From: Helianthus annuus
Lineage: Eukaryota; Streptophyta; Magnoliopsida; Asterales; Asteraceae
Direction: 5' to 3'
Assembly (NCBI RefSeq): GCF_002127325.2
Contig: NC_035437.2
Location: 157,367,597-157,431,596 of the forward strand
Length of the DNA: 64,000 bases
Made by a program: the position numbers and the translations under genes
In this document: positions 1 to 64,000 of the stretch, one piece after another
How positions within the stretch are numbered: position 1 is the stretch's first letter
Layout: each line of letters starts with the position of its first letter
Notes under the pieces: model-generated
The model's database searches: none
Told to the model about the DNA's origin: nothing
The model's input: only the letters and a program-made list of their open reading frames with translations

Positions 1-830
1 GGCTCAAGTGGTTGGAGGTCATGCCACCAATTAAAAAGGTGGGGCTGGGGTCTTTGATGGATGCAAACTGTAGTTTACTAGCCAAGTGGGTCTGGATATT
101 CAAGACGGAAACTGACAGGTTGTGGCGTAGGGTGGTGTTAGCTCTACATCATTCACCACGAAGATGGGAAGCCTTGGTTATCTTATAAAAAAGACCTAAG
201 CTAAGTCCAAACTGTGCACGCCCCTAATGCAGACGCCTATTTATTTTAAACATTGCTTGGTTAATTAACCATAACCGACTTTATAACCGATTAACCATAA
301 CCGATGTTCGGTTATGATTAAGGATATTCCATAATCGAAGCTAGCAAATATGGTTATGGTTAAGGCTAAAAACCAAACCAAATCGACAAATGCACACCCC
401 TAACTAAAACCACCCTGGCTAGAAGAAATATCCCGGTCAATTCAGTTTTATGTCCACTATGCGGGGAGACGGAGGAGACCATAGAGCATTTATTTACCTC
501 CTGCTATACGTTTTCTATTCGTTGGTAGCGTATATCCTTGTGGTGTCAGATCTCACCTATCTATGTTTTCTCGATCTCAGATCTCCTTAGCGTTCGCAGT
601 AATGTTGGGGTGTAGGACATCAAGAAAAGCATGTTACAAACAGTGATCCTTTGGCATGTTGGATCGTCTGGCAGACAAGAACGATGTTGTATTTCAATAA
701 AAAAATCGAGAGGGTGTCTTTGGGCGTCTTGTTGAGCTAAACTTGTCTCATTAGATCGGAATCAATGGTGTAATTTTAATTTTGATAGCTGGCGCATTGC
801 TAGTTGTTTATATTTTTATAAAAAGAAAAT
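1..830 (+). mobile_element. LINE (L1-type) remnant, reverse transcriptase tail and zf-RVT
   Basis: Reading the plus strand, bases 1-170 translate to KWLEVMPPIKKVGLGSL and LLAKWVWIFKTETDRLWRRV, typical of the C-terminal part of plant L1 reverse transcriptases. Bases 440-520 give CPLCGETEETIEHLFTSC, the zinc-binding zf-RVT motif that follows it. A stop interrupts the zf-RVT region just after the TGC codon cluster, and a separate AT-rich insertion (206-403) splits the element, so it is dead. The left part runs off the window. The 3' boundary near 830 is approximate because no poly(A) tail or target duplication is evident. Confidence 0.8.
206..403. mobile_element. Small repeat with GGGGTGTGCA-type inverted ends inside the LINE
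   Basis: The left edge reads GTGCACGCCCCTAA and the right edge TGCACACCCCTAA. The interior is rich in AACCGA and GGTTATGG words. It separates the two halves of the LINE coding trace. The composition matches the larger GGTTCGGTT element at 15532-16098. Boundaries are approximate. Confidence 0.5.
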
Positions 831-1001
831 ACAAACTCATTGATAATTTGCAGCTAAGAAACATTATTCTTTTCTAAAATTAATAAAGGACTCACAAAAT
901 TCTACAGCTTTTTCTGCACAATTTGACATTCCATACCGGTCCACATGTAGCCCATTACACAATACAACTTCCATATAAAATCCCAATTTTACCCTCATTA
1001 T

Positions 1002-3664
1002 TTACATAACATTGCATGCATTGGGGTTTTCATCACTGAACATTTGTGGCGCTGGTGGGTATGCATACGCTGCTTCAGCGGCATATCTTGAAGGGTATAA
1101 ATGGTAATTCACTGGTTGATGATAAAAATATTCATTTTTCCTCATATCCAACAATGCCGCTACCGGATCATCCGGTGATGGTGCTGCTTCTTCTGTAGCA
1201 GCACCATCTTCGGCTTTCTTCTCTTCCTTTTTCTCGCTACCGTCGTCGGGTTTTTTCTCTTCCTTCTTGTCTTCTTCCGGCTTAACGGGATCTTGCGGCA
1301 CGATCACCGCGCGTTTTCCGGTTCTTTTGGTCACGTAGTCCACCAGCTCGGCTGCCGGAAAAATGCCTTTCACTGCCACTTGTGAGGTCTTTAGGTCCGG
1401 GACCGCACTTTCAACCCCTACAATAAGAGCCACACAAAATTCAAAATTTGAACATCACTGTTCTCTATACTAGTTTATAAAAATATCAATTATAAAAAAC
1501 AATGTACGGTAGAGATTTTCTTGAAATATTTGTTCTCATCTAGGGTTAAGATTCACCTACAGATATCGGTACACACTAACATAATATTAGTATATTAATA
1601 AAAAGTGATACGGTGTATATTATTATTTTTCCCCCAATACATGTGTATTATGTAGGGGACCCGTATATATAATTATTTACATGTGATGAATTAATACTGG
1701 AGAGTTCAAATTAAAAAAAAAAAATTGTAAGAATAAAAAAGAACAAATTTCAATCAATAAGAATGTTTTATTTTACTTAATTTAAATTTTATATTTAATA
1801 TTATAAGAATGTTTTATTTTACTTTATTTAAATTTTATATTTAATATTAGCGCAAGGGTATATTGGTAAATTTAGACGAATCATTAATTGGTAATCTTCC
1901 TTTTTAATTGCTAACTATATTAAATTTGTAACTTATTTAAAAAAAACATATTTTTTCAAAAAAAAGAAAAATATATAATTTAAAGTGTAGCATAAATTAC
2001 GAGGTGTGTAGAATGAATTACGAGCTCTATATGATAAATTTGAATATGTGTAAGGATAAATTTCAAAACGTGTAAGATAATTTTTGATGTGTGAAAGCAA
2101 AAATTTAAGTGTGGAGGATGATAATGTTTCTTTATAAAAGTTTGCCTCAAAAAAAAAATAGTCAAAGATAATAATAAATGAGTTGAGAGAAAAATATTTA
2201 ATGTTTTACATTTATATTCTTTGTTCTTTTTCTTCTTAGTTTATTTTTTTTTCAAATAAACCTTCCCTAGTGGGATTAAATGAATTTATTTTTCATTCTT
2301 TAGACGTGAAGTTTCTTTGAATATTTTATATTTCTGTAATGGTTAAATTCCCCATTCTTTTTTTCTTATTTGAAAACATATAAAACACATGGCTTTATGT
2401 TGGTTGATTTATTGATTAATTATTTTTTAAAAATTCCTTTTTTTTGGGACAAATGCTACCAAGGTTCAAATTTTCAAAACAAAATTAGTAAATTACCTTT
2501 CATCCTAAGAATGCGTTTTCTAATTTCTTGAGCACATGCTTCACAATGCATGTGAACTTTCAAGACCACCGTAACCACCGGCGGCGGCTGCAGTTCACCG
2601 GAAAAAAACATCAGGATAAAACTACCCACAAAATTAAATCAACTAAACATGATTTTATGAATAATATATATATAATTACTACCTCATCTTTCTTCTCCTC
2701 CGGTTTAGGAGGCTCCTCTTCTTTTTCCGGCTTCTTGGGCTCCTCCGCCGGAGGTTTTGGTACCGGCGACAGAAGCTCAACTTTCCGGTTGCTTTTCTTC
2801 TGGACTCTGTCTAGAACCTTCAATGGATCCGCCTTTTCTCCCTTCACTACCACCTTATGAGTCTTACAATCCGTCACAACATCTTCAACACCTATTTATC
2901 AAAAATAAATAAATAAATTGTTACCGCCAAGGTTTCAAGGTCATGAGTTTAAATCCCATAAGTTACAACATTTAAAAAAAAAATCTATTAATTAATTTGT
3001 TTTAATTAAATAAAACTGTAAATCAAAAATTGAAAAATAAAGAGTGCAAACCCTCAAAGCCTTTAAGACATCGCCGGACTTTTCTAGCACAACCTTCACA
3101 ATGCATAAAAACCTTCAAAACAACCTCTTGCGGCGGCGGTGGCGGTGGCGGGTCTTTTGACTCCTCTCCCTTTTTCTCATCTCCGGCAGGTGGTTTCACC
3201 TCTTCCTCCGGCTTCTTTACCTCCTGGAAAACAAGAAAGAAACAATACCATTGTAAAAAAGATTCATCCTTTTTAAGTTTTAACCAATACCCACATCAAA
3301 AAAACACTTTTTTTCACCAAAAATGTAACAAACTCAAATGGGCTTGAGCAAAATGAGGAAAAGATTCAAGAACATAACCCTCCCATTAAAAAAGATTCAT
3401 TTTTTAAAAGTTTTAACTCAAACCCACATAAAAAAATAAAAAAAAAACACTTTTTTTAACCAAAAATGTAATGAATTCAAATGGGTTTGAACAAAATGAG
3501 GAAAAGATTCAAGAACATACCTCTCCCATTAAAAAAAGGTTCATTTTTTAAAAGTTTTAACTCAAACCCACATCAAAAGAACACTTTTTTTTTACCAAAA
3601 ATGTAATGAATTCAAATGGGTTTGATCAAAATGAGGAAAAGATTCAAGAACATACCTCTCCCAT
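1002..3664 (-). CDS. HIPP: Heavy-metal-associated isoprenylated plant protein (HIPP) with two HMA domains
   Basis: Five exons on the minus strand: 3664-3656, 3223-3052, 2891-2683, 2587-2497 and 1417-1002. All introns are GT..AG, and the spliced frame is 897 nt (298 aa). Two HMA metal-binding domains are visible, one with CEGC at residues 45-48 and one with CEAC at 145-148. Lys/Glu/Pro-rich linkers separate them, and a Lys/Glu-rich stretch precedes the C-terminus. The last four residues, CNVM, form a CaaX box for prenylation. HIPP proteins bind soft metal ions and act in metal handling and stress signalling at membranes or in the nucleus; that is family knowledge. The frame has no lesions, so the gene looks functional. 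Exon 1 encodes only MGE and exists in three tandem copies. Intron 4 (2496-1418) holds a MITE. It is the only convincing host gene here. Confidence 0.93.
1697..2269. mobile_element. MULE-type MITE in HIPP intron 4
   Basis: This aligns along its length with the MITE at 16194-16705: the same opening (GAGTTCAAATTAA), shared interior words such as GGGTATATTGGTAAATTTAGA, and the same end (TTCAAATAAACCTTCCC). The ends are imperfect inverted repeats. About 50 bp in its left half (around 1758-1850) is tandemly duplicated. No clean target duplication is visible, so this copy is older or eroded. It accounts for more than half of the intron. Confidence 0.7.
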
Positions 3665-3670
3665 TTAACA
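3256..3670. repeat. Tandem triplication (135-143 bp units) of the HIPP exon 1 region
   Basis: Three head-to-tail units end on the minus strand in a start codon followed by a potential donor: at 3664-3654 (ATGGGAGAG then GTATG), at 3529-3519 (identical), and near 3386-3376 (ATGGGAGGG then TTATG, donor lost). Each unit also shares TCATTTTG and TTTGGTTAAAAAAAG-like tracts. The outermost copy is nearest the promoter and is used in the annotated CDS. The other two lie in intron 1. Confidence 0.85.
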
Positions 3671-3708
3671 GTTATTGAGTTCAAGATTGCAAGAAGAGGT
3701 AGCTAGGG

Positions 3709-3716
3709 TTTTATAA
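3709..3716 (-). promoter_or_regulatory. TATA box of the HIPP gene
   Basis: TTATAAAA on the minus strand lies about 45 bp upstream of the exon 1 ATG, so the 5' UTR is very short. The AT-rich and CT-rich stretch up to about 3960 is the likely promoter, and a Helitron begins at 3997. Confidence 0.55.
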
Positions 3717-3996
3717 TAAGATGTGAAGTGAGGCACAAAAACACACACAGTAATGGAGTGGTTTGTGATTTAATCGAGGTGAAAAGGAAGTGTGAGATGT
3801 GTGTGTGATTGAGTTGGATGATATGATGATGAGGGGGAGGACCATCAGATCTAGCGAGAATAGCACTCATTTTAGACATCATATCATAAATATGTGATAT
3901 TGTGACATGGCTTTTTTATAAATGCCACGTCAGATAAACGTGTTTTTGTTACACGAGGTCTCTAGTTTCACGTTAGTTGTTTCCCATATTCTACAA

Positions 3997-5268
3997 CTAG
4001 GTTAGAACCCCGTGTATTACACGGGCTGAATAAATATATTTTTATATACTAAGGGGCTGTTTGGTAGCCTCTTAATGACAATTCAGATGCTACCTCTTAA
4101 TGGTTTAAAACCTCTGAATGAATAAGATGTAATCTCAAGTCCGAATGGTTAAAAGGTAACCTCTGAATGATAAGTAATCACATGTCACATTCTTCTACAT
4201 TCTCATTACACAAGCATCTAATTTAACTTAATAATAAATAAAAAACAAAGTAAAATGTTACATCAAAGTTCATTTTTTTTCTAAAAACATATATTAATAA
4301 TTGTGTGTGTTAGTTGATTACATTATTCGTATTTAAGTCATGTAATACATTATTTGCCTTTCAAAAAAAAGTTGATTACATTATTCGTATTTTAAGTCAT
4401 GTAATACACGTGGTTATTCAATCTTGCAATGTACGGGTTTTTAAAGATGTAACTTTTTTATTACTTAGGGGCTGTTTGGTAGCCTCTGAATGGTCATTAA
4501 GAGGCTACCACTTAATGGAACCATTAAGAATTTTACAGACAGATATAAGAAAAAAAAATTAAATATCTAAGAGACAAGAAAAAAAAAGAAATAAAATAAT
4601 TATAGAGCAATAATCATTGAAATTATTATTAATAAATAACCCGTTATATTAATCAATATGTTGATTGACAAAACGATCCATTTGTATTAATTATATAGAT
4701 AGATTATTCAGATGTTTCTTAGCTAAAAGAACATACAAAAGTATGTAGGAATAATATATGTCATGTAAATAAGTGAGGTTGAGAGGGTTAAAAAAAATTA
4801 CACAGTTAGTCCAAATGTTACAAAATGAAAAGTTAATATCCTAGAAGGTGATTTTAAACTATTAGTATCTAAATACTGAAAATCACATGTATTAATATTT
4901 TATTTATATAAGAGTTAATTATATAGTTAGTCCCTATGGTTTGCAAAAAGTATGTAATTAACTCTTTATATAATTTAAAGATAATTTTATGTGAAGTGAA
5001 TAGATTATTTTTATATATCTTTGAATTTTAGTCTTAGCATTTATTAATATCTATATAATGAATATTTTTAATTATAAAAATAAGTATTTATAATTAAGTA
5101 GGAGATAATTAAGGAGGAGATAATAGATATATTTAATTATATAAAAATATGTATTTATAATTAAGTAGGAAATAAGTAAGGAGGGAAAAGAGGCGGGAAA
5201 ACAACAAAATAGATAGTTCCAATGAATGACACGTGTCCCCTATTGGTTTACTTTATTATATGTATAGA
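3997..5268 (-). mobile_element. Non-autonomous Helitron (1.27 kb)
   Basis: On the minus strand it starts TCTATACATATAATAAAG at 5268 and ends CTAG at 3997. Just inside the 3' end is a hairpin with arms CCCGTGTA and TACACGGG. The flanking bases are A and T, the usual Helitron AT target. There is no coding content. It contains two hAT-like MITE fragments. The 3' hairpin matches that of the Helitron end near 63081-63097, so they are the same family. Confidence 0.85.
4051..4550. mobile_element. Two hAT-type MITE fragments (GGGGCTGTTTGGTAGCC ends)
   Basis: GGGGCTGTTTGGTAGCCTCT occurs in the same orientation at about 4053 and 4468, each followed by GAATG/TTAATG-rich sequence. That end sequence is a common plant hAT MITE terminus. 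Between them, a segment of about 55 bp containing GTTGATTACATTATTCGTATT is tandemly duplicated (about 4312-4405). No complete element with paired ends is present. Confidence 0.5.
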
Positions 5269-5273
5269 TATGT

Positions 5274-5274
<1 letters not shown>

Positions 5275-5310
<36 letters not shown>
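5275..5310 (+). repeat. A36 homopolymer
   Basis: An uninterrupted run of 36 A lies immediately right of the Helitron 5' end. It could be a retroposed poly(A) tail, but no SINE or LINE body is recognisable beside it. Confidence 0.9.
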
Positions 5311-5312
<2 letters not shown>

Positions 5313-6357
5313 AGAAGTAATACTCCATTGATCTCGAGTCTTCCCCTGTGTTATTCACGCCAATGAATAATAAAGAATTTTGTTTTTTAAATTTAGAAGT
5401 TCATGTCTTGAATAAGAATAAAAATGATTAGTAACTTATATAGTGTTACTATAACATATTTATCACTATATAAGTGGGAAGCGGCATTGTGGGTTATGGG
5501 TTTGCAGGCTTGTAGCACTTGCCGAGAGGAAGTGGTGAGTTAGGGTGGCCAAATTACAAATCTAACTAATCATTTAATTTTTCTTTTAAAAATAGGTTGT
5601 GGCATATGAAGCATGAGAGACATATGATTTCCGATGATTTGGTAAGTTGTGGCAAGTAAGAGCCAAATAATGGTGAAAGTTGATGTGGTGCCGATTTAGA
5701 GTTGTTGCATGTTGGCAACGTTCATTTATGTGTGTCATGGTTGTCGTTGCATTAAAAAAAATATTTTTTTTTTCTGGAATTACTAAATTCCTCGAATACA
5801 CAATAACCAGAAAAATACATCCATTCCATAATAAAATACATATATATCAAAACAATCTATTTCATAATCATAAGTCAAATATCCTAAAAATACTTTAATG
5901 TTAACCAAAATATTGTTTGTCGATACATTTTTCGACATCTAAAATACTCTGTTTGTCATCTTTGCCTCCTCCAACTAGAGAACAAAAATTAAATAAAAAA
6001 AAAAAACTTAAAATAACATTCTAGATATCATACAAGATAATCTCTCACACTGTAGGTCACTTTTGACCCATTTATAAAAAATAAAAAGTATTTGAAATCA
6101 AGATTCAAAAGCAACCCTTTTGTGTTCAATCAAAGTGTAGATCCAAAACAACAATTGACCTAGTGTAACAAACTTAGTTCTTATACATCTTTACATCATA
6201 AACACTGATATCATTTACACAAACTCTAAAAAGGCCTCCACACCTTCGTCATATGCATTTGATAATCTATCAGACAAAATTCATGATTTATCCATGACCT
6301 TTGTTAATAGTTTGTCACCATGACTGAAGAAAATTAAACTTTAAACTTAATGAATTA
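5311..6357. other. AT-rich intergenic stretch, no gene seen
   Basis: Only short chance frames are present on both strands. I see no conserved protein motif or clear terminal repeat. Confidence 0.5.
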
Positions 6358-7867
6358 TCTATTATATATAATAAACATAAAGATTTGGGCTGATGTGGCA
6401 TTAGATTAGAGCCTCTAGAAATCCATTTTGGCGGGAAAATGATATGGGTTCTAAAAATCACACGCGGACCTTATTGATTCGGGTCACCCGTGTCTACAAA
6501 TGGATCTCATATTTATTCTTCAATAAATCACCCAGTCTTCTCAAATACACTTTTTGACAAACCCTAGATCAGTACGCCAGTTCTTCTTCTTCATTATTCG
6601 TCGCTGATATATAATCCAAAACTGAAAAAACTGATCGGTATGTTATTAACTGTTTTGGTCTTTATTTCTTCATTGTTAATCAAGTATATATTTGATTATT
6701 TTTCTTTCAATTTCATCAACGATGTTACATATTCAACGATCTGAATTCGGCGATCGTTGTTTCGATTGTATTAATGATATATAATCGACAACGATTCCTT
6801 TGTCGTTCTACTTTGAAGTGTTAATCAGGTATTACAATTTTAGATTTCTTAGATCTGAAAAACTTTGATCTTATTATTTTGTTGCTAAATCTATTTTAGT
6901 TATTGTTTTGTTAATCGTTATTATTTAGCTAAATCTACCATGGTTGGATCGGATTCAAAAACCACATATACCCTTGAAACCCTTTTTCTATCTACTTCTC
7001 GATCTTTAATCTTCATTGGCCACAGTCGTTTTCTTCTTCATTGTCACATGACCAAAATCAATTTAGGGCGAATATAGGGTTTATTTTCTTAGGTTAGCTA
7101 TACACAAATTTTTATTATGTTAGCTTCTCTTATCGCTATCCATGGTGAATATAGGGTTTATTTTGTTAGGTTGCATCAGGTATGTTGGGAAGAAGATAGA
7201 TATGGCAACGAATGATGGCGAAGAGATAAGCTGTGATGGGTTGGGTTGCATCAGGTATGTTTTCTTCTCACTAGGAACAAGTAGTTTTCAATTTCGTGAA
7301 TTTGATTTTTTTTTAATTTGTTTCTTCATGAACTCTGATTGATCTGTAGAATCATGTCCTACGCCTACCTTTTCAGTTGTAGAGAGTGGCCTCCTTCAAT
7401 GGTTTTGTTGCTAACTTTATTTTGTTGGTCAACATGATAGCCTCCTTCGAAGTCAACAACAGTAATTCAAGTTGCAATACTTGCTGGTCAACGTGATACG
7501 CCTCCTTTAGAGTCAACAGCAGCAGCCGGAGTTACAACTTCTGTAGGTTAACATGGAACTTCTGCACTGTCTTAATGCTCAATAGGGTCAACGTCAAATC
7601 AAAGGTTACGATAGGTCTACACTATACACTTTCACATTTCTTTACTTCTTTTAAAAGTCTTTCACTTTCACATATGATATCCATCTTAATGCTATTTGAT
7701 TCAAAAGGTGTATATACACTGAGATTTATAATAACAATTTTTAAACTAATTGAAGCGACAGTCGATTGAAGTTGTGCAGTCAAAAAATAGAGATTACAAA
7801 AGATTACCCTTACAGGTAATAGTGATCTATAATTTGTAGCAAAATAAGTTTACATGTTAAGATCAAG

Positions 7868-8410
7868 ATGGGAAGGAAAAACTTCCGATTAAAAGGTCAA
7901 GAAGAAGCCTCGGCAGTTTAAATATGATTACTGGCAAGAATAATGAACTGAACAAAGCAGGTGCATCTGCTAACGGAGCTTATCCCAAAAGGTATAATTA
8001 TTGAAACATAAGTTACTTTGTATAACTCTTTACTTTGTATAACTCTAGATGGATTTATATTTGCAGGTCTAAAAAATATGAGGAAAGAGTTGCAGATTAA
8101 GATGGCTAAACTATCTGATACCCAATGTTAAACATGGTCAATTCACTGGTGATGAAGACAAGATGATCTGCAGTTTGTATGCTAATTTTGGTAGCAGGTA
8201 TAATCACTTTGTCATGCCTTCAAATCATCAAATCTTGCAACTTTCATCTTTGCTTTTGCCACTTTTGACTTTCCCATATGAAAGCAACCCATCAATAAAG
8301 TCCTAAAAGATATCGAATGTATAAAGAATTATCCTTTTTTAAGAAAAATGATTATGCAAATTTTCAGAATTATGAACAAGCTTAGAAAGCCCAAGAAAAA
8401 TGGTTCGGGT
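7868..8410 (+). pseudogene. Captured R2R3-MYB gene fragment (exons 1-3, degraded)
   Basis: The best piece is 8083-8197, which reads GKSCRLRWLNYLIPN then KHGQFTGDEDKMICSLYANF ending GSR. This is the R2/R3 junction of a RAX/MYB36-like R2R3 factor. It is bordered by TTTGCAG upstream and GGTATAA downstream, so native splice sites were captured. Upstream, 7868-7991 begins ATGGGAAGG, contains VKKKPR (compare VKKGPW) and ends near an AAAAGG/TATAAT border. Its length fits exon 1 of this family. Downstream, after TTTTCAG, 8367-8410 reads NY-NKLRKPKKN, the end of R3 with the Trp missing. One base is inserted near 8080 and most of exons 1 and 3 are lost, so this cannot encode a working factor. Confidence 0.8.
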
Positions 8411-9064
8411 TTGGGTTGTTTGGTTTTCATGTTTTTTGTGTGTTTTTTAATTCAGGTTCAGATGGCTTTGAATTCGGGTTGGTTTTGGGTTGCAGGTATG
8501 GTCATCCCTTAAACTTTGTGGTAGTAGAAAATTAACTATTTTGTGGTAATTAATGTGAATGTTAGAATTACATGATGGATCTAATATTGTTTTGTCACAG
8601 TATGCAACCATGCCGAAGCTCCACCATGTGGATGTAATTAAAAAGAATTATTTTAGGCTGCTCTTTGTTCTACACAGCTTGATCATGTTTATTGAAAGTT
8701 GGTGCCTTTGCAGTTCTACATAGCTTGATCATTGTTCTACACGACTCTTCGTCAATCCTAACGTGTACCCTCAAAATCTAACATCTGAAACCGGGGACCC
8801 CAAAACAATCGGCCAAACAGTGATGATGATGGTTATGAATGCAAACGGCAGCGGTATCAAGGAGTTGTAGCGGCGACCGTCTAGGGGTTAAGGTAATGCT
8901 CAACCTTTTTTTTGTTCTATATTTTCCTACTAATGTCTTTTCTCGATGATATTTTACCTATAGCCGGCAACTCTCGGTGGTTAGGGATCAAGGTCTAGGT
9001 CTATGCTTTCGATGATTAATCAAATTTTCAGATGTTTACGGTTTTTGATGATCTGGTACTCATA

Positions 9065-9066
<2 letters not shown>

Positions 9067-9103
<37 letters not shown>
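9067..9103. repeat. (TA)n microsatellite
   Basis: About 18 perfect TA units inside the Helitron. Confidence 0.9.
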
Positions 9104-11369
9104 TTGATACAAAATCCAACTTTTTGGTAACAATAGATTACAAAAAATGGTTTTTACTTTTTAAGTATGGCTGCACCAGTAGAGCACAGAGTAAACTTTA
9201 TTTATTCCTAAAGGTGTATATGTATTGTATAGGCAATTTGATAAGTATCCTTATCCAATATGTTTTAATCTATACCTAATCATTAAACATTAAAATAATA
9301 TAATTCACAAATCTAATAATTTACACGTATATATATTTTACAAAAGAACATTTAAAGTCAACCAAACAACATGCTAGCTTCAATTTGCTAATTATCTGAA
9401 GTCAACCATTCTTGATATATTGGTGACAATTGAGACTCTCAGATTGAGCAGGAAGAGAGAGGCTGGTAGTTAACTCAGGTTTCTTTATACTTATGATTTC
9501 TCAAAGTTTTCTTTGCATTCTAAACTTGATTGCATTGATGCGTTGGACCCGTTTTAACCATGTCGTTTAATTTCATGAATGAGTTTTGAATAGTTTTGTT
9601 AAACGTACGAATCATCAATTTACTATTTAGCCTCACCTCTGATTATTGCAGTTATTTTTGGAAAAAAAACGAGGATAATAGGCTTGAAAGTAGGTATAGC
9701 AGTTGGAAAGAGTACCATTTGATACCGAAAGTACCAGTACCTAAAACTCCAAAAAGTGGGTAACGAATCGGTACCGAAAATGATAAGTACGGGAAATTGA
9801 GTACCAATACTCGGTATCAAATGCTCATCCCTACATGTGACCACACTTTTATGTTGTTAATCATTTGGGCTTCCAACTTTAAAGTTCATTACATCTTTAT
9901 ATTTTTAACTAAAGTAACTGTGTTTTGTGTGTTGGATCATATTTGGGCCGAGAGATCTAAATCAATCATATTTCTTCTGAGTTATGCTAAAGATGAGATT
10001 TTTTATAAAATAAAAAATTAACATATGTCGTTTTAATAAAAAAATAACCAAATTTGATGGATGGATCCGGCTACTAAAAACTCATCGTAGTAAATTAGGA
10101 CTTTATATTATTTCTAATGATTGTTTCATATACATGGCCATTATGACAGCGTGTGGAGACACTGATGACTGTATTTCAACTTCTGAGGCTGAAGAAATGA
10201 CCGTAAAACTTGAGGAATATTAGATTAAAAATCTACCTAGACCTGGACAAGTGAATTTTTATCAATGGAGGCCCCTATATGCTAGGTACTCATTTCTTAT
10301 ACAAAGCTCTCTTAACTTATTAGAACTCATATACAAATTAGGGGTGTTAAATGGGTCATGTTCATGATTTGACTTATCAAAACCAACACGACATGAACCC
10401 GTGAAAATCGTTCTAAAGATGACATTCTTGTATCTAATGAATGCCTCACATATGACCAATATGCAACAGTTAGCCAAATTCATAGATATTCAACAACTCT
10501 CCTACGGTTTCTTAATAATATATTGGACAAATGCAGTGTAATATTGTAAAAGAATTATAACCTGAATTTAGAGAGAAATAATATTGTCTCATAGTATATA
10601 AGTTATATTCTAACAAAGTTACGAATTGCAAAAAATTATGTAGTAACTCTTACATAAAGTTTACTAATGCTTTAGCTTCATTAGTGTTTGTTTATATTGA
10701 TTGAATTGTTTCGGAGGTAATGTGCTTTTTTACCCTTTTCAAAATCTTTGACAAATACTTAGTGAGTTATTATAACTACAAAAACAATATTATTAACTTT
10801 CGATATGTTTTTTATCGAAAAGTTTATAGATACTTATAATATTTTGAATTTTCGAACAACAATTTTTTTCCACCTAAATATGACATAACCTTGAATCTTT
10901 ATGATTGTTGCATTTTCATGGGACGTTGGGTGCATTCCGCGTGAAAGAAGATGACAAACGGTGTGACTCCTTTGTTGGTGCTCTCCTAATAACGATTGTT
11001 GACGACCAATCCATTAATAGAGGTAATACCAACATTCCGATGTATTTTATTGAAGTCGATTTTACATGACAAAGGATAAACATGTTACCGGTTCGATGCC
11101 TTTACTAATGGACGGGTCCATGTAGTTTATACTTTATAAACTGATTCACAGAGGTCATTTTTATCTTTTAGTACGGAGTGAAATGGGTTTGGGCACTTTT
11201 GTTGTCATTTTATAAATAACTAATGTGGTAGTTATGATTATAAAAATAATGGTACTATATCTATTCGCTTTTAATCTGGGAACACCGTGGAGGACATGTT
11301 AGTTTCTTCTCTTTTCCCAAGTCATTTTTTTGCTCGATCTTGCCTCATATCTATTTTCTTGTGTTATAG

Positions 11370-11450
11370 GTACTTGACACCTTTGCAGAGATCCAAGACA
11401 GTCATATTGTCGTAAGAGAAGTGGAAAGGAAGCTTCTTGAGTTGCAACAA
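11370..11450 (+). pseudogene. Captured syntaxin (SYP1-type Qa-SNARE) exon fragment
   Basis: After a TTATAG acceptor the frame reads VLDTFAEIQDSHIVVREVER then KLLELQQ, followed by GTGTGT, a possible donor. Plant SYP1 syntaxins have the pattern DT(I/V)xEIQxRHDAVKExExxLLELxQ at the start of the SNARE helix. The match is clear, but substitutions such as RHDAV to SHIVV have accumulated. It lies inside the Helitron with no neighbouring SNARE exons that I can recognise. Confidence 0.75.
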
Positions 11451-12110
11451 GTGTGTATATGTGTATATAAAAGGATAATGTTAACAGAATACTTTATTTA
11501 ATCCATGATTATAAGTATGTATTAATCATAAATAGTTTTTAACAAAACTAACTTTCACAAGGTAAACTAATAATAGAAACTTTTGTGGGTCCAAGTTAGA
11601 GACTAAATGTGTCTAAGTATGGTGTTTTACGTGTTGTAGCTTTGTAAAGAATTGAGAAGAGGGCATGTTTTCGACGGTTGCAAAGAGGGTATTATCGACT
11701 AAGTTTTCTTTTAGTAAAAGGGTTTTGAGATAGAAAATCATATCGTATCAAGTAACGAAGATTTGCATGATTGATTCAAATCCTAAAGTTTCATACGGAT
11801 GTACCCATAGGCATTAGTCACGTTTCATACGGATGTACCCTTAGTCGTAGATTAACTTAAAATAAACTAACATGACCCATGGTATGAATCTGCTTACACA
11901 AGTGAGATGGAGTATCGGCTAATAAGTCTTGATACAAATAATACACCAAATAAGTATGTCTACTTATACACCAATCACCTCCCCTTAGCCTTTTTGATTC
12001 CATTAACATGTCATACATTTTGTATAATTTTAAGTATGTATTGCTTATAAATAATAAGTATATTAATAACTTTCTCCAGCCCGGGAAGCATTTCCCGGGT
12101 GATAACCTAG

Positions 12111-12765
12111 TTTAAACATATAACAGAACCAAATGAACAAATGCAAAACCACGACAAACAAAGCCCTAATTACCAAGTTACTTTTATAAATTAGTTAGCA
12201 TAAACTTTCCACGGTACAACATTTAGAAAAATCATACATTTTTAAGAACTAGTAAGGCAGCATGAACATAATCTCTTGATTTAATTAGCTTATGAGCCCT
12301 AATTCTTGTAGCACATATTCTATATACCCCAACAATAAGTTCATTTATTAATTTCATTTTCTTAAAAAATTACATATTATACACTACCCATATTTTATTC
12401 TTCTCTCTAGAATCACTAATGATTAGTAATAAACCAACTTAAACATATGATCCTACCATTCCAATACACAAAACAATTCAAAATCATGAAGTTCATTCTA
12501 AAATCAAACGAGAACATAAATTGAACAAAAAAACCTAAGTTATAACAAAATAAGAGAGATGCCGGTTTAATTCATATAAACATCAACAAAAAAACCTAAC
12601 CCTAATGAACATGTAGAAGCGCCCAAATGTCATGCAAAATCTACATTGATTAATCAATATAAATCATACATAAATCAATAGAAAGTGCATCGTGTGTCAA
12701 ATGCAAGTCACAATTTTTGATAATCAACAGAATTTACGCATTAACTTACAACTCTCTTTGTCTGG
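12111..12765. other. AT-rich stretch, no gene seen
   Basis: No long frame, motif or clear repeat boundary is visible between the Helitron end and the solo LTR. Confidence 0.5.
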
Positions 12766-12770
12766 TCAGT

Positions 12771-13861
12771 TGTCACGGGGCGCGACAGGGTCACTGATCA
12801 GCTATAAATAGAGCTGATCAGCCCCAGTTCACATCCGCTCATATCTCTTTCTCTCTCAACACATATAGTCTGAAATTTCAGTTAATATACCTCCTAAAAC
12901 ACGAAGCTCTGTCTCGTTGTAGGTATTTTAACCCCCGATTACTAATTCGTTACCCTGCCCGGTTGATCTAGGACCCACCAACGCATGTCAAGGCTCTGCC
13001 TAACTAAATTCGTTGGGGTTCTGTCTCGTGTTGTATGGCTAATGTGATTTGCGTTATTTTACTAACACACGTGCATTGTATGTTTTTAATAGAAACTCAA
13101 GAAAATAATCAAGAATTGTCACCAGAAATCCTGTAGAAATACCTAAGTTTACAGTGTGAGTCCATTCTCTTTTCTCACAGTTTGTGAGTCCATTATCTTT
13201 TCTCACAGTTTGTGAGTCATTCTCTTTTTCTACCAAACTGTGTTACAAAATCTCAAATGTTTTCAGTTATACTTATAGTGATTGAGTCTTTGTATTCTAC
13301 AATTACTGCCGATATATGGGGTTTTGTATACACTATTGATCAAGCATTACTATTGGACAAAAAGTTAGCCAATAGTAATATGACCACGGTCATTGTAACT
13401 GACAACGTGACAAATACTAAATGAGTAATTGGGTAGATATAAACATTGTAATCGCTCTCAATACTGTAAAGTTATAGAAACTCATTTTTATAAACTGGAA
13501 TGTACTCGCCAGTATTTCTTGCTGATAAAATATTTTTAAAACGCGTTTCAGGTAACATGATGTGAAAGCTATTAGAAGCCAGCTATGGAGCACTGAAGGC
13601 TTAAAGAAAGTGACTATAAAGTTGGCTAAATAAAAGTTTATGTTTTCAGCAACTAGGGTCTATCCCTACAAAGATATTATAAATGAAATATGGGTTTTAT
13701 CCCATTTGTTTAATATAAAAGTTTGGTGTTTTGAAACTCTGAAATTTATTTCCTAACTACGACCCTAAAGTCTCATTTCTGTTGCCAATTTAATAAACAC
13801 CGATATCACCGGCTCGTGTTCGCGGCTCCCGCTCCCGGGGTAGGGGTCGGGGGTTGCGACA
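12771..13861 (+). mobile_element. Solo LTR (1.09 kb) with TCAGT target duplication
   Basis: It begins TGTCACGGGG and ends GGTTGCGACA, so it has TG..CA termini, and TCAGT lies on both sides (12766-12770 and 13862-13866). A TATA box (CTATAAATAG) sits near 12801. About 30-bp tandem repeats with TTTGTGAGTC occur around 13150-13230. No internal retrotransposon region is present. The LTR at 44835-46108 is a diverged copy in the opposite orientation. Confidence 0.85.
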
Positions 13862-13866
13862 TCAGT

Positions 13867-14204
13867 ATTGTCATGTGAACAATCGAGATTGTTCTTCGCT
13901 TAGTCAGACTTGTTTGTATCAAATTTCATCACCGGCGCAGGATCCGATAAGTGTCAGCGAGAAAAACGAAAAACTATCAACAACGATGATTTACAAAAAA
14001 AACCGACGACGCTAAGGTTTGCTTCATGTGAACAATCGAGTCGTCTGGTCGGGCTTGTTACTTTCGTCTTGTCAATTGTTGCTTCGAGTGAAGGTTTTGA
14101 GAGATAACCTGTGTTTGTGAACTTGAACTCTAGACCTTCGAGTGAAGGTTTTGAGAGATAGTCGGAATTGAAATTGAAGAGGGGGAATTAACTGGTTTTT
14201 ATAA
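13867..14204. other. Short unassigned stretch with a 25-bp direct repeat
   Basis: CTTCGAGTGAAGGTTTTGAG followed by AGATA occurs twice, near 14079 and 14138. Nothing else is recognisable. Confidence 0.45.
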
Positions 14205-14402
14205 AATATAAGATGACATTACAAGATGACACACATATTTTGATGGTGTTTTTTTATGACACTTAAACAATGACACACAATGTGTATCATAGATTCTTCA
14301 GATCTTAGAAACAATGGCTTTTTATGACACACACTTTTGCATGTTATTAAATGAGTGTGTGTCATCATTCGTGTATCATTAAAGGTGTTTTCTCTTATAG
14401 TG
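14205..14402 (-). mobile_element. CACTA-type transposon end
   Basis: Read on the minus strand from 14402, the sequence starts CACTATAAGAGAAAACACC. The next 180 bp hold several ATGACACAC-type subterminal repeats in both orientations. CACTA elements have exactly this architecture. The matching other end was not found nearby, so this is probably a fragment. Confidence 0.55.
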
Positions 14403-14771
14403 TTTGGTGTTGTGGGAAAAACAGGGGATTTGAGGGAGGTTTCAAATCCGATGTAACATGATAAGGTGAAAGTTTGTAGCATCCAACATTGTAAATTCTT
14501 TGAGACCCCATGTATCCTCCTGAGTTAGTGAAGGACAGGAAATGTCTCTGTGTCAATAATTATTTCCAAACATAGATTTAGACATTCCAAGCGCAAAAAA
14601 GGCAAAACAAACGGGTTTAACAGCAATGCATAATATACTTATACGTAGTGTTTAACATATAATATAATGAAGTTAGAAAGAGAGTTGCCTAAAGTTATAT
14701 GATAGCCTTATAAATGATATATAAAATAATGGATACATATGTACTCTCAATTTGAAACTAGCATCATTAGT

Positions 14772-14775
<4 letters not shown>

Positions 14776-14822
<47 letters not shown>
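14776..14822. repeat. (TA)n microsatellite
   Basis: About 23 TA units. Confidence 0.9.
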
Positions 14823-14824
<2 letters not shown>

Positions 14825-14885
14825 TAGTCTTAAGCCAATGTATGTTTCCATAAAAAAAACGTAAACTTCCTATAATAACTAATGA

Positions 14886-15462
14886 TGTGGGTATGCGGAA
14901 GCTCCCACTCAGCGAAGCTAAGAGCGAATCTGGAAGCGAGAAGTAGAAGCTAGGAACTTAAATACGAGAGCTTGGAGCTTAACAGCACATGGTTACAATA
15001 AGATCACAAATACCAAGACTTGAAAAGTCAATGGATGTGACCTTAAACCAAAAGCACATAAATTAAACCTTGGAACTACATGCCTATCCTCGATAGTTGC
15101 AAGACTGGTACTTACACCAAAAGGGCAAGACCACATACACAAGTAAAACCATGAGGATAAGCTTTACCAGATATAGAAGGTGAGCGAATGAAGAAGATCC
15201 CATGGGCGAGAAGCCTCCCCTATATAAGAATACTTCATGCAACCAAGAAATGTATTCATCTCTCACTAGAACCCTCTCACCACTTATTCTCTCTATACTT
15301 AGTTAACTTCCGAGAACCCTGCAATTACTCTCACACCAAGGTCCAAATGCAGGAGGACCCCTATTGCGTTAAGGTTAACGGTGTTGTTGTTCGTAGGTAG
15401 CTAAGAAGCTCTGAGCTGAGGAGGATCTAGGACCTTAAGCTAGCCATACTCTTGTTGTTAAC
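14886..15462 (+). mobile_element. Probable solo LTR (about 580 bp)
   Basis: It starts TGTGGGTATGCGG and ends near TTGTTGTTAAC(A). AATGA lies on both sides (14881-14885, 15463-15467). A TATA box (CCTATATAAG) near 15221, followed by a CT-rich leader, fits an LTR promoter. The 3' terminus is not a clean CA, so the call rests on the promoter and the target duplication. Confidence 0.6.
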
Positions 15463-15531
15463 AATGACATGAATATGTACAGACCGAAATCGTATATATA
15501 GTTACTGGATTAAATTTCTATATAAACTAGG

Positions 15532-16098
15532 GGTGTGCACGGTTCGGTTCGGTTATTAGCATTATCCGTAACCGAAGTCATCGGTTAATCGGTTCGGTTA
15601 ATTCGGTTAATTTGTCAGTTTTCGGTTCGGTTCGGTTAATTTTCGGTTAATAACCAATTCAAACAAGGGCCAATTTTTTTTGCTTAGAAGTAAATGTAAT
15701 GGAGGTATAAATACATGAAATAAATGTATAAATACATGAAATGGATGTATAAATAAATGAAATGGAGGTATAAATTAGATGTTTAAATATATAAAATGGA
15801 GGTATAAATAAATGAAATGAATGTATAAGTAAATGAAATGAAGACACAAATAAATGAAATAGAGGTATTATTACATGAAATGAAAGTATAAAACATGAAA
15901 TACATGAAATAGAGGTATAAAAGCTAGAAATATATATAAAAAAAATAAATGATTCGGTTCGGTTCGGTTAATTTCGGTTAACCGATGGTAAAAAAAATAT
16001 CCGTTAGCCGACTTTCGGTTAATTCGGTTTCGGTTAATTTCGGTTCGGTTTTGTCGGTTTTCGATTCGGTTAACAGTTCGATTATTGCACACTCCTAA
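15532..16098. mobile_element. GGTTCGGTT-rich inverted-repeat element with internal minisatellite
   Basis: The ends are GGGGTGTGCACGGTTCGG and, inverted, AGGAGTGTGCAATAATCG. The flanks are packed with GGTTCGGTT and AACCGA words. The middle (about 15690-15930) is a minisatellite of roughly 24 bp built on AAATGAAATGGAGGTATAA. Frames across it are an artefact of the repeat. Confidence 0.6.
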
Positions 16099-16193
16099 TA
16101 TAAACAATAATTTGTACAATACATTATGTAAGAACATGTAGTGGTTATTTATTTTGTCTTAAATTATATGCTATATATATCTAACAGCTAATA

Positions 16194-16705
16194 GTGGAGG
16201 GTTCAAATAAGAAGAAATTTTTTGTAAGAATAAAAAAGAACAAACTTCAACCAATAAGAATGCTTAATTTTACTTCATTTAATTTTTGTATTTAATATTA
16301 GTGTAAGGGTATATTGGTAAATTTAGATAGATCATTAATTGTTAGTCTTCCTTTTTAATAGCTAACTAAATTGAATTTGTAACTTATTTTCAAAAACAAA
16401 AAAAAATATTTTCAAAGAAGAAAAAAATAATTTAAAGTGTAGGATAAATTATGAGGTGTGTAACATAAATTACAAATTGTGTAGGATAAATTTCAATATG
16501 TGTAGGATAAATTTCAAAAACGTGTAGGATAAATTTTTATGTGTCTAGGAAAAAATTTTAGTGTGCAGGGTGATAGTTTTATGACTAATTAATTAGTTAA
16601 AGATAACAATAAATGAGATGAGAGAAAAACTATTTAATGTTTTACAATTCTACCCTTTGTTCTTCTTATTCTCAATTGAATTTTCTTCTCAAATGAACCT
16701 CCCCC
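16194..16705. mobile_element. MULE-type MITE (512 bp) with target duplication ACAGCTAATA
   Basis: ACAGCTAATA is repeated exactly at 16184-16193 and 16706-16715. The terminal inverted repeats are GTGGAGGGTTCAAATAAGAAG at the left and, inverted, GGGGGAGGTTCATTTGAGAAG at the right. Mutator insertions give 9-bp (sometimes 10-bp) duplications. It is AT-rich and non-coding. The copy in HIPP intron 4 is the same family. Confidence 0.85.
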
Positions 16706-16774
16706 ACAGCTAATAAGTAGTACAAAATACACATGTTCTACTTAATATCATTAATAATGCTATAAATTGATCTA

Positions 16775-16830
16775 TTATTATTGTTGTTGTTGTTGTTGTT
16801 TGTTGTTGTTGTTGTTACCCCCCCCCCCCC
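16775..16830. repeat. (TTG)n microsatellite followed by a C14 run
   Basis: TTG units from about 16779 to 16816 lead into an uninterrupted C run, then CACAC. Confidence 0.9.
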
Positions 16831-17068
16831 CACACTTCTCCCTCAAAATCCTAGCATTCCCACAAAAGGTAATTCCTTTTGACCACTAGCCTTTGAATTT
16901 TAGATTGAAAATGTCAATCTAATCCAAATTTGTATTCCACCTTTAAGTTCGGATAGTTCTTTCTATTTTTCGTTTATGTTTTCCAAATGTTATATGTGTT
17001 GTTCATCGGACTATGTTTAGGATGTTAGGTTAAAAGGATATTATTGTAAGATAAGTGTTATAGATGAC

Positions 17069-17489
17069 CAGTTGTAAAAATCGCGACTAGGTGATGACTA
17101 GTCGGCGATTAATCCCTAGTCGGCCGGTAACTGACAGTCCATTAATCGCTAGTCGGGCCTAGTCGTACCTAGTCGGTCCTAGTCAGGCCTAGTCGGCCAG
17201 CCAAAATGTGGCGATTCCGGCCAGATTCCGGCAAAAAACCTGTATATTCCGGCAAAACCTCTAAATTCCGGCCACTTTCCAACCAAACCATGTGAATTCC
17301 AACAATTAATCTTGTATGCTTAAAAATGAGTTAAGTAAGAATTAAAACCTAGCTACTTAAAATATTTACCTAGTGTATATGTATACATAAAACTGAAAAT
17401 CACATATAAAAAACCTGATCCAATTAATCTCGAGTAGTCGCTAGTCCCCACCTCACCTCACCGGCCGACTAGCGAGTTCTCCAACCTTG
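17069..17489. mobile_element. hAT-type MITE (421 bp) with 8-bp target duplication TAGATGAC
   Basis: TAGATGAC occurs at 17061-17068 and 17490-17497. The ends CAGTTGTAAAAATCGCG and, inverted, CAAGGTTGGAGAACTCGC are degenerate inverted repeats. The body is rich in CTAGTCGG. An 8-bp duplication with CA..TG-type ends indicates the hAT superfamily. It resembles the MITE at 63108-63514. Confidence 0.8.
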
Positions 17490-17497
17490 TAGATGAC

Positions 17498-17801
17498 AAC
17501 ATGGTTGTGAGCCAAAACCTAATGAACCATCAAGAACAACCAAATTAGTATGTCTCATGGGTCGGGGAATGGAGCTCTTTTAGGAAAAGAACTCCTTCCC
17601 GTTAAGCATTTTGGCATCAATCAGGTATCACAATTTTACGTGTATAAACAGATATATGAAAAAAACTACCGCGTGTTATAAAGACTATCAAGGTAGTATC
17701 ATACAAAGACTATCAAGTAGTATATTATACAAAGTGTTAAAAAATATAGAATATGATAAATGATCTGATTATAGGTGATCATATTATACATATGGAAGTG
17801 T
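17498..17801. other. Unassigned stretch flanking the MULE
   Basis: The segment 17500-17625 ends CAATCAG followed by GTATCA and could be an old exon edge. Its frames contain stops and I do not recognise a protein. It is the left flank of the MULE insertion. Confidence 0.3.
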
Positions 17802-17810
17802 GTAGTCTTT

Positions 17811-18290
17811 GAATTTTTTGCATAAATAAGTGGTTTGAACCACAAAAGAGTGTTATTAGGTGGGTAAAAGTTATGTTTTAACAATTAGGTAGGTTGTGAA
17901 ACGAAACTGCGACCTTCAGTAAGTTTTCTGCACAAAATCAGACTTTCTGCAAAAAGCTGCAACAAATGTTTAAGATCGCTGATTGATACAGCGACCTTTT
18001 GAAGGTCGCTGTTTGAACTACCAACCTTTAAGAAGGTCGCTGTTTGAAGTACCAACCTTTAAGAAGGTCGCAGTTTCATGTACCAAGCTTTATGAAGGTC
18101 GCAGTTTGGTGTCACAAGCTTTGTGAAGGTCGCTGTTTCAACTACCAAGCTTTATGAAGGTTGCAGTTTGGTGTCACAATGTTATTAAAGGTCGCATATT
18201 CATGTTACGATGTTATTAAAGGTCGCAGAATCATATAGCAAGCTTATTGAAGATCGCAATATGGTGTCACAATCTTTGTAAATAACGACA
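17811..18290 (+). repeat. Left TIR of the MULE with 31-bp minisatellite
   Basis: The outer 120 bp is unique and matches the right TIR almost base for base. Further in comes a palindrome with arms CAGCGACCTT and AAGGTCGCTG near 17987-18011. After it are nine direct units of about 31 bp carrying AAGGTCGC(T/A)GTTT, pointing inward. Confidence 0.9.
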
Positions 18291-18630
18291 AACTTTGCAG
18301 AATTTATGCAGCTTTCGTTTGGTAGTGTAATAGGTGCCTGTTTGAGGTTTTTGTCCATTTGCTGCATGAAATTTGAGTGGTAAATGTGAAGGTGATATGA
18401 CTTGACCCTAGCTCTCACATGACCTGCTAATTTGAATAGTTGTGTGTAAGAGAATCCAACTGTAGTGTAAGAAAAACACTGGCTTTCACCATGAATTCGA
18501 AAAATGAGGCACAGATTGAAGTATTTACATATGAACATAAAGCAAAGCAGTTGAGATACATTTTCAATATCAAAGAAAGCTTCAATCCTTTCATTAACGA
18601 AAAAATTCAGTCAAGTTTTATCAACCGAAG
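18291..18630. promoter_or_regulatory. Region between left TIR and PMD gene
   Basis: Short chance frames only. It must hold the promoter and leader of the PMD gene, but no convincing TATA box was identified. Confidence 0.3.
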
Positions 18631-20929
18631 ATGAATTTTGAATGTCATCCTGGTCCGATGAATGCGTCGGTGTTGTTATTGGGCAACAATCACTGTGCGT
18701 TTGAGGTGTTTAAAAATCCAACAGCGTATGATCAGCCATTAGATGTTAGACGATCAGATCGAACGTTCTGGCAATATATGAAAGAAAATCCGGTTAGTGG
18801 AAGGGTAGAAGGTTTAATACATGCAGCAGGATTCAGTCGGGATACTGCAAGTTGGGTACAAGTATGTTGACCACGCGTTAATAACTGCGTTGGTTGAGAG
18901 ATGGAGGCCAGAAGCTCACACGTTTCACCTTCCTTTTGGAGAAACGACCGTGACATTACAGGATGTCAACGTGTTGTGGGGGCTACCGATAGATGGGTTG
19001 CCTATTTCTGGGGCTGACACTGGTATGTCGATGTATACTGTACGAGACAAGTGTCAAACGGTGTTGGGGTTTACCCCTGACGAAGCTCATGTGAAGGGCA
19101 AAAGGGTTAGGTCCTCCCGAGTTTTAGCACAAATAACGTCATCCAATTTTTCTGAAAATGAAGCATCAGATGAAGATTGCATTTTTCGTGCACGTCAAAT
19201 AATATTTTATTTGATAGGGTGCACAATCTTTCCTGATAATGCAAACAACCTGATTGATGTCAAATTTTTAGAATTTCTGGTAGACTTGCCCGCATGTTCG
19301 GGATATAGTTGGGGCGGTGCTGTGTTAGCTCACCTTTACAAAAACCTTTGTAATGCTACAGCACCTAATGCTATAGCCATTACTGGCCCAGTTGCGCTTC
19401 TACAAGTGTGGGCTTGGGAGAGGATTCGTTGTTTTGCTCCTGCTGTTGCCCGGTTCCAGTACAATGCCCCGTTAGCTGCTCGGTAGTGTGAATTGGAACT
19501 AATTAAATTTATTATTTTGTATATATATTCCTGACTTATGTTATTTTTTTATTTATCCTTTTAGGTGGAAGGGAAGCTTAACGTGTACAGATGTTTCCAC
19601 ACATTGCCTGAGAACATATAGATCTCAGCTGCAATCAATGACCGAGGCAACGGTATGGATGTTAGTTGTTGACATATAAATTTAAATTTGTTTGAACACG
19701 TTTCTAATGAATGAATTTTTTTTGTTGCAGTTTAATTGGAGACCATACGACATTGTCGGTAGACTCCCCGATATATGTCGTAGTGGTATGGGAATTTGGC
19801 GGAGTTGTTGCCCTTTGCTATGCTACTCGGTTGTGGAGCATCACTATCCTCAACGAGTGATGAGACAGTTTGGCATGTTCCAGTACATACCTAACCCAAT
19901 TGCCATAGATCATAATGAGCATGCCAGACTTCATTCCATGAACCGGAGTGGGAAAACCGGCTGGAACTGGTTAAGTCGTCACGCACCGTATGTTAGTCAG
20001 TGGGAGGCACGTCATCAAAACTTGGTGACTGGGGAACTCATGACATCTGTTGGAGTTGCCAATGATTACATGTCGTGGTACATGCAACATACGGTGTTAT
20101 ATGTGTCTAACCCACAATTGTCAGCTGGCCCTACGAGCGGTTTTCAAGACGAAGGAGCGAGGGTCCAAATGATGGTATATACAAGTTTAAAATTATTGAA
20201 AGTTACCTTTTTTATTTTTAGTAAAAAATTAATTATTAATTATTTTTTTGCAGTCGGAGACGATGGGTCTAATTCACCGATCTGAAGATGTGGACGTTAT
20301 TCATGGTGCGGCGTATCGGGCCCTTGAGATGTCTAATGTTCCACAATACACACAATATCCGACTCATCTGTCACAGGAGCCGGTGGACCTTGTTTCATAT
20401 CCTCGTACACAGAGGGTAGGCAGGCCCCGACGTCGTGCTCGTGGTGGTAGAAACGTTGAAGAGGCCGAGACCTCAAATTGGGGCCCAAACTTCGAAACAG
20501 GGGGGATCAGGATCCGGTGGTAACGAAGATGTAAATTTTGCGGTAAACCTTGGTAATACTGATATGGGTGTATCATGGGAGTCAGCGTTGGCTACGGCAT
20601 GCTCCGAGGGTTTTGACGTCGGTGAGTTATTGAACCCCCAACAGAATGATATGGGTAACAACAATCAGTTTGTAGACCCAAACATAAGTCAGGCGGGGTT
20701 TTTTAGCCCCTCGTCCCATATGATGGACCCCAACACTAGTCTGGCAGGGTTTGTTACCCCCGCGTCACAGATGATAACATTTATGCCGGATACCCAAACA
20801 GACTATCAGTATTGGCCCCCAAACCAAAGTAACGAAGATCACCGGAACCGTTATGCAGATGTTGAACCAAACTCCTTAGAATGGAGTCTCGACTTGAACC
20901 TGTTTCCACCACCACCGAATGACCCATAG
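18631..20929 (+). pseudogene. Plant mobile domain (PMD, MAIN-like) gene of the MULE, two frameshifts
   Basis: The inferred exons are 18631-19482, 19565-19652, 19731-20174 and 20254-20929, all with GT..AG introns. The protein shows the PMD signature: a variant of AGF-GVLxxGYKYVDHALITA, then ALVERWRPEAHTFHLPFGE, TLQDVNVLWGLPIDG, and WGGAVLAHLYKNL. Later come FNWRPYDIV and a Pro/Ser/Asn-rich tail ending LDLNLFPPPP. PMD proteins include host factors MAIN and MAIL1, which act in transposon silencing and gene expression, and many transposon-borne copies. A 1-nt shift near 18838 breaks the PMD, and another in the G6 run at 20500-20505 breaks the tail. Without these it would be a near full-length protein. 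The LDLNL tail resembles an EAR repression motif. Confidence 0.85.
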
Positions 20930-21200
20930 AGTGTAATACTTTGTGAAATAAATATATTGTGTAATACATTGTGAAATAAATATATTGTGGTTTTTGTTTT
21001 TTTTTTGTTATTTGTGCAATATATTTTATTATTATTTTATTTTTCAAAGTAAACTGATACTAAAAAAACACATAAACTAACACAATAATGATATATTTAT
21101 ATTTGTTTATCATTAAGGGTATAAAGGACATTTCACAATGTTAAAGTAATAAGCATTTTTCTCAAAAAGAAAAAGTATTTTTAAATCAATTTCCACCCAC

Positions 21201-21208
21201 TATAAATA
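21201..21208 (+). promoter_or_regulatory. TATA box of Ulp1-like gene 1
   Basis: TATAAATA lies 47 bp before the ATG at 21256. The same CTATAAATACC context precedes orphan gene 2 at about 25240, suggesting shared promoter design within the MULE. Confidence 0.55.
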
Positions 21209-21255
21209 CCCCTACCATAGTGAATGAGAAGTCCACAAAAACCACAACCACCTTT

Positions 21256-22318
21256 ATGGCTAACCAAGGTGACAATCAAGTAGCTGATGAGCAAAACAAT
21301 AAGCAAGTGGTCCAGAGAAAGTCATTTTCGATTCTAAACAAGTTAAGACGTCCAACCGGTGGTTCTAGCACTTCGTCTTTTCCAAAGCCGACCGAGGTCG
21401 TGCTAAATAACCGTGGGTCGTCCGCTTAGTCGAGTAAACCTGGTGCCAGCCCTCCAGAAAGAAAAAATTTTGCATTTCCAACCGAAAATTCCGAAAATTG
21501 GTCAAGGGTTGCTGTTGAGTTTTAGCTAAACGGGGATTCCCCTTTTTGTTATTCTAGCTTTTTAGGGGAAATACAGCTACCTAGAAGCTTTTGGGGTAGC
21601 CTACTAGGCTACGAATCTAGTGCATGCCTAAATGACATTGTAAACCCAATCCTTCCAGTATTAAATTTTGATTATACAAATCACTGATTAGATATATATT
21701 TTGTTTATGGCAGCATGTTCAAGCGTGGACGTTAAGGCTGATGCGGCTTCGACAATCTAAACTTTTAAAAGACCCGTCAAGGAAATTGCGTTGGACGGTT
21801 TTACCTCCGCAATTTTATGAAGACGTGTGTTATACGAAGGATTGTTTAAGAGCGGTAGACATGGCGGGAAAGAAGGAACCGTACCCTCCATTTTGGGAGG
21901 TTGATTATTTGTATATTCCGATATGGATTAAGCAGGAGGACTGGTTACTATTCCGTGTTGATATGTTTAACATGGAAATAACACAATATTGGACTGATAA
22001 AAGATGGGGAAACGAAAAAAGACGGCTGGTTGAACACGTGATGGACATTTTCCAATTTTCTTCAAGCATTTTCTTGACCAAATCCACTATTGGCGAAACT
22101 CGAGATACTGCACAAAGAAAAAAGTTTCTTTTGGTTATGTTCAAGACGGTGTGCCTCAGGACAATGGTAAGATTGCTAATTCAGGGGTGCTTGTCTGTAT
22201 GATGATGGACAACCTTGTAAGAGGCAAGTCGCTCATTGATGAAACTGACGTAGAAGAGAGTTGTACCAACTACCGTCGCCACATGGCTAACGAGCTTTAT
22301 AGATGGCGTTGTATGTAG
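21256..22318 (+). pseudogene. Ulp1/C48-like gene 1 of the MULE, broken
   Basis: The exons are about 21256-21639 and 21714-22318. It aligns throughout with Ulp1-like gene 2: FCYSSFLG against FCYSGFLG, SFWGSLLGYE against EFWGALLGYE, RWTVLPPQF against PWTILPPQF, PYPPFWEVD against HYPPFWDID, and SGVLVCMMM against SGVLVCMLL. Two in-frame TAG codons lie in exon 1 (at about 21427 and 21522; the second replaces a Tyr in gene 2). A frameshift falls in the A-rich tract near 22110-22120. Where active Ulp1 proteases have HW and DCG, this copy has DW and NSG. It is therefore both broken and, in its ancestral form, probably not a protease. It lacks the intron that gene 2 has at IDT/VYIPI. Confidence 0.75.
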
Positions 22319-22424
22319 GATGAATGTTTTTCTTGTTTATGAATATGAATTGTGCTTTCGTACTTTCTTTATAATAAACAATTTAATGTATTGTCATATT
22401 CCGACATATTAGGCTTTTTGTCAG

Positions 22425-23305
22425 AAAGGGCCAACCTTGCGTTTTCTGGGTCTGTTATCTCACCGGTGCGTCGAAGTTCGCCATCATCGGGTTTCTTCGT
22501 GTCGTATGCTAGGGTGAACAAGGACTTGGGGAATTGGCGTTGTCTCGCCAGAGGTCGTATCCTCTCGTTTTGAGGGGGGGGAAACGGCCAAAAAGCCATT
22601 TTTGACTTTTTTGACAAAAAGGGCCAACCTTGCGTTTTCTGGGTCTGTTATCTCACCGGTGCGTCGCAGTTCGCCATCACCGGGTTTCTTCGTGTCGTAT
22701 GCTAGGGTGAATAAGGACTTGGGGCATTGGCGTTGTCTCGCCAGAGGTCGTATCCTCTCGTTATGAGGGGGGAAAACGGCCAAAAAGCCATTTTTGACTT
22801 TTTGACAAAAAGGGCCAACCTTGCGTTTTCTGGGTCTGTTATCTCACCGGTGCGTCGCAGTTCGCCATCACCGGGTTTCTTCGTGTCGTATGCTAGGGTG
22901 AATACGGACTTGGGGAATTGGCGTTGTCTCGCCAGAGGTCGTATCCTCTCGTTATGAGGGGGGAAAACGGCCAAAAAGCCATTTTTGACTTTTTGACAAA
23001 AAGGGCCAACCTTGCGTTTTCTGGGTCTGTTATCTCACCGGTGCGTCGCAGTTCGCCACAACCGGTTTCTTCGTGTCGTATGGTAGGGTGAATAAGGACA
23101 TGAGGCATTAGCGTTGTCTCGCCAGAGGTCGTATCCTCTCGTTATGAAGGGGGGGGGGACGGCTAAAAAGCCATTTTTGACTTTTTGACAAAAAAAGTCG
23201 AAATTGATATTTAATAATTTAATACAAGTACGATAAACAATTACACGTTTTATTAAGGACTTGGGGGCATTAGCGTTGTCTCGCCAGAGGTCGTTTCCTC
23301 TCGTC
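22425..23305. repeat. 191-bp tandem satellite between the two Ulp1-like genes
   Basis: CCAACCTTGCG recurs at 22431, 22624, 22815 and 23006, giving periods of 193, 191 and 191 bp. There are about four near-identical units plus a partial one, then an isolated repeat tail near 23255-23305 next to Ulp1-like gene 2. The tail contains CTCGCCAGAGGTCGT, shared by every unit, so the unit probably grew from the 3' flank of that gene. The frames through the array are by-products of the repeats. Confidence 0.9.
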
Positions 23306-23311
23306 TGTATT

Positions 23312-24287
23312 TCACGCAAGCCTCCACAACATCTCCCCCAATCCAGACGTCCTGTCATTAACCAGTTTACTTAACAACATACAAACCAACACCCCTGAAT
23401 CTGGTCCTGGGTTTTCCTTTTGATGTTGGTAAACTTCAGTATGTGTCACCATTGTGTTTTCCACATGTGGGCGTCCAGAATGTTCCCAGTATGCCATTTT
23501 TGGAAAAAATGTTTTGAATAACGATTCAAATTTTATTATGGTTGGGTATACCCTAACTTGAATCAAGCTTGACCCATCAGAAACACTTGAAGTACATGTC
23601 CCAGTAAAATACAAAGTAAGGTGAAGTGTCCGCATATCAACACGAACCATGAACCAGTCTTGAAGGTCAACACAGATTGGAATATAAACCTGAGAAAAAA
23701 ATAAATAAGATAAACGTATTTGGTTTAAGATATACAGTGGGGGATGATAGTGTTACCGTATCGATGTCCCAAAATGGAGGGTAATGTTCCTTTAATCCAA
23801 TAGCAAAAGGTAACGCACGATGGTTAGGATTCTCTTCCAAAAGGTGGAGAAATTGAGGTGGGAGAATCGTCCATGGAAACAGTTGTTCTGGTTTTTTGGA
23901 TTTTTTTATTAAAATCCATCTGAACCTCATCATTCTCGTCACCCACCCACACACATGCTACAACGGTGAAAGTTTTATAACATAAGAATAAAACTAAATT
24001 TTCGGAGCGTTTTAATAATTTATACTCCTTACCAGTGGCGACAAGTAACCGTAGTTCTCGTATCCAAGTAGGGCACCCCAAAACTCGGACCCCAATTGTC
24101 TCCTTCCAAGGAATCCGCTATAACAGAAAGCAGAATCTCCGTTATGATAAAACGCCATTACATTTTTTGACCACGATCTAGACTCTTCTGTTGGGTAATA
24201 ATACCAGCGTGTCTTTCTGGGGATCTTCTCAGGGGGGGTATCAGGGACTTCCTCCAGCTCCAATAACGAGTCTTCCGGGTCCCCCAT
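23312..24287 (-). CDS. Ulp1/C48-like gene 2 of the MULE, intact but catalytic residues replaced
   Basis: Three exons on the minus strand (24287-24033, 23957-23757, 23689-23312) with GT..AG introns join into an unbroken 277-aa frame. The N-terminus is acidic (MGDPEDSLLELEEVPDTPPE). The middle has WTILPPQF and PPFWDIDTVYIP. The C-terminal third resembles the catalytic core of Ulp1/C48 deSUMOylating proteases, but His-Trp is replaced by Asp-Trp (LQDWFMVRVDM) and the catalytic DCG by DSG (GPDSGVLVCML). Ulp1-like genes are known passengers of plant MULEs. If the alignment holds, this would bind rather than cleave SUMO or another partner. The C-terminus ends abruptly, next to the 191-bp satellite. 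Confidence 0.75.
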
Positions 24288-24325
24288 TTGTTGTGTGTCG
24301 TTGGTGCAATTCGAGATGGGGGTAT

Positions 24326-24560
24326 GAGTGACTATTTATCCAGAGATGTTATACTAGGTCGCTGTTTCATTCAGAGATGTTATACTAGGTCGCTGTTTCA
24401 TACAGAGATGTTATACTAGGTCGCTGTTTCATACAGAGATGTTATACTAGGTCGCTGTTTCATTCAGAGATGTTATACTAGGTCGCTGTTTCATACAGAG
24501 ATGTTATACTAGGTCGCTGTTTCATTCAGAGATGTTATACTAGGTCGCTGTTTCATCTAT
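24326..24560. promoter_or_regulatory. Bidirectional promoter with seven 31-bp repeats
   Basis: Between the divergent Ulp1-like gene 2 (minus) and orphan gene 1 (plus), the unit AGAGATGTTATACTAGG + TCGCTGTTTCATAC repeats about seven times at an exact 31-bp period from 24340 to 24553. A TATA-like GATAAATAG faces left near 24333, and CTATAAAAGG faces right at 24553. The AGGTCGCTGTTTCAT core and the period match the arrays in both MULE TIRs. Confidence 0.85.
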
Positions 24561-24617
24561 AAAAGGCCCTCCATTGGTACACCTCATCACTCTTCTTTGC
24601 AATACCATTTCGTAGTA

Positions 24618-25076
24618 ATGGATAAGCGCAATGTTGGCAAACGGTTACCTCCTTTCTCCCACTTTCAAAACAATTGCTTAACTGAAGAAGACATGAAAGC
24701 TATTTTGGAATGGGAACTACCCCCAAAGGTTACTGTTCTGGAGGAAGGAAAGAAATCAACAAAATCGGAACCTGTGGAGGAAGGAGGATCGTCTTCCAGT
24801 GCAGTTGTGAATAAGCAACTGGCGAAACAGAAGGACGTTCGTGGAAGAAATAAAGAGGTTGAAGAAATCCCCGTTGTTAAAAAAGTTTGGACCTATGACA
24901 ATCAACAGTTTGATTTCAACCCTAACCCGGAGGAGGATTACGACCCAGAAGTCCTGAAGGAAGCTTGGAACTATGAGGAAGAAGAAGAAGACTGGTCCTG
25001 TGTTTGGCACAACCCATATTCTGGAGAAGAGTCAGACTCGGAACTATCATCTAGAGGTGACTGCCATTGGAAATAG
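24618..25076 (+). CDS. MULE orphan gene 1, acidic protein
   Basis: A single-exon frame of 152 aa starting MDKRNVGKRLPPF. An in-frame ATG at 24597 is too close to the TATA box at 24553 to be likely. The protein has a basic start, a Ser-rich middle (GGSSSSA) and a strongly acidic end with WNYEEEEEDW and SGEESDSELSS. I recognise no domain. It lies head to head with Ulp1-like gene 2 across the 31-bp repeat promoter and is followed by orphan gene 2 in the same direction. An uninterrupted frame with its own TATA box suggests a real gene. An acidic tail could serve DNA-binding or activation roles, but that is speculation. Confidence 0.6.
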   Translation: MDKRNVGKRLPPFSHFQNNCLTEEDMKAILEWELPPKVTVLEEGKKSTKSEPVEEGGSSSSAVVNKQLAKQKDVRGRNKEVEEIPVVKKVWTYDNQQFDFNPNPEEDYDPEVLKEAWNYEEEEEDWSCVWHNPYSGEESDSELSSRGDCHWK

Positions 25077-25303
25077 GGTTGCTCCGTTTCTATCATGATG
25101 TTTGTTGTAGTGGAGTTTACTTGAAAGTTTTTTGTCCTTTTTCTATCTCTTTAGTGGAAGAAGGTTATTGTACTTTATTGTATCAGTAATTTATTGTACT
25201 AGTATTATAATAACTACCCACCCCTATACTTCTCCTGTCTATAAATACCACCTATCACCCAAATATGTCTTCACACCTTTACCTCACCACACTAGTTATT
25301 CCG

Positions 25304-25843
25304 ATGGCAGATGGTGATAACGAATTACACATTCATTTTCATTTGCATATACATGAAGGGGAGCCAAACCCTGCAAATGTTGAACGACAACCAAACCGTA
25401 ACTCTGTTCAGCCACAACCGAACCGTAACACTGCTCATCCACAACCCAACGTTAACTCTGTTCAACCACAACCCAACCGTAACTTTCTTGCACCCCAAAC
25501 CAACAATAACCATATTGGTCGACAACCAAACCATAACAGTGTGCTCCCCTCCACTGAACACCTGCATGCCCCTCCCAGACCTTCACCCCTCAACCAACAT
25601 CCTCGCCCACCACCATATGTTGAACATCCAAATCCTTGGATTGTGCAGAACCCTAACACTGCATCGCCAAGGGTTATAGATCCATACCCGATATGTAGGT
25701 TTGGATGCATCTACCATAGCATGTGCTACCACCAATACGACAGTGATCGTGACTCTAATGCGTTATCAGATGATGCCGTCGTTAGTGATGATCCATGGGA
25801 ACAATATCACAACTTTGACAGCGACTCTGATACATCCTTTTGA
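25304..25843 (+). CDS. MULE orphan gene 2, Asn/Pro/Gln repeat protein with acidic tail
   Basis: A 179-aa frame starting MADGDNELHIHFHLHIHEGE. An ATG at 25265 lies at or before the expected transcription start, since a TATA box (CTATAAATACC) sits at about 25240. It contains four to five degenerate 11-12-residue repeats of the type QPNRNSVQPQPNRN, a proline-rich middle, a Cys-containing segment (CRFGCIYHSMCYHQY) and an Asp/Ser-rich end (DSDSDTSF). No known domain. The last coding segment (CAGATGATGCCGTCGTTAG) is duplicated just past the stop at about 25848. It is convergent with the transposase gene. Confidence 0.55.
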   Translation: MADGDNELHIHFHLHIHEGEPNPANVERQPNRNSVQPQPNRNTAHPQPNVNSVQPQPNRNFLAPQTNNNHIGRQPNHNSVLPSTEHLHAPPRPSPLNQHPRPPPYVEHPNPWIVQNPNTASPRVIDPYPICRFGCIYHSMCYHQYDSDRDSNALSDDAVVSDDPWEQYHNFDSDSDTSF

Positions 25844-26137
25844 TTCCAGATGATGCCGTCGTTAGTGACTTAGGGGTTCCTGTATTGGTAGATGTATTGT
25901 GTGTTCGTGAATTCTCCTAAATTAAAATAAACCATGTAATGTACTTTGATGTTTTTATTTTGTGTTTTGTGTTTGTGAATTTTCTTAAATTAATAGTCGT
26001 AAAAACTCATTTTTTTGGAACACATGTCTTAATTGTTAAATTACACCACCAATTGACAATTCAAACAGAAATACCAAACACAAAACATAGGAGGATACAC
26101 CTAACAGTTAACATTAAAACCACAAAAAGATACTAAC
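25844..26137. other. Convergent 3' region of orphan gene 2 and transposase
   Basis: AT-rich, with AATAAA-like sequence near 25925 on the plus strand (TTAAAATAAACC). No gene. Confidence 0.4.
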
Positions 26138-26565
26138 TTAACGTCGGCCACAGGTCTTCCTGTTGTGCCCGGTTTCTCCGCATCTGCTGCATCGACATGC
26201 CTGGGGTTCATCGTGGTAGTTAACGTCCATCTCGTTTTGAATTCTTCTTGAACGAACCCTGCCACGATGTGTTGTGACCCTCGAAGGGTCCCCTTGAATT
26301 GTCCAGTCCGCTTCTTCCCACTCATCTTTGTGTCCCAGGGTGAAAAAATGACCGCTATACTGTTCCTGATAGGTGGTGGTGTGGAATATGGAGTGGGTAA
26401 CGTCATGTGGTTGCTCACCCCTCCAAGCGCAAACTGCGATAGCATGGGAACAAGGGAATCTAAGCATTTGCCATTTCCCGCATGAGCACCGGCTGCGTCC
26501 GTATTCAACGGTGTACTCGTTTCCACCGTCATCATTGGTTTCTTCCCTTGAAACCACCGCGTAAC

Positions 26566-28901
26566 TGTCACACCCCCAAATTCCACCTGCGGAGTGACAT
26601 CCGCTTGAGGGCGTGACTGACCAGGATCCAGCCACCAATTATACTAAGCATTTGTTAATAGTAAAATAATTGCTATCCAAAGTAGTTAGCAACATCGTAG
26701 TTTAAGTTCGATAATTAGTTTAAACAAAAACAGCGGAAGCATAAACCAAAAAGATAGTTTAAAGTTCAAGATAATTAAAACCCAACACACGGGTTTTGAC
26801 GAACACTACACATTCCCAAGCAGCAGCTCCTCAGTCACTGGTTACCTGCAAAGCATGCAGTAAGGTGTCAACAATAATGCTGAGTGAGTTCACTAGTTGT
26901 CCAGTTTTAATTACCAAAAACTTGTTTCACCAGTTAATTTACTCGTTTATACATGCCATGGGGAGCTACCCCAAAAGTTAGCGACTAAACTGTTTTTCCA
27001 ATACCGAACACTAGGTAACCGTTTGCGTTTCCGCAGGATGCCCCGATGTCAATGTTCTATCATCATTGACGGATGCCTGAGTACATTAGTTCACGACCGA
27101 TCCCAAACCATGGCACGGTGTGAGGTTGGTAAAACCTAAATAGCGCTATCAACTAATAACCCGTTCGCCTGGCCCCGGCGACTAATCGGTATTATGTAGT
27201 AGGGACTTGAGTGATAGAGTTTCGTTTAGTGCCGTTAGTTGCAATCCGTATAAACAGTAATTAACTAAAGGTTCCCAATAACAAGGGAAGAAAGTAAGTT
27301 GTATCCCTCATAAGGGGGATAGTGTTGTTTGTAGTTCCGTTTCCCAAACCACCGGGAACGCATGCTTTAGGTTGTGAACTCACCTTGGGTTGCTCGGTAG
27401 ATTAAATACCCTGTCAATCACGTTGGTCACCACGTCCTAGCATGGTTACCAGATATAGGTCAAGTTGGGGTACAAGTAATCACGTATAGCAAACACGTAT
27501 AGACACACTTAACATGCATGCATTCTAACAGTTGGGTTATTGGGCCTGCTCTAACATTTTCACAAACAGTAACAGATATACATGCAATCCAGTCAACAGA
27601 TAGTCCAACAAGCCTTTGGCCCAATAACACTTAGGCAGCCCAGTCGAGACAAGGGCGGTTTCGACTCGAGAATGCACGGTTTCGAGTCGCAACCAAGGGT
27701 TCCGACTCGCAACCTCGGTCTCGGTTCATCATGCTTTGTCTCGAGTCGCAACCAGGGATTCCGACTCGCAACCTCGATTTCGGTTCATCATGTGCTGCTT
27801 GCGAGTCGCAACCGGGAGATCTCGACGAATCACGTTTTGGTCTCGAGTCGCAACCAAGGGTTCCGACTCGCAACCACTGTTACGTGCACCTGAATCCTTC
27901 TAGAACCTGTCCTATGTACTAGCCAATGAAATTCTGTTTTTGTGTGATTGTGTACTATCCAACCATATTGCACCAACATGTTTTCTTGTCTAACACATAG
28001 TAAAATCGGATCAAAACAAGCATTTTCAAATATTTTCAATGACATTCATGTTGTTCTTCACGTGTTCATCCCACTTTTAAACACATAATCACAAGGTTCT
28101 TCATATGAAATATCAGGATCAAAGACCACACATTTATCACAAATCATCATAACCTAATCGGACATAATTGGTATCATTATTAGGTTCCTAAATCTAGCAT
28201 GTTTCATAATAAACAAGAACCCATAAGATCAAGAAATCGAGCATATCATACGGTCAAAACATCATCAAAGTAACAACACACGGTTCGACTCCTAACTAGC
28301 TAAAACGTGTTCATCATCATCATTAGTGACATTTCTAAGTTAAAAACATGGCAACACTTATCATCATACTTCAAGGATCATAGCAAACACCTAAAAAAAA
28401 CACTAACCGGTTGATGTTGTGGGTGCGAAGGATCAAAGGTTCCACTTCCGAGTGATGGTTCCGAGTAGAAATCCGGGAGTCTTGATGCTACGGTTGGATC
28501 CGAGAGAGATGAGAGGGTGAGGAGGTGATCTTGGTTTGCTAGGGTTTTAGGGTTTTAGTGAGAGGTAGAGAGTGTGAGAGTTGAGAGAGTAAAATGAATG
28601 AGAGTGTAAAGGAGAGTATGGTGGGGGTTTTGGGTTTTATATCTCAAGGTGTGCACTAATGGGCTTTCGGGTGGACCAAGGGGGGTTGCGGCCCAACCGG
28701 TGTGGGTTACTCGAGACTAGGTGGTCTCGAGTCGGGTCTTGCGGTTTCGGCTCACTAGTAATATACACCTATATATATATATATATATAACGTACATACA
28801 TACAACACATAATCACAGAAAATCCATAGTTTCCATTTAATAATATATGTACACGCAAAGTTACATCAAGAAGGTTTCCCGGGAAAATCCGAAGTGTCAC
28901 A
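26566..28901 (-). repeat. 3' LTR of the gypsy element
   Basis: Read on the minus strand it starts TGTGACACTTCGG and ends GGGTGTGACA. It has a TATA box (GATATAAAACC) near 28640. About 55-bp internal repeats with CGAGTCGCAACC fall at about 27650-27880. Frames in it are not genes. Confidence 0.92.
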
Positions 28902-29003
28902 TTATCCCCAAGTTTTAAGAACTTTCGTCCCGAAAGTTAAGGCAGTCACTGTCAAGCTAGTATAAGTGAGAATGTTTCAACGGGGTGTCACATCATCCCC
29001 CCG

Positions 29004-32000
29004 TTAGTTTGGAATTTCGTCCCGAAATTCGGTTGTAGCTTCAGTGCTGGGGTTTTCGTTTGGGAACAACTGGGGATACTTGTGCTTCATCTGGTCTTCC
29101 CGCTCCCAGGTAAACTCTGGGCCACGTCGCGAGTTCCAACGGACTCGTACAAGAGGTATCTGGCTACGTTTGAGGATTTTGATCTCTCGATCCGTGATCT
29201 CAATCGGTTCCTTAGTAAAGTGTAGCTGTTCATCAATAGTTAGTTCCTTGAAAGGAATTACGAGCGTTTCATCTGATAGACACTTCTTCAGATTAGATAC
29301 GTGAAATACGTTGTGTACCGCACTCAGTTCTTCAGGCAAGTTCAATCTATAAGCCACCTTACCAATTTTCTCGGTAATTTTGAATGGTCCGATATATCGC
29401 GGATTAAGCTTGCCCCGTTTACCAAAGCGAACCACACCCTTCCAGGGTGAGACTTTAAGCAGAACCCGGTCACCGACCTGGAATTCTAGTGGTTTCCTAC
29501 GCTTATCAGCGTAACTCTTCTGACGGTCACGAGCTGCCGCCATGCGTTGTCTGATCTGGGCAATCTTTTCCGTTGTATCTACCACCATCTCTGGGCCCGT
29601 GATTTGACTATCACCGATTTCCGCCCAGCAGAGAGGTGACCGGCATTTACGACCGTACAATGCCTCAAAAGGTGCTGCCTGAATACTAGTGTGGTAGCTG
29701 TTGTTGTAGGAGAATTCCACTAGCGGTAGATGCTTCTCCCAATTCTTGCCAAAATCGATCACACATGCTCTAAGCATGTCTTATAGGGTTTGGATGGTGC
29801 GTTCGGACTGTCCATCCGTTTGCGGGTGATAAGCGGTGCTCATGTCCAAACGTGAGCCAAAGGATTTGTGCATAGCTTGCCACAATTCCGAAGTAAAACG
29901 AGCGTCTCGGTCGGAAATAATTGAGGTTGGCACCCCGTGCCTCGAAACTACTTCCTTTAAGTAAATCTCCGCCAAGGTAGAAAACTTGTCTGTTTCCTTA
30001 ATAGCCAAAAAGTGTGCGGACTTGGTCAATCGATCTACTATTACCCAGATGGTGTCATTTCCACGTTGAGATCTAGGTAGCCCTGTAACAAAATCCATGG
30101 AAATTTGCTCCCATTTCCATTTCGGGATTTCTGGCTGTTGGAGTAGGCCTGCTGGCTTCTGGTACTCTGTCTTGACTCTTGCGCAAGTCAAACATTTGCT
30201 GACGTATGTTGTTATGTGGGCCTTCATGCCAGGCCACCAATATGTAGTCCTCAAGTCGTGGTACATCTTGTCCGAACCAGGATGTACTGGGTAACGGGAC
30301 TTGTGGGCTTCGTCCATCACGAGTTCACGTAAATCTCCATAGAGTGGAACCCAAATGCGCCCTGTTACATAGTAAGCGCCATCTTCCTTCTGTTCTAATC
30401 GCTGTCTCGATCCTCGCAGAGACTCAGCCCTGATGTTTTCCGGTTTCAATGCTTCGACTTGAGCATTGCGGATCTGGGTAGGGAGGTTAGACTGGATGGT
30501 AAGTTGCAATGCTCGCACGCGCTTTGGTATAGTGTCCTTTCGGCTGAGGGCATCTGCCACGACATTGGCCTTGCCCGGATGGTACTTGATGGCGCATTCG
30601 TAGTCATTCAAGAGTTCGACCCATCGGCGTTGTCGCATGTTCAACTCCTTTTGCCTAAAGATATGCTCGAGACTCCTGTGATCGGTGTAGATAGTGCACT
30701 TGGTACCGTACAGGTAATGTCTCCATATCTTAAGAGCAAAGATCACTGCTCCCAGTTCCAAGTCATGTGTAGTGTTGTTTCTCTCATGCGTCTTTAAGTT
30801 GTCGAGAAGCGTAGGCAATAACTTTCTCGCGTTGCATCAACACGCAACCGAGCCCATGGATAGACGCATCACAGTAAACCACAAAGTCGTCAGTGCCTTC
30901 AGGCAGCGAGAGAATAGGAGCGCTACAGAGGTTATCCTTTAGTCTTTGAAAGGCCGACTCCTGAGCTTCATTCCACTTGTACACAATGCCTTTCTGAGTA
31001 AGGGTCGTGAGGGGTTGAGCAATCTTTGAGAATCCTTTGATGAATCTGCGGTAGTATCCTGCTAATCCCAAGAATTGGCGAACTTCGGTTGGGGTCTTGG
31101 GCGTAGGCCAATTCTTTATCGAGTCGATCTTAGCGGGGTCGACGTGAATCCCGTCCTTATTGACCACATGCCCAAGAAACTGGACCTCTCGAAGCCAAAA
31201 GTCACACTTCGAGAATTTGGCGTACAATTGCTCATTGCGTAAGAGTTCGAGGATAAGGCGTAGGTGTCGTTCATGCTCTTCTTGACTTTTCGAGTAGATC
31301 AGGATGTCGTCGATAAACACAATCACGAATTTGTCGAGGTAAGGCTTGCACACTCGGTTCATGAGATCCATGAAAACCGCAGGTGCGTTAGTCATTCCAA
31401 AAGGCATGACGAGGAACTCGTAATGACCATAACGAGTCCTGAACGCAGTCTTAGAGATGTCTTCATTACGAACTCTCAGCTGATGATAGCCTGATCGCAG
31501 GTCAATCTTAGAGTAGTAGCTCGATCCTTGCAACTGATCGAATAGGTCGTCGATGCGCGGGAGAGGGTAACGATTCTTGATGGTAACCTTGTTCAGCTCA
31601 CGATAGTCGATGCACATTCGGAACGTGCCATCCTTCTTCTTAACAAAGAGTACTGGTGCTCCCTAGGGTGATGAACTAGGACGGATAAATCCTTTATCCA
31701 ATAGTTCCTGTAGTTGCGTAGAGAGTTCCTTCAGTTCTGCAGGGGCTAGACGATAAGGCGCACGAGCTATGGGTGCTGCTCCGGGAGCTAGCTCGATTTG
31801 GAATTCGACCTGACGGTGGGGAGGGAGTCCAGGTAGTTCCTCGGGAAACACCTCGGGGTAGTCACGTACTACAGGAAAATCTTCAATCCTCTTTTCCTTT
31901 TCGAGGGTGTCGGTGACCAGTGCTAGAATAGCGGTGTGCCCTTTTTGTAAACACTTCTGGGCTTTTAAAAGCGAGATAATGTCTGTGACTTCTCCACCTT

Positions 32001-33629
32001 TGTTGCCTTGAACGATGAGGGGTTGGCCAGAACGACGAGGAATACGAACCGCTTTCTCTTGACAGAGGATCTCAGCACGATGTTTGGATAACCAATCCAT
32101 GCCGATGACGACGTCGAAGCTTCCAAGTTTGACAGGGAAAAGATCGATACTAAACGTGTGACCAGACAATTCTAGTGTGCAGTCGTGGATCACGTGCGAG
32201 GCCTCAATGTTCCTACCATTGGCTATCTCGACGACGTGCTTAGAACTTAATAACGCAGGCGGGTGCTTAAGTTTCTTACTAATGCGAAGGGATACATAAC
32301 TGGCATCGGCACCGGAATCAAATAACACAGAAACGTAACGATCATCAAGTAGGAACTTACCCGCCACGACGTTGGGGTCGTTCCTTGCTTCTCCAGCTCC
32401 AATCACAAAAGCTCTTCCCCTTTCACAATTCCCAGCATTGTTGTTTTGCTCATTGTTCCCAGCTCCCTGGTTGTTGTTGCGATTCTGATTCAGTTCAGGG
32501 CAATCCTTTCGCATGTGCCTTGTTGCCCCGCATTTAAAACATCCGCGGTTGTTTCCCTGCTGCTGTTGCTGTTGAGGTTGTTGCTGATTCTGCCTTGCTG
32601 GGAACTGACTTCTACAATCCTTAGCTTCATGCCCCATCTTGTTGCACCGCTGGCACTGACCTTTGTTACATGCCCCATTGTGGTGCCTGTTACACTTGTT
32701 GCACTTAGGGTAGCTTCCCCGGTAGCCACCCTGTTGCTGAGTGCCTTTGTTGTTCTCAGTTTTCCTTTGCTGGGCTGGGGCTTGAGTGGAGTTAGCATCC
32801 TTGCCCTGATTTCCATCCCACTTTCGTTTGCCATCACTAGAAGTTCCTTCCGCAGCACTGATCCTTTTGGGCAACCTGCCCTCCTCCACAGCCTGGTTGG
32901 TGAGTTTGTGGGCAAGACGCACCACAGGCTGTATGGTAGTGAGGTTGGCCGAGGTCACATGGCTCCTGATTTCTGGGGCTAAGCCTTTGATGTACAATTC
33001 GATCCTTCGATACATGGGTCGGGACATGGTTGGGCAAAGTGCAGCATAGTCGTTGGACAGCTTGGTGTAGGTCTCAATCTCTGACCCAACCATCTTGAGA
33101 CCATAGTACTCGTCTTCGAGTTTGTGGATGTCATCCCTGTGACAATACTCTTCCTTGATCATATCCTTGAAATCTTCCCATGCAGTAGCATTAGCGGTCT
33201 CCAAACCAAGCATTTAAATTTGCGCCTTCCACCACGAAAGCGCGCTTCCCTCAAGGGTACCAGTAGCAAACTTCACCCAATTAGCAGGGGGACACTCACA
33301 TACAGCGAAAACAGCTTCGACCTTCTCGATCCAGTGCAGAAGACCTATGGCACCCTCAGTGCCATTGAATGGAAGAGGCTTGCAATCCATGAAGGTCTTG
33401 AAAGTACAAACACGTGGTTGCACAGGCGCATGCTGACCTGTTGTGAGAGTGATACGAATGGGTTTAGAGGTGACAAGACGATGCGATGGTAGGATCTACA
33501 CATCCTAAAATAACGAGTTTTACCTCCAGGGTGAGCTGCGAAAGCTGCAGCCACCGTGTTGATCAGGTTAGTGAACTGAGCCTGAGTCATGTTGACGTTT
33601 CCTCGTCCGCGTCCACTCATTGTCTTCAT
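29004..33629 (-). pseudogene. gag-pol of the gypsy chromovirus, inactivated
   Basis: The domain order on the minus strand is as follows. Gag starts MSGRGRGNVNMTQAQF near 33620, with zinc knuckles CQRCNKMGHEAKDC and CFKCGATRHMRKDC. The protease has VLFDSGADASYV. Reverse transcriptase runs from [20 protein letters not shown] to [10 protein letters not shown]. RNase H has [11 protein letters not shown]. Integrase has an HHCC region and [10 protein letters not shown]. The C-terminal chromodomain region has [17 protein letters not shown]. The chromodomain and this Gag type place it in the Tekay-like chromoviruses. Nonsense codons lie at about 33214, 31662 and 29780, with frameshifts near 33430-33520 and 30795. 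It cannot make a full polyprotein. Confidence 0.9.
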
Positions 33630-33893
33630 AACCAGAAAACATAGTATGAGTGTGGTGTCATAACATAGCGAGAATGAGATAGAAGAGGGGAGGCGTATCT
33701 ATCTAATTGGGCAACCTAGTACGTATAGTAGAGCAGAAAGCATAAGACAATCAAGCAAGTAAACATGGGTTCGAGCTATGAGGTCAGATAGGTCGAGCCT
33801 TGCACTTGGAGTGTAGTGTCGTCACGAGTCACGGGTTATAGTCTGGTTTTTCTCAAAAGATTTTTCCCCTTTTTAAAACCAAGTTCACTATAA

Positions 33894-33911
33894 CCAATGG
33901 CTCTGATACCA
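33894..33911 (-). other. Primer-binding site of the gypsy element
   Basis: The minus strand reads TGGTATCAGAGCCATTGG. The first 12 bases are complementary to the 3' end of initiator tRNA-Met, the usual primer of this group. It directly follows the 16-bp LTR stub, not the full 5' LTR. Confidence 0.85.
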
Positions 33912-33930
33912 ATCTGTCACACCCCCAAAT

Positions 33931-34358
33931 TTAACGTCGGCCACAGGTCTTCCTGTTGTGCCCGGTTTCTCCGCATCTGCTGCATCGACATGCCTGGGGT
34001 TCATCGTGGTAGTTAACGTCCATCTCGTTTTGAATTCTTCTTGAACGAACCCTGCCACGATGGGTTGTGACCCTCGAAGGGTCCCCTTGAATTGTCCAGT
34101 CCGCTTCTTCCCACTCATCTTTGTGTCCCAGGGTGAAATAATGACCGCTATACTGTTCCTGATAGGTGGTGGTGTGGAATATGGAGTGGGTAACGTCATG
34201 TGGTTGCTCACCCCTCCAAGCGCAAACTGCGATAGCATGGGAACAAGGGAATCTAAGCATTTGCCATTTCCCGCATGAGCACCGGCTGCGTCCGTATTCA
34301 ACGGTGTACTCGTTTCCACCGTCATCATTGGTTTCTTCCCTTGAAACCACCGCGTAAC
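33931..34358 (-). pseudogene. Duplicate of the MULE transposase SWIM end inside the retrotransposon
   Basis: Nearly identical (two differences noticed) to 26138-26565, including the GTTAC target-duplication copy next to the LTR, the SWIM finger CSCGKWQMLRFPCSHAIAV and the terminal zinc knuckle. It stops exactly at the TAA of the transposase, then joins ATTTGGGGGTGTGACA, the last bases of an LTR, and the primer-binding site. It has no promoter or catalytic core. Confidence 0.9.
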
Positions 34359-36677
34359 TGTCACACCCCCAAATTCCACCTGCGGAGTGACATCCGCTTG
34401 AGGGCGTGACTGACCAGGATCCAGCCACCAATTATACTAAGCATTTGTTAATAGTAAGATAATTGCTATCCAAAGTAGTTAGCAACATCGTAGTTTAAGT
34501 TCGATAATTAGTTTAAACAAAAACAGCGGAAGCATAAACCAAAAAGATAGTTTAAAGTTCAAGATAATTAAAACCCAACACACGGGTTTTGACGAACACT
34601 ACACATTCCCAAGCAGCAGCTCCTCAGTCACTGGTTACCTGCAAAGCATGCAGTAAGGTGTCAACAATAATGCTGAGTGAGTTCACTAGTTGTCCAGTTT
34701 TAATTACCAAAAACTTGTTTCACCAGTTAATTTACTCGTTTATACATGCCATGGGGAGCTACCCCAAAAGTTAGCGACTAAACTGTTTTTCCAATACCGA
34801 ACACTAGGTAACCGTTTGCGTTTCCGCAGGATGCCCCGATGTCAATGTTCTATCATCATTGACGGATGCCTGAGTACATTAGTTCACGACCGATCCCAAA
34901 CCATGGCACGGTGTGAGGTTGGTAAAACCTAAATAGCGCTATCAACTAATAACCCGTTCGCCTGGCCCCGGCGACTAATCGGTATTATGTAGTAGGGACT
35001 TGAGTGATAGAGTTTCGTTTAGTGCCGTTAGTTGCAATCCGTATAAACAGTAATTAACTAAAGGTTCCCAATAACAAGGGAAGAAAGTAAGTTGTATCCC
35101 TCATAAGGGGGATAGTGTTGTTTGTAGTTCCGTTTCCCAAACCACCGGGAACGCATGCTTTAGGTTGTGAACTCACCTTGGGTTGCTCGGTAGATTAAAT
35201 ACCCGGTCAATCACGTTGGTCACCACGTCCTAGCATGGTTACCAGATATAGGTCAAGTTGGGGTACAAGTAATCACGTATAGACACACTTAACATGCATG
35301 CATTCTAACAGTTGGGTTATTGGGCCTGCTCTAACATTTTCACAAACAGTAACAGATATACATGCAATCCAGTCAACAGATAGTCCAACAAGCCTTTGGC
35401 CCAATAACACTTAGGCAGCCCAGTCGAGACAAGGGCGGTTTCGACTCGAGAATGCACGGTTTCGAGTCGCAACCAAGGGTTCCGACTCGCAACCTCGGTC
35501 TCGGTTCATCATGCTTTGTCTCGAGTCGCAACCAGGGATTCCGACTCGCAACCTCGGTTTCGGTTCATCATGTGCTGCTTGCGAGTCGCAACCGGGAGAT
35601 CTCGACGAATCACGTTTTGGTCTCGAGTCGCAACCAAGGGTTCCGACTCGCAACCACTGTTACGTGCACCTGAATCCTTCTAGAACCTGTCCTATGTACT
35701 AGCCAATGAAATTCTGTTTTTGTGTGATTGTGTACTATCCAACCATATTGCACCAACATGTTTTCTTGTCTAACACATAGTAAAATCGGATCAAAACAAG
35801 CATTTTCAAATATTTTCAATGACATTCATGTTGTTCTTCACGTGTTCATCCCACTTTTAAACACATAATCACAAGGTTCTTCATATGAAATATCAGGATC
35901 AAAGACCACACATTTATCACAAATCATCATAACCTAATCGGACATAATTGGTATCATTATTAGGTTCCTAAATCTAGCATGTTTCATAATAAACAAGAAC
36001 CCATAAGATCAAGAAATCGAGCATATCATACGGTCAAAACATCATCAAAGTAACAACACACGGTTCGACTCCTAACTAGCTAAAACGTGTTCATCATCAT
36101 CATTAGTGACATTTCTAAGTTAAAAACATGGCAACACTTATCATCATACTTCAAGGATCATAGCAAACACCTAAAAAAAACACTAACCGGTTGATGTTGT
36201 GGGTGCGAAGGATCAAAGGTTCCACTTCCGAGTGATGGTTCCGAGTAGAAATCCGGGAGTCTTGATGCTACGGTTGGATCCGAGAGAGATGAGAGGGTGA
36301 GGAGGTAATCTTGGTTTGCTAGGGTTTTAGGGTTTTAGTGAGAGGTAGAGAGTGTGAGAGTTGAGAGAGTAAAATGAATGAGAGTGTAAAGGAGAGTGTG
36401 GTGGGGGTTTTGGGTTTTATATCTCAAGGTGTGCACTAATGGGCTTTCGGGTGGACCAAGGGGGGTTGCGGCCCAACCGGTGTGGGTTACTCGAGACTAG
36501 GTGGTCTCGAGTCGGGTCTTGCGGTTTCGGCTCACTAGTAATATACACCTATATATATATATATAACGTACATACATACAACACATAATCACAGAAAATC
36601 CATAGTTTCCATTTAATAATATATGTACACGCAAAGTTACATCAAGAAGGTTTCCCGGGAAAATCCGAAGTGTCACA
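34359..36677 (-). repeat. 5' LTR of the gypsy element
   Basis: The near-identical partner of 26566-28901. On its right it abuts the GTAAC target copy and the transposase reading frame (GRY codons). Confidence 0.92.
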
Positions 36678-38820
36678 GTAACGACCTTCTCTGACATCGT
36701 AGACGGACACTTCATGTTGCATGGCTACGGAATGCAACTTGTTAAACCTGGACCAAATTCGAGGGGGTAGAGGGGTATTGCAGCTTTGGGCCATCTGCGC
36801 GTGGCGAGCATACTCTGATACGTCCTTGGTGAACGTATAATGAATTAAGGCTTTTACTGGCAGGAGTCTTGCTTCCTGTAAGACATTATTCATAGACTCA
36901 GATATGTTCGTCGTAAGGTTACCCCAACGACGGTTTCCGCGGTCATGAACAATAGTCCACTTGCTTTTGTCGATGTCGTTCAGGTAGTTCCAAGCACCCT
37001 GATTTAACATCTGCATTTCCCTCACAGCCCAAAGATACTTTCTTCGTTGACTTGTGCTCCCGATCATCCAACACAGCTTCCTAAGAGATTTGGTCTTGAA
37101 CCTACCACTAAAATTGCTTCTGACATGCCGAAGACAATAACGGTGGTAGGCGTTTGGTTCCCTCCAATCCAGAAGGTTCTCCATCGCATTAATTATCCCG
37201 GCATGACGGTCTGATAGAACACAAATTCTACTGTTACAGTCTTTGGTGACGTATTCTCTCAAATTTTGGAAAAACCAACACCAACTATAAACCGTCTCTT
37301 CGTCAACTAGCGCGTACGCCACTGGCATTATGTAGTTGTTGGCGTTTTTGGTTACCGCAACCAACAACTTACCACGGTACCCTCCTTTCAAGTGTGTGCC
37401 GTCCACAGAGATGACAGGTTGGCAAAGATGAAACACGCGAATAGAAGGACCAAATGCCCAAAAAAACATATTTGAATGTTGGAAGTCTTGGAGCCGAGTG
37501 CGGGTGATGAAACCATGAAACCACCGTACCAGGGTTTCGAGACTGAAGCCGTAACACATACTTTGGCAGCTCCTGAAAGTTGCTTTCCCAGGTTCCATAT
37601 ATCCTCTCAATTGCCTTTCTTCGTCCACGCCACGCCTTCGTATACGTAACATCGACAGACATCGCTTGCTTTATATGCGTCCTGATGTGTTTCACCTTCA
37701 ACGCAATGTCTGTACGAATTTGTGGCAGGATGTGTGCAGCGATATCCTTAGATCTAAGGCACCTGTTGTTGTTGCGTACCACCGTGGAATAACAAGTGTG
37801 GGCAGGCGCCCAGTTGGTAATTTGCCAAAGGTGTTGGTGTTTCTGTTTTGATGCCGTTGCACGCCATTCACACAAAGGAGCATGAGGGAAAGGGTTGTTA
37901 AAATTTTTGTTTCTCGTGTAGCATTTAACTTTGTATAAAGTTGGTTTGCTATCCATCACAAAAATTTCCCTTCCATGACGAATGTTCCATTCTCGGATAG
38001 CAAGGTCCACCTCCTGTTTTGACTTGAAATACATGCCGAGACGTATATGTTTTACTTTTGGATTCCATACGTCCATCGGATTATCTTCATAATCCGGACA
38101 CATGTAATCCCTAAGTTCCTCGTCCTCGTCTGGGTCGTCATGTGTCGCTGGAATGATAGGCCGCGGCTGAGCCAGGGTCAACTCAGTGTGTTGGTTTACT
38201 CCAGCCTCGTCGTCAGAAGTACCATCGTCGGATGGTGGTGCCTCTTCACTTTCAGAACTCTCTTCGGTGCTGCAACTTTCCGAATCATCAAAACCGTCAT
38301 TATTGTTGTCACCCACCAGAAACTGGGAGGACGGACCTACTATGTTATCAACAGCAGGCATCAAGTGGTGTTCTTGAGTTGTTTGCCCGTATCCCTCGTC
38401 ATCTTCATCAGAATCTTGGGTGTTAACAACATTACGTTGTGTAATGTCATGCAGAAGGTTTGTGAAACTCATGTGTTGGACTGGATTGACTGCCTCCCAC
38501 TGAACATAGATCTTGGCAATGAATTTGCCATCCGATACTTCGGCTAAATAGTTCATTGTTTCAATACCATCATCGTTGAAAATTTTTGTTGTCTGAGATA
38601 TGCCCTGAAACGTGTACCCTAGTAACAATGAAAGGCGCACCGATTCTTTCTGTAGTTGAACATAATTACAGATTGAATCCACCAATTGGTCATACGACGA
38701 TTTATGTCACATAAGGAAAGAGGTTGTTAGCATGGATTGGTCAAACTGAACAGCCCCGTTAACAAAGGAAAACACACCGCCCCAATATAGTCTTACGAGG
38801 TATGGCCGAAAAGAATCCAT

Positions 38821-39300
38821 GAACTAAGAAAGTGAAATGTTAAGAAATGTTAAGGATGAGTGGGTTGTGTAAGCTGGATTTCGTTTGTTAAGAAATGTTA
38901 AGGATGAGTGGGTTGTGTAGTGGGTTGAGAACCTAATACAACCAGTATTTATTGTCTTGGAGTAACAAGATAGTTGGTGGAGCCCACCATCTTCTGGATG
39001 AATATACATATAATAATATTTTTTAAATATTCAAAAAAGTAAAAATGGTAGTTCTCTTAAAACAACTTTAAATACATTGAATTGGTTATTTGTTTCAACT
39101 AACCAGTTAGTCGGATTTTATTATTCGTTTGAAGTGTTGGTTCTAATTTTGTTTTTTCAACCATCATTGAAATTAGGGTTACAACAAGGCATGATACAAC
39201 ACAAAATTTAAAAAGGTTATTTATTTGGTAATTCAACAAGATTACAACATTACAGTAAGATCTATCAAACTCGCAAATTACATAAATGTAGTACTATTTT
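38821..39300. promoter_or_regulatory. Upstream region of the MULE transposase
   Basis: A 46-bp direct duplication containing GTTAAGAAATGTTAAGGATG (about 38836-38925) lies just upstream of the ATG. A TATA-like CAATAAATACTGG faces left near 38945-38957. The rest is AT-rich and non-coding. Confidence 0.4.
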
Positions 39301-39308
39301 AATTACAT

Positions 39309-39440
39309 ACAGGCAGAAACACAATGTTCATTTCGTAGTATTTTAACAAATCATTTCTAATTGCAAGACTGTTTGTCAGGCAGAAATACAATGTTCACTG
39401 CGTACTATTTTAACAAATCATTTCTAATTGCAAGACTGTT
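39309..39440. repeat. 66-bp direct duplication
   Basis: A block beginning AGGCAGAAA(C/T)ACAATGTTCA and ending GCAAGACTGTTTGTC occurs twice in tandem. Confidence 0.8.
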
Positions 39441-39880
39441 TGTCGGGCTTCCAATTAGAGGTAAAATACAGTGAATCCCGTCCCATTTCTTCTTATATCG
39501 AGCTTCCTGATGCAACTTTTTATGCGAAGGAAATGAGAGGTCGAAGGTTAAGAGTGCTGGAGGATCTGCATGGGGCTGATTCCCCCACCAAAACTGGCAG
39601 AATAATTTACAGGAGGAGGCGGTAGATGACAAATACCTCAGCGTCTGCTAGGTCTTTCATAAGACTCAATAGCAGACGCTGACGCAACCACACCAGCAAA
39701 TTTCATTATCTTCGTACACCTTACGGGAGGAGATGGTAGATGAGAATAATCTTTCTCCTCCACACAAGATCTTCCCACTTGATATACGAAAATTAAAACT
39801 GAGAAAAACATCATGACGAGTGATCCAAGAGAATCATCATACATTGACAAATTTTTTCTATCTTTAGAAATATCAACCAA
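39405..39880 (-). other. Possible remnant gene near the right TIR
   Basis: Two adjacent minus-strand frames, 39880-39638 (80 aa, with a hydrophobic stretch LVMMFFSVLIFVYQVG) and 39632-39405 (75 aa). Both contain a related SHLPSPPV / CHLPPPPV DNA block, so part of the region is duplicated. No domain is recognised, and a broken or multi-exon MULE passenger is possible. Low confidence that it is expressed. Confidence 0.25.
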
Positions 39881-40032
39881 CGAACATTTTTAATAAAATA
39901 CAGAGACACAATTTAAATTCAACATTAAATTTTTTTTAACAAACACAGTATTACGAATTTGGTGTGCATCTCTTATGTGTAGTTGGGTTTTAAAACATAT
40001 AAATTTCAAATTTCAGAACACATATCAACATT

Positions 40033-40493
40033 GCAATATCATTCTGCGATCTTCATTAACTTTGTAGTATGAAACAACAACCTTTATTAAGCTTGCAATA
40101 TCATTCTGCGACCTTTATTAACTTGTAGTTTGAAACTGCGACCTTCAATAAGATTGTGATATGATTCTGCGACTTTAAATAAGATTGGTACATGAAAAAG
40201 CGACCTTCAATAACATTGGTACATGATTCTGCGACCTTCACTAAGGTTGGTACATGATTCAGCGACCTTCTATAAGATTGGTACTTCAAACAGCGACCTT
40301 CAGAAGGTCGCTGTATTAATCTGCAACCTTCAAACATGTTGGACAGCTTTTGCAGTACTTGACAGCTTTTGCAGAAAACCTTCATGAACGTCGCTGTATG
40401 GAACCACAATCTACCTAATTGTGAAAACATAACTTTTACCCACCTAATAACACTCTTTTGTGGTTCAAACCACTTATTTATGCAAAAAAATTC
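40033..40493 (-). repeat. Right TIR of the MULE with 31-bp minisatellite
   Basis: Read inward on the minus strand it repeats the left TIR: GAATTTTTTTGCATAAATAAG, the unique outer segment, then a palindrome with arms CAGCGACCTT and AAGGTCGCTG at 40292-40314. About nine 31-bp units with AAGGTCGC(T/A)G(A/T)(A/T)TCATGTACCAA follow. Confidence 0.9.
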
Positions 40494-40502
40494 GTAGTCT
40501 TT

Positions 40503-42581
<2,079 letters not shown>

Positions 42582-42584
42582 TAA

Positions 42585-42799
42585 AGGTTGTGGGATCATG
42601 GTTAGGACATGATTTTCCATCTAGGAACATGAATGAAAGACTACAACATCCCCTTATCTAATCCACCATGGTTTGCATAGATTAAACCATGGCAACCATG
42701 GTCCTCCTTTCCATTTTTCAAGAAATCCTTTCCTTTTCCTTTAGATAAAGATAACTTAAAATAAATAAAGGGATAGCGGTTTAGGTCATGACCACACCC
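42585..42799. mobile_element. Probable Tourist/PIF MITE
   Basis: The left end AAGGTTGTGGGATCATGG and the right end, inverted, AGGGTGTGGTCATGACC form imperfect inverted repeats. TAA is at the left and TTA at the right, as in Tourist-type insertions. It is 215 bp and non-coding. Confidence 0.5.
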
Positions 42800-43440
42800 T
42801 TAGCGTAGTGGTTTTGGATGGTTGATTAGGCCGGAGGGTATGGAGGGTGCCATCCCTCCACCTCAGCCATGTATAGCGCCACAAGGGCTCCATCACCACA
42901 CCAAGGTTTTTAAGAGGAGGGCGCCATTGTTATGGCTTCAACATGGTAGTGCCCGTTTTTGTTTGATTGAGATGAAGGATTGGTTAAATGGGGGATTGGG
43001 GGGGGGGGGGGGGCGCTATAGCTTGAAGGGGCTTTATCCCACACCCTTCAAGTTAAGGGGAGAGACCTTAAAGCCCATGTGTGACCCTCCAGCGTTAGAG
43101 ATGGATGACATGACACTAACATAGAGAGTCATGATGATCATGAGAATCATAATCAGACCCTATAGCCTTAGAGACCAGGTAACATGAGTTTAGTCTTGTA
43201 AATTCTAGTTTGGGGCTCACATTTTGTGCCAAATGACCTAGCGATTCTCAACCACAATAAATAAATATATGAAAATTAAATTATTTTCATGAATGATCCA
43301 CCGAAAGTCTAAATCATAAAGTTGCATGCTTTTTTTCTCTTTTGATTAAAGAATTGACGACTGACTATAATATGCTTATAAATAAGAATTACTTCATGGC
43401 TGTCGGGTCAGACTTTAAATATGTAGTTGTGAATAACTCT
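42800..43440. other. Non-coding stretch with a G16 run
   Basis: G-rich and C-rich patches (GCGCC words) and an uninterrupted G run at 42998-43013. This might be a further PIF-related fragment, given GCGCCAxxxxx and CCTCCAxxxx motifs, but its ends are unclear. Confidence 0.35.
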
Positions 43441-43710
43441 TTTAACGCTAGGGGGTGTGGTATATTGTCTATGACCATCACAACGTCGTTAGCGTCCTAT
43501 AGCACCTCCATCCCATCTCCTACGCGCCAAAGGGGGCGCCATTGATGCCTCGCCAGCCCAGTAACAAACGTTTTAGCGCGTGGTTCGAGATTTTTGTCAA
43601 ATATGACCGTTGGCAACGGTCATATATAAAAAACTATTAAGTATCTAATATATATATTCATATATTTACACAAACTCAAACACACATATTCTCTCCAATC
43701 ATTTTTGAAA

Positions 43711-46256
43711 ATGTCATCTCACTCTTCATCCGATTCGTCCAGCTCTTCATCTGACGGTATTGTCGACGATATGCTTATCGCAGTGACGCGGGAGGCGATT
43801 AATTATTTGCGAGAAGAAGCCTAATCGTCTACAACGCGTACCAGACAAGCGCCTTTTGAGAGATCGGTTAGGTGCTCATGAACGTTTAATGCGCGATAAT
43901 TTGGTGAAAATCCGTTGTACGATGATGCACAGTTTAGGCGTCGGTTTCGTATGAGCCGTCGTCTTTTCTCAAAAATTTCTATTGATCTTGCGCCGATTAC
44001 CCATTTCTCACACAAAGAGAAAGTTCTAGTCGCAAAATTGGTTTATCTGGAATACAAAAGTGTACTGCCGCAATTCGGCAACTTGCGTATGGCATAGCGA
44101 CTGATGCGTGGGATGAATATCTAAGGGCCAGAAGTTGTCGTGATTGTCTTGAAAATTTCTGTGAAGGTATTATTGTTGTTGTTGTTGTTTTTATTATTTA
44201 TAGTATATTAATACTATTATATTAGGTGTTAACTTTTTTTAAGGAGGCGATATTTGAGTATGCCAACTGCTACCGACGTTCCACTTTTATACGAGGCCCA
44301 TCAGCGGATACACGGGTTTCCCGGGATGTTGGGTAGTCTTGATTGCACGCACAAGGTGTGGGCGACATGTTTAACCGCTTGGAAAAGGCAACACCATCGT
44401 GGTGACCACGAGGGTCCTACCCTAATATTACAGGCGGTCGCGTCTCAATATTTATGGATTTGGCATGCGTACTTTGGCATGGCCAGTGCGAACAATGACA
44501 TCATTGTTTTACAATCTTCGGGTCTTTTCGACGATGTCATAGATGGTGTTGCACCAAATACGTCATTCTATGCAAACGGCGTGGAGTATAAGTATGGGTA
44601 CTATCTTGTCGACGGTATTTATCCGGAGTGGGTGACGTTGGTGATAACTCTTTCGTGTCCAGATGACGAGAAAAGATTGTATTACAAGAAGAAACAAGAG
44701 TCGGAAAGAAAAGATGTCGAGCGGGCTTTCGGTGTATTAAAAAAGAGATGGTCTATCATTGCATCATCTTGCATAACATGATATTGGAGGACTCGAGGAG
44801 AGCGTTTTGTGGAGAAAGTTATGATGAAGGTAACTGTTGCAACCCTCGACCCCACCCATGGAGCAGGAGCCGTGAACACGGGCCGATGGTATCGGTGTTT
44901 ATTAATTTGGCAACAGAAATGAGACATCAGGATTGTAGTTAGGAAATAAATTTTAGAGTTCAAAACACCAAACTTTTATGTAAAACAAATGGGATAAACC
45001 CATATTTTATTGATAATAATATTTTGTAGGAATAAACCCTAGTTGCTGAAAAACATAAACTTCTTCGTTTTATTCAGGTAAATTAAAGTCACTTTCTTTA
45101 AGCCTTCAGTGCTCCATAGTTGGCTTCTTATAGCTTCACATTAAGTTACCTGAAACGCGTTTTAAAAATATTTTATCAGCAAGAAATACTAGCGAGTACA
45201 TTCCATTTTATAAAATGACACATTGCTATAATTTACAGCATCAAGAGTTTTTACATTTGTTTATATCTACCAATTTATCAACACAGTATTGCTACTGGGG
45301 CATCCTTTGTCCCCCGTGCTTGCGGTCATGCTAATATTGGCTAACCCTTTTGTCCAATATTAATGAGTTTCAAGTAATGTATACAAAACCCCACATACTG
45401 ATGATAATTGTAGAATTACAAATACTTAATCACTGTAAACATAACTGATAAACATTTAGGGTTTTGCAAAACATTTGAAATAATGGCTCACAAACGGTGA
45501 GAAAAAGAGAATGACTCACATTGTGAACTTATGTTTTTCTACGGGCTTCCTGGTGATATTTTCTGATTATTTCCTTGAGTTTCTATTAAAAACAGACAAT
45601 GCACGCATGTTAGTAAAATAACCCAAATCACATTAGCCATACAACACGAGACAGAACCCCAACGGACTTAGTCAAGCATAGCCTTGACATGCGTTGTTGG
45701 GTCCTAGATCAATATGGTAAGGTAACGAATTAGTGATCGGGGGTTAAAATACTTACAACGGGGTAGAGCTTCGTGTTTTAAGGGTATAATTTTCGCACTA
45801 TATAGACTAAGAGAGAAAAGAGAATGAACGAATTGTGAATGCTGCTGAACTGCTCAATTAATACCGCGACCCGTCCCACCTTCTCATGTCGCGCCCCATA
45901 GGTTAGCCACATGTCACGACACGTGGCACTTAGATGTTTCCGGCAACCAATAGGTCGTCGCGCCCCGCAACCGACCTACCCACATCCTGTCACGGCCCGC
46001 GACAGGTAATAAAAGTTTGATTTTTAAATTTTTTAATTAGATTTAATGTTATACGGGTCCGGTTTTGCACATACGGGGTATTTTAGGGCTTTTTCAAGGG
46101 TTGTTATAGTAACCAACCGACGAACCCACTACTCACATACGCTCAAAAAGAAGTTATCCGAGCGAGAATACGTGACAGGGACACACACTATAACCTTCGA
46201 GCTGATCTGACCGAGCACCTATGGTTTTATGGTGAACAAGGAGAAGACGACGAGTG
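43711..46256 (+). pseudogene. PIF/Harbinger transposase, interrupted
   Basis: It starts MSSHSSSDSSSSSSDG. The family motifs appear in order: ENPLYDDAQFRRRFRMSRRL, AIRQLAYGIATDAWDEYL, HGFPGMLGSLDCTHKVW (first Asp), MASANNDIIVLQSSGLF (second Asp region), YYLVDGIYPEWVT and RKDVERAFGVLKKRW (Glu). After the solo LTR, the frame resumes at 46109 with an Arg-rich segment, RDTHYNLRADLTEHLW, and ends GEDDE at a TGA. Frameshifts lie near 43823, 43900 and 44040-44070, with an intron around 44167-44243. The 44840-46108 insertion also breaks the frame. It is dead, but all major parts survive. Confidence 0.85.
44835..46108 (-). mobile_element. Solo LTR (1.27 kb) inside the Harbinger transposase, GTAAC target duplication
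   Basis: GTAAC occurs at 44830-44834 and 46109-46113. Read on the minus strand, the LTR begins TATAACAACCC (first TG mutated to TA) and ends GGGTTGCAACA. It shares long tracts with the LTR at 12771-13861, for example the AAAACACGAAGC and TTGTATGGCTAATGTGATTT regions. The 5' half differs. Confidence 0.85.
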
Positions 46257-46771
46257 ATGATGTGTATTTTTAGATTAACCTACTTTTACTTTTTAAGCAT
46301 TGTATTTTTTTAGTGACATTGTATTTTTTTTTTATTTAAATTATGAGTTTTATATTTTTTTTCTTGTTATTTAAATCAATATATCAAAATTAAATAATGT
46401 TTAAATTTAAATAAAAATAATAATTAGGTAGTGATGACAGAGGCTTTAAACCATTTTCATGCAAGTTAAAGGGATGGGCTTTAAAACCCCCAATGTGATA
46501 TGACGCTGATGTGGATCTTGCGTGGCATTATAAAGCCCCTAAAGGCTTTAAACCAAACTTGTATATCCACAACCTTCTTTTATCTTCTTAGGTATTATAC
46601 CAACACATAACGCACAAAGTACTAATAACGCAAAAACAAAAAGAAGAAAAACCACAAAAATTTAACATTGTTCGAACGTGATGTGAATCTTACGTTCACA
46701 GGATACAACTAGATATTATATTATGCTCAATACAAAAATTACAATACATGACATCAATATATATATATATA

Positions 46772-47309
46772 TATAGGTGAATTATATAGAGAAATCTCAC
46801 TCTAATTAAAAAAACTTAAAAAAACCCATTTGTGTGGACACAAAAATGCAATGTGTTACACTTTTTTGCAGTTAACTTTTCTTAATCTTTGTACAATTTT
46901 TTTTTTGTCAGAAGAGAGAGGAGAGAAAATTTGTTAATGTGTTACATTTTTTTGAACTTCGCCTGTCACACATTTTGATAGCATTTTTTTAAAAAATTTT
47001 GAACTTTAAGTGTTACAATTTTCGGTATTTTTAGAATTTACAAAGGTTTTTTTGTTTTGCAGCGCACATAACAATATGTTACATTTTTAGTAAGTTTTTT
47101 TGTGTAACACTTACAGACACACCTAAGTACCAGACTATAACAAATTCTGAAAAACACTTTTTTGCAGTCTTTACACTTTTCTGAAAAAGTAATTTTTTCT
47201 ACTTGATTTAATATACACCATAGATTAAATACATAGATAATGGAGATGTGGTTTCCTTGGTTTTCTTAACTCACCATAATTTTCATTTTATCCTTCCTAT
47301 ATATATATA
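46772..47309. mobile_element. Possible TA-flanked MITE
   Basis: Left edge (TA)n-GGTGAATTATATAG and right edge ATCCTTCC-(TA)n. The interior has many GTGTTACA words. The ends are only weakly inverted, so this is tentative. Confidence 0.35.
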
Positions 47310-47345
47310 CAATTAAGTTTTGCAACTTAGGCTTCAAAAAAACAA

Positions 47346-48370
47346 GGGATTTTTACATATTTCCCCCTCCTAAACAGCTTTATTACATATTTCCCCGACC
47401 CATAAATTTAATTACATAGTTCCCCTTCCTAAAGAAGCATTATTACATATTTCCCCAATCTCTAAATTTTTATTACATATTACCCCAATCTCTAATTTAA
47501 TTATATATTTCACCTTCTTAAACCCCATATATTACATATTTATCCATTTCATTAAAAATACTTTTATAGAATTACTATTTTACCCCTAATGAGTTTATTA
47601 AATAAATATCTACAATATATTTCCTAGCTTCACCTTTGAACCCGAATATTTTTATTTATTTTTAAATTAAAAAAATAAAATAAATAATATTAATCAAACC
47701 ATTATATTAATAGACACATTAACTAATAACTATTACTTATATTTTAGTATTTTTAGTTTTCTTTTCATACTTTCTTGTGATATAGATTAAACATATTTCA
47801 AAGTTTGTACATTATAGAGTGACGAATCAAATATTTTTTTTACAGGTATTACTATCATTATGTTTTGGTTGTAACCTTTACCAAGAAAGTTTACGTTCAG
47901 ATCAGGTTGTAATAGGATCATAAATCATGCTTTAAAATATCAACTAGAAATTAAAACTCAATTATCAGATGTAGCACGTATTAATTATTCCTATAACTTA
48001 CCTATGATAATAATACTGGGATTAATATTATTTATTTTATTTTTTAATTTAAAAATAAATAAAAAAAATCCGGGTTCAAAGGTGAATGTAGGAAATATAT
48101 TGTAGTTATTTATTTAATAAACTCACTAGGGGTAAAATAGTAATTGTATAAGAGTATTTTTAATGAAATGGATAAATACGTAATATATGGGGTTTAGGAA
48201 GGTGAAATATGTAATTAAATTTAGAGATTGGGGTAATATGTAATAAAAATTTAGAGATTGGGGAAATATGTAATAAGGCTTCTTTAGGAAGGGGAAATAT
48301 GTAATTAAATTTATGGGTTAGGGAAATATGTAATAAAGCTGCTTAGGAGGGGGGAATATGTAAAAATCAC
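47346..48370. mobile_element. Fold-back MULE relative (1.03 kb, about 355-bp TIRs, 9-bp TSD)
   Basis: AAAAAACAA is repeated at 47337-47345 and 48371-48379. The arms 47346-47700 and about 48010-48370 are inverted copies, beginning GGGATTTTTACATATT and GTGATTTTTACATATT. Inside each arm, TTACATATTTCCCC recurs about every 35 bp. No coding sequence. Confidence 0.88.
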
Positions 48371-48379
48371 AAAAAACAA

Positions 48380-49280
48380 TCAAAATATGCTTAAAGTCTT
48401 CTAAACATTCACTAAGCCCAATAATCAAAAGGACTTCAAATCTACACTTTATCCTCTTTTAATTCTCCTACCCACGCTTAGATTAAATTCTCTTCAAAAT
48501 GGGAAAGGAATGGAACTGATTTAGAACCGCAAGTCTTATTTTCATACTTGACTATAAAACTGTGTCTAATATCTGACTTAATATCCTTCGGGTATGTGTC
48601 TAGGTAATTAATTACTTGTCGAATATCGGGTATACCTGTTAGATTGTTAAAAATTGCCAATTGAGTTCCCATATACATTCATTTTAAGTTTTATATATCT
48701 AAGAATATTAGGAATATAAATTCTATAATTTGGTGAATTAGTAGATTATTCTATTACTAATTACAAAGGAAAAAAATTTGTTTACGGGTATGGTTGGGAA
48801 AAACATGTATGTATGTTTTGTCTAATCGGGTTGGGTATCATCTAATACCATACACGCCCCATACAACAATGCCTTTTAAAAACTAACCAATACCTAGTTA
48901 CATACCCGCCTACGTCCCAGGGTTTCGGGTTTATCCGTCGGGTTCAAGTTCATTTTTCATCCTTATCTTCATATCAGATCACAACCTAGAGTGTGATCTA
49001 CAAATGATACTCTTTATAGTTCATTGTCTTTGCGATCTACAATCAAAGCTCTTCATTCTCCTTTATGATCTAAATATTAAATCTTAGTAGATCTTAGGGA
49101 TTGTTTTTCTTGTTCATGCTTTATCCACTTCATGTTAATTCCTTGGGAACTTTTTTACGGGTATGGTTGGGAAAAACATGTATGTTTCGGCTAATCAGGT
49201 TGAGTGTAAATATATGGATACGGATAAAGAATTCATTGTGAATGCTTTTATGTGTAGTATATCTCTATAATATGCCTCAT
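48380..49280. other. No gene seen; a 30-bp repeat occurs twice
   Basis: TACGGGTATGGTTGGGAAAA followed by ACATGTATG occurs at about 48784 and 49156. Otherwise AT-rich with short chance frames. Confidence 0.45.
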
Positions 49281-49289
49281 TTTTATGTG

Positions 49290-50050
49290 TAATATAGCTA
49301 TATAGTATGGTATCGTATATATCCATATGTATGTATGTGTGTGTATATAATTCCTGATACGATAAGATACGATACTATACGATATCATACAATACGATAC
49401 GATACACCTCTATGGGACCTATACTACGCCTATAAACCTACATGAGGCCTATACGGGACCTATACTACACCTATACAATACAATACAATACAATACAATG
49501 TGATGTGATGCGATGCGATACGATACAATACAATACAATATGATACAACTCAATACAATACGATACAATACAATACGATACAATACAATATGATACAATA
49601 CAATAGTATACGATATTATACGATAAGATATTTATATGATACGATACATTTATACGGGACCTATACTGCACCTATAGACCTATATCATACTACACTACGC
49701 TATACTATATGATACAAGATATGATACGATACGATACTATAGTATGGTATACAGTACTATACTACACCTTGAGACCTATACGAGGCCTATACTATACTGC
49801 ACCTATAGACCTATATGAGGTCTATATAGGAGGTATACTACACCTCTATATTATACAATATGAAATGGTACGGTACGATATTATACAATACTATACTATA
49901 GTACACCTATAGGTCTATACGAGACCAATAAAAGGCCTATATTATAACTATAGACCTATACAGGACCTGTACCACATCTATATGGCCTATACTATACTAT
50001 GCTATACTATTCTAAATTATGCTATACTATGCTATGCTATACTATACTAT
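49290..50050. repeat. Degenerate pentanucleotide satellite zone
   Basis: Long stretches of (GATAC)n, (AATAC)n and (TATAC)n variants, with recurring ACCTATA(C/G) motifs. Translations across it are repeat artefacts. Confidence 0.85.
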
Positions 50051-50602
50051 ACTACAGGGCCGTCTTCGAAAATCCCAAAAAAAATTTGGCCCTATGCGAG
50101 ATAAATTTTTTTTGCCATATTCGCGAATCTTAATTTAACATAAACCCATCAATTATTCAACCAAATATATAAAAACTAAAAACCCTAAACATATGAAATC
50201 ACACAATATGAGGTCTATATAGGAGGTATACTACACCTCTATATTATACAATATGAAATGGTACGGTACGATATTATACAATACTATACTATAGTACACC
50301 TATAGGCCTATACGAGACCAATAAAAGGCCTATATTATAACTATAGACCTATACAGGACCTGTACCACATCTATATGGCCTATACTATACTATGCTATAC
50401 TATTCTAAATTATGCTATACTATGCTATGCTATACTATACTATACTACAGGGCCGTCTTCGAAAATCCCAAAAAAAATTTGGCCCTATGCGAGATAAATT
50501 TTTTTTGCCATATTCGCGAATCTTAATTTAACATAAACCCATCAATTATTCAACCAAATATATAAAAACTAAAAACCCTAAACATATGAAATCACACAAT
50601 AA
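49817..50602 (+). repeat. 393-bp tandem duplication
   Basis: Two head-to-tail copies starting GAGGTCTATATAGGAGG at 49817 and 50210 and ending ATGAAATCACACAATA. I noticed a single base difference, so the event is recent. The unit joins satellite sequence to the left end of the hAT-like element. Confidence 0.92.
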
Positions 50603-51173
50603 GACTAAAGGTTCTAAAATAAAAAAAAAGAATCTCAAGAATTTTATACCTTAATTTCAAGATTATCCAATCAACAAAACACTGGAATCGCCCTTTGAAA
50701 CCCCTCCTGTGTCGATGATGATGATGATAATGATGACATCCTTGCTTCCTCACTCGATTTCGTCCTATCAATCCACTCTTCTGCTGCGATGATGATGAAT
50801 GGATGAACCCAGCGTGAATGATCGACGTTCTGACTTCTTCTATTGCCCAGCAGCGCCCACAATTGGGTTATAATTTTTGAAATACATTTGTTTATTAGCC
50901 ACTTGGGGCCTGGGCTTGTTAATTAGGCACAGATTGGCCATTGGGCCTTTTAACTTTTAGGTGTTACCCATCTCATTCTTATATATGATGTACACACTTA
51001 TTACACATGCCTATTTAACATTTTTTTGTTATACACAAGCCCTTTAAGGATATATTTATAAAATATATAGATTTTTTTTAAATATATCTATAAAAAAAAT
51101 TAAAAATTTTTCAGGCCCTATATTGGTTTGGGCCTTGTGCGCAGGCCCACCCTGCACTTGCTCAGGGCCGGCT
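50449..51173. mobile_element. Probable hAT-like element (CAGGGCCG ends) in the satellite
   Basis: Left end CAGGGCCGTCTTCG, right end GCTCAGGGCCGGCTCT, with GGCCC-rich inverted segments inside each. The target duplication cannot be seen because both flanks are (TATAC)n. No transposase. The left end is duplicated at about 50055. Confidence 0.6.
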
Positions 51174-51428
51174 CTATTATACTATACTGTATTATACTAT
51201 ACTATACTATACTATACTATACTATACTATACTATACTATACTATACTATACTATACTATACTATACTATACTATACTATACTATACTATACTATACTAT
51301 ACTATACTATACTATACTATACTATACTATACTATACTATACTATACTATACTATACTATACTATACTATACTATACTATACTATACTATACTATACTAT
51401 ACTATACTATACTATTAAACTATACTAT
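51174..51428. repeat. Long near-pure (TATAC)n array
   Basis: Roughly 47 pentamers with very few interruptions. Two overlapping frames of alternating Tyr/Thr/Ile/Leu come only from the repeat. Confidence 0.95.
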
Positions 51429-51834
51429 CATATTAACGTAAAAAAATGAAAATAATTTGATATATAAGTTAACAATACGTAAATTCTATTAACAAAAAAA
51501 GTAACGTATTTATTTATTTTACTAAACGGAAAGTTAACTTTTAGCCAAATCACTAGAAATCAAATGAGAAACACCATAAAGTTGTTCAAGCTGGCACAAA
51601 ATGTTGGGAAAAAGCTCAACATTATATATTGATATAAAATTTGATTTGAGACGTAACAATGAAATAAGTGGATCAAATGAAACCTTTGAATAAAAATGAA
51701 ACATTAGTTTTATCTCTATTGTGAGAGTCGTGTTATGTTTACTAGTAGATGATTGTCATCGTGTACGATAGAAAATGAAGCATCAGTATTCAGTACTACA
51801 ATTACCTAGACACATTTTCATAATGCTACCAATA

Positions 51835-52656
51835 GGATTAGGTTCAAACGTGAACAAAATCCCAAGAGTGAACTGCGTGAACTGATTTGGGCCCTTAATT
51901 TTTATGATCTTGAGATTAATGTGAGTGGCATGATGGTAATTATTTGGTTAATTTTTTCCATTTAATTAAATACAAAAAGGGTATATGTGTAATTTCAATC
52001 TTAAATTGATTGCATTAATATCTCACAAATCAAGTAATCAATTATCCTCTTAAATTGATTGCATAAATCTCTCACAAATCGAATCAAGGATTAGGAAAGA
52101 TGTAACTTAATTCAATTAATAAAATAATTATTTGTTTAAATGCAATGTACACATGTGTATTCTGATTTTGCCCTCTTTTTAATGCGATGTACACATATGT
52201 GTATCGTCTATTTTTGTGATATCTCAGATTTTTTTTGTATTGAATGTTGATGTACACCTGTGAATTACTGTACACATATGTACGATGCTGAGTACACATG
52301 TGTACTGTTCTATTTATATCCAATTACACATGTGTATACCGTTGAAATATGAAGGTTACGTGGATCTTAAAAATCAAAATTTGAATTCTGATGATGAAAT
52401 CTGAAATAAAAATTAAAATTGAAATATGGTGATTTGTAGTTTGTTTTGATAATTATCTTACTAATAAATAAACATAATGTGGATAATGAATTTAAATTAG
52501 GAAAGATGTAACTTAATTCAGTTATTAAAATAATAATTTAAATCTAATTTTTTATATAATTACAATCCTACCCTTAACAACTAAAAATGAAATCAAGGGT
52601 CCATATCTGTTCACGCAGTTCACTCTTGGGAGGTTGTTCACGCTGGAACCCTACCC
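51835..52656. mobile_element. MULE-type MITE (822 bp) with target duplication GCTACCAATA
   Basis: GCTACCAATA lies at 51825-51834 and 52657-52666. Terminal inverted repeats of about 55 bp contain CCCAAGAGTGAACTGCGTGA in both arms. The interior holds several ACACATGTGTA motifs. Non-coding. Confidence 0.85.
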
Positions 52657-52666
52657 GCTACCAATA

Positions 52667-54025
52667 TTATGCATAAAAGTTGCTACATCAAAAAAAGAAG
52701 CAGGTATCTTGTCGGGTTGAACCATAACCAACAGTTCTAAAGCCATATAAAAGTTGTAACATGTAGATATAACTAGAAGGTGATGGAGCCCATGGTCACA
52801 TGGATGATACAAGATTTCTCATCGGTGAGAGCAAACAATGGCTTGGTTAAGAGGGCCGGGATAAAATGGCACAAAAAATACATCAACAATTCAAATAAAT
52901 TTATGACACATCAAGAGTTTGATTTGCTAGCTTGTTTGAGTACTCGATTAACGAGAGGGCGAATCCATGACAACCAAGAAGTTACTTCGGGGTTACAGAT
53001 TTAAAGTAACTTTAACCTCCAAAAGTCGAAATATAGCTCTCACGATCCTTTAACACGTAAAAGAAATCATTGTACAAAAAATTAGAAAGTAAATAAGTCG
53101 TCGTTAACCTTTAATAATAAGTTCTTGATATAGATATAACCAAGTGAAATTCACCATGCGTTTTGGCAGAGATTCAGTCGATATTGGTTTGGTTTGCTAT
53201 AATGCCGATACAATACCGACATGCAACATAGCAAACGGACAGAGATATGCTTAAAAGAATATCAACTCGAGTCTGTCATCTATCGAAAATAAAAAAAAAA
53301 CAAATACCAGTACGGCGGTACAGGTTTGGATAATACCAATACCAACACCGATGTTATTCGGTAAAAATTAGTTCGGTTCGTCACAACATCGATAGAAACT
53401 TCAAGAAAACTATAAAAATATCAATTTAAAATACATTTAACATTATTATGGGTTCAAGTAGATCTTCTTTTATAAAATATTTATTTTGTCCGCAATCATA
53501 GATTCCCCTTAAATAGTAAACTAGTTACGATCGTTAAATCTTTACTTTTTAGAAATATTAGTTAGGGCTGTAAACAAACCAAATGTTTAGCGAACTTTTT
53601 TCCGTTCGGCTGAAAGTTTGTTTACGTTCGTTCCTATTGAACCTATAAAAGAACAGATCATTGTAAAGCCAAAATATGCTAATCTGATCATGAATAAATG
53701 AAGTTATTAAGATTTACTCCTCCAAAAGATAGTGAATCTTGAACACTAACAGAATATATGTTTGAAGTCTTGAAAACTTTGCTAAGATATTGAAAACTCT
53801 GTTGGTAAAGAAAGAAAGTCTGTTAAAGGTCAAGCTTTGCTAAAGATTAAAGCACTGATGAGAAGACCAAACATTTGTTTAACTATAACATCCGGAAAAA
53901 AATTAGATCTTAGAAAAACTGACATGTTTTGAAAACCTGGATCCGACGTGTAATAAATGAAAATGTAGATATTTAATATTTATTTATTTATTGTGCTATT
54001 GATTTCATATATTAAATTTATACTA
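52667..54025. other. No gene seen
   Basis: A short frame at 52780-53004 has no recognisable motif. ACCGA-type and GTTCGTTT-type dispersed repeat words occur near 53160-53400 and 53570-53650. Confidence 0.4.
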
Positions 54026-55939
54026 TCTTAAAAGAGAAAGTCAGTGGCTATTCCACCGACAACCCCTCTTCTATTTTTCCTCTTCGCTACCACTACAGCG
54101 TGTGTTTTCCAGGTTGTTTCTGTCCTGCCATGTCTTGCTCTCTGATCTTAAGGGGTTTTCTTCCATCTTTTTGCTTAATTACAACAATCGGAATTCCAGA
54201 ACACAAGATTCACCAAATCAAACTGCATACGAAATCAAGAAATCAACTAATTTCACTAACCTTAGGACCAAATTCACAAATGGGTTTCACTATTTTACCT
54301 CTAGAATCTCAAATCGTGTAGAGGGGTTTAAAGTTGCAGCTAGCCAAGAGCTTTAATTTGATGTTCAGGTTAGTTATGCTTTGCACATTCCTTTTAATTC
54401 ATGGCCTAGGGATTGTTCTTTGTTTATTGTCTTCGGTTTTTTTTTTGTTTCTTATTTGCAAATTGATGTGTGTTTTCAGTTGTTGGATTTCACATGTGTT
54501 GCTCTAATGTCAGTTTATAAGTGAATGAACTTAATGCATAAATGGTTACCTTTTGTATTTGAATGTCAGTTATATATCTATACAAGTTATAATATTCAGT
54601 TGTTGCTTATATTTCTTTATAATATGGTATTGGTTAATGTTTTCAAAAGTGTTGTATAACAGCTTGGTTCAAGATGCTTATAATTACTTGATTATACAAA
54701 TGATTGCTTTCGTGTGTCCGAAGCCGCATGTCAAGTTGCAACTTTAGGCTATGTGAACTTAATTTCATAAGAAGTTTTATAGTGAAGCCGGAGCTTTGTG
54801 TTAAAGAAAAAAAAGAACAACTTGGTTTATACATGTTCATATTCCTTCAAAAGAATAACGTGAGCGTGACAATTGTGAACCAGTATATATTCGCTAGTTC
54901 TTACCACCCCTGTTTTAGTTGAGCATCATAGTTTTTTTCCACTTTTGGGATATATTTGAATTGAGTCGTTACTTAAGAAAATCTTTATCCATTCCTTTGT
55001 AAAACGAGCCTTTTGTTTTGAAGAAATTTTATTATTATGGTACGTTGTGTGCATTAGCCTTTTCGATGAACAACATGAGCATAAGCATTTACTGTATTTT
55101 GAGCCATTATAATATTATTTTGAGCATAATGCTTGCTTTTTGTCACATAACCTACATGAAAATGTTTATATCACACATATTTTATGTGAGATAAAAACCA
55201 TATTTTCATAAAAAAATGGCTTTAGGAAAGAGGGGGATGTTTAGTTGGATTCTTGGGCTTGGATTGCTGGACCCTTATGTTTAAACATTTTTTGCCCACA
55301 AATAATAATTTATTGGTTAATTTTGTTCTTTTAATTAGATTACTTAATGAAAATAATAACGTCTCATTTTCATATTTGGATGTAACTTTTAAAGTTTCTG
55401 ATAATGTAACTTAAAAATACTTTTATAAACTTCTAATAAGAAAGATAATCAAGGTTCATTTGAATCTAATAAAGTGTAAGGATGGGTAGAACATGGCAAA
55501 ATACATGTTTTGCTTTCTAATGGTTACTGATAAAAAAAACAATAAGTTAGGTGAAACTCATAATCCAGTCACTAATACATTGGTTGAATCTTTGTGTTTC
55601 TTTTCGTCATTTTATAGTTATCTTATGATTTTGGGCATAAAGATCTACTGAATGCTTTTTAGTAATGACTTTTACTTTAATGTTTCAGCTTTTTTTTGGC
55701 TGGGGCCATCCGCCCACGTTAGTCTAATATGTTTTGTGTTTGCTTTGTTGTTCCTTTTAGTTGTGTGGTTGCTATTATGTTAGTTTATTAGGAAATTTTT
55801 TGGTTAACTATGTCTACTTCTCGAAAAGGGGTCGTATTACTTAATGAATCTATTCATTTTTCTAATGTGTCCACTTCAGTAGGTAGACAACAATCTTTTG
55901 TGTCATGTAGCAATGAAGTTTTCCTAATTCTATGTATAT

Positions 55940-56433
55940 AGATAACGCTAATTGTATTAGCATATGCGAACATTGCGATGCCTTATTTGGGTACTATGAG
56001 CTGTCAATTCGATGTATTCTATCGTTGTTGTAAATATGGACGTGTCAAACTTAAGTCTCCTGTCATTCCTTCATAGTCATTGTTACATCTATTTGATCAA
56101 TCCGCTTTTCTTGCTAATATATGTGCTTATAACAACATGATTTCATTAACATCTTTTGGTGGCAAAGTCGACGAGTCTATCAACATTGGCTCTGCTCATT
56201 ACGTTTTCAAAATTGAAGGCCAGGTTTACCATTGGCCTGGTTCTTTTTATCCAACACTGAATGAATGTCCTCGCTTATTGCAAATGTCTGTGTATGATAC
56301 CGAGAATGAGGTTTCTAATAAACTACGCGTATTCGCAAACGATAATTGGCGATTGAATTCTGGCATTTTCACTTTGCTTACTCAAATCCTTGAGAGTTGT
56401 AACGTCCTTGTCAAACAATGGAACAAATGCTAG
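55940..56433 (+). pseudogene. Helitron Rep/helicase N-terminal fragment
   Basis: ICEHCDALFGYYE (55968-56006), CCKYGRVKL and then, from 56080, LLHLFDQSAFLANICAYNN followed by MISLTSFGGKVDESI and YDTENEVSNKLRVF match the conserved N-terminal region of plant Helitron Rep-helicases. In-frame stops and a break near 56005-56025 separate the parts. The Rep catalytic HUH motif and the helicase are absent, so it is a remnant. Confidence 0.85.
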
Positions 56434-56932
56434 AAAGATCTTGCTACGACTTGGTAGTCAAGGATGGATATACATATTCAAAAACCATGCCTGCAGATAT
56501 CTATAATATAAGGAGAAAAGCTACACATTTGGACACTTCAATGAAATAAGACGACTCAATGGCAGTGCAGAAACCTAGAGTACCACTGATTATAATCCCG
56601 ACGACCCCAGATCCAAAAAACAGCAACAACCGAAAGAAGAACACCGGTATCGCCAGGTATATATATTACACTCATGCAAATTTATTTAAATTTTAAAATG
56701 TAAAAGCCAAAAGTATTAGACCAACTATAAACTAAACATCCCCTAACCGGCACACAGACAATGAGACAACGGGAAACAAGCAAAGAAGTAAAAGGATAGC
56801 AGGAAAGGCAACATTTTGACAAGCCAAAAAACCGAAGATGCATCCATGCTGATTTTCCAGGTGCAAAAAAGGCTAAAAAAGCTAGCAGCCTTCACAAAAT
56901 CCATCCCTTTTGCAACACACATAGAGCAACAG

Positions 56933-57115
56933 TTGGCCACCGACACCCACCTCTTCCCAGAGGTACCGGGTTCGAGTCTTGGGAGTGGCATATGTCGCCC
57001 AGGGTAAGAATTCGGCATGGGGAAGTCACCGCGGAGCTAACTTGGTCGGGTAGCGGCTCCCGGAGTGAGATCACTCCGGCGGTTGGGAGGACTGTGCACT
57101 ATCCCCCCCCCCCAT
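56933..57115 (+). mobile_element. tRNA-derived SINE with poly(C) end
   Basis: The 12-bp target duplication ATAGAGCAACAG lies at 56921-56932 and 57116-57127. The head has a truncated A box (TTGGCCA) and a B box (GGTTCGAGTCTT). The body resembles the minus-strand SINE at 58862 (TCCGGCGG, GTGCA) and ends in a C run, not A. Inserted in the Helitron. Confidence 0.85.
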
Positions 57116-57496
57116 ATAGAGCAACAGGAAATGCTCCACATTCGTATGCAACAACCCAAAAAATTTTTGGCATCAACAACAAAATTAGGAAGACAAAGAT
57201 ATTAACATCTGAAGGAACGAAGATCTTTTGGCTAAAACTGGTAAAGCAGCAACTCGCAAGGACATCAACTTTTGAAGAAAAAAACCATACTACTCTTATC
57301 TAAATTGTAATTTGAATCCTAATGTAACTAGAGATGACCAATAAGATAACCCCATTCATGGATGGAATATCTATAAGACTATTATTCTCATTTAAGCTAT
57401 AGTTTGAATGTTAATGCAACCTATAATCACTATCAGGTTACCCAACCCATAGTTGTAATGCACCCCCGCCGCAACGCGCGCGTGGCTAATTCCTAG

Positions 57497-57804
57497 CATA
57501 TCTTAAATTGGAACGTCGGTGATTTTTTTCTAATGCACCCCTATGCTTTTACTATATTGCAATGGTTTTTTATAAGCACCCCCAAGCTTTTACATATTGC
57601 AATTTAAGTTTGTTGATTTTGCTAGCCTCAAAGTTTCATAAAATGATAAGTTTCACCCTTAGACTACTACTTTATCTTAAAAATTTTACGAAATAAACCC
57701 TCAAGTTTTTATTGTTTTAACTTTATTCCTGTGAGTGGATAATGTCTATCACTTCCGTCAATCACGAATCGTAGCAAGAAACTGAACAAAATAAGGTTCT
57801 ATAT
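57497..57804. other. No gene seen
   Basis: AT-rich, with two related GCACCCC(C/T)A-GCTTTTAC blocks near 57533 and 57580. Confidence 0.4.
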
Positions 57805-58092
57805 TGTTAAATATATGGGAATGGCATAATTGTAAATAAGGAGATCTTCCTTATGTGAGCCCTATAAATAGGAGTGTCTTTATGTCATTTTAGGATTTTG
57901 CACATTTAGAGAAAATCTAGAGAGAGAAACTGATCAAGGTGATTCAAGGTGTTGTAATTGTCATATATTCAATAGAATCATCATATTAATACGTTCTTGT
58001 GTCGATCCACACATGTACACAGATTCCGCACGTGATACGTGTTCTTCGCAATCGTGTCGGGAGTTCAAATTCGATCCAGAAACGCATCTACA
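57805..58092 (+). mobile_element. Probable solo Copia-type LTR
   Basis: It starts TGTTAAATATATGG and ends GCATCTACA. There is a TATA box (CCTATAAATAGG) near 57861 and a short leader. The size fits Copia LTRs. No target duplication is visible and no internal region is present. Confidence 0.5.
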
Positions 58093-58456
58093 ATTCTTAT
58101 ACCATATATATAATATAAGTTTTTAACCTATTATCAAACCCTCAGAAATATCATTTTTTGAATTATACAAATTTCTTAACTCAGAAATGTATGACAAACT
58201 TAAAATTACGTAATATTTTTATAAGCGTTTTTATATTTATTTAGTTTTTATTTCCGATATTAGAAGTATGATTAACTAGAGAAACATAGAGAAAAGGCAC
58301 TAACTATACAACATTCACATTAGCGTCTCTATATATGGACATTCTATATAATATAGAGGAAAAGGTAGAAGAAAAAAAATACTACATTGAAACCTCTATA
58401 GTAAAGAAAAATTTAAAGATAATAAACTGCACCTCTGTATTTAGAGGGTTATATAT

Positions 58457-58861
58457 ATATAGGGGAAGGTTCTATTCAGAACACTAAATGTTGCGAGAAC
58501 ACACATAACAAAATGAATCACTCATTTTTTCAATCCTAAAAACCTAAAAAGTAAATGAAAATGTTATAAATGTTAGATTTATTGTTTCTCACAGTAGAAT
58601 TTAAAACAATATATGAAAAATCTTCAGTTTTTAAATAACCTACACACATGTAGGTTATGTGTAGGCTAAATTACCTACATGTATGTAGACTATGTGTAGG
58701 GAGAAGTATATGATTTTTTTGTGTGTATATAGTACACATATGAATGTAAGAAACATAAAATTTAAGAAATATGAACCTAAAATCCAAAAATTTAGTGATT
58801 TAGAGTTGTTCTTTTTGTTCTCGCAATAATTAGTGTTCTGTAATGATCCTTATCCTATATA
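58457..58861. mobile_element. MITE with about 45-bp inverted ends
   Basis: Both ends contain, in inverse orientation, CAGAACACTAA(A/T)..TTGCGAGAACA preceded by TATATAGG..AAGG. The interior has repeated ACCTACACA/TGTGTAGG words. The right end is joined to a SINE. Confidence 0.7.
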
Positions 58862-59061
58862 GGGGGGGGGGGTAGTTGCACGGACCTCCCATCCGCCGGA
58901 GTATTGCAACTCCGCAAGCTAGCTTAGCCCCATAGCTGCCTGGCGGTGATTACCCACGGTGAAGAGCCCCAACACCCCATTAGGGCATTGCCGGGAATCG
59001 AACCGGTGACCTCAAGAAGAGGCTGGGTGAGGCTGGCCAACTGGGCTACCCCAGAAGGTTT
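58862..59061 (-). mobile_element. tRNA-derived SINE with poly(C) end
   Basis: The target duplication CCTTATCCTATATA lies at 58848-58861 and 59062-59075. On the minus strand the A box is TAGCCCAGTTGG and the B box GGTTCGATTCC. The 3' end is a C11-12 run. It inserted at the right end of the MITE. Confidence 0.9.
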
Positions 59062-59067
59062 CCTTAT

Positions 59068-59069
<2 letters not shown>

Positions 59070-59139
<70 letters not shown>

Positions 59140-59363
59140 ACACCATATAGTACCTTATAACACTATGTAACACTATATAACATTATATAACAAATATAAC
59201 ACTATACATCTATCATAGACATGCTATCAGACAAACTATAGTGTTATATGGTATTATATGGTGTTACATATTGTTATACGGTGTTTATATGGTGTTATAT
59301 AGTATTATATATAGTGTTATAATACACTTCTCACACTTTGAGCACTTTTTACAGGATCCTCTA

Positions 59364-59394
<31 letters not shown>
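59070..59394. repeat. (TA)n tracts flanking a TAACACTATA-rich palindromic stretch
   Basis: TA runs at 59070-59135 and 59365-59392. Between them, TATAACACTAT words in one direction are followed by ATAGTGTTATA words in the other, giving a hairpin-like segment. Confidence 0.7.
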
Positions 59395-59398
<4 letters not shown>

Positions 59399-59654
59399 GA
59401 GTGTGTAGGAAAAAAAATAATAATAAAATAAGTTAATATGAGTAACATAATGGTAGAGATAGAGGGTTGGATGTGAGATGGTTTTTAGAAATTAACAAAA
59501 TTTAGAGAAAAATGTACCTTTTCATTTAAATATATAGATAGAGATGGAGTGTCCAATATGAGAGCATTCACATCCCTTCTCCTAAATTATGTGAGGAAGG
59601 TTTTTATTTTCTGAAAAGTGATTATAGGTAGTTGTAAGTGGATGAAAAAGAAAA

Positions 59655-60984
59655 GGGTAAATTACACTTTTCGTCCTTTATGTTTGTAGCGGGTTGCAAT
59701 GGATGCACCTTTAACTTTAATAATTATAGTCACAGTCCTTTAATTGCAAAACCTGTTACACCTTAGGTCCTTTGACCCTAACCTGGTTAAAACTTTCAGT
59801 TAAGTGAGGTCATGTACAACCCATGTGAGGTCAAAACAGTCATTTAATACAAAAAAAAAAGATTGTCAAAATTTAAAAACTTATATAAGAATTATAAAAC
59901 TAAACCATCATCATCTCCCCTATACTCTCTCTCTCTCTCTCTCTCTCTCCCATGTACTCTCTATAGGCATTTTATCAAACAGGTGGTCATTGTTGTAACA
60001 AGCCCACCACTTCTTCTTCTAGACATATCTTTCAAAAAGTTATACAATTCCTTCAATATATTCCCTTTGATTAATATAATACCCATTTCTCTACAAGTAA
60101 TTTCAGTATGATTAAACCTTAACTGGGACTCAACCCTGTGATAAAACTAAGGCTTTATCCAACCCTAATGTTACCTTTTGTGGGTCGCTGTAAGCACTGG
60201 ACCAAAAAAGGTGATGCCTTTATGGATCTTTATGGATTCTTGATGGAGGTTTCGTTGTTTGAGATGTGTTCGGTGTCTGGATCCGGGTTGACGACCCATA
60301 GATCTTGGGGATTGGAAGAAGTATCTGGGTATGGAGCAGAAGGTGTCTATGATGAGTTGGGTTGCACATTGTGGGTTGAAAAGTGGTGGGTTATAAAGCG
60401 GGATTTTGCAAGGTGTGTGTTGATTGATCGAATTCGGATTATTACAGTTATGATTTGGTTTGTAATGTGAGTATGAGAACCCTTTGAAGACATTCTTGGG
60501 GTTCTGAATGTTGTGTTTTAGGGCATGAACATCATGTGAACACGGCAGCAAATTAACATTGTTGAAACACAACTCTAACTCCACACCAAGAAGGGTTCAT
60601 TTGGTTTGTAAAGCCGAAGGAGACGGAGTTAGAGAGAATCTTCTTTAAAGCCCAGTTTTAGGATCTGGATCTTGATGGTGGCGAGAGAGAGTACAGGGGA
60701 GAGAGAGTATAGGGGAGATGATGATGATGATGGTGGTTTAGGTTTATAATTTTTATATAAGTTTTTAAGTTTTGATATTCTTTTTTTTTGTATTAAATGA
60801 CTGTTTTGCCCTCACATAGGTTGCACATGACCTCACTTAACTGAAAGTTTAAACCAGATTAGGGTCAAAGGACCTAAGGTGTAACAGGTTTTGCAAATAA
60901 AGGACTGTGACTGTAATTATTAAAGTTAAAGGTCATCCATTGCAACCCGCAACAAGCATAAAGGACGAAAAGCGTAATTTACCC
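59655..60984. mobile_element. MULE with about 195-bp TIRs and 9-bp TSD (1.33 kb)
   Basis: AAAAGAAAA lies at 59646-59654 and 60985-60993. The arms start GGGTAAATTACACTTTTCG and, inverted, GGGTAAATTACGCTTTTCG, and match over about 195 bp. A (CT)n tract sits at 59925-59949. The middle (60130-60700) has higher GC and frames of 110 aa (plus) and 137 aa (minus), and may be captured host DNA. I do not recognise the protein. Confidence 0.88.
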
Positions 60985-61214
60985 AAAAGAAAATGTTAAT
61001 GTTCATCTGTAATTGGAGAGGATATTGTTCACCATTTATAATTTTTTAATATATTTTGAAAGTGGTTGTGAGTGGAAGAGAGAGAAAATATAATGATAAT
61101 TGTATTAAAAATATTATTTAATTGAAAATGAGAGAGAAAAAATAGTAATTTTTAATGTAATATAGAGTAAAAATGGAAGGTTGGATGTGAATGCTCTAAA
61201 ACCATTGAAATTTT

Positions 61215-61410
61215 AAATAAGTGTATTACTTAATAAAACAGATTATTTGAATACACATTAACCCATTATAAATTAACAGCATTGTGGTGCATAGTTAAGT
61301 TGTATTCTATGTTTAGAGAGTTTTTCAAAAAAATTTATATAATTACACTTTTAACCCACAGCTATTTTGTTTTTTTACTTCTAACCCAAAAGCTTTCTAT
61401 CTTTACCAAT
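61215..61410 (+). repeat. About 195-bp direct repeat, left copy (right copy 63528-63715)
   Basis: Shared blocks include TTATTTGAATACACATTAA, AGTTGTATTCTATGTTTAGA and ACTTCTAACCCAAAAGCTTT. The right copy starts immediately after the Helitron CTAG. Confidence 0.75.
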
Positions 61411-62455
61411 TTGCTTAAAGTCTTGAAATAAGGTCTGTTTTATGATGGTTAACATTGATGCTGGTTACGGAAATAGATGTGAGTCATATTGGACATGGAC
61501 TGATTGCTTAACTGACCACTCACCGTATAGAGCTCCTTTACAACTCAACATAGTTGTTAACAGCGAGCATAGTGCCCGCTGTAGCGAATAGCATAGTGAA
61601 GCGGGAGTATGTCGCTATATGATGGTTAGCGACTAAATAGAAGGATTGGAAACAAAAGGAGTGGCTTAAATAAATATGACTAAGTTCTCATGTTTTGTTC
61701 TTGGTTCTCATGTTTTGTTCTTGGTGTCATAGGCAATCCTAAAGATGTTGAATGGGATTGGATTTGTTGATGATATCCCAGAGTTTCATTGAAGGAGTTA
61801 GAATCATGGAATGGGCATTTGTCTCAACAGATGTAATGAACATTACTCGCTTGAATTAATGGTTATTAAAAAGAACTCCAGCTTACCAAATGGTACTTTT
61901 AAGATGTTAACTTTAATACTTACAATTCTCAATAGTAAATCAATAAAATAATTCTATTATCACAGGAAAATGATGCTTAGTAAATATATGATAGATTTGT
62001 ACTTATTTCAAGTGGCAAATCTGTGTGTTGGGTAGATGAGCAACTGATCAAAACGCTTAAGGATTTATGAAGTCAGATTTCATTTGTAGTATCTCCATGT
62101 TATTTTATTTTATTCATTTATTTTGTTAGAGAAATTTTATTTTTACTATTTTTGATGTTGCTCTTTAATTGCACTTCATTGTAGGGATTTGGATAGGGAA
62201 TGGGGCCGGAATGCTCTTAGTAAAGTTCTATCAGTATTTTTTAGTTGATCTACAACTTCATTTGTTGTTGGATAATATTTTTGAGGTGTAATTAATGTTA
62301 ATTTCGTAATTAGGAACCTTATGTGATAAGAAATTTTGAACATTTCGTATTTAGGAAGCTTATGTGATAAGAAATTTTGAACATGAATTGTTCATACATG
62401 ACAATGGTGTATTATTCATTTTTCAATTTGGTCTTTGTATTTGTATTTTGACAAG

Positions 62456-62640
62456 TAGCTTGCCCAAGCATATGAGGTACTGAGTGACCCAGAGAAGCGT
62501 GAGATATATGATATATAGTATGGTGAGGATGCCTTGAAGGAAGGAATGGGCAGTGTTGGTGGTGGGCGTGACCCCTTTGATATCTACCGGTCATTCTTTG
62601 GTGGTAGTCCTTTTGGTTGGAAGCATCATTTTAAATATGG
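62456..62640 (+). pseudogene. DnaJ (type A HSP40) exon fragment
   Basis: The frame reads LAQAYEVLSDPEKREIYD, then an extra codon and a TAG, then YGEDALKEGMGSVGGGRD and PFDIYRSFFGGSPFG. This is the end of the J domain and the Gly/Phe linker of plant cytosolic DnaJ (J2/J3 type). No HPD motif, zinc finger or C-terminal domain is present. It lies 0.9 kb before a Helitron 3' end in the same orientation, so capture by that Helitron is likely but unproven. Confidence 0.8.
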
Positions 62641-63077
62641 TTTTCGAAAGTAATTTATTTTCATCTTTGAAGACACTATAGTTGTGTTTACTATGGTTTA
62701 CGCTTTTGTTGATCACTCCATTTCATTATTAAGTGAACTCTAATTGTCACAATATCTTTTTGGCCTTCAGTTTCCAAAAAAAATAGTAAAATGTCTGGTT
62801 TACATGCAATTAATAGATAAGTGACTTCAATTCATTTTATTGTAGTTCCATTAGAAATAAAACGTAATACACATCAACGTATCGAAATTGACACGTATAT
62901 AAAATACTAGGTTAGTGAGTATGGTATATAAAGAAATCTTTAACGACTTGTGTTTTTTTTTTTTTTGTATTTCTTTTTTACACTTCATTTTGATTTAATA
63001 TTTATGTAAGTAATGGGACGTTTCTTTCATTTCAAAGTCTTTGTCAACACTGTTAAATAATATAATTTATTGTAAAA

Positions 63078-63524
63078 CCACCCGTGTAACACACGGGTAC
63101 TTAGACTCATGGTTGTAAAACAAGGTTTCTAAGGCCGAGTACTCCCCGAGTAGTCGCTACAAGGCAGGCTGCCAATGTGACTTTCTTTGACTCCGCCGAA
63201 TTACTCTGAGTCGGTCAAACGCGGTCAACCTCGGCCAGAATTGGATCTAGTAGGTCAACTCGGGCCTAGTTTGACTTAAATAATAATATAACATAATTTC
63301 TATGCCTATCATATTAAAGAATGAATATCAGTTTCACGTATTTTGTTATAAATATTAGTAAATTTGTGTTATTTGACATATATTTAATCTCCAAAAGTAA
63401 TTTCTTTATAATTTAACATGTCCGAGTACTCCCCGAGTATTCTCTACGTAGACCGAGTACTCTCAACTCCCCGGTCGACCGACTAGGGAGCGCCTATCTA
63501 CTTTTGCAACCATGCTTAGACTAG
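63078..63524 (+). mobile_element. Helitron 3' end, split by a hAT MITE
   Basis: A hairpin (CCCGTGT..ACACGGG, 63081-63097) is followed by GTACTTAGACT, and after the MITE by AG, so the original 3' terminus read ACTTAGACTAG then T. The hairpin family matches the Helitron at 3997-5268. The 5' end of this element was not found. Confidence 0.75.
63108..63514. mobile_element. hAT-type MITE (407 bp) with 8-bp target duplication CTTAGACT
   Basis: CTTAGACT lies at 63100-63107 and 63515-63522. The ends are CATGGTTGTAAAAC and, inverted, CATGGTTGCAAAAG. The interior is rich in CCGAGTACTCCCCGAGT. Similar in plan to 17069-17489. Confidence 0.88.
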
Positions 63525-63715
63525 TTACTTAATAAAACATATTATTTGAATACACATTAAGCCATTATAAATTAACAACATTGTGGTACATAGTTAAGTT
63601 GTATTCTATGTTTAGATAGTTTTTCAAAAAAAAAAAATTATATAATTACACTTTTACCCAAAGCTAATTTGTTTTTTTACTTCTAACCCAAAAGCTTTCT
63701 ATCTTTACTAATTTA

Positions 63716-64000
63716 ACCTCACAACTTTTTTACTTTCAACTTTGGTACCCTACACTTTCACAACGCAAAATGTTTGTTTTATGTTTTGTTCTAAATTTTG
63801 CAAGTTAACACGGCGCAACGTTTATGTATGGTTCAACATGTTTACGTTTTGTTTTACGCTTCATTCTAAATTTTGCGAGTTAATATTACGTAACGTGCCT
63901 ATGTGGTTCAACGTTTTTATGGCCGTCTATTTTTTCCCGTTTGATAGGTTCATCGCGACGCGCTGGTCCTAATTAACTTAGTTATTATTTTCTATGTTTT
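63716..64000 (+). other. No gene seen at the right edge
   Basis: A 76-codon frame at 63742-63972 comes from imperfectly repeated GTTTTGTT(C/T)TA and TTTTGC(A/G)AGTTAA words. No domain. Confidence 0.4.

Follow-up and report, generated by a model that had tools for sequence, protein, structure and literature searches.

A TIR Mutator-like element (MULE) with an exact 9-bp target duplication (TSD) occupies positions 17811–40493 of the window, the 64,000-nucleotide stretch of sunflower DNA that was analyzed here. The two copies of the TSD, GTAGTCTTT, lie at 17802–17810 and 40494–40502. The left TIR (17811–18276, forward strand) starts with GAATTTTTTGCATAA and contains a 31-bp array with the core AGGTCGC at 17972–18276, and the right TIR (40027–40493, reverse strand) contains a 31-bp array at 40031–40302. 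The TIRs are identical at 361 of 467 aligned columns (77%), with a near-perfect match over their outer 60 bp. The exact 9-bp duplications, the inverted ends of about 470 bp and the minisatellite TIRs proposed in the initial annotation were therefore all recovered. The epithet "giant" has to be dropped, because 10.1 of the 22.7 kb belong to a nested retrotransposon, and the native element measures 12,566 bp (about 12.57 kb) after its removal.

This nested Ty3/Gypsy element, foreign to the MULE, lies at 26566–36677 on the reverse strand, with LTRs of 2.3 kb each (26566–28901 and 34359–36677), reverse transcriptase, RNase H, integrase and protease domains, and a target duplication, GTAAC, at 26561–26565 and 36678–36682. 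It interrupts the transposase exon and is a later insertion; its target site is uninterrupted in nine sibling elements. The SWIM exon of the MULE is duplicated over 431 bp (33928–34358, reverse strand); this copy is located between the Gypsy 5′ LTR and the primer site and matches 26135–26565 at 428 of 431 positions. We considered a SWIM domain as a genuine LTR part and rejected it, as the copy duplicates MULE sequence adjoining the 3′ LTR. It is best read as the product of a template switch or a conversion running beyond the LTR.

The PMD (plant mobile domain) gene and the transposase gene are separate, and are located at opposite ends of the element on opposite strands. The PMD gene (18631–20926, forward strand; exons assigned by eye at 18631–19482, 19565–19652, 19731–20174 and 20254–20926) encodes a clear PF10536 domain, with an E-value of 6.2e-52 and 177.3 bits against a curated cutoff of 34.9, and its reading frame is broken in the window copy. 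The transposase is split into an exon part encoding the N-terminal portion and the MULE domain (36683–38706, reverse strand) and the remainder of the same exon, encoding the SWIM domain and a zinc knuckle (26138–26565, reverse strand). It is damaged twice, by a frameshift in the former part and by the Gypsy insertion that severs the latter. The MULE domain (PF10551, E 3.4e-21) and the SWIM zinc finger (E 9.6e-9) are still recognized, and the motifs VDGTHL, LSDRHAG and NISES, spotted by eye, presumably correspond to the DDE triad.

Two Ulp1-like genes, ULP1 (21256–22315, forward strand; two exons by eye) and ULP2 (23315–24287, reverse strand; three exons by eye), are separated by a 191-bp tandem repeat of 4.1 copies (22414–23194), which is present in the siblings too. 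In the window copy, ULP1 has two stops and one frame break, and the frame of ULP2 shifts close to the gene end. Their scores of 13.9 and 16.9 bits are under the Pfam cutoff of 20.7; Pfam C48 matches four of six ULP sequences, with a best E-value of 1.5e-4. An hhalign comparison of the ULP alignment with the Ulp1 domain of the third family described below (C5u), which retains a DCG, gave an E-value of 5.8e-8 and a probability of 94.7%, and aligned Ser to the catalytic Cys. All six ULP sequences and four distant relatives have NSG or DSG at this site, and DW takes the place of HW at what we assume to be the catalytic His position. Neither ULP2 nor the ULP alignment found a match in sequence searches of the PDB, and the AlphaFold model of ULP1 exon 2, with a mean pLDDT of 48.8, was set aside. 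Judged by their sequences, both proteins are C48 homologues that lack the catalytic Cys. They cannot be taken for active Ulp1 proteases, as Ser replaces this residue in both. The gene content first proposed holds for the PMD gene, the transposase and two orphan genes; the Ulp1-like pair is below the Pfam cutoff and without the catalytic Cys.

The orphans are ORF-A (24618–25076, forward strand), encoding an acidic protein of 152 aa, and ORF-B (25304–25843, forward strand), encoding a protein of 179 aa with an acidic C-terminus; neither matched a Pfam family at E≤1. The divergent promoter between ULP2 and ORF-A contains seven copies of a 31-bp repeat with the core AGGTCGCTGTTTCAT (24341–24556, forward strand), a third array that was absent from the earlier description of the element. 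With several of its genes broken, the window copy is decayed.

Sibling elements and diverged families

Fourteen elements of the same genome were read at both ends, with a tolerance of up to 3 bases in end position when the TSDs were scored. The 9-bp TSD is exact in 13 of them and matches at 8 of 9 positions in the remaining one, and 9 of the 14 carry the same six genes, arranged identically from the PMD gene through the two Ulp1-like genes and the two orphans to the transposase. Genome-wide, 70 of the 95 ORF-B loci are located within 10 kb of ORF-A, as compared with 0.07 expected, and at 32 of the 50 transposase loci the four other genes are all present in a 30 kb neighborhood. The check suggested with the initial annotation, whether the cargo genes co-occur between the same TIRs elsewhere, therefore came out in its favor, and so did its proposal that all six are mobilized together. 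The window element is a decayed member of a multicopy TIR Mutator-like family with six resident genes. Copies whose ORF-A scores are equal lie at C7:137091659, C10:50888338, C11:13680663, C12:63974426 and C16:26052454. None of the copies compared within the family combines six open genes, frame breaks also occur in C16r, and current autonomy can therefore not be claimed. Compared within the family, ULP1 gives a dN/dS close to 1 (0.95) and ORF-B one of 1.75.

A second family, C14d, has TIRs differing from those of the window family, an exact 9-bp TSD and five of the six gene types, at about 43–63% protein identity. The between-family dN/dS of 0.15–0.52 indicates purifying selection on the five shared gene types. 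The PMD and the transposase show similar divergence between the two families. In the third family, C5u, we found a DUF1985 domain (E 4.6e-16) beside the DCG-bearing Ulp1 domain; neither a PMD nor element ends and TIRs were found in it. The window PMD scores 17 bits against DUF1985, under the cutoff of 35.1, and the likeness between the two domains is weak (E 0.006–0.023; hhalign probability 14%); no similarity to DUF1985 was found for the C14d PMD.

These comparisons bear on whether the element is a Pack-MULE whose unrelated genes were captured from the host. Gene capture is frequent in MULEs (PMC13317346), and deletion derivatives exist. However, the identical set is present at tens of loci, and five gene types are kept under selection in a diverged family, so that for the whole gene set this explanation is refuted and deserves next to no credence. 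The genes behave as residents rather than random captures, as had been proposed.

Motif arrays and their candidate reader

The internal array and the TIR arrays have the core AGGTCGC in common. This heptamer occurs 23 times in the native window element, with 16 copies in the termini, 7 in the internal promoter and none elsewhere. By chance 0.59 occurrences would be expected, and the highest number in any of 200 Markov shuffles was 3. The corresponding counts for AATGGCG in C14d are 16, 2 and 0, and those for AAACGGC in C5u are 9, 10 and 0 within the counted part, outside of which two further copies lie at 191 and 432. The layout, with copies at the two termini and within one divergent promoter in the interior, thus recurs in three families with a different core each. 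AGGTCGC is absent from C14d, and AATGGCGA is absent from the window element. All three cores contain CpG. The commonest terminal 7-mer of C14d is missing from its internal promoter, and one sibling, C7, has an AGGTCGC outside the arrays.

PMD proteins are a puzzle of plant biology, as they are found in transposons and, as MAIN/MAIL1, in host silencing. We read these elements, with a probability of roughly 0.6, as a six-gene TIR-MULE family in which an element-encoded DNA-binding protein would read the family's motif against silencing. The broken frames of the copies, the within-family dN/dS values, the weak likeness of PMD to DUF1985 and the motif irregularities of C14d, C7 and C5u weigh against this reading. 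Binding may shield the termini and the ULP2/ORF-A promoter from silencing, and mobilization would thereby be limited to the reader's own family. The Ulp1-like proteins could act as non-catalytic partners, perhaps, speculatively, by binding SUMO-modified silencing factors. The combination of similar genes with a family-specific motif points to a private lock and key by which the elements may evade plant silencing. The arrays shared by the termini and one internal promoter, with a motif that differs per family, make a stronger case for the hypothesized counter-silencing role than the name PMD does by itself. By analogy with the DUF1985 protein VANC of the Arabidopsis VANDALs, the PMD protein is the likeliest candidate for the reader, at somewhat under an even chance, and the transposase is the main, less probable alternative. 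Since both have diverged equally between families, the data do not single out the motif reader.

In another account, the arrays would be bound by the transposase, as they are by MURA in maize MuDR: it would cut the ends and relieve silencing, the internal array would be autoregulatory, and the PMD and other genes would help otherwise. Both TIRs contain arrays, the transposase has diverged as much as the PMD between families, and MURA was reported to hypomethylate TIRs (PMC10398659), but cutting requires no array inside one promoter. Furthermore, gene-less short forms with two AGGTCGC per TIR and the altered array core AGGTCTC still have 9-bp TSDs, and the full AGGTCGC array is therefore dispensable for movement. 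We consider this account unlikely, if the strongest of the rivals. It is less probable still that the arrays serve the transposase while the PMD imitates the host's MAIN/MAIL1/PP7L silencing complex, or interferes with it, without any DNA motif. The PMD-C proteins MAIN and MAIL1 do have a role in silencing and work together with PP7L (PMC7156037, PMC8616336), but this leaves both the single internal-promoter array and its switch along with the TIR motif unexplained. As for functionless satellites homogenized passively through slippage and unequal exchange, array length does differ among sibling copies, and the core change in the short forms is concerted. Such satellites would nevertheless have to place the same core at three separate sites per family, with none in between, and to repeat this layout in three families with unrelated cores, which makes a passive origin quite improbable.

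Relation to known plant transposon systems

Maize MuDR is a TIR MULE with a 9-bp TSD, MULE and SWIM domains and two genes, mudrA and mudrB. The window element shares its TSD length, TIRs and domains, but has six genes and satellite arrays. At the sequence level, its family has a VANDAL/VANC-like architecture in a TIR-MULE. As described in Hosaka 2017 (PMC5735166), VANDALs are likewise multi-gene MULEs with family-specific short tandem motifs in terminal and non-coding parts, which switch between related families, and VANC, which has DUF1985, targets short motifs in the tandem repeats of non-coding parts. VANDAL TIRs are degenerate, whereas those of the window element are long and satellite-bearing. 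VANC has DUF1985 and DUF287; the window element carries a PMD gene, an Ulp1-like pair without the catalytic Cys and the two orphan genes. VANC is an anti-silencing protein, and any such activity of the window element is putative. The VANC motifs quoted in that paper are without CpG, unlike the three sunflower cores.

The MULEs of grasses and Amborella described by Ikeda 2017 (PMC5418596) also carry a plant mobile domain, for which an anti-silencing use was proposed there too. In those elements PMD-C is fused to the transposase, whereas here the PMD gene is separate and at the opposite end. We tentatively, and with some doubt, envisage that sequence-specific anti-silencing systems include a second class, built on PMD proteins: TIR-MULEs in which the PMD would replace the DUF1985 protein of VANC and read a private CpG-containing motif, located at the two ends and in one divergent promoter inside the element, with two Ulp1-derived non-catalytic partners, motif and reader switching as a pair between families as the other genes are kept. 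Such a system, if true, would stand beside VANC, and with a PMD gene travelling together with some twenty motif copies, and with motif-switched relatives at hand, DNA reading by a PMD becomes directly testable.

Kaonashi (KIU) is among the MULEs that have Ulp1-related genes (PMC13317346, PMC2528002). The window element differs from them in that the catalytic Cys is missing from both of its Ulp1-like proteins. With its DUF1985 and an Ulp1 domain that retains the DCG, the C5u family seems nearer to KIU/VANDAL. The paired non-catalytic genes suggest that the Ulp1-related genes of plant MULEs are not necessarily proteases.

Structure and copies of the element

The initial annotation claimed 9-bp target site duplications (TSDs) and inverted ends for the Mutator-like element (MULE) at 17811-40493, and both were borne out on inspection of the window sequence. 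In the genome (3.01 Gb, 334 contigs), where the window occupies C5:157367597-157431596, the left terminal inverted repeat (TIR) has at least 44 matches, a count based on scoring 40 of the 255 candidates. Both ends were read in 14 elements: that of the window, 12 picked from the TIR matches, and C16r, a sibling found via ORF-A. When the ends may be displaced by as many as 3 bases, the TSD is exact in 13 of them and agrees at 8 of 9 positions in the other. All six genes are present in nine of the 14, in a single order and orientation (PMD+, ULP1+, ULP2-, ORF-A+, ORF-B+, transposase-), which is the co-occurrence between the same TIRs that the annotation had proposed to look for at other loci. The remainder are three internal-deletion forms and two gene-less forms (1.3 and 1.7 kb). 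The structure of the element and the resident status of its genes are near certain. Among the papers listed, from mostly non-subscription literature, titles and abstract openings yielded no description of a TIR-MULE that combines a separate PMD gene with paired Ulp1-like genes and motif arrays; PMC7156037, PMC8616336, PMC13317346, PMC10398659, PMC12844716 and PMC2528002 served as further background.

Every one of the six genes has an open frame in some copy, but none of the eight full copies compared has all six open; frame breaks are present in C16r too. A transposase frame of at least 854 codons without a stop was found in 11 of the 100 matches listed (95 of 1188 candidates scored). C16r (in the stretch C16:26044500-26060500) is 12.75 kb long; its TIRs are 88.6% identical over 413 bp and its transposase frame spans 855 codons. 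The same ORF-A score recurs at four further loci, a hint of a recent burst.

Self-comparison of the window revealed a 2.77-kb direct repeat (26135-28904 and 33928-36680; 99.06% identity, 9 mismatches and 17 gap columns in the alignment), whose core is a Ty3/Gypsy element. Its LTRs start with TGTGACACTT and end with GGGGGTGTGACA, the primer site TGGTATCAGAGCC follows the LTR, and the region between the LTRs encodes protease, RT, RNase H and integrase domains. The insertion interrupts the MULE transposase exon, is flanked by a GTAAC duplication, and occupies a site that is uninterrupted in nine sibling elements; the native MULE length is 12,566 bp. The direct repeat is longer than the LTR because 431 bp of the transposase exon are duplicated, one copy lying beside the 3' LTR and the other separating the 5' LTR from the primer site. 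The Gypsy-borne copy (33928-34358) is identical to 26135-26565 at 428 of 431 positions, and is followed by nothing of the LTR but its last bases. It is most plausibly an odd product of conversion or of a template switch. The same self-comparison gave an inverted pair of about 1 kb (12803-13861 and 44835-45863, 79% identical), and we take the ORF at 44233-44781 to resemble a PIF/Harbinger-type transposase.

Gene linkage and selection

The 139 ORF-A matches merged into 116 loci and the 124 ORF-B matches into 95. ORF-A lies within 10 kb of 70 of the 95 ORF-B loci, where random placement expects 0.07. Conversely, ORF-B is found no more than 10 kb away from 67 of the 116 ORF-A loci; only two of the 49 without such a neighbour are full-length at 79% identity or more. 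Among the first 46 ORF-A matches, 42 have a same-strand ORF-B within 1.5 kb, and within 25 kb of 37 TIR loci, ORF-A occurs at 27 and ORF-B at 29. Linkage to the transposase was assessed on its first 50 matches, the window's included, using 81 of 150 PMD, 66 of 150 ULP2, 65 of 139 ORF-A and 63 of 124 ORF-B matches, so that the counts are lower bounds: within 30 kb, PMD was found at at least 41, ULP2 at 38 or more, ORF-A at no fewer than 39 and ORF-B at at least 42, with all four at 32 or more. On this partner subset, four of the 50 had none.

A second family with other TIRs is represented by C14d, an 8.0-kb element in the stretch C14:165786500-165801500, with the TSD AGTTCAAAG and ends beginning GAGTTTTTTGC. 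It carries PMD, the C-terminal part of the transposase, ORF-B, one ULP gene and ORF-A in a rearranged order; lacking the N-terminal part of the transposase, C14d is therefore itself a deletion form. C16d, another member, has its left part absent from the stretch read. C14d and window-family proteins share 44% identity in PMD, 43% over 135 codons of the transposase, 63% in ULP2, 60% in ORF-A, 62% in ORF-B and about 30% in SWIM. Nei-Gojobori point estimates of dN/dS between the families are 0.29 for ULP2 (dS 0.97), 0.26 for ORF-A (dS 1.12) and 0.52 for ORF-B (dS 0.54), and 0.15 for PMD and 0.20 for the transposase, both with saturated dS. Inside the window family, where pooled dS is 0.010-0.039, the pooled ratios are 0.70 for PMD, 0.95 for ULP1, 0.55 for ULP2, 0.69 for ORF-A, 0.64 for the transposase, 0.34 for SWIM and 1.75 for ORF-B, the last giving no sign of constraint at this level. 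We read the higher within-family ratios as dead copies drifting after insertion.

ORF-A relatives (54-56% identical) were also seen at C8:21587500-21597400 and C5:143286000-143300600, beside a MULE transposase that is just 26-31% identical; neither stretch gave a PMD or ORF-B match. The C8 stretch also carries a 35-bp array with CGGTCGCAGTTTG, a sequence much like the window's TIR unit.

Ulp1-like genes and a third family

ULP2 relatives of 28-34% identity form the lower part of the listed ULP2 matches (150 of 507 candidates scored). The stretch read around one of them, C5u (C5:156662500-156677500), whose match has the same score as ten others, a likeness by score alone, represents a third family. 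It holds a MULE transposase (8e-20), DUF1985 (4.6e-16) and a DCG-bearing Ulp1 domain (4e-5). Two more Ulp1-like genes there lack DCG, and a small acidic ORF is ORF-B-like as judged by eye. Within these 15 kb, tblastn with PMD and with ORF-A produced nothing at E<=1e-3, nor did an inverted repeat turn up.

ULP1 and ULP2 are paralogues that share 39-40% identity. Their joint profile matches the DCG-bearing Ulp1 domain of C5u (E 5.8e-8) with Ser aligned to the catalytic Cys. This change is common to the six ULP sequences compared and four distant relatives, and is therefore old. The between-family dN/dS of ULP2 suggests a role other than proteolysis. The catalytic His, judged against the HW motif, is presumably lost in both proteins. 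At C11:185147315-185155969, five same-score matches to ULP2 exon 3 are spaced by about 2,075 bp, where ULP2 seems to have been taken up into a tandem satellite.

Motif arrays and their candidate reader

AGGTCGC recurs every 31 bp in the TIR arrays and in the internal one alike, and the internal array is placed between the TATA-like boxes (identified by eye) of two divergently oriented genes, ULP2 and ORF-A. The window copy has 16 terminal AGGTCGC, seven in the ULP2/ORF-A promoter and none in the other 8.8 kb of the element; in the sibling C7, one is located outside the arrays. AGGTCGC is absent from C14d, as is AATGGCGA from the window element. AATGGCG occurs in C14d 16 times terminally, twice in the divergent ORF-B/ULP2 promoter and nowhere in 5.7 kb elsewhere, although AAATGGC, the commonest terminal 7-mer, is missing from that promoter. 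In C5u, AAACGGC is found nine times just upstream of the transposase, ten times in the divergent promoter that precedes the DUF1985 gene and not at all in the other 8.4 kb; two related motif sites, at 191 and 432, lie beyond the counted part. We put the probability that a factor encoded by the element recognises the arrays as its cis targets at about three in four.

In the two gene-less forms (C17:175205600-175208000 and C7:139018090-139019970), the array core has changed in concert to AGGTCTC, with four and six copies, respectively, in the left TIR and the CpG lost; AGGTCGC is retained in the outer palindrome of both. One AGGTCGC immediately beyond the right TSD (40503-40509) may be chance or the trace of an older element.

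VANC, the Arabidopsis VANDAL anti-silencing protein, contains DUF1985 and DUF287; VANC21 binds YAGTATTAY, VANC6 targets bear AGTTGTCC or AGTTGTAC, and the motifs are arranged as tandem repeats within non-coding regions (PMC5735166). The first description of PMD concerned a rice MULE, the PMD-C of MULEs are fusions to the transposase in grasses and Amborella, and an anti-silencing use of MULE PMD has been proposed, according to PMC5418596. Genes with the DOWN motif are under MAIN and MAIL1 control, with direct binding given as unknown in PMC9899485. PMD is a candidate for the factor that reads the arrays because C5u has a DUF1985 protein but no PMD was found there, and because PMD and DUF1985 are weakly similar; on these sequence comparisons, we put the identification at slightly below even odds. 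By analogy with VANC and the maize MuDR transposase MURA, the array-linked effect would be anti-silencing.

The end of the PMD gene (20870-20926) reads SLDLNLFPPPPNDP, which we take to resemble the EAR repressor motif, DLNxxP. In the sibling C13b, the PMD end reads LELNL, and the frame into this end differs among copies at a G run.
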